This document shows, piece by piece, positions 1 to 34,660 of a DNA stretch of 34,660 nt. The stretch lies in the IMG/VR virus record IMGVR_UViG_3300028114_000046, positions 1 to 34,660 of that record, one strand, 5' to 3'. This DNA comes from a virus. The notes beneath the pieces were generated by a model. That model was not told the origin of the DNA, did no database searches, and worked only from the letters and a program-made list of their open reading frames with translations. Numbering within the stretch: position 1 is the stretch's first letter; every line of letters begins with the position of its first letter. The translations under genes and the position numbers were made by a program.

Positions 1-260
1 TAATTCAAGCAGAAGTGGCCTCAGCGTTACTTGTATTAGAAAGTCCAGCAGCACTGGCAGGAGCAATTGCTGCTTGTTTTAATCCAGATGAAGCAATTGA
101 AGGTTTGACAGAAGAGCAAAAATGTGAATTAGGCAAAGCCTTACTTAACATGGGTGCTGATATGTCCATTCCAGAACGTGAAAAAGCAGAAGATATTGTG
201 GTTGTAACGATAATTGCTGGTCAGTTAATCGTTGCTACTGCACCTAGAAGAAGGAGATAA
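1..260 (+). CDS. C-terminal part of an unrecognised protein (5' end outside window)
   Basis: The frame is open from the first bases of the window, so the gene probably begins upstream; a GTG at 15 is the only internal alternative start and has no clear ribosome site. The visible part is about 85 residues, alanine-rich and acidic in the middle, with a hydrophobic stretch near the end (VVVTIIAGQLIVATA) and a final Arg run. It lies directly before small membrane-protein genes and the endolysin. The last codons contain the AAGGAG ribosome site of the next gene, so the two are translated together. I do not recognise the family. Confidence 0.6.
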   Translation, partial: IQAEVASALLVLESPAALAGAIAACFNPDEAIEGLTEEQKCELGKALLNMGADMSIPEREKAEDIVVVTIIAGQLIVATAPRRRR

Positions 261-261
261 A

Positions 262-435
262 ATGAAAAAGTTCAAAGAATGGGGCATGGCAGCCCTAAAT
301 GAAAACTTTACATTCCTTGGCTTCTTTGTGGCCTGGGTAGTACTTGAAGGCAGCGCAAAGACGGTAGTAGGGTATGTAACTCTAGTATCAGTAGCCATAT
401 GGTTTGCAACCATAGGAATCCGTAAAGAAGACTAA
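262..435 (+). CDS. Small two-helix membrane protein of the lysis block
   Basis: A 57-residue protein with two predicted membrane segments (about residues 15-29 and 35-53) and a charged KED tail. The ATG at 262 is chosen because AGAAGGAGATAAA sits just upstream; a longer frame from 232 lacks such a site and would place this Shine-Dalgarno inside the gene. Size, topology and position three genes before the CHAP lysin suit a holin or holin accessory protein, but no holin family is recognised. Confidence 0.65.
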   Translation: MKKFKEWGMAALNENFTFLGFFVAWVVLEGSAKTVVGYVTLVSVAIWFATIGIRKED

Positions 436-478
436 TAATATTATCTAATAATACTATAACTCATTTTTTAATGTATAG

Positions 479-490
479 TATAATAGAAAT
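479..490 (+). promoter_or_regulatory. -10 box for a leaderless lipoprotein mRNA
   Basis: TATAAT at 479-484 is followed by six bases and then the ATG at 491. No Shine-Dalgarno precedes the ATG. RNA starting about seven bases after the -10 would begin at the start codon. I see no good -35. Confidence 0.55.
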
Positions 491-676
491 ATGAGAAAGT
501 TGACCTCAACCCTACTTTGCGGTATACTTGTAATAAGCCTTTCTGCTTGCTCAAGTCGCTACAGGTATTCCTGCCAAGACCCAGCAAACTGGAAAGAAAC
601 AAAATGCATTCCGCCAGAGTGTGAAGCAAGCGGGACATGCACAAAAGACTTAGTAAAGGAAACTGACAATGGCTAA
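491..676 (+). CDS. Small predicted lipoprotein
   Basis: A 61-residue protein with Arg-Lys at the N-terminus, a hydrophobic core (LLCGILVISL) and the lipobox LSAC, so Cys20 would be lipidated after signal peptidase II cleavage. The mature part is short, polar and Cys-rich (four more Cys). In a lysis block, a small outer-face lipoprotein could be a spanin-like, superinfection-exclusion or holin-regulating protein; nothing distinguishes these. A -10 box ends six bases before the ATG. The last eight bases overlap the next gene. Confidence 0.7.
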   Translation: MRKLTSTLLCGILVISLSACSSRYRYSCQDPANWKETKCIPPECEASGTCTKDLVKETDNG

Positions 677-1073
677 ACGTAGAACGCAAGCAGAATTAGA
701 CGGTTTATTAAAGTTTGTATTAGGTATTACTTTAGGAGCAATTTTATTTTTTACAACAATGGGTATTTTATATGCTCTCGTTTTTGTTGAGCAACCACTA
801 ACTGGTCAATCCGAAAACGACAAAATGTTTTTCAATGTTCTTGGTAGCGTAGCAACATTTATTACTGGAACACTTGCAGGTATTTTAATTGGTCAATCTG
901 GTGCAAAAGATATTATGGATGCACAGTTGTCTAATAAGGAAATGGATTCTAAAAATACATTAGCAGACAAAAAACTTGAATCAGAAATTGATGAAGCAAA
1001 GGCACGGAGATTAAACAAGCCAGATGGCGCAATGCCAGAGGAACAACCTGTTGACACAAGTTGGGATAAATAA
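669..1073 (+). CDS. Two-helix membrane protein with charged C-terminal tail (holin candidate)
   Basis: A 134-residue protein. Two hydrophobic segments (about residues 15-39 and 55-75) are followed by a long charged, probably helical tail containing KLESEIDEAKARRL. The two-helix plus charged-tail plan is common in phage holins and the gene lies two genes before the endolysin. Holin is therefore an inference from architecture and position. Its stop codon overlaps the ATG of the DUF2061 gene by one base. Confidence 0.65.
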   Translation: MAKRRTQAELDGLLKFVLGITLGAILFFTTMGILYALVFVEQPLTGQSENDKMFFNVLGSVATFITGTLAGILIGQSGAKDIMDAQLSNKEMDSKNTLADKKLESEIDEAKARRLNKPDGAMPEEQPVDTSWDK

Positions 1074-1279
1074 TGTCTCAAGATTCAACTAAAAAAACAC
1101 TTATTAAAACATTGAGTTGGGAAACTTTTCACCTTGTAGGTGTTGCTGGAGTAATTTATTTATTTACTCGTGAGTGGGAGTATGCAAGCCTCGGCGCACT
1201 TATTTATATTGGATGGGAATCACTTGGATACTTTATTCACGAAAGAGTCTGGGCAAAGTTTGGAAATAAGGTAAAATAA
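1073..1279 (+). CDS. DUF2061-like small membrane protein
   Basis: A 68-residue protein with KTLSWETFH near the N-terminus, two membrane segments and the C-terminal IHERVWAKF. This order (charged start, Lys-x-x-x-Trp-x-x-x-His motif, two helices, HERVW end) is typical of DUF2061. The molecular function of that family is not established. TAATG overlaps link it to both neighbours, so it is co-translated with the putative holin and the endolysin. Confidence 0.7.
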   Translation: MSQDSTKKTLIKTLSWETFHLVGVAGVIYLFTREWEYASLGALIYIGWESLGYFIHERVWAKFGNKVK

Positions 1280-1881
1280 TGGCAGACCAAGGAACAGCAG
1301 CCCGTTTTATTGAAGTTGCTACTGCAGAAGTAGGAACTGTTGAAGGTCCAAAAGATAATGAAACAAAATACGGAGCATATACTAAAGCCAATTTTCAACC
1401 TTGGTGTGGCTCATTTGTTAATTGGTGTGCAAATGAAGCGGGGGTAAAGGTTCCTAATACCGTTTATACTCCAGGAGGGGCAGCAGCATTTAAGAAGTCT
1501 GGGCAATGGATTGATGTAGATGTTGCAGATCCAGAGCCAGGAGATATTGCATATTTTGATTTTCCATCTGATGGAGTAGACAGAATATCTCACGTAGCAA
1601 TTGTTGTTAAAGACAATGAAGATGGAACAGTTTGGTGTGTTGAAGGAAATACTTCGGGAGATCCAAAAGGTAGTCAGCGTAATGGTGGAGAGGTTTGTAA
1701 AAAACTTCGTGCTTATAAAAAAAATAAAAAAGGAATTCTTATTTCTATTGTAGGTTTTGGCAGACCTAAGTTTGGTTCTTCCCCTGCAGCAAAGCCTGCT
1801 GTAAAATCAAACAAAATTGATGCAAGCATTCAAAATGCAATAGATCTTTTAAAATCTAAAGGTTATAAAGTAACTAAATAA
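1279..1881 (+). CDS. Endolysin with CHAP amidase/endopeptidase domain
   Basis: A 200-residue protein cleaving peptidoglycan amide bonds. The CHAP domain covers about residues 8-160: catalytic Cys43 in QPWCGSFVNW, catalytic His105 in RISHVAIVV, and a likely third residue in VEGNTSG (Glu122 or Asn124). PEPGDIAYFDF before the His is also typical of CHAP. The C-terminal 40 residues (after GFGRPKFG) form a linker and a short helical region that may bind the cell wall. There is no signal peptide, so release would depend on a holin, consistent with the membrane proteins just upstream. Confidence 0.9.
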   Translation: MADQGTAARFIEVATAEVGTVEGPKDNETKYGAYTKANFQPWCGSFVNWCANEAGVKVPNTVYTPGGAAAFKKSGQWIDVDVADPEPGDIAYFDFPSDGVDRISHVAIVVKDNEDGTVWCVEGNTSGDPKGSQRNGGEVCKKLRAYKKNKKGILISIVGFGRPKFGSSPAAKPAVKSNKIDASIQNAIDLLKSKGYKVTK

Positions 1882-1905
1882 GTTTTTTTTGATTGGGGGA
1901 AAATT

Positions 1906-2436
1906 ATGACCGTACTTGCTGTTGTGCGTGATCAAGCAACCAATAAAATTTATATGGCTGGTGATCGTGGTGCCTCAGATGATAATACAATTCTTTCATT
2001 AACATCTCCAAAAGTTTGGAAACTTGGTCCATATTTAATTGGGTATGCTGGCGCTTTAGACGGCGAACGTATTCGTTATAATTTTAATCCATATGTTCCA
2101 GACATAAAAGATTTAGATAAATTTATGCAAACTAAATTTATTAAACAACTTAGAAGTTTTTATAACGATTGGTGGGTTGATACTGGAGAAAAGGCTGATC
2201 TTGGTTTAATCATTTGCATTAAGGGACAAATATATGAGCATAATGCAGTTGATATGTCTTTGTCTAAATACAACTTAGATTATTTAGCAATGGGATCTGG
2301 CGCTGAGTATGCTTATGGATATTTAAATGCTACCGAAAAATCAAAAGATCCCCGTAAAAGAGTTGTAGGTGCGGTAAACTCTGCTATCAAATTTAGCCCA
2401 TCTTGCATGGGTCCAGTTGATGTAGTAAACGTTTAA
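1906..2436 (+). CDS. HslV/proteasome-beta-like Ntn hydrolase
   Basis: A 176-residue protein matching the N-terminal-nucleophile peptidase fold of HslV. Removal of Met exposes Thr (MTVLAVV). AGD about 18 residues later and SPKVWKLG match the catalytic Asp17 and Lys33 positions of HslV, and LIGYAG and YLAMGSGAEYAYG match conserved core motifs. The length equals HslV (about 175). No HslU-type ATPase is present in the window, so it may act alone, with a host ATPase, or on a virion or host protein. GGGGGAAAATT precedes the ATG. Confidence 0.8.
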   Translation: MTVLAVVRDQATNKIYMAGDRGASDDNTILSLTSPKVWKLGPYLIGYAGALDGERIRYNFNPYVPDIKDLDKFMQTKFIKQLRSFYNDWWVDTGEKADLGLIICIKGQIYEHNAVDMSLSKYNLDYLAMGSGAEYAYGYLNATEKSKDPRKRVVGAVNSAIKFSPSCMGPVDVVNV

Positions 2437-2458
2437 ATAATAAGAGGTTTGTAAAATA

Positions 2459-3889
2459 ATGATAATCCTTGGAATAAATGAAACTTCTCATGATGCTTCT
2501 GTATCATTAATTAAAGATGGAGAAATACTTTTTGCTGGTCATGCTGAAAGATATAGCAAGCATAAAAATGAATGGTATATAAATGATAGTTTAGTTAATA
2601 ATGCATTAGAGTACGGAAGACCAGATTACCTTGCCTACTATGAAAAACCCGCTCTAAAGGCCTGCAGGCTGGCTTTAAATGGGGGCCTAGGAGACTGGAA
2701 ACCACGTTTTAATATTCAGGGTATACCAAGAAAATCATTTAGCCATCATTATTCCCATGCAGCAGCAGGATACTACACAAGCAATTTTAATGACGCAGCA
2801 ATAGTAGTTTTAGATTCTATTGGGGAGTTTAATACGTCTACAATCTGGGTTGGGGAAAATGAAAAAATATCATTAAAAGAAAAAATAAATTATCCATTTA
2901 GTTTTGGATTGTTTTATTCAGCCTTTACTCAGTTGGTCGGACTTATGCCAAATCAAGAAGAATATATTATGATGGGCATGGCAGCATATGGAGATTCAAA
3001 TAAATATTTAAAAAAGGTAAATGAATATTTTCCTTCTATAAAAAAACAAAAATACAATTTTCACAAAGGAATAACTGATTGGGGATGGGTTTCAGAGCAA
3101 GATAAATTTGACATTGCCGCTGCAGCACAGGCAGTATACGAAACTAGACTTATAGATTTTATGTGGCATGCTAAATATTTAACAAAAAAGAAAAATTTAG
3201 TTTTTATGGGCGGGTGTGCCTTAAACTGTTCAGCAAATACTAAACTATGGAAAATATTTAATGATGTTTGGATAATGCCTAATCCAGGAGATGCAGGCAG
3301 TTCCTTGGGGGCAGCAGCAGCACTTTATGGAAAACATTTAAATTGGAACACTCCATACTTAGGGTATGATTTGGGTAATGAGTATCCAGTTAGTAAAATA
3401 ATTAAAGGCTTGGCAGATAACAAAGTTGTTGCTGTTGCTTCTGGAAAGGCAGAGTACGGCCCAAGGGCCTTAGGAAATAGAAGTATTCTTGCAGACCCAA
3501 GAGATCCTAATATAAAAGACAGGGTAAATTTAATAAAAAAGAGAGAGCCATTTAGACCATTTGCTCCAGTTATAATGGAAGAGCATGCAAGTAAATGGTT
3601 TAATATGAATTTTAATTCTCCATATATGCAATATTCAGTTAAATGTTTAAGGCCAGAAATTATTCCTTCTGTTGTTCATGCCGATGGAACTTCTAGAGTT
3701 CAAACAGTTAATAAAGATCAACATCCAGGATTGTATGAGGTTTTAAAACAATGGAATGACTTAACTGGGGTTCCAATTTTACTCAACACAAGTTTAAACG
3801 TAAAGGGACAGCCATTATTAAATGATGAAAAAGATATAACTTTATGGGAGCAAGAATACAGCCAAAAAATTATTAGGGGTGTAAATTGA
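2459..3889 (+). CDS. NodU/CmcH-type carbamoyltransferase
   Basis: A 476-residue enzyme transferring a carbamoyl group from carbamoyl phosphate, via carbamoyl-adenylate, to a hydroxyl group, commonly of a sugar. The N-terminal Kae1-like domain starts with ILGINETSHDASVSLI, has the metal-binding type FSHHYSHAAAGYY and MGGCALNCSANTKL, and the C-terminal domain has YGPRALGNRSILADPRD and REPFRPFAPVI. It is somewhat shorter than the usual 550-600 residues, mainly in the middle. It heads the sugar-modification cassette, and its stop overlaps the next gene's TTG. Confidence 0.92.
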   Translation: MIILGINETSHDASVSLIKDGEILFAGHAERYSKHKNEWYINDSLVNNALEYGRPDYLAYYEKPALKACRLALNGGLGDWKPRFNIQGIPRKSFSHHYSHAAAGYYTSNFNDAAIVVLDSIGEFNTSTIWVGENEKISLKEKINYPFSFGLFYSAFTQLVGLMPNQEEYIMMGMAAYGDSNKYLKKVNEYFPSIKKQKYNFHKGITDWGWVSEQDKFDIAAAAQAVYETRLIDFMWHAKYLTKKKNLVFMGGCALNCSANTKLWKIFNDVWIMPNPGDAGSSLGAAAALYGKHLNWNTPYLGYDLGNEYPVSKIIKGLADNKVVAVASGKAEYGPRALGNRSILADPRDPNIKDRVNLIKKREPFRPFAPVIMEEHASKWFNMNFNSPYMQYSVKCLRPEIIPSVVHADGTSRVQTVNKDQHPGLYEVLKQWNDLTGVPILLNTSLNVKGQPLLNDEKDITLWEQEYSQKIIRGVN

Positions 3890-4530
3890 CAGGAAACAAT
3901 TTTAATGTATGGCAAGAGTCTTTTACTCAATCGTTTTTAGAGATTAATTCACAATCAAACATAAAGTCTGACTGGTTAAATTATTCTGAAATATTAAAAA
4001 CTGAATATAAAGATTGCATAATAAAACCAATTAATAAATATTTTTATAAATTATCTATTCCGCCAAAACTTGTATCTATTGAAAATAATAAAATAACTTT
4101 GTGCCAAGAAAATTTTGCAGAAATATTTTTGTTGAAAAAACAAGATAGTCTTAAATTAACTGCTATGGAAAAAATTCACATGAGACAGTTTTATTTATCA
4201 AACAAAATAAATAAAGAAAATGATTCATTATTTGATGAAGTTTATAGGTGGGCAATGCCTTGGAGTATAGATTACGAAGGTATAGAGATTAATATTGAAC
4301 CAGCCCAAAACTCCCCATTTTATTTTTATCCAATATCGTATGTGTCAAGCAAGATGCAGGGCAAGATTATAGACACTAAAATGTTATTTTTTCAATTTAA
4401 AAATAAGGGTCAGCATATGGTTGATTTAGAATATGGAAGAATTAAAAGAAATAATCCAGCGTATTTTATTAATTTTACAGTTAATGATACAATGGTAGAG
4501 GAAATAAAGGAGTTTTATGGCAAATATTAA
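3886..4530 (+). CDS. Unrecognised protein after the carbamoyltransferase
   Basis: A 214-residue, Lys/Asn/Ile-rich soluble protein without a motif I recognise. The start is TTG, overlapping the TGA of the carbamoyltransferase (ATTGA), with no alternative ATG nearby, which implies translational coupling. Its own 3' end contains AAAGGAG for the next gene. Tight linkage to a carbamoyltransferase and two glycosylation-type neighbours suggests a part in the same modification, by context only. Confidence 0.6.
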   Translation: MTGNNFNVWQESFTQSFLEINSQSNIKSDWLNYSEILKTEYKDCIIKPINKYFYKLSIPPKLVSIENNKITLCQENFAEIFLLKKQDSLKLTAMEKIHMRQFYLSNKINKENDSLFDEVYRWAMPWSIDYEGIEINIEPAQNSPFYFYPISYVSSKMQGKIIDTKMLFFQFKNKGQHMVDLEYGRIKRNNPAYFINFTVNDTMVEEIKEFYGKY

Positions 4531-5242
4531 GTTTTATCCCTTTAATCAAGAAACAGTTGATTTTACACCAGAACCACAGCCAGCATACAAACATTTACCA
4601 GATTGGTATAAGTTACAGCCAGGATACATCGGAGATGAAAAAACTTCTTTATCGAGAGGTTTCTCAGCGTCTACAGTAAAAAGATGCATGCCTATGTATG
4701 ATGTAATTAGTAGCGGATACATGATTTATTTTCCGTGTGACATATTTATAGATGCTACAAATCCAGAAAAATTATTGTATTCCGTTCCCGAGGGAGTTAA
4801 AGGAATAAAAAATACATTATTTTCTTTTCATTCCGAACAACAGGTATCTCATTATCCAAGAGAAACAGAAACGTATCATAAAGAAATATTTAGAATCTTG
4901 CCACTTTGGTCAGCAGGGACAGATAGAGGTTATAGTTGTTTGTTTACTCAGCCATTTCATAGAGAGCCAGCGCCATTTAAACTTTTTTCTGCAGTGATAG
5001 ATACAGATAATTATATTTCAGATGGATTTTTATCGATGTACATTAAAAAAGATTTTAGAGGAACAATTGAGAGAGGAACTCCAATGGCACAGATTATTCC
5101 TTTCAAAAGGGATTCTTATGAAATGTCTTTTGCAAATCCTGAAGAATCACATATGGCTTTATCAAAACAAAGATTTTTAGTTAGGAGCAAATTTAATAAT
5201 TTTTATAGAAATCATATGAGGCAGCGTAAAGATTATAAATGA
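4517..5242 (+). CDS. Unknown protein, paralog A of a tandem pair
   Basis: A 241-residue protein. It shares with the next gene a common plan: a Pro-rich start ending in P-[DE]-W-Y-K (LPDWYK), then T-x-K-[RK]-C-x-P (TVKRCMPMYD), a S/T-GY segment, a mid-domain with FTQP, and the ending KKDFRGTIERGTP followed by IIPFKRD. The start follows AAAGGAGTTTT. It may belong to the DUF6065-like group, but I cannot confirm this. The role is probably linked to the surrounding sugar enzymes. Confidence 0.7.
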   Translation: MANIKFYPFNQETVDFTPEPQPAYKHLPDWYKLQPGYIGDEKTSLSRGFSASTVKRCMPMYDVISSGYMIYFPCDIFIDATNPEKLLYSVPEGVKGIKNTLFSFHSEQQVSHYPRETETYHKEIFRILPLWSAGTDRGYSCLFTQPFHREPAPFKLFSAVIDTDNYISDGFLSMYIKKDFRGTIERGTPMAQIIPFKRDSYEMSFANPEESHMALSKQRFLVRSKFNNFYRNHMRQRKDYK

Positions 5243-5967
5243 GTAAAAAACAAAAAATAACATTTACTCCAGGGCTAGAAAATTTTAAAGATATTTATAC
5301 TCCGCCAGTTCCTGCGATATCCATGGTTCCAGAATGGTACAAGAGCCTAGCGCTATACGGACCTAGCAACGAAGAAAAAGAACTACACCCGATAAACCAT
5401 ATAGGGACAGACGGAACATTGGTTGCAACTAAAAAATGTATACCATTTTTTGATGCTTTGACCGCAGGGTATTATTATTTATTAGAAGATGATTTACATG
5501 TTGAACTAAATGAAAAAGGTTTTCCAACTTTAAGTTGGGAAGGTGATATTATGCTTCTTGATAAAAGACCCACACTTGAGGTTCCAATTCCTTCAAATTG
5601 CCATCAGTTACATTTTGGCTTTAGAATGAATTGGTTTTATTCTACCCCGCCAGGGTATTCTGTTTTAGTGACACACCCAATGAATAGATACGACTTGCCA
5701 TTTTTTACTTTATCTGGGATAGTTGACTCTGATGTTTGGGGATTGCCAGTATTTTTTTCTTTTTTCTTAAAAAGAGATTTTATTGGAACAATACCAAAAG
5801 GAACTCCTATTATGCAGTTTATACCATTTAAAAGAGATTTTTGGGAAATTGAAGTAGATAGTAGTCCTAAAGCAATAGAAGACGAAGAATTTAAAGCGGA
5901 AAAAAGAAGAACAATGGTTACTGGTTATTATAAAAAAGATGTTTGGCAAAAAAAGGAATTTAAATAA
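5239..5967 (+). CDS. Unknown protein, paralog B of a tandem pair
   Basis: A 242-residue protein, the paralog of the preceding gene: VPEWYK, ATKKCIPFFDALTAGY, VTHPMNRYDLPFF and KRDFIGTIPKGTP with FIPFKRD line up with it in order and spacing. The ATGA overlap couples the two. The products have diverged strongly outside these motifs, so the duplication is old or each was acquired separately. The conserved GTP-x-x-Q-x-IPFKRD ending suggests a shared beta-rich fold, perhaps a ligand-binding or jelly-roll domain (inference). Confidence 0.7.
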   Translation: MSKKQKITFTPGLENFKDIYTPPVPAISMVPEWYKSLALYGPSNEEKELHPINHIGTDGTLVATKKCIPFFDALTAGYYYLLEDDLHVELNEKGFPTLSWEGDIMLLDKRPTLEVPIPSNCHQLHFGFRMNWFYSTPPGYSVLVTHPMNRYDLPFFTLSGIVDSDVWGLPVFFSFFLKRDFIGTIPKGTPIMQFIPFKRDFWEIEVDSSPKAIEDEEFKAEKRRTMVTGYYKKDVWQKKEFK

Positions 5968-6869
5968 TGATTGGTATTAATGTAGTTATTTATTCCTATA
6001 AAGACAAGCATGTAATAGAAACAATAGAAAATTTATTAATAAATAGTTCTGGGTTATATTTTATTTTTGTGCACTGGCACGATCAAAACGGAGTAGAAAG
6101 ATCAAAATTATTAGATAATTTAATAAACAAATATGACAGTTGCAACGGAGCCTATGTTCACAGGGATTGGGATGATAATGATGGAGCAGTTCTTTATAAA
6201 AATAATAGATTAAACTCAATAAGAAGTGCAAAATATTTTTTATTTATAAATCCAGGAACAATTATGCAAAAAGATTGGGATAAAAATTTAATAGATTTTG
6301 TAAATAATAAAAATGTTGTTGTTTCTGGTAATCAAAAAATACAAATAAAAAATAAAAATTTATTTTTTGTTGATAAAGTTTATACTAAAAATGAAGGATT
6401 TACTTTAACTAATTATATAGATAAAAATTTTATTTTTGGAGATGTTGATTTAGTAAAAAACAATCCGTTAGGGCACTGGCAATTCCCAGGTTGGTTAAAA
6501 TATTATGGAGAAGAAGAAGTTTCTTCTTTGCAATTTTTTATAAAAGATATAAAAATTTATGCAGCAGATGAGACTATTTTAAAAATAAATAAATATTCAA
6601 CCTTGGACGACTTTGACTATTATGTTCCATTTTCTAAATACCACAACTATAATCAAGCATTACAATTATTTAAAAAAGGCTATAGTGATTTTACTCCAAC
6701 GGTGGATTTAAAAACTATAGCAAATTTTAACAATTTCCATAATTTTAATTTTAGCAACTTATCCTATTTGCCATTTTCTACAAATGACGTTGAGTATAAA
6801 ACTAGGGATTCAGAATATGATAAAATGGATGGTAGTAGATTTATAAAAAATATAAAAAAGGTGGATTAA
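5967..6869 (+). CDS. GT-A-like glycosyltransferase
   Basis: A 300-residue protein with a Rossmann-like start (IGINVVIYSYKDKHVIETI), a mid-region with YFLFINPGTIMQKDW resembling the nucleotide-sugar site region of GT-A enzymes, and FGDVDLVKNNPLGHW. It resembles GT2/GlcNAc-transferase-type proteins in plan, but a clear DxD is not obvious (DWDDNDG is the best candidate). The TAATG overlap joins it to the preceding gene and the oxygenase gene follows at once. The acceptor is unknown. Confidence 0.55.
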   Translation: MIGINVVIYSYKDKHVIETIENLLINSSGLYFIFVHWHDQNGVERSKLLDNLINKYDSCNGAYVHRDWDDNDGAVLYKNNRLNSIRSAKYFLFINPGTIMQKDWDKNLIDFVNNKNVVVSGNQKIQIKNKNLFFVDKVYTKNEGFTLTNYIDKNFIFGDVDLVKNNPLGHWQFPGWLKYYGEEEVSSLQFFIKDIKIYAADETILKINKYSTLDDFDYYVPFSKYHNYNQALQLFKKGYSDFTPTVDLKTIANFNNFHNFNFSNLSYLPFSTNDVEYKTRDSEYDKMDGSRFIKNIKKVD

Positions 6870-6870
6870 T

Positions 6871-7419
6871 ATGCACAGAATAACAGTAATTGAAGATTTT
6901 ATTAATGAAAAAGATGCGTTAAGTTTAATAATGGAAATGAACAATCCTTCTGAAATTAATGACTATCCGGAATATTATAAAAAAAGGTATGGAGGAACAT
7001 CTTTTCCATACAACAATAACGTTATGCGTATATTAAAAAAATATGGGCATAAATCTAACAACATTCATAAATCTATAAATGGATACTTAAACGATATCCA
7101 CGTATTTAAAGCGTTTGGGTCGCATTGGATTTCTGGAACAAAAGGAGATCTACACATAGATGCACAAGGACCAGAACCATTTATTGAGTGGAGCACTATA
7201 ATGTATCTTAATGATCCTTCAGAATACGAGGGCGGAGAAATTTATTTTCCAAATCAAGGTTTTACATATAAGCCTAAAAAATATTCAGCAGTATTTTTTC
7301 CAAGTGCTGGAACTGAATATGTTCATGGGATTACAGAAGTAAAATCTGGGCATAGATATACGGCTTTGTACATGCACACATCAATGCAAGAACATTTAGA
7401 TCCAGATTTTAAAATTTAA
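6871..7419 (+). CDS. 2OG-Fe(II) oxygenase (prolyl 4-hydroxylase-like), copy 1
   Basis: A 182-residue protein with the double-stranded beta-helix core of the 2-oxoglutarate/iron oxygenases. Iron ligands: H95-x-D97 (GDLHIDAQG) and His152 (EYVHGITE). Arg162 (GHRYTALYMH) would bind the 2-oxoglutarate carboxylate. YEGGEIYFP is the conserved strand between them. It probably hydroxylates a peptidyl or small-molecule substrate. AAAAGGTGGATTA precedes the ATG. It ends six bases before the tRNA pair. Confidence 0.88.
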   Translation: MHRITVIEDFINEKDALSLIMEMNNPSEINDYPEYYKKRYGGTSFPYNNNVMRILKKYGHKSNNIHKSINGYLNDIHVFKAFGSHWISGTKGDLHIDAQGPEPFIEWSTIMYLNDPSEYEGGEIYFPNQGFTYKPKKYSAVFFPSAGTEYVHGITEVKSGHRYTALYMHTSMQEHLDPDFKI

Positions 7420-7424
7420 ACTAT

Positions 7425-7497
7425 TGGCTTATAACTCAGTTGGTAGAGTGCCGAACTGTTAATTCGGATGTCCCAGGATCGAAACCTGGTAAGCCAG
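7425..7497 (+). tRNA. tRNA-Asn (anticodon GTT)
   Basis: A complete cloverleaf: seven-pair acceptor stem TGGCTTA/TAAGCCA, D-stem ACTC/GAGT, anticodon stem CCGAA/TTCGG with loop CTGTTAA giving GTT, T-stem CCAGG/CCTGG with loop ATCGAAA. The discriminator base is G. CCA is not encoded. Asn codons are very frequent in the AT-rich genes around it, so the gene may supplement host supply. Confidence 0.93.
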
Positions 7498-7500
7498 CAG

Positions 7501-7573
7501 GTCCCCATCGTCTAGTGGCCTAGGACGTCGCCCTTTCACGGCGTTAACACGGGTTCAAATCCCGTTGGGGACG
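7501..7573 (+). tRNA. tRNA-Glu (anticodon TTC)
   Basis: Acceptor stem GTCCCCA/TGGGGAC, anticodon loop CTTTCAC giving TTC, T-arm ACGGG-TTCAAAT-CCCGT, discriminator G, CCA not encoded. It lies three bases after tRNA-Asn, so the two are probably cut from one transcript. Its last 19 bases are also the 3' end of the leftward Stealth-like gene. Confidence 0.93.
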
Positions 7574-8268
7574 CAAGAGTATACTGGGTTTTCACATTTA
7601 CTTATATCAACAAATTCTTTACGAAGTATGTGTTTTTCTAAAAACTTAAATGAGTTATCTTCAGTAGAAATAAACTCTAAACTTTTATTTTTAGTATAAG
7701 TTATTGCGTTATCTGACTCGTACATCTTAACATCAATGATGGTATTTCTTTCTAATTGTGCAAAATTTCCATAAGTTGATCTTGGAAAATATGCTAAATC
7801 AATAACTTTTTTAAGCAAAGATTTTTTTATTAACATTGGAACATGAATGTCATAGTCCAGTGGGTCGTCTATTCCATTCTGTTTTAATTGTTTTAAGGTT
7901 AATTCTAAAAGTTTAATATACCTAGAGGATCGACCTAATTTTTTGTATTCAAGAATCTTATCTTCCAGCAACCCTCCATCAAAATTTTTAATTGAATTAA
8001 TTTTTTTTAAGGCAAAAAAATCATCATTCATTAAAACAAAGTCTTCTTTAATTAAATTATTATTTAATATTTCTTTTATACAATTCTTTATGTTAATAAA
8101 TTTATCTGTATCGCTAATGTTTTCAACTTGTATAAAATTTCCTACATACCATTCTGGCCTATAGCCAACTAACCAAACATCCCCAGCAGGCATGTTTTTT
8201 TCAAGAGATCTTAAAGAATACCTTAACTCTTCATTCTCTCCACGTCGACAAATATAAACGTAATCCAT
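7555..8268 (-). CDS. Stealth-like sugar-phosphate transferase
   Basis: A 237-residue protein. Near the N-terminus NEELRYSLRSLEK followed by GDVWLVGYRPEW matches Stealth conserved region 1. EDFVLMNDDFFALKK matches region 2 (YMNDDFFF), and YDIHVPMLIKKSLL matches the later His-Val-Pro part of region 2. Family members transfer hexose-1-phosphate to polysaccharides or glycans. It lacks regions 3 and 4, so it is a short form. It is the only leftward gene in the cassette and its stop lies inside tRNA-Glu. A -10 box ends six bases before its ATG. Confidence 0.75.
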   Translation of the reverse strand: MDYVYICRRGENEELRYSLRSLEKNMPAGDVWLVGYRPEWYVGNFIQVENISDTDKFINIKNCIKEILNNNLIKEDFVLMNDDFFALKKINSIKNFDGGLLEDKILEYKKLGRSSRYIKLLELTLKQLKQNGIDDPLDYDIHVPMLIKKSLLKKVIDLAYFPRSTYGNFAQLERNTIIDVKMYESDNAITYTKNKSLEFISTEDNSFKFLEKHILRKEFVDISKCENPVYSCVPNGI

Positions 8269-8302
8269 CTAAAAAGTATATCATGCTGTATAATTAAATC
8301 AA
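8269..8302. promoter_or_regulatory. Back-to-back divergent promoters of Stealth-like gene and GT fusion
   Basis: Only 34 bases separate two divergent start codons. Leftward, TATACT (complement of 8275-8280) has the extended TGA before it, a TTGATT-like -35 over 8297-8302, and six bases to the ATG. Rightward, TATAAT at 8289-8294 stands eight bases before the ATG at 8303. The -10 boxes are eight bases apart, so the two polymerases should exclude each other. Confidence 0.6.
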
Positions 8303-10213
8303 ATGGCAAAAATATTAGTTGTAAGTTCAAACTTAAAGGACTGGGAAAAAAATAGCGGTGGAAAAGAAAGAACGGCCACGCTTTTAGAGGCATTGTCAAG
8401 CCACGATGTAACATTTTTATCCTTTTCTTGGGACAATGTTGCAATTAATAAAAGGGTTAATAAATTTATTTATCAAATTCAGCCAGCAATCAATTCCAAC
8501 GTTTATAGAAAAAGAAAAGGATTGATTAAAGACTTTGCTAGACAAAATCACGACGTTGTATTTGAAATATTAAAAAAACAATTAGTAGATTTTTCTGAAT
8601 TAGCAGAAGAGTTAGCCTTACAGGCAGATTTATTAATTGTAGATCATTATTCAATTGCCCCATTAATAGAAAATATTAAAAATATTCCAATTGTATACAA
8701 TTCTCATAATTGTGAAATCTTTATGGGGGAGCAACTTTATCCTAACAACCTCGAAATGTTAAATTTAGTGGAACAAATGGAAGGCAAAATATTAAAAAAG
8801 GCAGAATTAATTACTTACTGCTCAGAAACAGATTTTAAACAATTAAAACAACACTATAAAACAGACATAGAGGGTGTTCTAATTCCAAATGGTACAGAAA
8901 ATAGAGAAAAAATAAATTATAAAAACAGATTTAATTCTAGAGATATTATTTTTGTTGGATCAGGGCACCCACCCAATAATGATGCAGCAAAAAGTGTTGC
9001 TAGTTTTGCAAAATTATTACCTGAATTTAATTTTATTATAATTGGACGCTGTGGAAATGGAATTAAGGTGCCCGAAAACATAGATAATTTAAAAATAATT
9101 GGTGAAATTAGTGATGAAGATCTAAACCAATATTTTAAAAACTCTTTTGCCTTTATAAATCCAATGAAAAGTGGGTCGGGAACTCATTTAAAAATGACAA
9201 AAGCGTTAAGTTATGGAATTCCCATAGTATCTTCAACTATGGGCGCCAGAGGGTTTTCTGATGACGAAATTAATAGCGCAATGCTTATTGCAGACACAGA
9301 AAATGAGTTGATTGAAAAATGTTTATCATTAAAGCAAGAATTTGTATATAGGGATTTGTCTGAAAACGCACATTCTGTTTCACAAAAATATAGTTGGGAA
9401 AAAATAAAAAAACAATATGCCAATTCTATTGAAAGTCTAATTGAGCATAAACCTAAAAAAAATATAGATAGTTTAACTAATAATAAAGAAAAAATACTAA
9501 TATCCACCATTATTAGAAACGATGAAGATTTTTTTATTAACTACTACCATAGAGTTGTAAGTATGGTTTCTTATTTTCCAGATTATGAATTTTATCTTTC
9601 AATTTACGAGAATGATTCTACTGACGAAACCAAGAAACTTATGCAAAATTGCGACTACTCAATGTTTAAAGGGGTATCCTTAATATCAGAAAACCTGGGT
9701 ACAAAATTTTATGGATCGACCAAAGATGAGGATAGAGTAAAAAACTTAGCAAAGGCAAGAAACAAAGCCTTAGAGGGCGGTGGATTTTTAATTGATGTAG
9801 ATTATGTTTTAGTCATAGATGCTGATGTTGAATTTAAAATGCCCTCTGTAAAAAAAATACTAGATTTTAAAAACAAAGAGCCTGAATTTAACATTGTATC
9901 CTCTGCAACTCTTAGAAGGGATCGACTATATGATGCTTGGGCAACAAGAGAGAGTCACAATTTTGATCCAGGAATACAAGAAAAGTTTGAAACTTACAGA
10001 AAAGAACCATTTAAAAAATATTATTCTGTTTCTAGCGGGTTCTGTTTATATAGGGCGTTACCATTTAAACAAGGCGTTAGATGGGGGCATATTAATCTAA
10101 TTACGCAAAAAGCAGACTGTGAGATGGTTGTAATTTGCCAAAATTTTAGCAAGATGGGATATAATGGTATATACATGGCACATGAAGCAGTTATGAATCA
10201 TAACCATAAATAA
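8303..10213 (+). CDS. Bifunctional glycosyltransferase: GT4 domain fused to CAP59-like GT-A domain
   Basis: A 636-residue protein with two catalytic halves. Residues about 1-385 are GT-B/GT4-like: NSGGKERTATLLEAL acceptor loop, IVYNSHNCE, IFVGSGHPPNNDAA, and GSGTHLKMTKALSYGIPIV as the donor-sugar motif. Residues about 395-636 begin ILISTIIRNDEDFF and contain YENDSTDETKKLM, AKARNKALE and DYVLVIDADVEF with a DxD, the pattern of CAP59/GT69 mannosyltransferases. It would add two sugars in sequence. The start follows a -10 box by eight bases with no ribosome site. Confidence 0.85.
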   Translation: MAKILVVSSNLKDWEKNSGGKERTATLLEALSSHDVTFLSFSWDNVAINKRVNKFIYQIQPAINSNVYRKRKGLIKDFARQNHDVVFEILKKQLVDFSELAEELALQADLLIVDHYSIAPLIENIKNIPIVYNSHNCEIFMGEQLYPNNLEMLNLVEQMEGKILKKAELITYCSETDFKQLKQHYKTDIEGVLIPNGTENREKINYKNRFNSRDIIFVGSGHPPNNDAAKSVASFAKLLPEFNFIIIGRCGNGIKVPENIDNLKIIGEISDEDLNQYFKNSFAFINPMKSGSGTHLKMTKALSYGIPIVSSTMGARGFSDDEINSAMLIADTENELIEKCLSLKQEFVYRDLSENAHSVSQKYSWEKIKKQYANSIESLIEHKPKKNIDSLTNNKEKILISTIIRNDEDFFINYYHRVVSMVSYFPDYEFYLSIYENDSTDETKKLMQNCDYSMFKGVSLISENLGTKFYGSTKDEDRVKNLAKARNKALEGGGFLIDVDYVLVIDADVEFKMPSVKKILDFKNKEPEFNIVSSATLRRDRLYDAWATRESHNFDPGIQEKFETYRKEPFKKYYSVSSGFCLYRALPFKQGVRWGHINLITQKADCEMVVICQNFSKMGYNGIYMAHEAVMNHNHK

Positions 10214-10221
10214 GGGGGAAA

Positions 10222-10329
10222 ATGAGAATTAAAATAATTAAATTTGTTGTAAACTTGCTAGGATATGAGTGGTCTGGGGATAACCTTAAACTTCCAGTTT
10301 GGTATGTAAAAGAAAAAAAGAAAAAATAA
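10222..10329 (+). CDS. 35-residue basic peptide
   Basis: A small gene starting after TAAGGGGGAAA, a good ribosome site. The product begins MRIKIIKFVVNLLGYEW and ends in a KEKKKK tail. Its TAA overlaps the ATG of the nuclease gene (TAATG), so it would couple translation of the nuclease. No homolog recognised. An amphipathic, tail-charged peptide may touch membranes. Confidence 0.55.
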   Translation: MRIKIIKFVVNLLGYEWSGDNLKLPVWYVKEKKKK

Positions 10330-10736
10330 TGTTTACCTACTATGTAAAAGAAGTTAAAAAGGTTGTTGATGGAGACACAATTGATGCTGACATTGATTTA
10401 GGTTTTGATATATCTTTTAGTTCAAGAGTAAGGCTTGCAGGAATTGATACTCCCGAAAGTAGAACGGTAGACAAATTAGAAAAACAACTGGGTCTTGAAT
10501 CAAAGGCTTATTTAAAGAATGCAATAGATTCTGCTAAAACTGTTATAATTAAAACAGAAAAAATGAACTCATCTGAAAAATATGGAAGAATTCTTGGCTG
10601 GGTATTCCTAGATGGATCAGAAATCTCAATAAATCAAAAAATGATTGATGATGGGTATGCTTGGGGATACATGGGGGAAACTAAAGTAAAAGATTTTAAT
10701 GCCTTAGCAGTAGCCAGAAAAAAATCTGGAAAATAA
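10329..10736 (+). CDS. Thermonuclease-like (SNase domain) nuclease
   Basis: A 135-residue staphylococcal-nuclease-type protein. VVDGDTIDADIDLGF starts the OB-fold. Catalytic positions are visible: Arg in RVRLAGIDTPE, Glu in the same motif (TPE), and Arg in KYGRILGW. NQKMIDDGYAWGYMG is the usual C-terminal helix. Unlike secreted SNases it has no signal peptide, so it should act in the cytoplasm. The ATG at 10329 is preferred to an upstream GTG because it gives the TAATG overlap with the preceding micro-gene. Confidence 0.88.
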   Translation: MFTYYVKEVKKVVDGDTIDADIDLGFDISFSSRVRLAGIDTPESRTVDKLEKQLGLESKAYLKNAIDSAKTVIIKTEKMNSSEKYGRILGWVFLDGSEISINQKMIDDGYAWGYMGETKVKDFNALAVARKKSGK

Positions 10737-10739
10737 TTA

Positions 10740-11324
10740 ATGAGAGATATAGAATCAATAAAAATTATAAAAAATTTTATTGATAAGGAAGACATTGTAA
10801 AATTTATTTCTTACATTAACTTAAATATTGATAAATTTAAAATAGATCCTAGAAGTACTGGTGGCAATAGATATTCTTATAAATTTGGTAAGGATGCGGT
10901 GCATTCAGAGTCTAGGCACAGCCTTGAGGAACTAAATGACATTGCAGATCTAGTAAACAAGTATACTAAAAAATCTTGTTTAACAGCACAAGAAAATTTT
11001 AATGATAAAAATGAAGTATTTCTTTCTTCTTTTTGGTTAGCAAAGCAAAGTTCTGGGGCAAGCGTTACTTACCACAAAGATACCGACGAAGACAATAACC
11101 TTCAGTTTAAATATAGTGCTGTAATATACTTAAACACTATGCTTGATGGTCAGGGAAAATTAGATTTTCCAGCGCTAAATTTTAAATATTCTCCAGAGGA
11201 GGGGGATTTAGTTCTTTTCCCTTCACAGGGAAATCAATTTTGGCACGGTGTTGATTTAATATCTGAAGAAAGATACAGCATTGCTATTTGGATGACCACA
11301 GATAAAATGTTTGAACTAACATAG
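10740..11324 (+). CDS. 2OG-Fe(II) oxygenase, copy 2
   Basis: A 194-residue protein with iron ligands H112-x-D114 (VTYHKDTDE) and His169 (QFWHGVDL), and Arg178 (EERYSIAIW) for 2-oxoglutarate. The strand motif GQGKLDFP replaces the usual GGE-x-x-FP, with Gln-Gly-Lys at the turn. It lies three bases after the nuclease. It is among the most divergent of the six copies, so a different substrate is likely. Confidence 0.85.
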   Translation: MRDIESIKIIKNFIDKEDIVKFISYINLNIDKFKIDPRSTGGNRYSYKFGKDAVHSESRHSLEELNDIADLVNKYTKKSCLTAQENFNDKNEVFLSSFWLAKQSSGASVTYHKDTDEDNNLQFKYSAVIYLNTMLDGQGKLDFPALNFKYSPEEGDLVLFPSQGNQFWHGVDLISEERYSIAIWMTTDKMFELT

Positions 11325-11339
11325 TTTTTATGATATAAT
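11311..11339 (+). promoter_or_regulatory. Sigma70-type promoter of hsp20
   Basis: TTGAAC at 11311-11316, a 17-base spacer and TATAAT at 11334-11339 with TG one base upstream (extended -10). It lies in the last codons of the oxygenase gene. Unlike most promoters here it leaves a leader of about 50 bases with a strong GAAGGAGG ribosome site. Confidence 0.75.
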
Positions 11340-11396
11340 TATTGTGTACTTGCCAAATGGGGGTACATTAACTTATTCGCTTGAAGGAGGAATAAA

Positions 11397-11813
11397 ATGG
11401 TAACACAGTTTGCAATGGATCTATTCAATGATCCTTTTTTTATTGGCTTTAACAGAGAGTTGGGCCGTCTAAATACAGCACATAAAACAAATTCACAATC
11501 ATATCCACCATATGATCTTCTTAAGTTAGATGAAGATACATATAGACTATCTATTGCAATTGCAGGGTTCTCAAAAGAAAACATTGATGTATCAGTAGAT
11601 AATGGAACACTCATTATTAAAGGTGAAATTGTTGAAGTAACTGATGCCGAAGTTGTTCATAAAGGCATTGCAGGTCGTAAATTCACAAGATCGTTTGCTC
11701 TTGGTGAATACATGGAAGTTACTGGTGCTGACCTAAAGGATGGTATGCTTAACATTAGTATTGATCGCATAGTACCTGAAGAGAAAAAGCCCAAAGCAAT
11801 TAAAATAAAATAA
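11397..11813 (+). CDS. Hsp20 small heat-shock protein
   Basis: A 138-residue alpha-crystallin-type chaperone. The crystallin domain (about residues 35-125) has YRLSIAIAGFSKENIDVSV, TLIIKGE, RKFTRSFALGEY and ADLKDGMLNISI; the C-terminal AIKIK is the Ile-x-Ile motif that packs against a neighbouring subunit. Length and plan match IbpA-type proteins, which are common in phages of aquatic bacteria. It has its own promoter, an excellent ribosome site (CTTGAAGGAGGAATAAA) and a structured 3' region, so it is likely well expressed and independently regulated. Confidence 0.93.
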   Translation: MVTQFAMDLFNDPFFIGFNRELGRLNTAHKTNSQSYPPYDLLKLDEDTYRLSIAIAGFSKENIDVSVDNGTLIIKGEIVEVTDAEVVHKGIAGRKFTRSFALGEYMEVTGADLKDGMLNISIDRIVPEEKKPKAIKIK

Positions 11814-11826
11814 CATAATATAATAT

Positions 11827-11881
11827 ATATCTGCACCCCTTCATCGGGGAGTCGCAGATATGTCGGAAAAAACAGCGACAT
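11827..11881 (+). ncRNA. Two stable hairpins just after hsp20
   Basis: Hairpin 1 pairs ATATCTGC (11827-11834) with GCAGATAT (11854-11861), enclosing CCCC/GGGG around a TTCATC loop. Hairpin 2 pairs ATGTCG (11860-11865) with CGACAT (11876-11881) around an A-rich loop. The two share two bases, so they compete or stack. No U-run follows, so this is not an ordinary terminator; it could stabilise hsp20 mRNA or be a small RNA. Confidence 0.5.
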
Positions 11882-11897
11882 TAAATAACTGGACACA

Positions 11898-11921
11898 CCT
11901 GAGCATGTGAATAAAAGGCTC
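11898..11921 (+). repeat. 3' GAGCA hairpin element, copy 1
   Basis: CCTGAGCATG at 11898-11907 is followed by AATAAAAGGCTC; GAGC pairs with GCTC. The reverse complement of this segment nearly equals the copy at 30510-30533. Here the stem is followed by TTTTC and then at once by the next promoter, so it may end hsp20 transcription. Confidence 0.6.
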
Positions 11922-11929
11922 TTTTCTGA

Positions 11930-11962
11930 TATAATAAACCTAGAATGGAAAATAAAAAATGA
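11930..11962 (+). promoter_or_regulatory. Promoter with five-codon leader peptide before oxygenase copy 3
   Basis: TGATATAAT gives an extended -10 (box 11930-11935). Nine bases later an ATG at 11945 opens the five-codon frame Met-Glu-Asn-Lys-Lys, whose TGA overlaps the ATG of the oxygenase (ATGA). The oxygenase ATG itself has no convincing ribosome site, so re-initiation after the leader peptide would explain its translation (inference). Confidence 0.45.
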
Positions 11963-12600
11963 AACATGAGATTATGGCTCCAGGAATGGTTTATTATCGC
12001 AATGCAATTATAGATCCAGAAAAAACCATTTTAACTATTGAATACATTCAAGATAAAATTACGTCTGGAGTAAACTCTGTTGCTGATAAATGGCAAGAGT
12101 GGAACGGTGCAAACCCAAATACGGAAAAGTTTTGTTTAAAACATTGGATTACTGACCCAGAAAGAGTTTCTAAAAATGATCCATTGTATCAAGAAATTTC
12201 TTTAGTTTATAACAACATATTTAATGGAATTAACAATGCTTTTACACACTATTCTAACGAAATATATCCTGCAGCATCAAAAAACATAAAGTCAACAGAG
12301 GGTATGTTGAGTATTTTAAAATATTCTAAATCTGGCTATTTACCACCACATCAGGATCAAGGGGTAAGCAGTAGGGTTTTATCTACTGTGGGATATTTAA
12401 ATGATAATTATGATGGCGGAGAAATTAATTTTCCTTATGTCGGAGTTACTGTTAAGCCAGAAGCGGGTAGCGTAATATTTTTTCCATCTAACTTTGTTTA
12501 TGTGCATGAAGTAAAACCTATGGCCAACGGTATAAGATATGCAGTTCCTCAATGGTACCATTCCCTTAAAGATCCAAGAGATTCTACTGGAGATGAGTAA
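11959..12600 (+). CDS. 2OG-Fe(II) oxygenase, copy 3
   Basis: A 213-residue protein with iron ligands H131-x-D133 (LPPHQDQGV) and His183 (VYVHEVKP), Arg193 (GIRYAVPQWYH) for 2-oxoglutarate, and YDGGEINFPYVG between. The ending Gly-x-Arg-Tyr-x-x-Pro-x-Trp-Tyr is shared with copy 4 at 16404, so these two form a subfamily. Its stop overlaps the ATG of the FmdB-like gene. Confidence 0.88.
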   Translation: MKHEIMAPGMVYYRNAIIDPEKTILTIEYIQDKITSGVNSVADKWQEWNGANPNTEKFCLKHWITDPERVSKNDPLYQEISLVYNNIFNGINNAFTHYSNEIYPAASKNIKSTEGMLSILKYSKSGYLPPHQDQGVSSRVLSTVGYLNDNYDGGEINFPYVGVTVKPEAGSVIFFPSNFVYVHEVKPMANGIRYAVPQWYHSLKDPRDSTGDE

Positions 12601-12785
12601 TGCCAAAGTACGAATATGATTGTATGCCTTGCGGAAAAAGATTTGTTAAAGAGCGGTCAATTCAAGACTTAGATCCAGGATATAAATGTGATTTTTGTAA
12701 AAAACAATTAGTTCGTGTGTATTCTGTTCCAGGGTCCATATTTAATGGTTCAGGATTTTATTCAACTGACAATAGAAAAAAATGA
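12600..12785 (+). CDS. FmdB-type zinc ribbon protein
   Basis: A 61-residue protein beginning MPKYEYDCMPCG with a second Cys pair YKCDFC: C8, C11, C30 and C33 would bind one zinc. The tail GSGFYSTDNRKK is typical of FmdB-like regulatory zinc ribbons of Actinobacteria. Function in phages is unknown; such proteins often act near transcription or translation. ATG overlaps at both ends couple it to its neighbours. Confidence 0.85.
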   Translation: MPKYEYDCMPCGKRFVKERSIQDLDPGYKCDFCKKQLVRVYSVPGSIFNGSGFYSTDNRKK

Positions 12786-13300
12786 CAATAATATCTAAAA
12801 ATCAAAAATGTCAAGTATATGACCCTATGATGATTTTTAAAGTAAAAACAGAAGGAATTGTTGACAAGGATACACCTGTTAACACTTCCTGCTTGGCTCC
12901 AGCATATGTGCTATTAGAGGGAAGCAGGGGGAAAAGATATATGTGCGATTATCATTATGCGTCAGAAAAAGATATTACAATTTTAAGAACTCCTGAACTA
13001 TGGCCAGAAATAGAAAAATTTATTATTGATGAGAGAGAGGAAATATCAAAAACTTTTAAAAAAAATGTTAAATCTATTTATACTATAGGAAAAATGTGTT
13101 GGTGTGGGAAAAGGGCTTACGTAATACTTCAACCTTACCATGAAGAGGAAAAATTTTTTTGTAATTTTCACTTTAGAAAATATTATTACAGGGGTATAAG
13201 CAATAAATTTGATTTTGAAAAATTTGCAAAAATTGTAGATGAAAGATGTCAGATGGAGGAATCCATTATTGAAGAATCTAATAATATTCCTATATTCTAA
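12782..13300 (+). CDS. Double zinc-finger protein, two DUF7455-like units
   Basis: A 172-residue protein with two copies of one small metal-binding unit. Unit 1 has C37 and the pair C55-x-x-H58 (RYMCDYHY); unit 2 has C106-x-C108 (CWCGKRAYV) and C127-x-x-H130 (FFCNFHF). Each matches the single unit of the next gene (CDKC...FCSHH), so the gene looks like an internal duplication. Unit 1 has lost its first Cys of the pair. A charged helical region links the units. Likely DNA-, RNA- or protein-binding. Confidence 0.65.
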   Translation: MTIISKNQKCQVYDPMMIFKVKTEGIVDKDTPVNTSCLAPAYVLLEGSRGKRYMCDYHYASEKDITILRTPELWPEIEKFIIDEREEISKTFKKNVKSIYTIGKMCWCGKRAYVILQPYHEEEKFFCNFHFRKYYYRGISNKFDFEKFAKIVDERCQMEESIIEESNNIPIF

Positions 13301-13301
13301 A

Positions 13302-13330
13302 TTGACAAAAAAGCAAAATGATTGTATAAT
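13302..13330 (+). promoter_or_regulatory. Consensus promoter for a leaderless mRNA
   Basis: Perfect TTGACA (13302-13307), 17-base spacer, perfect TATAAT (13325-13330), then six bases to the ATG at 13337. No Shine-Dalgarno. The transcript should start at or within a base or two of the start codon. Confidence 0.8.
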
Positions 13331-13336
13331 TAATAT

Positions 13337-13549
13337 ATGGAAGTCTTAAAAAAAGATTATAAATTTACATCTTTAGATCGATGCGATAAGTGTCAAGCAA
13401 GAGCCTGTGTCTTGGTTACTGGTGTAGTTGGAGAATTAATGTTTTGCTCTCATCACTACAATAAAATTGTAGATAACGCTGTAGGCTACGACAAAATTAT
13501 GCGTTTTATGGTTAGTGTTGTTGATGATCGAAAACAGTTAGTGTCTTAA
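13337..13549 (+). CDS. DUF7455-like small zinc protein
   Basis: A 70-residue protein with LDRCDKCQARACVLV and GELMFCSHHYNK: C16, C19, C37 and H40 form a treble-clef-like zinc site. LDRCD-x-C-x-A-x-A and GEL-x-FC-x-HH are the signatures of a small actinobacterial family that I know as DUF7455, of unknown function. This supports an actinobacterial host. Leaderless start from a consensus promoter. Confidence 0.8.
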   Translation: MEVLKKDYKFTSLDRCDKCQARACVLVTGVVGELMFCSHHYNKIVDNAVGYDKIMRFMVSVVDDRKQLVS

Positions 13550-13561
13550 TTTTAAACTTTT

Positions 13562-13897
13562 ATGAGCGATGACGAAATAAATAAGGCTATTGAAAACTTT
13601 ATAAAAACTGGGGCAATTCGGATTCAGGGAATAGATCCAGTTACAGGAGAATTTTTATATCAAATTACTGAAAAAATGAAGCATGTAGATTTAGACCTTT
13701 ATGATTCACACTTAAATCAAATATATACAGACGCTATGTATTTTTGGGAAAGAGGGTTTGTTGCTATTGACGATATAACAAGCAATAATCCCATTATTAC
13801 CCTTACTTCAAAAGCATTTGATCAAAATTCTATTAGTGAGTTGCCAAATGACAAAATTGACCTTCTTGCTAGCATTATTCAAGCACTAAAAAAATAA
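13562..13897 (+). CDS. Unrecognised acidic protein
   Basis: A 111-residue protein with a helical N-terminus (DDEINKAIENFIKTGAIRI), GIDPVTGEFLYQIT resembling the wing of a winged helix, and a helical C-terminus (DKIDLLASIIQALKK). A winged-helix or tail-accessory role is possible, neither proven. The ATG lies 12 bases after the preceding stop with no clear ribosome site; it may be expressed by read-through from the 13302 promoter. Confidence 0.6.
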   Translation: MSDDEINKAIENFIKTGAIRIQGIDPVTGEFLYQITEKMKHVDLDLYDSHLNQIYTDAMYFWERGFVAIDDITSNNPIITLTSKAFDQNSISELPNDKIDLLASIIQALKK

Positions 13898-13902
13898 ATT
13901 GG

Positions 13903-13917
13903 TGTTATAATTTAATT
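13903..13917 (+). promoter_or_regulatory. Extended -10 promoter for a leaderless mRNA
   Basis: TGTTATAAT (extended -10, box 13906-13911) lies six bases before the ATG at 13918. There is no -35 of note, as expected for an extended -10, and no Shine-Dalgarno. Confidence 0.6.
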
Positions 13918-14724
13918 ATGGATAATTGTTGCCCAGAGGAAATTATTGAAAAAAAAGCCCCCTGTTGGGAAGGTTATGTTCAGCGTGGCATGAAGCCAGG
14001 TGATGGTGGGAGAATGGTTCCTAATTGTGTTCCAGTAGAAAAAAGAGATTTGAATATTGTTGAGGGAGACTTTGTTGTTGCAATGACAACTGAAGGTGTA
14101 GTAGTTGGTCAAGTAGAACACATCATGATTGAGGGTGGAACTTATGGCCAACCAGAAAATCCATACTCAGTTGAATCTACACCAGAAAATCCGGCAGTTG
14201 CAATTAGAATGCTTGAAGAAGAAGATGGAACGTATTATTATACCCCGTATTCTATTGGCGCCTTAATGTCCAATGTAAGTAGAATAGATATGCCAAATAT
14301 TAGTTTAGAAGATTACGAAGATAAAGAAAAAATGTCTAAGGCAAAAGGATATTCTCCACCAGCAGGAGCAAGGTCTGCTGCACGTAGAGCAATTAAATTT
14401 AAAGAAGATGGAAAGGCTAATGGTGCAGGCACTGCAGTTGGTTGGACAAGAGCAGGACAGTTAGCAAGAGGAGAAACACTTTCTCTGAGTACTGTTAAAA
14501 GAATGTACTCTTATTTTTCTCGTCATGAAGTAGACAAAAAAGGTAAAAATTGGGCTAATCAGGCTAACCCATCAAATGGTTATATTATGTGGCTTGCATG
14601 GGGCGGAGACGCAGGGTTTTCTTGGTCACGCAAAATTGTTAATGCAGAAAAAGATAAAGCATTGTTTGCAGATTTTGGTAAAAAAATAAATAGTTCTATT
14701 AGATTAACAAATATTTTTAGATAA
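13918..14724 (+). CDS. Phage structural-type protein with VPNCVP and C-terminal head-assembly-like domain
   Basis: A 268-residue protein. The N-terminus PCWEGYVQRGMKPGDGG followed by MVPNCVPVEK is a motif often found at the ends of phage portal and prohead-protease polypeptides. The C-terminal domain (about residues 140-245) has AGARSAARRAIKFKEDGK, MYSYFSRHEVDKKGKNW and PSNGYIMWLAWGGDAGFSW, also recurrent in phage head-assembly proteins. The middle is acidic with a small beta domain. It probably takes part in virion assembly or as a scaffold, although no other head gene is in the window. Confidence 0.6.
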   Translation: MDNCCPEEIIEKKAPCWEGYVQRGMKPGDGGRMVPNCVPVEKRDLNIVEGDFVVAMTTEGVVVGQVEHIMIEGGTYGQPENPYSVESTPENPAVAIRMLEEEDGTYYYTPYSIGALMSNVSRIDMPNISLEDYEDKEKMSKAKGYSPPAGARSAARRAIKFKEDGKANGAGTAVGWTRAGQLARGETLSLSTVKRMYSYFSRHEVDKKGKNWANQANPSNGYIMWLAWGGDAGFSWSRKIVNAEKDKALFADFGKKINSSIRLTNIFR

Positions 14725-14746
14725 AAATAGCAAAGGCTATAAATCA

Positions 14747-15388
14747 ATGAAATTAATTAAAAACAGCAACAGTCTTGACTATCAAGAATCATTTGTCTTA
14801 AATGTTTTAAATAAAAAAAGAAATGGGTTTTATTTAGAATTAGGTTCCGCTTGGCCAATAAAACAAAATAATACCTATCTTCTTGAAACTGTTTATGGGT
14901 GGGATGGCATAGGGTTCGAAATTGAAAAAAATTTAGCAGAAGAGTACGCTGCTATAAGAAAAAATAAAATAATAAATACGAATGCAATATCTTTTGATTA
15001 TAAAAAATATTTTAAAGAAAACAATGTTCCAAAACAAATAGATTATTTGCAGATGGATTTGCACCCAGCATATAACACTCTGCACGCACTTAGAAACCTC
15101 CCACTTGACGAATACAGGTTTTCTGTGATAACATATGAGCATAATGTTTGGAGGGGGGGCGATTTGCATATCAACATTCAAAAAGAATCTCAGGCAATAT
15201 TAAAATCTTATGGTTATTTTCTAGCCATTGAAAACGTTGAAGAAGACAACGGACCCTTTGAGGATTGGTGGATAGACCCAACCTCTACTTTATACGAAAA
15301 CTACTCCCATGTTGTAGGTAAAAATAAATACTACAAAGATATTTTTATAAAAAATAACAAAAATAGGAGTAAAAATGGAAATAATTAA
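14747..15388 (+). CDS. FkbM-like SAM-dependent methyltransferase
   Basis: A 213-residue protein. GFYLELGSAWPIKQNNTY is the SAM-binding motif I in the FkbM form, WDGIGFEIEKNLAEEY the second motif with its acidic residue, and DYLQMDLHP the motif IV strand. FkbM enzymes O-methylate sugars or small molecules, consistent with a glycan cassette. SAM binding is well supported; the substrate is not. Confidence 0.75.
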   Translation: MKLIKNSNSLDYQESFVLNVLNKKRNGFYLELGSAWPIKQNNTYLLETVYGWDGIGFEIEKNLAEEYAAIRKNKIINTNAISFDYKKYFKENNVPKQIDYLQMDLHPAYNTLHALRNLPLDEYRFSVITYEHNVWRGGDLHINIQKESQAILKSYGYFLAIENVEEDNGPFEDWWIDPTSTLYENYSHVVGKNKYYKDIFIKNNKNRSKNGNN

Positions 15389-15827
15389 AAATTATTGGCC
15401 ACTGGCCTTGACAATGTGGGCTTTTTCTTCTATAATATATATATTGATTAAAATAAAAATATTATTAAATCAAAAAAAACGTTATTTTTTAAAAACAAAA
15501 GGAAGGCAAAGCACAATTCACGAATTGGTAAAAAATTTTTTACCAACAAATGAAGATTTTATTAAAATTTTAATTGCTAGAAAAGGGTATCAAAATCATC
15601 CTTCAAAGCAATCAAATCAAAAGTATCAAAAAGATAAAATAAAAGTTGTAGTTATTGAAGATAAAGCGTATTGGGTACAAGACAATACTTTTTATGAAAC
15701 CATAGTGACAGAAGATGGGAATATAGATCAAAGCCTTGCGAGACCTATTAATATAGATGAAATGAAAAAAGAGGATGTAGAAAGGCTTATGTTTATTTTA
15801 GATGACTTAAAAAGAGGGGATCAATAA
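15375..15827 (+). CDS. Unknown protein with one N-terminal membrane helix
   Basis: A 150-residue protein: membrane helix about residues 8-27 (WPLALTMWAFSSIIYILI), then a basic patch (NQKKRYFLKTKGR) and a soluble domain with DKIKVVVIEDKAYWVQDN and a charged helical end. The basic patch after the helix predicts an inner, cytoplasmic C-terminal domain. It overlaps the methyltransferase gene by 14 bases; AGGAGTAAAA is its ribosome site. Confidence 0.6.
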   Translation: MEIIKNYWPLALTMWAFSSIIYILIKIKILLNQKKRYFLKTKGRQSTIHELVKNFLPTNEDFIKILIARKGYQNHPSKQSNQKYQKDKIKVVVIEDKAYWVQDNTFYETIVTEDGNIDQSLARPINIDEMKKEDVERLMFILDDLKRGDQ

Positions 15828-16183
15828 TGCTATTAGTTGTTCAGGCAACGAATGAGTTTAACGATTACTCTGTTTTTCTACGTGCAATGGGTGTAATGCT
15901 TTCATCAATGAATCCAGAAGATAATGAGTTTGTTGTTTATTCTGTTGGTTCTAAAGAAAGCAATGTTCACAATTTTGCTATGGAATTCTGCAATCTTTCC
16001 GAAAAGGGAATGAAAGGCAGAGGTAAAAAAATAAAAAATCATAAAGTATTAGATGATTGGGTAAAAGAACACATAATGGTTTTTGATAATTTTGCATTTT
16101 TTAGTAAGCCAAATCAACCATTGTCTTTGTTGGCAAAATTTGCACAACAAAATAACACTGAACTAGGAATATTTCAACATTAA
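15827..16183 (+). CDS. Unknown small alpha/beta protein
   Basis: A 118-residue protein with a Rossmann-like pattern: MLLVVQATNEFNDYSVFLRAM, then EFVVYSVGS, then helical regions and HIMVFDNFAFFSKP. The layout is like the YspA/SLOG nucleotide-binding group, but the diagnostic residues are not clear. The TAATG overlap couples it to the preceding membrane protein. Confidence 0.6.
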   Translation: MLLVVQATNEFNDYSVFLRAMGVMLSSMNPEDNEFVVYSVGSKESNVHNFAMEFCNLSEKGMKGRGKKIKNHKVLDDWVKEHIMVFDNFAFFSKPNQPLSLLAKFAQQNNTELGIFQH

Positions 16184-16191
16184 GGAGATAT

Positions 16192-16407
16192 ATGTTAATC
16201 AATAAATTAGAGCATGCAGAAAAAATTGTTCAAAATTCTACAAATTTAAGGTGGGTTGGTTGGAATATTGTAGAAAGAACTGAAACCGAAAATGGATTTT
16301 CAAATAAATACGGTTCATTTGTTAATAATAAGTGGGGCATTGATAGGGTGTATAAACTAACAGAAAAAGGCTGGCACCTACCAAATACTTATGGTGATAA
16401 AAAATGA
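16192..16407 (+). CDS. Unknown 71-residue protein
   Basis: A short protein starting after TAAGGAGATAT. The sequence has several Trp (RWVGWNIVERTE, NNKWGIDRVYKL, GWHLPNTYGDK), suggesting a compact beta fold. Family not recognised. Its stop overlaps the ATG of the oxygenase gene (ATGATAA), so it is co-translated with copy 4. Confidence 0.6.
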   Translation: MLINKLEHAEKIVQNSTNLRWVGWNIVERTETENGFSNKYGSFVNNKWGIDRVYKLTEKGWHLPNTYGDKK

Positions 16408-17144
16408 TAAATTATGAGCCATATAAAAATTATTTTGATAAAATTGGAAGCAATAAAGAAAACATTGTTTATATTGAAGATTTTATTAACAAAGAAGACC
16501 TTGATAAAATTATAAACTATTTAAACCAACATGAAAATAATGATGAGTTTATGGGTGGAAAAGATTTAAAAGATTCTCAAATAAAGAAAGAAAATCCAGA
16601 GGTTGGTAACCTATTAGATAAATATGAAAATAAGGTGTATCAAGAAGCATATAAATTATTTACAGAAAGATATGGTGTGCCCATCAATCGTGCTGCAGTA
16701 AATTCAACTCACTGCGTTAAATGGATTCCAGGAATGAATTCTAAGTTACATTGTGATTGTGAAAAACCTGATGGAACTCCAGCACTTACTGCAGACTTTT
16801 ACAAATATAACGTATCTGTATTAATGTATCCAAATGATAACTATACGGGTGGAGAAATTACATTTCCAGATTATGATTTAGTGTTTAAACCAAAAGCAGG
16901 AAGCATGATCATATTCCCTGGCAATGGTGCGTATAAGCATACAGTAGAAAGAGTAAAAACTGGAACCAGGTACACAATGCCTTCTTGGTATTCTTTTGAT
17001 GTAAAATCTTTAGATCAGGATGATACAAAGATTAGTTGGACATATAAAGATTCTGTTCAATTGTGGGAAGGACTTCCAGACTACGACAAAATTGATCCAG
17101 TAGGCATGGATGTAAAAGGGAAAGATTTTGACGTTAAAGAGTAA
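16404..17144 (+). CDS. 2OG-Fe(II) oxygenase, copy 4
   Basis: A 246-residue protein, the longest of the six copies. Iron ligands H116-x-D118 (SKLHCDCEK) and His179 (AYKHTVER); Arg189 (GTRYTMPSWYS) for 2-oxoglutarate; YTGGEITFPDYD between. The extra C-terminal 50 residues (KDSVQLWEGLPDYDK) are not part of the core. It shares the R-Y-x-x-P-x-W-Y ending with copy 3. Confidence 0.9.
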   Translation: MINYEPYKNYFDKIGSNKENIVYIEDFINKEDLDKIINYLNQHENNDEFMGGKDLKDSQIKKENPEVGNLLDKYENKVYQEAYKLFTERYGVPINRAAVNSTHCVKWIPGMNSKLHCDCEKPDGTPALTADFYKYNVSVLMYPNDNYTGGEITFPDYDLVFKPKAGSMIIFPGNGAYKHTVERVKTGTRYTMPSWYSFDVKSLDQDDTKISWTYKDSVQLWEGLPDYDKIDPVGMDVKGKDFDVKE

Positions 17145-17424
17145 TAAATGGAAAAATGATGGTTTGTGTGTAGATTATGACACGTCAATGTTCTTTGAAA
17201 AATACGAAGAAGGTAGCGTAGAATTTAAAAACAACATAGACCAATTCTGTTTAAATTGTCCAGTCTTAAAAACTTGTTTCGCTGTTGGTGTATCTGGAAA
17301 AGAATATGGAATTTGGGGCGGTATTTATTTAGAGGAAGGACAACCTTCTAAAGAGTTTAATAGTCATAAAACAACAGAGTCTTGGGCTACTCATTGGCAA
17401 TCATTAACATTGGAAAACAAGTAA
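17128..17424 (+). CDS. WhiB-like iron-sulfur transcription regulator
   Basis: A 98-residue protein with the four cluster-ligand cysteines C14, C41, C44 and C50 (FCLNCPVLKTC) and the turn motif YGIWGGIY. Wbl proteins bind a [4Fe-4S] cluster and contact the principal sigma factor; the family is confined to Actinobacteria and their phages. The TTG start at 17128 is chosen because the first in-frame ATG lies after Cys14. The basic C-terminal DNA-contact region is weak (only Lys and His scattered), so it may act by sigma interaction alone. Confidence 0.9.
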   Translation: MTLKSNKWKNDGLCVDYDTSMFFEKYEEGSVEFKNNIDQFCLNCPVLKTCFAVGVSGKEYGIWGGIYLEEGQPSKEFNSHKTTESWATHWQSLTLENK

Positions 17425-17651
17425 TGTACACAGAGGATATGCGTAGAGCCTTTAGGTCTATTAGGCCCCCGCAAAATTTTCAAGTTGAACTTGTAGACAA
17501 TGAGCATTTTATTGTAATTCGTGCTGATGAAAAGTCTTTTGTAAGACTAGGACATGACGACAAAATAGAGGCGGTTCAGTATATGGTTAAAGTAAAAAAA
17601 GCCCTTGAAGATAACGGAGCAGTAGTCTTATTAACAAGAAAGGCTATTTAA
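17424..17651 (+). CDS. Unknown 75-residue protein
   Basis: A small protein, MYTEDMRRAFRSIRPP at the start, then FQVELVDNEHFIVIRA and a helix DKIEAVQYMVKVKKALE. The fold would be beta-beta-alpha-beta. The ATG at 17424 overlaps the WhiB stop (TAATG), which is why it is preferred to a frame-open upstream start at 17382. Possibly a partner of the WhiB-like protein by linkage. Confidence 0.65.
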   Translation: MYTEDMRRAFRSIRPPQNFQVELVDNEHFIVIRADEKSFVRLGHDDKIEAVQYMVKVKKALEDNGAVVLLTRKAI

Positions 17652-17655
17652 CGTA

Positions 17656-17829
17656 ATGATTGATCTACAAGGCACGCCAAATCATATATGCATATGTGGT
17701 TCTAAAATTTGGAACATAAAGGCAATGTTTGAAAACGGGGCTATTGCTTTATATTTTTTAGATATGAAGTGTGCTGAGTGTGGGGCAATGGTAAATCAAC
17801 CAACACGGCTAGATGGTGGAGAGATATAG
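17656..17829 (+). CDS. Small zinc-ribbon protein
   Basis: A 57-residue protein with HICICGSKIW (C12, C14) and MKCAECGAM (C39, C42), a zinc-ribbon-like arrangement. The gene lies four bases after the preceding stop and its TAG overlaps the GTG of the methyltransferase (TAGTG). It may serve as a chaperone or partner for the methyltransferase, by linkage only. Confidence 0.65.
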   Translation: MIDLQGTPNHICICGSKIWNIKAMFENGAIALYFLDMKCAECGAMVNQPTRLDGGEI

Positions 17830-18518
17830 TGCCATTAGTTCCAATAAACCCTTTAAATAACAATGAATCAGCAAAAATTGGAGAAATTGATTGTGCTTAT
17901 CTCATCCCCCAAGATCAATTAAACGATGCAAAAATATTTTCTTCTAGGGAAGATTATATAAAAACTATCCCTAAAAATATAAATTACATGGAGATAGGAG
18001 TAGCCTGGGGATATTATTCATTGTTAGTAATGAAAGAGGTTAACCCAACTTCAACAATTTTAATTGACTGGTTTAATCAAGATCTGATGTGTTGGTCTTG
18101 GAGAAAATTTGGAGAATGTAAATGTAATCCTACTCATACAATGAAATACGACAAAGACGGTCATTATGGTTTTATAAAAAATGAATTTAAAACTTTTAGC
18201 AACGTAGAATTAATAAAAGGAAATAGCGAAGAAATTCTTTTATCTTTAGATAAAAAATTTGATTACATATATATAGACATAACCAATGACAGAGATCCAA
18301 TAAGAAAAACACTTAATGAAGCAGCAAAATTAGTTTCAGTCGGGGGTGTAATTGGATTAAATGATTATATTATCTATGATGGTATAATAGAAGACAAGCC
18401 TTATGCAACTTATCAAGTTGTAAATGAGTTTTTATATAAAAATAAAAATTGGTATGTTGATGCTATTTCTTTGCACGTTTTAGGATTTCACGATATATAC
18501 ATAAAAAGGAGATTTTAA
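17829..18518 (+). CDS. Class I SAM-dependent methyltransferase
   Basis: A 229-residue protein. NYMEIGVAWGYYSLLVM is motif I, STILIDWFNQD motif II, KFDYIYIDITND motif IV, and LVSVGGVIGLNDY the post-motif strand; this is the Methyltransf_24/macrocin-O-methyltransferase plan used on sugars. The GTG at 17829 overlapping the preceding TAG is preferred to a GTG at 17778, which lies inside the zinc-ribbon gene. Confidence 0.78.
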   Translation: MPLVPINPLNNNESAKIGEIDCAYLIPQDQLNDAKIFSSREDYIKTIPKNINYMEIGVAWGYYSLLVMKEVNPTSTILIDWFNQDLMCWSWRKFGECKCNPTHTMKYDKDGHYGFIKNEFKTFSNVELIKGNSEEILLSLDKKFDYIYIDITNDRDPIRKTLNEAAKLVSVGGVIGLNDYIIYDGIIEDKPYATYQVVNEFLYKNKNWYVDAISLHVLGFHDIYIKRRF

Positions 18519-18519
18519 C

Positions 18520-19446
18520 ATGCCAAATAAAGAAAACAAAAATTTTTTTAGTGTACTCATGGATAATATGTCCGTATTTAATGATCTTTATGGATGTAAA
18601 TTTGATAACACTTGGCACGATAATTTTGGTAACAAAACTGGTCAAACTTATTCTATAATCCCTGGCGAAAATGCAACAGATGACGGTGATGTAAAATATA
18701 TATATAATTCACAAAATTTTAGATCAGACAATTTTACAAAAACCCATAATGGAAAACATATATTATTTGCAGGTTGCTCTGAAAGTGAAGGAGAAGGGGC
18801 AAATATTGAGGATGCATGGACAAATATTTTATACAAAAAAATTTCTAAAAAAGAAAAATGCTCTGGTTTTTTCAATCTTTCTCGTTCTGGTTGGGGATGG
18901 AGTAAAATTATTTTAAACTCTTTGATTTACTTTAAGGAGTACGGATATCCAGACGTAATGTTTGTTTTATTGCCAAACTGTCAGAGAAAATTTGTTTTTA
19001 GTGAAACTGAATTTTTAGATTCTATGGGAAATCCATTAGGGCACTGGCAATATCAGCAACATTATCCAGAAATAGAAATAGATCATAAACAGAAAAAAGA
19101 TGCTAGGGAGTGGTTCACAAATTCAAAACAATATAACGAAGACTTTGTTAATTTTTTAATTAATTGGAAAACTTTTAATGAGTTATGCAAAACTAACAAT
19201 ATAAAACTATTTTTTTCTACATGGTCCAACACTGATATTAAAAATTTGCTTAAAATTAACATTTTTAGTAATTTGGTTAATGTTAATCCAGGAAAAGTTG
19301 GCGTAGAAAAAATGACTGTTGATTACTACAAAGATCATGAACCAAAAAGCAATGATGTATTTAAAAGAGATGGGCATAGTGGCAGAATTTTTCATAATTT
19401 TTGGTCAGAAATATTTTATAAAAAATATAAAAGTGAGAACGATTAA
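18520..19446 (+). CDS. SGNH/GDSL-like hydrolase
   Basis: A 308-residue protein. ILFAGCSESEGEG (Ser87) fits the block I nucleophile motif (here Gly-Cys-Ser), SRSGWGWSK the block II Gly, VLLPN the block III Asn, and RDGHSG the C-terminal Asp284/His286 dyad in the form D-x-H instead of D-x-x-H. The family removes acetyl or acyl groups, often from glycans. AAAGGAGATTTTAAC precedes the ATG. No signal peptide. Confidence 0.72.
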   Translation: MPNKENKNFFSVLMDNMSVFNDLYGCKFDNTWHDNFGNKTGQTYSIIPGENATDDGDVKYIYNSQNFRSDNFTKTHNGKHILFAGCSESEGEGANIEDAWTNILYKKISKKEKCSGFFNLSRSGWGWSKIILNSLIYFKEYGYPDVMFVLLPNCQRKFVFSETEFLDSMGNPLGHWQYQQHYPEIEIDHKQKKDAREWFTNSKQYNEDFVNFLINWKTFNELCKTNNIKLFFSTWSNTDIKNLLKINIFSNLVNVNPGKVGVEKMTVDYYKDHEPKSNDVFKRDGHSGRIFHNFWSEIFYKKYKSEND

Positions 19447-19548
19447 ATGAAAAAAATATATAAAAAAATAAAAAAATGGATTTTTTTAAAAAAGCAAATA
19501 AAAAAAATTAAAAAATATGAGAAAAAACCTAAAAATTTTATTTATTAA
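19447..19548 (+). CDS. 33-residue Lys-rich peptide
   Basis: A very A-rich frame immediately after the hydrolase stop. About half the residues are Lys (MKKIYKKIKKWIFLKKQ...), with Ile/Phe/Tyr between, so the peptide is cationic and amphipathic. No ribosome site other than the coupled junction. It could be a real micro-gene or a chance frame in an A-run. Confidence 0.35.
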   Translation: MKKIYKKIKKWIFLKKQIKKIKKYEKKPKNFIY

Positions 19549-19567
19549 TAAAAATATATTGTTAAAG

Positions 19568-19596
19568 TTGACAAATAGTTTCAAACCTGATATATT
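19568..19596 (+). promoter_or_regulatory. Consensus promoter for a leaderless protease mRNA
   Basis: TTGACA (19568-19573), 17-base spacer ending in TGA (extended -10), TATATT (19591-19596), six bases, ATG at 19603. No Shine-Dalgarno. Confidence 0.8.
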
Positions 19597-19602
19597 TATA
19601 TT

Positions 19603-20598
19603 ATGAATAAAAGACTGATTACATTCTTATCAATTCTTTCACTTTCTCTATCCCTTCCATTTACTCCAGCAAATGCAGTTTGGAAGGGCACCCCTAATTT
19701 AGAGAATAAGCGAGTTGTTCCAATTTTTAATCAACAGATCTCGCCATACTGTTCTAGTGCATTCTTATATGCTCCAAGAATTGTGTTCACTGCAGGGCAT
19801 GTGATGTTTAATGTTGATGATCGTGAGCAAAAGCATGTAACTCCAATTGCAAATGCCTGGGTTGGATTTCCTAATAGCAACGTTAGTCCACAATCAAAAA
19901 GAGTTAAGTCTCAAAAGATATTTATTGCACCTGGGTATAAAAGCAGAGATCTTTGGTTAGGCGGTAACACTGCTACAAGAGAAAATGATTTTGCAATAGT
20001 AGTGCTGGAATCACCACTTCCAGTCGATGATAAAAAAGTGGAATTGTTAACACCTGAATTGCACGAGCAATACATAACTTCTGGCGAAGAGGTCGATTTA
20101 TCTGGTTATGGAAGGCAAACTCCAGAAGATATGAAAAACAATTCTCCATGCAAAGATTTTTCAAGTTTTCAATCAAAAGTTGTGGGTAAGGACTTTAGCA
20201 CTGGTGGTCCACGGTGGACTGCTACGCTAAATACAAAAGTTGGTGTTGGAATGCCAAATCTATGCGATAGCGATAGTGGATCAGGCTACACAAAAATATT
20301 TTCTGACAAATACATCTACTTAGGCGCTGCAGGTGCTGGCGGATGGGATCAACATAATTGTACTTCGTATGAGCCCAACTTGAGTAAAGAAACTACAAAC
20401 GGTGCCAATCCTGTCTACCTCTATAAAGATCTTGTGGCAGAAGCAGAAAAATATGTAGCAGACAACCCATACATTGAACGAACAATTGCTCAGCCAAAGG
20501 TTGCAAAGAAAGCAACTATTTCCTGTGTAAAAGGAAAGGCGATAAAGAAAGTATCTGGAATAAATCCTAAGTGTCCCGTAGGGTTTAAGAAGAAATAG
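19603..20598 (+). CDS. Secreted trypsin-like serine protease
   Basis: A 331-residue protein. Signal peptide about residues 1-25 (KR, hydrophobic core LSILSLSLSL, cleavage after ANA). Catalytic triad: His66 in VFTAGHV, Asp129 in ENDFAIVVLE, Ser225 in CDSDSGSG. Cys pairs suggest disulfides. The C-terminal ISCVKGKAIKKV followed by PKCPVGFKKK is a tail I recognise from secreted proteins of freshwater Actinobacteria and is probably a surface-retention or sorting element. It could act on host or competitor envelope proteins. It has its own leaderless promoter. Confidence 0.88.
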   Translation: MNKRLITFLSILSLSLSLPFTPANAVWKGTPNLENKRVVPIFNQQISPYCSSAFLYAPRIVFTAGHVMFNVDDREQKHVTPIANAWVGFPNSNVSPQSKRVKSQKIFIAPGYKSRDLWLGGNTATRENDFAIVVLESPLPVDDKKVELLTPELHEQYITSGEEVDLSGYGRQTPEDMKNNSPCKDFSSFQSKVVGKDFSTGGPRWTATLNTKVGVGMPNLCDSDSGSGYTKIFSDKYIYLGAAGAGGWDQHNCTSYEPNLSKETTNGANPVYLYKDLVAEAEKYVADNPYIERTIAQPKVAKKATISCVKGKAIKKVSGINPKCPVGFKKK

Positions 20599-20625
20599 TA
20601 TTATTAATCATGCAATCTTTTGCAG

Positions 20626-20634
20626 TGATATAAT
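20626..20634 (+). promoter_or_regulatory. Extended -10 promoter of the holin-like gene
   Basis: TGATATAAT (box 20629-20634), about 45 bases before the coding region. The leader contains a small hairpin (ATCCTTTT with AAAAGGGAT, near 20641-20659) and the ribosome site AAAAGGAGAAAC. Confidence 0.6.
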
Positions 20635-20685
20635 AGTTATATCCTTTTAAAAAGGGATGAAAGACAATTGTCGAAAAGGAGAAAC

Positions 20686-20958
20686 ATGTCAAATATTGAC
20701 ACAAAACAATTAAAGGCTATGGGAGCGTCCTATGGTCGTTCAGTACTTGGTGCTGGACTTGCTTTATACATGTCAGGGGTTACAGATCCAAAAGATCTAT
20801 GGGCTGCACTTGTTGCTGCTATCGCGCCAGTGATATTGAGAGCAATTAATCCTGCAGATCAGGCGTTTGGCTTACTGCCTACAGTTGGTGCCGTAGATAC
20901 TGCATTAAAAGCAGTTAAAGCACCTTCAAAAAAGGCTGCTGCAAAGAAAAAAAAGTAG
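20686..20958 (+). CDS. Holin-like membrane protein
   Basis: A 90-residue protein. The ATG at 20686 with AAAAGGAG eight bases upstream is preferred to a TTG at 20668. A hydrophobic region (about residues 15-30 and 38-54) has GRSVLGAGLALYMSG and WAALVAAIAPVILRAINP; VILRAINPADQAFG is reminiscent of small actinophage holins. The tail is Lys/Ala-rich (KKAAAKKKK). It is distant from the endolysin, so either a second holin or a structural membrane protein. Confidence 0.6.
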   Translation: MSNIDTKQLKAMGASYGRSVLGAGLALYMSGVTDPKDLWAALVAAIAPVILRAINPADQAFGLLPTVGAVDTALKAVKAPSKKAAAKKKK

Positions 20959-20972
20959 TTAGTTAAATAAAA

Positions 20973-21008
20973 GATAAGCCATGTAAAAATATGTGGCTTA
21001 TTTTTTTT
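20973..21008 (+). terminator. Intrinsic terminator
   Basis: TAAGCCA (20975-20981) pairs with TGGCTTA (20994-21000), with a further TGT/ATG-type inner pairing and an A-rich loop, followed by eight T. It ends the rightward block and lies between convergent genes. Confidence 0.85.
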
Positions 21009-21016
21009 GATAAAAA

Positions 21017-21640
21017 TTAAATCTTAATATCTTTATACATTGATTGAAACTTTGATTCTTTAAGTTCAAGGTTTTTTTGAAGATCCTCTGAATTAAATTT
21101 AGGATTTTCACAATCCTGAACAAAATGACAAAAAAGCATATCCACAAAGTCATCTTTTCTAAAATTTATTTTTTCTCTCCAATGAACTTGATTGGTTCCG
21201 GAAAAAATTAAAGCCTCATTATCATTTAATGTAAAACTTTTTTCTTCTACAACAATTTTCCAGTTAAAGGTAGATTTTAATTGAACATCAAAAGTAACTC
21301 TTATTGGATCATTAAAATCACTACCGTAACCATCAAAGTGGGGAGTTAGTGCTGGGGCAGATATATAATTGCTACAATATCTGGCTGCTGCAACTTCTTT
21401 TAATTTTAACTTAAAATCAAAATATGGTTGAATCGTTTTTAAAACTTTTTTAGCAATATCAGGAGGCATATCATTTTGATAAATTTTATATCCCATTTGA
21501 GGGTGTTCTAATATTTGATTATCTTTAGCGCTATTTATATGATCATATATTTTTATATAATCTTCTTTATTAAATATATCCTTTATTATAATATTATCTT
21601 CGTGTCCAATTTTATTTAAATCTTTAAAAATTTTATTCAT
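21017..21640 (-). CDS. 2OG-Fe(II) oxygenase-like protein, copy 5
   Basis: A 207-residue protein with H101-x-D103 (LTPHFDGYG) and His153 (NQVHWREK). The 2-oxoglutarate Arg is not in the usual R-[YF]-x position; the best candidates are Arg155 or Arg161. The strand before the distal His (NEALIFSGTNQVHW) fits the fold. It is the most divergent of the six and may use another co-substrate or arrangement. It overlaps copy 6 by eight bases. Confidence 0.75.
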   Translation of the reverse strand: MNKIFKDLNKIGHEDNIIIKDIFNKEDYIKIYDHINSAKDNQILEHPQMGYKIYQNDMPPDIAKKVLKTIQPYFDFKLKLKEVAAARYCSNYISAPALTPHFDGYGSDFNDPIRVTFDVQLKSTFNWKIVVEEKSFTLNDNEALIFSGTNQVHWREKINFRKDDFVDMLFCHFVQDCENPKFNSEDLQKNLELKESKFQSMYKDIKI

Positions 21641-22307
21641 CTATTTCCTTATTTGTTAGAAATTCATCAAAATCTTTAATTTTGAAAAATATTGAAATTG
21701 CAAACCTATAATCGCTGGCTGGGAATATTCCATGTCTATTCCAAAAATTACCTGGAAAAGAAATAAGCATTCCTGGCTCTGGCTTAATCATTAAATTATG
21801 TGACGGAAAATATAATTCTCCCCCATCATAATTATTGTTAAGATAAATTAAATTTGAAATATGACCACTCCATGCAAAGTCTTGATATTTACTTTTATCT
21901 GAATCTAAGTTGTCAGAATGAATTTGAGTAATAAAATTAGGAGTTCTTGATACTAAAAACATTTGATCGGTAAATGGACTAACAGACTCATCATGTTCTA
22001 ATTCAAACTCAAATAACTGTTCAGCAACATTTTTCATTTTTTCTCTATATTTTAAAATTAATTCATTTGTTTTTGATTGTAATTCTAAACTAAATGGAGC
22101 ATTTTTAAAATTACCTATTGCAACTGGTAAAATAACATCAATATCTTTTTGTGGCATAAAATTTTTAATTATTTTTATTGTATCTGGTCCAGTTTCAATT
22201 TTTTTAGTAAATTTATCTTTTTGAACATTTGGTCCAGTTAAATCTACAAAAAGTCTTAACGGGTTTCTTTCTTGTTTATCCAAAACCTCATAATATGAAT
22301 CATTCAC
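21633..22307 (-). CDS. 2OG-Fe(II) oxygenase, copy 6
   Basis: A 224-residue protein with H130-x-D132 (ITQIHSDNL), His192 (WNRHGIFP) and Arg201 (DYRFAISIFF), and YDGGELYFPSHN between. The GTG start at 22307 overlaps the TGA of the preceding micro-gene (GTGA); AAAGGAAG lies upstream. Copies 5 and 6 form a leftward pair, unlike the four rightward copies. Confidence 0.88.
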   Translation of the reverse strand: MNDSYYEVLDKQERNPLRLFVDLTGPNVQKDKFTKKIETGPDTIKIIKNFMPQKDIDVILPVAIGNFKNAPFSLELQSKTNELILKYREKMKNVAEQLFEFELEHDESVSPFTDQMFLVSRTPNFITQIHSDNLDSDKSKYQDFAWSGHISNLIYLNNNYDGGELYFPSHNLMIKPEPGMLISFPGNFWNRHGIFPASDYRFAISIFFKIKDFDEFLTNKEIDE

Positions 22308-22456
22308 TGGGCTTTGCTTCCTTTGTACTCTCCATACTTACCTAACACTTGCCTAATTTTTGAATCTTTTCCAATACGAACAACCAAACCATTTTTTATT
22401 TGTATAGGATTAAACCCATCATGTCTTTTATAACTACCAGATGATTTTTTAGCCAT
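22304..22456 (-). CDS. Unknown 50-residue basic protein
   Basis: A small gene bounded by overlaps: TAATG with the membrane peptide upstream and GTGA with oxygenase copy 6 downstream. The product is basic (MAKKSSGSYKRHDGFN, then VVRIGKDSKIRQVL) and ends KGSKAQ. It may bind nucleic acid. No family recognised. Confidence 0.6.
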   Translation of the reverse strand: MAKKSSGSYKRHDGFNPIQIKNGLVVRIGKDSKIRQVLGKYGEYKGSKAQ

Positions 22457-22551
22457 TATTTTATTAATGTATAAATGACTGAAATAGCACTAAAACAAAA
22501 AATTAATAAAATAAGTGCTGCCACACTTTTAATTGCTCCATTTTTATCCAT
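22456..22551 (-). CDS. 31-residue single-helix membrane peptide
   Basis: MDKNGAIKSVAALILL continues into a single membrane helix ending YTLIK. AAAAAGGGAG is a good ribosome site and TATAAT lies just upstream (complement of about 22570-22575). Its stop overlaps the next ATG. Size and spacing support a real gene. Confidence 0.55.
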   Translation of the reverse strand: MDKNGAIKSVAALILLIFCFSAISVIYTLIK

Positions 22552-22575
22552 TTTAACTCCCTTTTTAATATTATA

Positions 22576-22722
22576 CTACATTGTTTCATTAATAATTCTA
22601 TCAGCAATTAACTCATAGTCAATCTCTAAAATTGAACTATTGGGATCAATTATGTGAACTTTAATCTTTCCAATTTCCTCAAACAAAATATTAGTAATTT
22701 TTTCATGCAGTTCAGAACTCAA
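22576..22722 (-). CDS. Unknown 48-residue protein (TTG start)
   Basis: Frame from TTG at 22722, with GAAGGA five to six bases upstream. The product has a helix (LHEKITNILFEEIGKIK), then VHIIDPNSSILEIDY and a helix (ELIADRIINETM). A small alpha/beta protein of unknown role. It follows the preceding stop by two bases. Confidence 0.5.
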   Translation of the reverse strand: MSSELHEKITNILFEEIGKIKVHIIDPNSSILEIDYELIADRIINETM

Positions 22723-22724
22723 AA

Positions 22725-22904
22725 CTATCCTTCAGTATTTTTTTGAGCAGCCATACGAACAGCAGATTCATTCATAATATTTCCATATATCCTTTTTTGT
22801 TTTCTTTCAAAACTAGAAAGTTGGATTTTATTAGACAATCTTTTTTTATTTTTTGTATATCTTTTAATTTTATTTTTAGAAATTTTATTGTTATTTTTTT
22901 TCAT
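22725..22904 (-). CDS. 59-residue Lys/Asn-rich basic protein
   Basis: The product begins with a dense Lys/Asn/Arg stretch (MKKNNNKISKNKIKRYTKNK) and ends in a helical segment with RIYGNIMNESAVRMAAQ. Very basic, so nucleic-acid binding is plausible. The ATG at 22904 overlaps the preceding gene by 14 bases; a longer frame from 22955 would lie almost wholly inside that gene. Confidence 0.5.
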   Translation of the reverse strand: MKKNNNKISKNKIKRYTKNKKRLSNKIQLSSFERKQKRIYGNIMNESAVRMAAQKNTEG

Positions 22905-23025
22905 CTTTAATCTCAAATCCTTTGTTAGAAACCCAAAATCCATCTTGATCAACACCGTGTGTCATGCCGATGTAGCACGCAATAAACCCTGCAAAAAAAC
23001 TAAACATCATAAGTAATGCTGTCAT
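22891..23025 (-). CDS. 44-residue single-helix membrane protein
   Basis: MTALLMMFSFFAGFIACYIG forms a membrane helix, followed by a polar tail (THGVDQDGFWVSNKGFE). AGAGGAGCAAC is a strong ribosome site. It is the first gene of the leftward micro-gene chain and has a clear promoter. Confidence 0.65.
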   Translation of the reverse strand: MTALLMMFSFFAGFIACYIGMTHGVDQDGFWVSNKGFEIKDEKK

Positions 23026-23043
23026 GTTGCTCCTCTTTGTATT

Positions 23044-23080
23044 AGTATATCAAAAAAGGGGGGATAAGTCAAGATATAAT
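23044..23080. promoter_or_regulatory. Divergent promoters of GIY-YIG gene and leftward chain
   Basis: Leftward: TTGACT (complement of 23067-23072), 17 bases, TATACT (complement of 23044-23049) with extended TGA. Rightward: TATAAT at 23075-23080, six bases before the ATG at 23087. The rightward -10 begins two bases from the leftward -35. Confidence 0.75.
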
Positions 23081-23086
23081 GTATAA

Positions 23087-23422
23087 ATGGAAAGAGCACT
23101 ATTGTACTTAATATATTCTCCCACGCTTAAAGCGTTTAAGGTTGGCATATCTAACCTATCTAATCGTAGATATTCACAACATAGGGTTAAGGGTTGGATG
23201 TTAATTGACTATTGGTATTTTGAGGATAGAGATAATGCTAGGCTTGTAGAACAGGAGGTTTTGAAGGTTTTTCGTAATAGATTTCCTGGGCGGTACTTAA
23301 ACAAAGAAGATATGCCACAAGATGGTTACACTGAAGCATTTAGTAGTGAGAAAATATCATCAAAAAGGGTAATTAAAATAATTAACAATACAATTAAAAC
23401 TATTAAGTCCGAGACTCAGTGA
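23087..23422 (+). CDS. GIY-YIG domain protein
   Basis: A 111-residue protein. LLYLIYSPTLKAFKVGIS carries the divergent GIY...YIG pair as L-Y-L...K-V-G-I, followed by an Arg-rich helix (NRRYSQHRVKGW), Glu in LVEQEVLKVF and DMPQDGYTEAF. This matches a small GIY-YIG family common in Actinobacteria. Possible nuclease; the catalytic Tyr/Arg/Glu set is only partly visible. Leaderless start. Confidence 0.75.
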   Translation: MERALLYLIYSPTLKAFKVGISNLSNRRYSQHRVKGWMLIDYWYFEDRDNARLVEQEVLKVFRNRFPGRYLNKEDMPQDGYTEAFSSEKISSKRVIKIINNTIKTIKSETQ

Positions 23423-23518
23423 ATGGACTAAATTTTAGTATATCATTATTTTTTTGACGTTAAAGTTTCGGCGAAAAATAGAAAGAGTAAACTGATCTAT
23501 GCACCTAACGGTGCACTA

Positions 23519-23647
23519 TTAGTTAGATTCTTCTACTTTAGCCACTATTCTTTTAATCATATCTTCACGATATTCTGGGGTAAGAATAAAGCCAGTATCT
23601 GTCTCAGTCATAAGCACAGACATTCTAACTATTTCATTAATATTCAA
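23519..23647 (-). CDS. Putative 42-residue protein
   Basis: Frame from TTG at 23647 (an ATG ten codons in is the alternative). Product has TETDTGFILTPEYREDMIKR and an acidic end. It overlaps the preceding gene by three codons. A GCACC/GGTGC hairpin with a four-base loop (about 23501-23514) follows. The start is uncertain. Confidence 0.35.
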   Translation of the reverse strand: MNINEIVRMSVLMTETDTGFILTPEYREDMIKRIVAKVEESN

Positions 23648-23783
23648 GGTTTACCCAAAAGCACACAAAATCTATACTTAAGTTGTATTTGTCCACACTA
23701 AAACCTAATCCAAATCTGCGGGGAGAGAAACCAGCACTAAACCAAACCCTATTACTAACTCGCCACTCTTTATATTTAATCAC
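23637..23783 (-). CDS. Unknown 48-residue protein
   Basis: GTG start overlapping the TGA of the membrane peptide upstream. Product MIKYKEWRVSNRVWFSAGFS then FGLGFSVDKYNLSIDFVCFW: alternating aromatic and polar residues suggest a small beta-sheet protein. Not recognised, but the overlap chain supports it. Confidence 0.5.
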   Translation of the reverse strand: MIKYKEWRVSNRVWFSAGFSPRRFGLGFSVDKYNLSIDFVCFWVNLEY

Positions 23784-23881
23784 AGATTTATCTTTTCTTT
23801 ATTTGTAGCCTGCTTATATCCTAATTTATATGAAAGCAATACTAACAAAACGATTGCTGATGAATGTAACAAATAAAACAT
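23780..23881 (-). CDS. 33-residue single-helix membrane peptide
   Basis: MFYLLHSSAIVLLVLLSYKL forms a membrane helix followed by a basic tail (GYKQATNKEKINL). TTAAGGAGTCAC is a good ribosome site. The GTGA junction couples it to the next gene. Confidence 0.55.
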   Translation of the reverse strand: MFYLLHSSAIVLLVLLSYKLGYKQATNKEKINL

Positions 23882-23938
23882 GTGACTCCTTAATGTAAGG
23901 GACAGTTTTAAGACTTGTCCAGGTCCTATCCTGATCTT

Positions 23939-23992
23939 TTACTTTATAGACGTCGTCAGGCACCATTGCCCGTCTTGGCTTTTGTGGAGCAT
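23939..23992 (-). CDS. Possible 17-codon leader peptide
   Basis: The first ATG after the leftward TATACT box (four bases away) opens a 17-codon frame, Met-Leu-His-Lys-Ser-Gln-Asp-Gly-Gln-Trp and so on, ending 58 bases before the next gene. It could be a leaderless micro-gene, a leader peptide or simply untranslated leader. Confidence 0.25.
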   Translation of the reverse strand: MLHKSQDGQWCLTTSIK

Positions 23993-23996
23993 TACC

Positions 23997-24035
23997 AGTA
24001 TATCTAAAGTTGATAGGTTTGTCAAGTGATACAAT
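23997..24035. promoter_or_regulatory. Divergent promoters of rsmI-like gene and leftward micro-genes
   Basis: Leftward: TTGACA (complement of 24020-24025), 17 bases, TATACT (complement of 23997-24002). Rightward: TGATACAAT (extended -10, box 24030-24035), six bases before the ATG at 24042. The geometry is the same as at 23044-23080. Confidence 0.75.
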
Positions 24036-24041
24036 GATTAC

Positions 24042-24749
24042 ATGGGTAAATTAATTTTAGTCGGAACTCCAATAGGAAACCTACACGACATGTCTATTAG
24101 AATATTTAACTATATAAAGCAGGCAAAAAATATAATAGCCGAAAACCCAAAAGATTTTAATATGTTACTAAGTACGCTAGGTCTGGATAAATCTGATGCC
24201 AACATAATGTACGCACACACCTGGCCAGAATATATTGGAGACAAACCTTTAATCCCTAAAGCGCTAGAACTATTAAAATCTGGAGAAGACGTATATGTGG
24301 TTTGTGATGGCGGTATGCCAGGAATTGCTGATCCAGGATACCTACTAATTAAAGAATGCATTAAAGAAAATATACCTGTCATCTCAACTCCTGGACCGAG
24401 TGCTGTTATAGTGGCAAGCACAGTTACTGGTTGTGGTGATAACTTTTATTTTGGAGGTTTTCTTTCAAAAGACAAACCATCAAGAAACCTTCAACTTCAA
24501 CAAACCTTTACAAACCCCATGCCGAACCTTTTTGTTTTAATAAATGATCAAACCTACGTAGATGAGGTTTTAAAGGATTTGATTCAAAAATGGGGGGATA
24601 GAAAAGGGGCTCTGTGTTATAACCTAACTACTAGCAAAGAATACACAACCTTTGGCACATTAAGTGAATTGCAAAAACATTATATAGATAACTTCTATGG
24701 GGAAGATCAGGTCATGATCGTAATAGATGGTTTGGATGAAACCTTATAG
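24042..24749 (+). CDS. rsmI: RsmI-like 16S rRNA 2'-O-methyltransferase (tetrapyrrole methylase fold)
   Basis: A 235-residue protein. LILVGTPIGNLHDMSIR is the RsmI N-terminal motif, CDGGMPGIADPGYLL matches the SDAGTPGISDPG loop, and STPGPSAVIVAS the next conserved loop. RsmI methylates the ribose of C1402 in the 16S decoding centre. Differences from host enzymes include AENPKDFN where AEDTR is usual, and a shorter C-terminal part (host enzymes are about 275-290). Substrate could be rRNA or another RNA. Leaderless start. Confidence 0.78.
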   Translation: MGKLILVGTPIGNLHDMSIRIFNYIKQAKNIIAENPKDFNMLLSTLGLDKSDANIMYAHTWPEYIGDKPLIPKALELLKSGEDVYVVCDGGMPGIADPGYLLIKECIKENIPVISTPGPSAVIVASTVTGCGDNFYFGGFLSKDKPSRNLQLQQTFTNPMPNLFVLINDQTYVDEVLKDLIQKWGDRKGALCYNLTTSKEYTTFGTLSELQKHYIDNFYGEDQVMIVIDGLDETL

Positions 24750-24794
24750 TGGCAATTTGGGCGGGATATAAAATATGATACACTTACCCTTAGT

Positions 24795-24989
24795 ATGTGT
24801 CCCACCTGTAACAAACCCCTTATCCCAATAGTCTATGGTTTTGTAGGAAAAAAATACCTAGATGCCCACGCAAAAAGTTTGATATTTCTAGTTAGTCGCA
24901 CATATCATCGAAAGTCTGATCCGCTATCATATTGCCCTATATGCCAAGAATCTTATGGTGATGATGTTGGTTTACCCCCGCTTTTTTAA
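24795..24989 (+). CDS. Small two-CxxC zinc protein
   Basis: A 64-residue protein with MCPTC (C2, C5) at the extreme N-terminus and YCPICQESYG (C47, C50). Between lies a helical basic segment (LVSRTYHRK). Zinc binding is likely; role unknown. TGATACACT (box 24779-24784) lies ten bases before the ATG, and there is no Shine-Dalgarno, so the mRNA is nearly leaderless. Confidence 0.6.
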   Translation: MCPTCNKPLIPIVYGFVGKKYLDAHAKSLIFLVSRTYHRKSDPLSYCPICQESYGDDVGLPPLF

Positions 24990-25006
24990 CTGCTCTAATA
25001 GGCTAT

Positions 25007-25027
25007 AAACCATGATTATGATGGTTT
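25007..25027 (+). terminator. Hairpin AAACCAT/ATGGTTT after the zinc-protein gene
   Basis: AAACCAT (25007-25013) pairs with ATGGTTT (25021-25027) over a seven-base loop, followed by T and AGGGTTTG. It may end rightward transcription, or serve as an operator: the same half-sites recur at 25219 and 25284 and near 25830. Confidence 0.45.
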
Positions 25028-25185
25028 TAGGGTTTGTCATAGACTAAATAAATCTTACTGATGATGGATAGATCTGACTGTAGAGCAAATTGGAGGAATG
25101 TGGTGGGGAATGGAGCGCTTTTTTTAAGGGGCTTCGTAATGTCTGGTTGAAAAACCTTCCTACCTCCAAACCTTCCTACCTTCAT
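25027..25185 (-). CDS. Putative 52-residue basic protein
   Basis: The frame from the ATG at 25185 gives MKVGRFGGRKVFQPDITKPL and a hydrophobic end (SIISKIYLVYDKP). An upstream ATG at 25260 would give 77 residues but would place the consensus promoter at 25207-25235 inside the gene. Codons 3-11 are made of an imperfect 13-base repeat. Moderate support only. Confidence 0.4.
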   Translation of the reverse strand: MKVGRFGGRKVFQPDITKPLKKSAPFPTTFLQFALQSDLSIISKIYLVYDKP

Positions 25186-25206
25186 ATTGTGGCATATTGG
25201 CCATGC

Positions 25207-25235
25207 ATTATACTCTGAAAACCATGGTTTGTCAA
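25207..25235 (-). promoter_or_regulatory. Perfect consensus promoter with a 12-bp palindrome in its spacer
   Basis: TTGACA (complement of 25230-25235), exactly 17 bases, TATAAT (complement of 25207-25212). The palindrome AAACCATGGTTT occupies 25219-25230, overlapping the -35 by one base. This position suits a repressor site. Confidence 0.75.
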
Positions 25236-25285
25236 ACCTTTTTACCTTAAAAACACCCATAAAAAAGTAAAGAAAATGTTATAAA

Positions 25286-25314
25286 ACCATAGGATTTCTG
25301 GGGAAAAAATTCAA
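25286..25314 (-). promoter_or_regulatory. Leftward promoter with the T/C-run motif
   Basis: TTGAAT (complement of 25309-25314), 17 bases beginning TTTTTCCCCAG, TATGGT (complement of 25286-25291). It has the spacer motif shared with the other leftward promoters. The -10 is weaker than at the others. Confidence 0.5.
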
Positions 25315-25358
25315 ATATCGTAATAAAAATAACAGAAAAGTTTTAAAATATTAAGGTT

Positions 25359-25562
25359 TTATATAGAGGGTTTATTGCTTTGTTTATCTTTGTCCCCGCC
25401 GTTAAAAAAACTGCGGACGGTCTTGAATGTCTTGACTGGATGAAACACTGGGGAGAAAGCAAAGGCGATTGCCTGCTCTAACTGTTGTTCAACTTGTGTT
25501 TCTCTTTCTGATTGGCGACGGGTGTTACCGCTCCACATTCTGGAAAAATGTCTTGGGCTCAT
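25359..25562 (-). CDS. Unknown 67-residue protein
   Basis: The ATG at 25562 is chosen because a TGATATAAT box (complement of 25569-25574) ends six bases upstream; the ATG two codons earlier falls within that gap. Product MSPRHFSRMWSGNTRRQSER, a helix (QVEQQLEQAIAFAFSPVF) and a polar tail (NGGDKDKQSNK). Arg-rich start and amphipathic helix; function unknown. Confidence 0.6.
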   Translation of the reverse strand: MSPRHFSRMWSGNTRRQSERETQVEQQLEQAIAFAFSPVFHPVKTFKTVRSFFNGGDKDKQSNKPSI

Positions 25563-25609
25563 AATCAAATTATATCACTGTTTAATCTATTAAAAAAAAC
25601 GGGACGGGA

Positions 25610-25744
25610 TCAACCAGAATACATATATCTAAAATGCTCTCTACAAGTATCTATAACAAACCCTTCTTCACTGGTAGAGGAGAATATAGAATCACTATCA
25701 CAGTAATAACACTTGGTTTTCTTTATAGATTGAAGGTTTGGCAT
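25610..25744 (-). CDS. 44-residue leaderless zinc-finger protein
   Basis: MPNLQSIKKTKCYYCDSDSI then VIDTCREHFRYMYSG: C12, C15, C34 and H37 repeat the C-x-x-C...C-x-x-H pattern of the 13337 protein in a smaller form. TGATATAAT (box: complement of 25751-25756) stands six bases before the ATG. It is too short for most gene callers. Confidence 0.65.
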   Translation of the reverse strand: MPNLQSIKKTKCYYCDSDSIFSSTSEEGFVIDTCREHFRYMYSG

Positions 25745-25866
25745 AAAATTATTATATCAGATATAAAGGTTTGGCGAAAAGTTCCGGGATTTTTTAAAGT
25801 TGGTTCTTAATGTCTATTTGAGGTTTGATGGTTTGATGGTTTGGAAGTGGATGCCGGGCAGGCCGC

Positions 25867-26169
25867 TTAGGCTTCAGGAAAATAATTTTGAGAGTTGGAT
25901 AACATCTCTTCTAAATCTTCCCACTCTGCGTCATCTACGACATTTCCGTTTTGATCTACAAAGCCAAGTGATGCTAGCAACATATCAAAGGTTTCTTCAA
26001 TGTATAAGTCTGCCCTTGGTGTTGGTAAAACTATATCAGTATGGATAGCGTGTGCCAATGGTAAACCAATATCATTGTATTCAATAAACTCTTCAAATGC
26101 TTCTTCATCCCTATAATTCATCCATAACTCAGAAAGGATCTTTACTTTATTTAATGGAGAAACGCTCAT
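25867..26169 (-). CDS. Unknown 100-residue acidic protein
   Basis: A helical, acidic protein: SELWMNYRDEEAFEEFIEYN, DIGLPLAHAIHTDIVLP, TFDMLLASLGFVDQNG, EWEDLEEML. The plan of short helices and many Glu/Asp recalls phage early proteins that bind host factors. TATACT (complement of 26176-26181) is six bases before the ATG, with a TAGACT -35 at 17 bases. Leaderless. Confidence 0.7.
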   Translation of the reverse strand: MSVSPLNKVKILSELWMNYRDEEAFEEFIEYNDIGLPLAHAIHTDIVLPTPRADLYIEETFDMLLASLGFVDQNGNVVDDAEWEDLEEMLSNSQNYFPEA

Positions 26170-26191
26170 ACTATAAGTATACCAAACTTTA

Positions 26192-26425
26192 TCATGGAAG
26201 TCTACGCTGGTCGTATTTTAATTTTTCATGTTCGAAAGTGTCCTCTTGGAACTTAGCACTTTCTAGCACTTCTATTGCCCTGCGATAAATTAAATAAGGA
26301 GTTGCCTTTGCTAAATAATATCCAACCTTTTCTAAATCAAGATAAAAATCAGATAAAATCTTGCCCATAGCAACGGCAGCCTTCTCCTCTTTGGTTACTA
26401 TCGGCCTTTTATTAATTCTATACAT
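26192..26425 (-). CDS. Unknown 77-residue helical protein
   Basis: The ATG at 26425 is preferred because GAGGAG lies five bases upstream; a GTG two codons earlier would overlap it. Product has KEEKAAVAMGKILSDFYLDL and AIEVLESAKFQEDTFEHEK, mostly helical. A promoter TTGCTC-N17-TATAAT lies upstream (complements of 26466-26471 and 26443-26448). Confidence 0.65.
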   Translation of the reverse strand: MYRINKRPIVTKEEKAAVAMGKILSDFYLDLEKVGYYLAKATPYLIYRRAIEVLESAKFQEDTFEHEKLKYDQRRLP

Positions 26426-26459
26426 AGACACTCCTCATTAACATTATACTAAAAGAATA

Positions 26460-26515
26460 AGCAGGGAGCAAGTCCCACAACCGCCCCCTGCCTGTAAGCA
26501 CTAGGATGACCCCCA
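26460..26515 (-). terminator. Two GC-rich hairpins after the 26518 gene
   Basis: Reading leftward, CTAGGCTGG.../CCTAG forms one hairpin and GCAGGG.../CCCTGC a second, followed by TTATTCTTTT. The second stem overlaps the -35 of the next gene's promoter, so termination and re-initiation are packed into about 50 bases. Confidence 0.5.
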
Positions 26516-26517
26516 GC

Positions 26518-26895
26518 CTAGATGCTTGATGAAGCCCCCACGGAGTGTACACCGCTGGGCAAATTATAAGTTATAAAACTATCAATGTCTTTGTGATTGA
26601 CATCGTCGTGACTGATAGTGTTATTAGTCAGGTCAATTAATATTGGATGGTCCATCCATTCCATACGGTTAGGGTTACATGCATAGATCCCAAACCCTGT
26701 CTCATCCAAGATAGAGTCTTGCATCAAGTAACTAATAGCCATGCGGGTATAGTATTCCGTATCACCTTTACGTGGAGCAGCATGCTGCAGGGCACGAGCA
26801 AGATCTTCATACATACTGTCTTCGCCCCAATGGCTGTACAGCGCTACTGCTAGATCCTCTGACTGTTTAAATATAAATGTGCAACGGGCTCCCAT
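26518..26895 (-). CDS. Unknown 125-residue protein
   Basis: Begins MGARCTFIFKQSEDLAVALY, with helical SMYEDLARALQHAAP, TEYYTRMAISYLMQDSI and ETGFGIYACNPNRMEW. A mixed alpha/beta fold; I have the impression of similar proteins in actinophages, unnamed. The ATG overlaps the preceding stop (TAATG). It is the last gene of the 28278 operon. Confidence 0.7.
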   Translation of the reverse strand: MGARCTFIFKQSEDLAVALYSHWGEDSMYEDLARALQHAAPRKGDTEYYTRMAISYLMQDSILDETGFGIYACNPNRMEWMDHPILIDLTNNTISHDDVNHKDIDSFITYNLPSGVHSVGASSSI

Positions 26896-27239
26896 TAGTC
26901 ATTCTCCTCATCTAGGTCTACATCGTTTTCAAAATCGATTAACACTTTAGATACTCTGCCGTCACTATTAAGTTCTATATATACGGGATATAAACCATCG
27001 CCATAGCCAGTATTAAATACTACTGCCGAACCAGCGTTTAATTCACCATATGAATTCTTAAGCGTAGTAGCGCAGGCACCATGATAAGAATATTGGCCTT
27101 CCTTGCCGTCAATATTAAACTCATCATTTTTGTTGGTATCCCAGTTATCTAAATAACATGGGTCGCCAACCATTGCTTGTCCGCTATCAACTGCGAACTG
27201 CCCTGCTAGAATAAAATTGCCTGTCTTTATTTGGGTCAT
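26895..27239 (-). CDS. Unknown 114-residue beta-rich protein
   Basis: AGQFAVDSGQAMVGDPCYL is a motif shared by a widespread phage and bacterial group of unknown function (Ser-Gly-Gln then Gly-Asp-Pro-Cys-Tyr). NTGYGDGLYPVYIELN follows. Predominantly beta. CTAAGGAGATATA precedes the ATG. Confidence 0.7.
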   Translation of the reverse strand: MTQIKTGNFILAGQFAVDSGQAMVGDPCYLDNWDTNKNDEFNIDGKEGQYSYHGACATTLKNSYGELNAGSAVVFNTGYGDGLYPVYIELNSDGRVSKVLIDFENDVDLDEEND

Positions 27240-27248
27240 TATATCTCC

Positions 27249-27800
27249 TTAGAAATGGAAGTCTACTGGAACTAGATATTGTCTCACGGCTTGCTCAGGT
27301 TTGTCAAGTCGCTCTTTAATATAGGTTGCTTCAGCGATATTTTCTTCAAGGTCGTAAAGACCACTATCACATGTCCAACCACCCATTAGCATTGTGGCTG
27401 CTTCTTTCATAGTATAAGCAGACATCATGACGTCTCCACTATACTCTGACCTACCGCCTTCTGAAGCGTAGTCAACCATATCACTAATAAACTTATCAGG
27501 CTTAAACTCAACAATTGCTCTGTTCATGGCCTGGGATTTCCATTTACCTATCTGTACCAGCGTTTCTTGAAATTTATCCTTGTCTTCAGCAAAGCCCAAG
27601 ATATCAGTAGGGTCATCAGTATAACCGTCCATAATATTTTTATGTGCTTTTTCACTAAACCTTCCCCCTCCTACTACATGCCAATCAGACCAATCAGCAA
27701 ATCGATATCCGTCTTCTCTTGTTGATAAGGATACTACAACCTTGTCAAATGCTTGTTGCTTATTATCTGCCTCAACTGCTATATATTGTAATGTATGCAT
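27249..27800 (-). CDS. Unknown 183-residue protein
   Basis: MHTLQYIAVEADNKQQAFDK resembles a small ferredoxin-like alpha/beta start. ADWSDWHVVGGGRFSE and GGWTCDSGLYDLEEN are striking conserved-looking segments. The overall pattern suits an actinophage early protein of unknown role. ATG overlaps the stop of the gene upstream (TAATG). Confidence 0.7.
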   Translation of the reverse strand: MHTLQYIAVEADNKQQAFDKVVVSLSTREDGYRFADWSDWHVVGGGRFSEKAHKNIMDGYTDDPTDILGFAEDKDKFQETLVQIGKWKSQAMNRAIVEFKPDKFISDMVDYASEGGRSEYSGDVMMSAYTMKEAATMLMGGWTCDSGLYDLEENIAEATYIKERLDKPEQAVRQYLVPVDFHF

Positions 27801-28123
27801 TATTGCTCATCCTCTTCTACTGAAGTTAAAAGCATTTGATAATCCTTAGTCTCATCAAAGGGCACGGTAGTTACAAAGTACCCAATCCTATTAATAATCT
27901 TTTTACCGTTCCAGATATAAGAGTTACCACTGTCACCGTCACCATATGTCCATACAGTGTTACTTGGCTGCTGGTCTATGAAATCTAACTCTTCTCCATA
28001 GGTTTCAAACATGTAGCCAATTCCGTTTTCATCTTCAAAGGAAGGGTTTGGGCTCAACAAATTTGGAATAGGCTTATAAGTATAAAACCATTCTTCCTCT
28101 GTAAGTTCTACTAGGTCCCTCAT
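27800..28123 (-). CDS. Unknown 107-residue protein
   Basis: An aromatic- and acid-rich protein (EEEWFYTYKPIPNLLSP, TVWTYGDGDSGNSYIWNGK) ending in an acidic tail. Starts with an ATGA overlap to the preceding gene. Beta-rich by pattern; function unknown. Confidence 0.65.
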   Translation of the reverse strand: MRDLVELTEEEWFYTYKPIPNLLSPNPSFEDENGIGYMFETYGEELDFIDQQPSNTVWTYGDGDSGNSYIWNGKKIINRIGYFVTTVPFDETKDYQMLLTSVEEDEQ

Positions 28124-28278
28124 TCGGAAACCTTATCTAATACAACTGACAAACCATGCATTACCTCTTTAGTAACTTGGTCTTCATTATCTTCATCAGT
28201 TTCATAGGTAAAGTTCATATAATCGCCTGTTGGCTCAAATATAATCTCTACTTCCCATGTGTTTGCATACTCGCTCAT
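28120..28278 (-). CDS. Unknown 52-residue acidic protein
   Basis: MSEYANTWEVEIIFEPTGDY then ETDEDNEDQVTKEVM. First gene of a five-gene chain (28278 to 26518) linked by ATGA and TAATG overlaps. GAAAGAGGCCCAA serves as ribosome site; the leader contains the AACAGAAA motif also found before 31490, 31994 and 32253. Confidence 0.6.
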   Translation of the reverse strand: MSEYANTWEVEIIFEPTGDYMNFTYETDEDNEDQVTKEVMHGLSVVLDKVSE

Positions 28279-28309
28279 TTGGGCCTCTTTCTGTTAGGTT
28301 CTTAATACA

Positions 28310-28338
28310 AGTTTACTACGAACTGGGAAAAATTACAA
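28310..28338 (-). promoter_or_regulatory. Leftward promoter of the 28278 operon
   Basis: TTGTAA (complement of 28333-28338), 17 bases beginning TTTTTCCCAG, TAAACT (complement of 28310-28315). Leader of about 25 bases. Confidence 0.7.
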
Positions 28339-28348
28339 GGTATCGTAA

Positions 28349-28364
28349 GGTGATCTACATCACA
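28349..28364. promoter_or_regulatory. CRP/GlxR-like site 1
   Basis: GGTGATCTACATCACA: one mismatch to TGTGANNTANNTCACA, including the central TA. It lies ten bases upstream of the -35 of the 28278 operon and covers the stop codon of the 28355 gene. Confidence 0.55.
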
Positions 28365-28507
28365 CTGGTATGACCACCCCAATAGACTTGGGGGTTCTTC
28401 TCAAGAACTATCCTAATACTATTAACAACTTCTTCGTCAGACATGATATCTCCGTCTGTGTTTATAAGTTCCATAATCTTATCTATGATCTCACCGTGCT
28501 CCATCAT
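28355..28507 (-). CDS. Unknown 50-residue acidic helical protein
   Basis: MMEHGEIIDKIMELINTDGD and MSDEEVVNSIRIVLEKNPQ: two helices with an acidic turn. The ATG at 28507 overlaps the TGA of the zinc gene upstream (ATGA). It is the last gene of the 29147 chain. Confidence 0.55.
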   Translation of the reverse strand: MMEHGEIIDKIMELINTDGDIMSDEEVVNSIRIVLEKNPQVYWGGHTSVM

Positions 28508-28623
28508 TGTTTATCCAACTCTATCTGTTCAGCACAGTCATTACATCTCTGATCATAATCCAATTGTTCAAGGGTAGCCTCAGAGCCACAGTCAAAGCAG
28601 GTAGTTAATAAAGAAGCAATCAT
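28504..28623 (-). CDS. 39-residue zinc-ribbon peptide
   Basis: MIASLLTTCFDCGSEATLEQ then RCNDCAEQIELDK: C9, C12, C27 and C30 can bind one zinc. Overlaps on both sides (TAATG, ATGA). Too short for most gene callers, but the two C-x-x-C pairs make it convincing. Confidence 0.65.
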   Translation of the reverse strand: MIASLLTTCFDCGSEATLEQLDYDQRCNDCAEQIELDKQ

Positions 28624-28781
28624 TATTCAAAGTACCCTTCTGCCCATAGACCACCTAAAAAACTATGAGTCATAACAAGCCTTGAATGTAACCAAGGATC
28701 ATCAGTGTCGTCTACCTGTGTAAGAGATGCATCTACTGACTGAATCATTTCTTGTAAATCTTTTAATTCATAGCCTAACAT
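28623..28781 (-). CDS. Unknown 52-residue protein
   Basis: MLGYELKDLQEMIQSVDASL then WLHSRLVMTHSFLGGLWAEG. A two-helix acidic protein. TAATG overlaps link it to both neighbours. Confidence 0.6.
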   Translation of the reverse strand: MLGYELKDLQEMIQSVDASLTQVDDTDDPWLHSRLVMTHSFLGGLWAEGYFE

Positions 28782-28942
28782 TACTCACCCCAGTACTGAA
28801 CAATAGTTTTAATAGTCGTATGAATGTGACAGTCACAGTCTTCTCCACCCATATTTTCATGAAAGTCAAAGTGGTCAAGGTTATCTTCGTATATGGCTTC
28901 AACAAGTTCATCTATTGTTTTTAGTTTAAACTGCGTATTCAT
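28781..28942 (-). CDS. Unknown 53-residue acidic protein
   Basis: The ATG at 28942 is preferred because AAGGAG lies seven bases upstream; longer starts fall further inside the preceding gene. Product MNTQFKLKTIDELVEAIYED then GGEDCDCHIHTTIKTIVQYW. Cys-Asp-Cys-His-Ile-His could bind a metal. It overlaps the preceding gene by 17 bases. Confidence 0.6.
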   Translation of the reverse strand: MNTQFKLKTIDELVEAIYEDNLDHFDFHENMGGEDCDCHIHTTIKTIVQYWGE

Positions 28943-29147
28943 CTTCATACTCCTTAAAGTACCAAGTGAGGGATCGAACATTTAAGTCTAACTCTTTATA
29001 TGGGTATTTGTCAAGTACATATTGTAATGCGTCACCTGCGGTCTTAAAGTCAGAGACACACCACTCGTCAACAGACACTTCCCAACAATTAACTCCGCCA
29101 GGGGAGCATGAGTAATCTACTTCATATATTTGTACATTTAGGGTCAT
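28926..29147 (-). CDS. Unknown 73-residue protein, head of a micro-gene chain
   Basis: MTLNVQIYEVDYSCSPGGVN, DEWCVSDFKTAGDALQYVLD and a charged end (YFKEYEDEYAV). An alpha/beta small protein. The ATG is six bases after a TAAAAT box with a TTGATT -35, so the mRNA is leaderless and serves five genes down to 28355. Confidence 0.7.
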   Translation of the reverse strand: MTLNVQIYEVDYSCSPGGVNCWEVSVDEWCVSDFKTAGDALQYVLDKYPYKELDLNVRSLTWYFKEYEDEYAV

Positions 29148-29153
29148 GTTAAT

Positions 29154-29182
29154 ATTTTACACCAAACTGGGAAAAAAATCAA
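29154..29182 (-). promoter_or_regulatory. Leftward leaderless promoter
   Basis: TTGATT (complement of 29177-29182), 17 bases beginning TTTTTCCCAG, TAAAAT (complement of 29154-29159), six bases, ATG at 29147. Confidence 0.75.
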
Positions 29183-29226
29183 GTCCCCTTAATAAAGTAT
29201 TTATGTGTTATTATTTAAACAAACAA

Positions 29227-29242
29227 AAAGCCGGGCCCATTG
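29227..29242 (-). terminator. Possible short terminator after tRNA-Asp
   Basis: Reading leftward, TGGGCCCGG is followed by CTTTTTGTTTGTTT. The stem is short but GC-only and the T-tract is good. It would end the DUF932-tRNA transcript before the next promoter. Confidence 0.4.
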
Positions 29243-29316
29243 CGATCCCAACGGGACTTGAACCCGTAGCCTTTACCGTGACAGGGTAACGATCTGACCA
29301 ATTGATCTATGGGACC
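29243..29316 (-). tRNA. tRNA-Asp (anticodon GTC)
   Basis: A full cloverleaf on the minus strand: acceptor GGTCCCA/TGGGATC (one G-T pair), anticodon stem TTACC/GGTAA with loop CTGTCAC giving GTC, T-arm ACGGG-TTCAAGT-CCCGT, discriminator G. CCA is not encoded. It follows the DUF932 gene and a GAGCA hairpin by a few bases and is probably processed from that transcript. Confidence 0.92.
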
Positions 29317-29320
29317 AGCG

Positions 29321-29344
29321 GAGCAGTTTTAAATCTTGCTCAGG
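29321..29344 (-). repeat. 3' GAGCA hairpin element, copy 2
   Basis: In mRNA sense CCTGAGCAAG...AAAACTGCTC; GAGCA pairs with TGCTC. It lies nine bases after the DUF932 stop and ends four bases before tRNA-Asp, so it might guide 5' processing of the tRNA. Confidence 0.65.
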
Positions 29345-29353
29345 ATTTTATTG

Positions 29354-30370
29354 CTAAACTATTTGTAAAGTATTTTGAACAATACTTAGCAAACGATTTT
29401 TCTCTGCGTTAATTGCAGGGTCAAATCCAGAAGCAGCAGCAAACATGCTTTCGCTATTACCACCACGAGCAGAACGATACCAGTCTAAACGCTCAGTAAG
29501 TGCATTAAACGCACCCCACGCATTACCGCTAATCATTCCATTATATTCACCAGTGTAAATATCGTTAATCATATCTACCTTGTTTTCCCATTTCTTTACA
29601 GCACCCTTAGTATCTAAATCAGGCTTAGGGTAAGCAGCAAGAATAATGTCGTTGAAATCCTTAGCAGAGATTTCTTTTGCTATCATAGCATGAGCCATTT
29701 TATCAAACTCAGTCATGTAAGCGTTAGCCATGCCTAGTGCTTGACGAGCAACAGTTATCTTGCCCTCAGCAGTTTGGGTATGACGGATTTTGAAAGATTG
29801 CTTTACGCCATCTTTTTTCTTAGTGCGATTAAGTGCCACATTAAGAGTGTTAGCGCACACAACACGAACAGGTGTTATGCTTGCTTGAATAGCGATTGAA
29901 CCATCATGGCTAGTGTTAATAAGTAAATAAGTCTTAACAACATCAGCAACGCCGTTAGGGTCTAATACAGTTTCACGCTCTAATGCTAATGAGCCAAATA
30001 CTACACGACCACCACGAATTGAGCCAGCAGTTTCCCAGCGACCCCCACCATCAAGAATGTTATCACCAAATGAGAATAAGTCCTCATTTTGTAGTGGAAC
30101 ATAACGCTCACCAACAATTCCCAAAACATCAGTTTGGGTTTTATCAGTAGGGTTAGTGCGAACTACATATTGGTAAGATTTATCAGATACTAAACTAGCA
30201 GGGATTTCTAAATCCTCTAGTCTAACATTCCAATTATTTAAGTTAGCAGCAACTAACATTTCGTTAGTATTTTTCTCAGTATCAAATACAGTACCAAGAT
30301 TGTGCCAAGCAGGTTCACGGAATGATGCAAAACTTGCAACACCGTTTTGAGTTTCTAACTCATGAGCCAT
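29354..30370 (-). CDS. DUF932 phage/plasmid-like protein
   Basis: A 338-residue protein of the DUF932 (TIGR03299) family: AHELETQNGVASFASFREPAW with HNLGTVF at the start, GIVGERYVPLQNEDLFSF and RVVCANTLNVAL in the body, and an ending rich in Asn and Ala. Common in phages and plasmids; function unknown, sometimes placed near DNA replication or anti-defence genes. GAAAGGATAAAA precedes the ATG. Its base composition is less AT-rich than the left half of the window. Confidence 0.9.
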   Translation of the reverse strand: MAHELETQNGVASFASFREPAWHNLGTVFDTEKNTNEMLVAANLNNWNVRLEDLEIPASLVSDKSYQYVVRTNPTDKTQTDVLGIVGERYVPLQNEDLFSFGDNILDGGGRWETAGSIRGGRVVFGSLALERETVLDPNGVADVVKTYLLINTSHDGSIAIQASITPVRVVCANTLNVALNRTKKKDGVKQSFKIRHTQTAEGKITVARQALGMANAYMTEFDKMAHAMIAKEISAKDFNDIILAAYPKPDLDTKGAVKKWENKVDMINDIYTGEYNGMISGNAWGAFNALTERLDWYRSARGGNSESMFAAASGFDPAINAEKNRLLSIVQNTLQIV

Positions 30371-30396
30371 TTTTATCCTTTCGGTTGTTTTAACTA

Positions 30397-30425
30397 AGTT
30401 TATCAGTCATGGGTGACAATGTCAA
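30397..30425 (-). promoter_or_regulatory. Promoter of the DUF932 gene
   Basis: TTGACA (complement of 30420-30425), 17 bases ending TGA, TAAACT (complement of 30397-30402). Leader of about 27 bases with a ribosome site. Confidence 0.8.
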
Positions 30426-30509
30426 CTAGGATTAGGGAAAATGGTTTAATCTTCTTAAATGGTATAAATCGGACATTTCAGGCCCCCCGAGTTTTATTGC
30501 AAAGAGGTG

Positions 30510-30533
30510 GAGCCTTTTATGATCATGCTCAGG
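30510..30533 (-). repeat. 3' GAGCA hairpin element, copy 3
   Basis: In mRNA sense CCTGAGCATGATCATAAAAG followed by GCTC. It is nearly identical to copy 1. The region 30540-30610 upstream of it also folds: CTGGC/GCCAG around 30550 and TTTGATAG/CTATCAAA around 30580-30600. The whole 30426-30634 gap is best read as the structured 3' end of the 31099 gene's mRNA. Confidence 0.6.
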
Positions 30534-30634
30534 ATCTTTGGCCCCTTATTTATACTGGCTGTACCGTGGCCAGTTTTTTGATAGCCCCCTATCAAATTTA
30601 CGTGGTCCCTGCAGCGATTGCTACAGATCTCTTG

Positions 30635-31099
30635 TTAGTTCTCCTCTAATGAAACATCGTCCACAGTAAGGTCTGCCTCATAGTCATATGAACTTAAATC
30701 TGCTTCAATACTTACACTGCTCAGATCAAAGTTTTCAATTTCATCTAATGGAATGCTAATTGTTCCACTGAATGTAACAGTTCCATAGACACTCATTTCT
30801 TTAACAGGATTAAGTTTAAAGTGCTCTGCTAGCGCTTTAAGCACCTCTTCTTTATCGTAGTTAGGGTCATACCATTCAGGTATTTGTTGCTCTAACCATT
30901 CAATGTCTTCACGGCGTTCTCTTGCTACATCAGCATTAGTTCTGCCTCTATGTAATTGCCACTCAATTTCAGTAACCTTATCCGTCATGAATGTAGGGCT
31001 TTCAGGTGCTGCGTAGGTTTCAGGTATAGCCTTGTAGGTCACAAGTAGATTAGGGTTGTATGGAACAGATAACTGCTCCTGTGTCATTGTTTCACTCAT
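30635..31099 (-). CDS. Unknown 154-residue acidic protein
   Basis: The ATG at 31099 (MSETMTQEQL) is preferred to a start at 31156 because the promoter lies between them and AGAGGAAC precedes it. Product has IEWQLHRGRTNADVARERRE and EWLEQQIPEWYDPNYDKEEV, then an acidic beta-like C-terminus (SYDYEADLTVDDVSLEEN). Function unknown; the repetitive acidic tail could bind a basic partner. Confidence 0.7.
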   Translation of the reverse strand: MSETMTQEQLSVPYNPNLLVTYKAIPETYAAPESPTFMTDKVTEIEWQLHRGRTNADVARERREDIEWLEQQIPEWYDPNYDKEEVLKALAEHFKLNPVKEMSVYGTVTFSGTISIPLDEIENFDLSSVSIEADLSSYDYEADLTVDDVSLEEN

Positions 31100-31127
31100 A
31101 GGGGTTCCTCTTTCTTTGGTTAATATA

Positions 31128-31156
31128 ATAATATCAGGATGATTGGGGAAATGCAA
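31128..31156 (-). promoter_or_regulatory. Promoter of the 31099 gene
   Basis: TTGCAT (complement of 31151-31156), 17 bases beginning TTCCCCA and ending TGA, TATTAT (complement of 31128-31133). Leader of about 22 bases. Confidence 0.7.
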
Positions 31157-31173
31157 GTCCAGTTCTTAATTAG

Positions 31174-31204
31174 TCTCACATAATGAGATGTGATTTAGAT
31201 CACG
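31174..31204. promoter_or_regulatory. TCTCA palindrome abutting CRP/GlxR-like site 2
   Basis: TCTCA-N5-TGAGA at 31174-31188 is followed directly by TGTGATTTAGATCACG at 31189-31204, one mismatch to TGTGANNTANNTCACA. Both lie upstream of the 31099 promoter. The same pair of motifs occurs at 32333-32372. Confidence 0.6.
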
Positions 31205-31213
31205 TTGCCTCGG

Positions 31214-31229
31214 CCCCGCTTTTGCGGGG
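31214..31229 (-). terminator. GC-rich tetraloop hairpin
   Basis: CCCCGC-TTTT-GCGGGG. On the minus strand it follows CTGCTCACTTTTTAATT, i.e. it lies after a possible termination point. No U-run follows it on the minus strand. It may be a barrier or 3'-end stabiliser between the 31490 and 31099 units. Confidence 0.45.
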
Positions 31230-31240
31230 AATTAAAAAGT

Positions 31241-31265
31241 GAGCAGTTTAGAACTCATGCTCAGG
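31241..31265 (-). repeat. 3' GAGCA hairpin element, copy 4
   Basis: In mRNA sense CCTGAGCATGAGTTC...CTGCTC followed by ACTTTTT. This copy has a T-tract and could terminate transcription of the 31490 gene. Confidence 0.65.
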
Positions 31266-31269
31266 AGTC

Positions 31270-31318
31270 TTATCTCAGGAATAACTTAGCAATTAAGCCA
31301 AGTGCTTATCAGAGATAA
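31270..31318 (-). ncRNA. Structured RNA with alternative pairings after the 31490 gene
   Basis: TTATCTC (complement of 31312-31318) can pair with GAGATAA (complement of 31270-31276) as an outer stem, enclosing ACTTGGC-TTAATT-GCTAAGT (seven pairs including one G-U). Alternatively TTATC pairs locally with GATAA. It begins two bases after the stop codon. Confidence 0.4.
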
Positions 31319-31319
31319 A

Positions 31320-31490
31320 TTATTTAGTTGTGCTTACCATAGCAAGGCGTTGTGCGCCATTTGCCATGCGTAGCGATACTCTAGTAAGTTTAGAGTTAAT
31401 AGGTGAGAACTTTACAATTCTACCTGTAACGCCTGTTTTACTAGTGGTGAATAAATCACCAATTTGATAAGTGTATCCGCCTAGTGTCAT
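31320..31490 (-). CDS. 56-residue SH3/KOW-like protein, paralog A
   Basis: MTLGGYTYQIGDLFTTSKTG then VTGRIVKFSPINSKLTRVSL. TY-x-[IV]GD-x-[FY]T-x-x-K-x-x-[IV]TG-x-I aligns throughout with the 32089 protein. A short all-beta, SH3/KOW-like barrel that might bind RNA or protein is likely. AAAAGGAAAATC precedes the ATG; own promoter at 31529. Confidence 0.65.
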   Translation of the reverse strand: MTLGGYTYQIGDLFTTSKTGVTGRIVKFSPINSKLTRVSLRMANGAQRLAMVSTTK

Positions 31491-31528
31491 GATTTTCCTT
31501 TTCTGTTGTGGTGGTTTGTTACTTATTT

Positions 31529-31557
31529 AGTCTAACATATTTTGGGGGAATAATCAA
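31529..31557 (-). promoter_or_regulatory. Promoter of the 31490 gene
   Basis: TTGATT (complement of 31552-31557), 17 bases beginning ATTCCCCCA and ending TGT, TAGACT (complement of 31529-31534). Leader of about 30 bases containing CAACAGAAAAGG. Confidence 0.7.
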
Positions 31558-31571
31558 ATCCCCCCAAACTA

Positions 31572-31994
31572 TTAAAGGTATCTTGCGATAGCGTTGTAGG
31601 TTGAGGTATTAACTGTTTCCTCGTCCGTCATTTTGAGAATACGAATAGCGTTCTCAATTTCCTCTACCATCTCATTGTAAGTATGGCGGTGGATTTCCTC
31701 GTAGTCCTTTTCAGGCTCTTGTGGAAAGTCTTTGCCATCTGTTGTAATATCAAAATCAACATTTAGCGATTTAGTCCATTGACGATAATTGGTGCGTAGG
31801 TTTTCTGCTTTAGCAAAATTAGCAATAGCCCACTCGCCAAGTGATTTTTGCCATGCGTCTTTTGCCAGTTTGTATTTGGCTTCGTATTCATCTTGCTTTG
31901 AGTAGTCAGCCTTTGTCTTTGCTAACTTTGCTTCTAAGGCAGAAATGATTTTAGCCGTAGGGATTTTTACCTGTATTGCTTTGCCTCTTGCCAT
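31572..31994 (-). CDS. Unknown 140-residue helical protein
   Basis: MARGKAIQVKIPTAKIISAL, then a long Lys/Ala-rich helical region (EAKLAKTKADYSKQDEYEAK, KLAKDAWQKSLGEWAIANF) and an acidic helical end (YNEMVEEIENAIRIL). Likely coiled coil. It shares the transcript of the 32253 gene, 95 bases away, with a GAGCA element between. AAAAGGAAAC is its distant ribosome site. Confidence 0.65.
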   Translation of the reverse strand: MARGKAIQVKIPTAKIISALEAKLAKTKADYSKQDEYEAKYKLAKDAWQKSLGEWAIANFAKAENLRTNYRQWTKSLNVDFDITTDGKDFPQEPEKDYEEIHRHTYNEMVEEIENAIRILKMTDEETVNTSTYNAIARYL

Positions 31995-32043
31995 TTGTTT
32001 TTGTTTCCTTTTCTGTTGGTGGGTTTGATGGGGGTATTAAGTT

Positions 32044-32067
32044 GAGCAGTTTTTGGTCATGCTCAGG
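32044..32067 (-). repeat. 3' GAGCA hairpin element, copy 5
   Basis: In mRNA sense CCTGAGCATGACCAAAAACT followed by GCTC. It lies between the 32253 and 31994 genes, with no T-run or promoter after it, so here it cannot be a simple terminator; processing or stabilising fits better. Confidence 0.65.
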
Positions 32068-32088
32068 ACTTTAGCCACTAGGCTAAGA

Positions 32089-32253
32089 TTACTTTGCTGT
32101 CCAAGTTGTCCAGCGAGTTGAGCCATTAACATCTAACTTAACTCTTACTGAGTTTTTGTTAGTTGGCACGATTTCCTTGATTACACCTGTAATCTTAGAT
32201 TTTTGTGATGTGTAGGTATCCCCTACTTTGTATGTTGCGTTTGCTACGGACAT
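32089..32253 (-). CDS. 54-residue SH3/KOW-like protein, paralog B
   Basis: MSVANATYKVGDTYTSQKSK then ITGVIKEIVPTNKNSVRVKL, ending STRWTTWTAK. Paralog of the 31490 product over nearly its whole length. GAAAGGGACAAC precedes the ATG. Together they are a recent or maintained duplication of a mini-protein. Confidence 0.65.
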   Translation of the reverse strand: MSVANATYKVGDTYTSQKSKITGVIKEIVPTNKNSVRVKLDVNGSTRWTTWTAK

Positions 32254-32287
32254 GTTGTCCCTTTCTGTTGGTTGGACTTACTGTTTA

Positions 32288-32316
32288 AGTATAACATTTT
32301 TTGGCTAAAAATACAA
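32288..32316 (-). promoter_or_regulatory. Promoter of the 32253 gene
   Basis: TTGTAT (complement of 32311-32316), 17 bases beginning TTTTAGCCA and ending TGT, TATACT (complement of 32288-32293). Confidence 0.75.
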
Positions 32317-32332
32317 ATTATATTTCTAATAA

Positions 32333-32372
32333 TCTCATATTTTGAGATGTGGTATCTGTGATGTATCTCACA
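32333..32372. promoter_or_regulatory. TCTCA palindrome with perfect CRP/GlxR-like site 3
   Basis: TCTCA-N5-TGAGA at 32333-32347, then TGTGATGTATCTCACA at 32357-32372, a perfect match to TGTGANNTANNTCACA. They lie upstream of the 32253 promoter. Confidence 0.65.
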
Positions 32373-32386
32373 CCACCATACCGAAA

Positions 32387-32401
32387 CGGACATAACGGAC
32401 A
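32387..32401. repeat. Tandem GGACA site, copy 1
   Basis: CGGACATAACGGACA: two GGACA units nine bases apart, in the gap after the Gp88-like gene. The same layout occurs at 33256-33270 before that gene's promoter. Confidence 0.45.
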
Positions 32402-32478
32402 ATTAGTGCCCCATGCCAGCAAACAATAGATAAACAAATATAACTGATAATGCTATTAAAACTTCCAAGCGCTACCCC

Positions 32479-33201
32479 TTATTTTTTAGATGATGAGAAA
32501 ACTATATCGCTCTTAGAGTATACACATAATCCGCATGAAACGCAAGCCGAGCCAGCGCTTGAGATAAGCGGAATGGCTTTTAGATTCTCAGGACACTTAG
32601 CACCAGGTTTATTAAATAACTCTTTCATATCTGCTTGACCTATAGCAAAATTCTTTGCAAGGTATGCAAGACGTACGCCATGATCTTTCTTTAAACTAAC
32701 ACCTATCTCTTTGTTTTCACTATCTGTTGAATAGTATAAAGATAGATTAGGTATACCCTTGAGCGTTACGGCTGCAGCGTGTACTCTAGTGTATACCCAA
32801 AACTTTATATCTGTATTGTTAAGGATGATCTTTTTCCATGCAATGGTGTACGTGTCATTAAAGAAGTCACCGTCCCAATGAATACGGAATAGTAAGGGGG
32901 CATTTTTCTTTTCACAATCTTTTTTAAAATCATTAATCATATTCTGTAATAGATCAATCATGCTAGATTCATCAGCGTCTTTTAATAATTCCCAATTGTG
33001 TAGTAGGTTAGTTCTTACTCCTTTGAATAACTTTTCAAGTTTTCCTGCGTAGCAAACACTTTCACAAACACTAGTGGCACCAGGGCATGAGTAAGCCTTT
33101 CCAGCAGGGAGCCCGAACGTGTTAGCAATTGCGGCTTGCTTTCCATTTTTTGTGACAAGGTTAGCAACTTTTCTGTCGAATGATCGTTTTAATTGGGTCA
33201 T
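32479..33201 (-). CDS. Gp88-like phage protein
   Basis: A 240-residue protein with AYSCPGATSVCESVCYAGK near the N-terminus (three Cys), LLFRIHWDGDFFND, KFWVYTRVHAA, and CPENLK with SAGSACVSCGLCVYSK at the C-terminus. This matches the Gp88 family first seen in mycobacteriophages, whose function is unknown. Seven or more conserved Cys suggest a metal or iron-sulfur site. TATACT is five bases before the ATG. Confidence 0.8.
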   Translation of the reverse strand: MTQLKRSFDRKVANLVTKNGKQAAIANTFGLPAGKAYSCPGATSVCESVCYAGKLEKLFKGVRTNLLHNWELLKDADESSMIDLLQNMINDFKKDCEKKNAPLLFRIHWDGDFFNDTYTIAWKKIILNNTDIKFWVYTRVHAAAVTLKGIPNLSLYYSTDSENKEIGVSLKKDHGVRLAYLAKNFAIGQADMKELFNKPGAKCPENLKAIPLISSAGSACVSCGLCVYSKSDIVFSSSKK

Positions 33202-33206
33202 AATTT

Positions 33207-33235
33207 AGTATAACATTTTTGGGGGAAAAATACAA
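33207..33235 (-). promoter_or_regulatory. Leaderless promoter of the Gp88-like gene
   Basis: TTGTAT (complement of 33230-33235), 17 bases beginning TTTTCCCCCA and ending TGT, TATACT (complement of 33207-33212), five bases, ATG at 33201. Confidence 0.75.
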
Positions 33236-33255
33236 GTATACGTAATTAAGAAAAT

Positions 33256-33270
33256 CGGACAAAATGGACA
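33256..33270. repeat. Tandem GGACA site, copy 2
   Basis: CGGACAAAATGGACA: GGACA units nine bases apart, about 20 bases upstream of the -35 of the Gp88-like gene's promoter. GCCGGGCCC follows, also seen after tRNA-Asp. Confidence 0.45.
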
Positions 33271-33285
33271 TTGCCGGGCCCCGCC

Positions 33286-33525
33286 TTACTGCAACATCAT
33301 TAAATCAAATTGGTCGTATTCGCCAACTTCAATTGTTTCTCTTTCACCAAAATCATTTACAATTTCTAGAGTATATCCATCAGGTAAAGATATAATTTCG
33401 GATATGCAAACTACATCATCACCATGCTGTATAAAATCATTAACCATTAACTGTCCTGCAGTTAATACATCAACTTTAATGTAGTCCATAATAGGAATAA
33501 TATCATCTTTTTCTAATGTTTTCAT
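33286..33525 (-). CDS. Unknown 79-residue acidic protein
   Basis: MKTLEKDDIIPIMDYIKVDV, LTAGQLMVNDFIQHGDDVVC and ISLPDGYTLEIVNDFGERE: a small beta-rich, barrel-like protein. LTAGQLMVNDFI is a sequence type found in several small actinophage proteins. The ATG overlaps the TGA upstream (ATGA), after TTGAGGAAC. Confidence 0.65.
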   Translation of the reverse strand: MKTLEKDDIIPIMDYIKVDVLTAGQLMVNDFIQHGDDVVCISEIISLPDGYTLEIVNDFGERETIEVGEYDQFDLMMLQ

Positions 33526-33614
33526 TGTTCCTCAATTTCTGCTAAGGTTTCCCATAGAATAGGCTCTAGTAGTCTAGCGCATGCGTCTAATTTATCTTGC
33601 AAGTCCTTACTCAT
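33522..33614 (-). CDS. 30-residue helical peptide
   Basis: MSKDLQDKLDACARLLEPIL then ETLAEIEEQ: a single amphipathic helix. It overlaps the preceding gene by eight bases and the next by four (ATGA). Too short for most callers; the overlaps support it. Confidence 0.45.
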   Translation of the reverse strand: MSKDLQDKLDACARLLEPILWETLAEIEEQ

Positions 33615-33903
33615 ATAAGTCCTCATCTGCTGGCTCAATGAACCACTCTAAGTGTGCGTGTGATACTAATGCACTTGCGGTAGTCCAAGTATTACCTTTC
33701 CAAGTAATTTGCACTTCATTAAGATAAGGCAATTCTATTTTACGAGAATAATCTTGCTCATAGTAAGCGTCTATTGCTTCAATGCAAGGTTGCACCATTA
33801 CTGTTGGTATTGGTGGATAGTGATTACCTGTTAGGTGATACTTTAATTGTGTTTCTAAGTCTAGCGTTGTATCCGCTAGACCTATTGCTGTTATGCTTCC
33901 CAT
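33607..33903 (-). CDS. Unknown 98-residue protein
   Basis: MGSITAIGLADTTLDLETQL, NHYPPIPTVMVQPCIEAIDA and EVQITWKGNTWTTASALVSH. YPPIP and the helix after it recall small actinophage proteins of unknown function. It directly follows the upstream stop. Confidence 0.65.
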   Translation of the reverse strand: MGSITAIGLADTTLDLETQLKYHLTGNHYPPIPTVMVQPCIEAIDAYYEQDYSRKIELPYLNEVQITWKGNTWTTASALVSHAHLEWFIEPADEDLYE

Positions 33904-33990
33904 TTATTCGTTCTCCATTTCTAATCCCATTAGTTCCATTTCTTCAGCATAGTCTAATGCTTCTGATACATTATTATCAAATATAAGCAT
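33904..33990 (-). CDS. 28-residue acidic peptide
   Basis: MLIFDNNVSEALDYAEEMEL then MGLEMENE. One acidic helix. TAATG overlap with the upstream gene; ends immediately before the next ATG. Confidence 0.4.
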   Translation of the reverse strand: MLIFDNNVSEALDYAEEMELMGLEMENE

Positions 33991-34199
33991 TATTTTATTA
34001 CCACATTTCCATTAGTATAGAAAGTTTTAGTATACATTTTACCTGTTGGGTCTGACAAGTTATATGTTGCGTATTCTTTAGCAGTTCCATAGTCCACGCA
34101 TTTATCCCATGCGCTAACTGCTTCTAGCATATCGCTAACTCGCAGGGTATGAATTAACTCCCCGTCATAGGAAGTAGTAAGTGAGTAATTATATTCCAT
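33990..34199 (-). CDS. Unknown 69-residue protein
   Basis: The ATG at 34199 (MEYNYSLTTSYDGELIHTLR) is chosen for the TAATG overlap; a TTG five codons earlier is inside the upstream gene. The product contains VSAWDKCVDYGTAKEYATYN and YTKTFYTNGNVVIK. Beta-rich; not recognised. Confidence 0.6.
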   Translation of the reverse strand: MEYNYSLTTSYDGELIHTLRVSDMLEAVSAWDKCVDYGTAKEYATYNLSDPTGKMYTKTFYTNGNVVIK

Positions 34200-34363
34200 T
34201 AGTTTAGTTTCCAATCCATTAGTTCGTCAGCGGAGATAGCGTAAGGATTACACTCGCAAGCCTCACTATCAAAGTCTACATTATTTCCTTGATATATCCA
34301 ACCATAGCCATAGCAGTATTCGTGCTCTAATATATCCATTATTGTTGATTTTACTTTACCCAT
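34199..34363 (-). CDS. Unknown 54-residue protein
   Basis: MGKVKSTIMDILEHEYCYGY and GNNVDFDSEACECNPYAISA with three Cys, possibly metal-binding. GAAGGAACAA is the ribosome site. TAATG overlap with the following gene. Confidence 0.6.
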   Translation of the reverse strand: MGKVKSTIMDILEHEYCYGYGWIYQGNNVDFDSEACECNPYAISADELMDWKLN

Positions 34364-34378
34364 TTGTTCCTTCTTTCT

Positions 34379-34519
34379 TTATATCTTTATCCTATCAGAT
34401 ACGACCGACAAAATCCAATTAGACGCCTTAATCTGGGGAATTTCTGGTGTGTTTTTAATCACATCATAAACGCTGTGGATAACTTGCGACACGCCACCCG
34501 CGCCGGGGCCCCCGAACAT
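34379..34519 (-). CDS. Unknown 46-residue protein
   Basis: MFGGPGAGGVSQVIHSVYDV then IKNTPEIPQIKASNWILSVV. The Gly-rich first ten residues are encoded by an unusually GC-rich stretch (34490-34516). No good ribosome site is seen. The frame is otherwise clean and fits between neighbouring genes with 20-base gaps. Confidence 0.45.
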   Translation of the reverse strand: MFGGPGAGGVSQVIHSVYDVIKNTPEIPQIKASNWILSVVSDRIKI

Positions 34520-34539
34520 TTGTTCTAAAAGCGTTTTAT

Positions 34540-34660
34540 TTATACTTTTAGCGCTTTACGCAATTCATTACGCAATCTGCGAATTTCTTTTTGTTGTGCA
34601 ACATTTTGTTTATAAAATAAAAACATTACCAACATTGAACCGCTTAGCGCAATAATAATT
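34540..34660 (-). CDS. Partial small membrane protein (5' end outside window or near the edge)
   Basis: Visible residues include ALSGSMLVMFLFYKQNVAQQ and KEIRRLRNELRKAL: a membrane helix followed by a basic coiled-coil tail. An ATG at the Met-Leu-Val-Met position could be the start, or the gene continues beyond 34660. Confidence 0.5.
   Translation of the reverse strand, partial: IIIALSGSMLVMFLFYKQNVAQQKEIRRLRNELRKALKV

Follow-up and report, generated by a model that had tools for sequence, protein, structure and literature searches.

A conserved operon of freshwater phages combines a prolyl-hydroxylase-like oxygenase with a divergent glycosyltransferase-like protein and possibly decorates tail fibres

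Many freshwater phages share a conserved operon, represented here by positions 2459-7419 of a 34,660-base viral contig (the window, meaning the whole stretch analysed). It consists of the genes for a carbamoyltransferase (CARB), the protein X214, two DUF6065-type proteins (D241 and D242, family D24), a divergent GT-A-like protein (GTA) and a prolyl-hydroxylase-like 2OG-Fe(II) oxygenase (2OG-a), and our literature searches found no description of this phage block. The reading that we prefer, at a probability of roughly 0.4, is that the block modifies the phage's own tail-fibre proteins by hydroxylation, glycosylation and often carbamoylation, a chemistry which we infer.

Isolate phages hold no close relative of the window, and a search for a nearly identical isolate phage found none. 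The host probably belongs to the freshwater Actinobacteria, because the window carries a WhiB gene, by which phages have been assigned to Actinobacteria (PMC6802176), and a protease with a C-terminal motif (Table 1) whose matches in a genome scan lie mostly in freshwater actinobacterial genomes. This motif search replaced a homologue search of bacterial genomes, in which no relative of the protease was found.

An earlier note on this DNA had described 2459-19446 as one cassette, unusual for a single phage, that builds and modifies a sugar, e.g. to block rival phages. While most of the genes listed hold up, the boundaries were drawn too wide: the stretch is not one cassette, as SNase, HSP20, zinc-ribbon, WhiB and tRNA genes are interspersed and the Stealth-like gene lies on the opposite strand, and the conserved unit is 2459-7419, a tightly packed operon whose genes overlap or abut in the window. 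Nor is the combination rare, with CARB relatives encoded by 548 viral stretches and the core present in dozens of lineages, and the hydroxylases and the DUF6065-type pair had been overlooked. The general theme of modification fits the genes for glycosyl transfer and carbamoylation; for the synthesis of a sugar there is no support, as no gene for nucleotide-sugar synthesis or export was recognised among the scanned window proteins, and no result points specifically to the blocking of rival phages.

Table 1. Features of the window discussed in the text, with the evidence for each assignment.
Feature	Position	Strand	Evidence
CARB, NodU/CmcH/TobZ-type O-carbamoyltransferase	2459..3889	+	PF16861 E=1.1e-53, PF02543 2.4e-37, phrog_1601 1.6e-107
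X214, constant first gene of the GT block	3886..4530	+	no library match; hhalign to D24; synteny
D241, DUF6065-like	4517..5242	+	phrog_7084 1.5e-42; VIDTD and GTPMAQ kept
D242, DUF6065-like, predicted dUTPase-like fold	5239..5967	+	phrog_7084 4.6e-35; model
GTA, divergent GT60/GT27-like GT-A protein	5967..6869	+	predicted fold; profile against true GT60; motif survey
2OG-a, prolyl-hydroxylase-like oxygenase	6871..7419	+	PF13640 8.3e-9; P3H1/P4H profile matches
Stealth_CR2-like protein	7555..8268	-	PF11380 2.3e-6 (below Pfam cut-off), phrog_7999 8e-48
GT4-CAP59 (GT69-like) fusion glycosyltransferase	8303..10213	+	PF13692 1.3e-11, PF11735 3.1e-13
2OG-b oxygenase	10740..11324	+	PF13640 5.2e-9
2OG-c oxygenase	11959..12600	+	PF13640 4.8e-14
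Possible FkbM-like methyltransferase	14747..15388	+	motif reading alone
2OG-d oxygenase	16404..17144	+	PF13640 1e-9
WhiB	17128..17424
Class I methyltransferase	17778..18518	+	PF13578 2.3e-8
SGNH-hydrolase-like protein	18520..19446	+	conserved G85-C86-S87, H286; no library match
Protease	19603..20598		C-terminal motif CVKGKxxKKV
2OG-f, 2OG-type protein by motif alone	21017..21640	-	phrog_2954; HFD...H; no Pfam match
2OG-e oxygenase	21633..22307	-	PF13640 7.8e-7

The carbamoyltransferase named in the earlier note possesses both the Carbam_trans_N and the Carbam_trans_C domain, each above the Pfam cut-off, and has TobZ and GdmN as its PDB relatives. Its HHYSH stretch at 96-100 (HxxxH) and the later Asp of PGDAGSS align with 7xb6 and presumably form the metal site, judging by the role of these residues in TobZ. 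In one genome of the host order, a carbamoyltransferase adjoins an apparent glycosyltransferase gene.

With respect to GTA, the GT-A-like assignment made before is borne out by the predicted fold, while the Pfam match is weak (PF11397, E=0.025, 14.5 bits, under the Pfam cut-off of 21, which two block relatives exceed with 23 bits) and a direct PDB sequence search gave no match. The predicted model (pLDDT 75) matches polypeptide GalNAc-transferases in Foldseek (E=2e-8) and aligns with GalNAc-T2 over 240 residues (VIA Z 16.7, rmsd 3.4), and the best 29 VIA matches are all members of the polypeptide GalNAc-transferase family. As modelled, GTA has the GT-A fold of polypeptide transferases and is closest to the polypeptide GalNAc-transferases. 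Its profile also aligns over most of its length to a true phage GT60 in record G203 (PF11397 E=1.7e-31). The DxH metal motif of GT60 enzymes is DSH in the latter, NPG in GTA and variable across the GTA family, so that GTA could be without activity or use another mechanism.

The stretch 2459-19446 encodes four 2OG-Fe(II) oxygenases that keep the HxD...H site, and two further 2OG-type genes come just beyond it. In 2OG-a, the iron site H95-x-D97...H152...R162 is intact, and H95, D97, H152, G160 and R162 are invariant across 28 orthologues. When the profile of these orthologues is compared with the PDB, the significant matches are prolyl hydroxylases only (P3H1 2.8e-8, bacterial P4H 7e-5), a resemblance that suggests proline hydroxylation as a putative activity.

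The two DUF6065-type proteins gave no match in a direct PDB sequence search, and the match of D242 to PF19541 (1.4e-5) is just short of the cut-off. The model of D242 (pLDDT 73) resembles dUTPases (Foldseek 5.9e-4, VIA Z 9.8; among the matches listed all are dUTPases), and the dUTPase-like fold thereby predicted is a structural proposal for DUF6065, on which a literature search found no paper. The family conserves the stretches GIVDSD and GTPxxQ, which we take to resemble motifs III and IV of the five catalytic motifs of dUTPases. X214 aligns with D24 over 83 columns (hhalign E=3.5e-5) and, by this profile similarity, may be a distant relative. A search of about 200 host-order genomes, run without a positive control, found no D24, and the surroundings of DUF6065 on plasmids were uninformative. 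In haloarchaeal viruses D24 homologues adjoin tail-fibre/adhesin genes, and a ribonucleotide reductase gene is found beside D24 homologues in haloviruses.

The block from X214 through the D24 pair and GTA to the oxygenase recurs among the loci fetched by CARB (80 loci kept, 22 lineages). In an independent fetch by GTA (80 loci, 36 lineages below 80% identity), a 2OG gene directly follows GTA in 29 of the 36 lineages and comes at most three genes after it in all 36, which makes the hydroxylases the most constant partner of GTA. D24 or an alternative gene, c68, directly precedes GTA in 35/35 lineages, X214 is part of the block in 34/35, and CARB lies at most five genes from GTA in 24/33. A 2OG enzyme was considered for c68 and rejected, as the motif alone speaks for it and profiles give no support.

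The Stealth-like gene is always accompanied by GT4-CAP59 in the loci fetched by the glycosyltransferase, GT4-CAP59 being split into two separate ORFs in two loci (L041/L242), and this pair is an accessory of the lineage group that contains the window. The Stealth-like transferase, the GT4-CAP59 fusion and the class I methyltransferase of the earlier gene list are all recovered by profile matches (Table 1), although the methyltransferase is rare in relatives (2 of the first related loci). The possible FkbM-like methyltransferase is suggested by its motifs, while Pfam, PHROGs and NCBIfam returned no match, and the SGNH-hydrolase-like protein is likewise read from motifs, with no match in the profile libraries; its family keeps the G-C-S block and the C-terminal His, the Asp of the window's copy lying at a displaced position, comprises 78 copies in 48 loci and adjoins CARB in 13/22 CARB lineages.

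The preferred reading is supported by the position of the block next to tail-fibre genes in relatives. Gene synteny in related phages, which the earlier note had put forward as a check, shows a conserved block order with tail-fibre genes often adjoining and thus supports virion proteins, one of the two targets proposed there. In three loci (L279, L287 and L289) only 5-6 bp separate the block from a preceding fn3 fibre gene that carries (GFSPF)n repeats, and in L289 a LamG-like tail protein then follows; in L272 one gene intervenes between fibre gene and block. In the near-complete relatives G203, G204, G218 and G221, a 2OG, D24, X214 or c68 gene comes after Pro-rich repeat fibres. Of the long records that carry the Stealth/GT4-CAP59 pair, G218 is the closest; in G221, another repeat fibre is immediately followed by a true GT60. 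So that the comparison would not be circular, a further set of fibres was fetched solely by a DNA pattern for GFxPFGFxPFG, and of the 73 thus obtained 66 have a block-family gene at most three genes away. After dereplication, a block-family gene is among the next three in 23/26 fibre lineages, as compared with 17.8% of 533 control genes, although the controls represent no more than five genomes and phages that are related do not count as independent samples. As the family of c68 is unproven, the statistics are given also without it, upon which a block-family gene is within five genes in 30/38 fibres versus 26% of controls. Collagen-like repeats, considered as a general substrate, occur as short segments only in 4/16 records and were rejected; as they are this sparse, the GFxPF repeat is taken as the candidate substrate instead. 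The window fragment itself holds no fibre gene, its block adjoining an endolysin gene instead, and those copies of the block that adjoin fibre genes showed no CARB.

We propose that the products of 2459-7419 would act in the cytoplasm of the host on proteins, of which the phage's own tail fibres are the likeliest. In the proposed order, the oxygenase 2OG-a would hydroxylate a proline, or a residue next to it, in repeats of the type (GFxPF)n, GTA or its true GT60 sisters would link a sugar to the hydroxyl thus created, and CARB would carbamoylate a hydroxyl of the sugar or of a side chain. In the window's lineage, the glycan may be lengthened by Stealth and GT4-CAP59. X214 and the DUF6065-type proteins would be accessory, with a dUTPase-like fold used for binding and not for nucleotide hydrolysis as our guess; such a fold does not fit readily into the scheme, which counts against it. 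A precedent is the Skp1 pathway, in which hydroxylation of a proline is followed by the addition of GlcNAc by a GT60 enzyme (PMC6939170). The pathway of Dictyostelium and Toxoplasma, like the block, unites a prolyl-hydroxylase-like oxygenase with a GT60-type transferase and is cytoplasmic, whereas the phage block adds a carbamoyltransferase, DUF6065-type proteins and X214, its GTA is without the GT60 metal motif and its substrate is putative. It is this Skp1-like pairing together with the fibre linkage that makes hydroxylation and glycosylation of fibres the best explanation. A more far-reaching version, which we regard as doubtful, is that phages of freshwater Actinobacteria possess a dedicated pathway which hydroxylates proline-aromatic fibre repeats and afterwards adds sugars to them and, in many of the lineages, carbamoyl or sulfate groups as well, as a viral counterpart of hydroxyproline-linked glycosylation with recruited dUTPase-fold proteins. 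Sulfotransferase-like genes (PF03567) do follow some repeat fibres.

Alternatively, the enzymes might act late in the infection on glycans or glycoproteins of the host envelope, leading to superinfection exclusion or to receptor masking or release. In favour of this reading, which we consider unlikely, is the frequent proximity of the block to an endolysin gene (25/36 lineages); the secreted protease encoded nearby, the surface-like proteins that relatives carry there with a host-type C-terminal motif, the host-order carbamoyltransferase next to an apparent glycosyltransferase gene and the LPS-type genes of unknown role in large cyanophages (PMC3037559) are also in line with it. Against it, the fibre-gene linkage would not be expected, the prolyl-hydroxylase-like partners suggest protein substrates, and the window is devoid of a recognised gene for nucleotide-sugar synthesis or export. 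We likewise consider it improbable that the block makes a small molecule or that its genes are loosely linked cargo without a shared product: related carbamoyltransferases (GdmN, TobZ, novobiocin) tailor natural products and the genes flanking the block differ between lineages, but the block order is very stable although glycosyltransferase identities drop to 23%, and the excess beside repeat fibres over control genes is strong. Least probable is a modification of nucleotides or DNA bases, with the oxygenase making a hydroxyl that the glycosyltransferase or CARB caps while dUTPase-fold proteins handle nucleotides, for even though a phage carbamoyltransferase with the same two Pfam domains as CARB makes 5-carbamoyloxymethylcytosine from 5-hydroxymethylcytosine (MetaGPA; PMC8670742), D242 has a predicted dUTPase-like fold and haloviruses carry the ribonucleotide reductase gene beside D24, the thymidylate-synthase homologues with which those carbamoyltransferases co-occur, or any hydroxymethylase homologue, were absent from 30 records related to the window (some incomplete, the window being a fragment), which disfavours DNA carbamoylation, carbamoyltransferases of unmodified contigs had glycosyltransferase neighbours (PMC8670742), the block sits in the lysis or fibre region away from replication genes, and the 2OG profile matches prolyl hydroxylases.

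Modification of the phage's own fibres can be placed next to two further phage systems. Cyanophages, like the window, possess Nol-like carbamoyltransferases (phrog_1601 family), from which CARB differs at 28-43% identity, and several 2OG genes per genome (PMC3037559). Mycobacteriophage virions are glycosylated (Freeman et al., 2023, as cited in PMC10955285); those are also actinobacterial phages, and by comparison with them the window is distinguished by coupling a hydroxylase to a carbamoyltransferase, with repeat tail fibres as the candidate substrate. A literature search on phage prolyl hydroxylation of tail fibres found, by title and abstract, no phage-hydroxylase paper.

The conserved core is thus more interesting than the earlier gene list, as a phage operon that is conserved widely and probably takes part in tail-fibre decoration. 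Fibre decoration would provide a concrete role for the 2OG oxygenases and 'Nol-like' carbamoyltransferases of phages, which are common in aquatic phages yet unexplained, and suggests that not just the sequence but also the chemistry of fibres may influence how phages adsorb to bacteria that are among the most abundant in freshwater.

The long repeats of the fn3-containing tail fibres in related viruses (two loci and the near-complete record G203) are of the form (GFSPF)n or (FFPPFFPFF)n, and a Hint-like motif is present in 19 of 80 repeat tail-fibre proteins. In G203, the SPASM/GT60/epimerase row sits within the tail-fibre gene region. The homologue of the phrog_7084/DUF6065-like (D24) family in HF2 has tail-fibre genes close by and a ribonucleotide reductase gene adjoining.

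Features in the window and in related viral loci
Feature	Location	Remark
tRNA-Asn and tRNA-Glu genes	window 7425-7574	immediately after the conserved carbamoyltransferase operon
Trypsin-like protease	window 19603-20598	PF00089, E=1.2e-10
TP_methylase-family protein	window 24042-24749	
Tail fibre, fn3 domains and long repeats	L279:1236-2564	
Tail fibre, fn3 domains and long repeats	L287:1192-2550	
Tail fibre, fn3 domains and long repeats	G203 89373-90746	
Sulfotransferase-like gene	L389:3299-4033	immediately after repeat fibre; PF03567
Sulfotransferase-like gene	L390:4197-4922	immediately after repeat fibre; PF03567
SPASM-domain protein, true GT60, NAD-dependent epimerase	G203 97621-99999	consecutive
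D24 homologue, haloarchaeal virus HF2	AF222060 48119-49003 (L327)	

The TP_methylase-family phage protein of the window reads like RsmI, the 16S rRNA methyltransferase; a relative is found close to a 2OG gene in the related locus L079. The protease of the window ends in a C-terminal tail, CVKGKxxKKV...KKK, which a C-terminal motif search of genomes found mostly in freshwater Actinobacteria.
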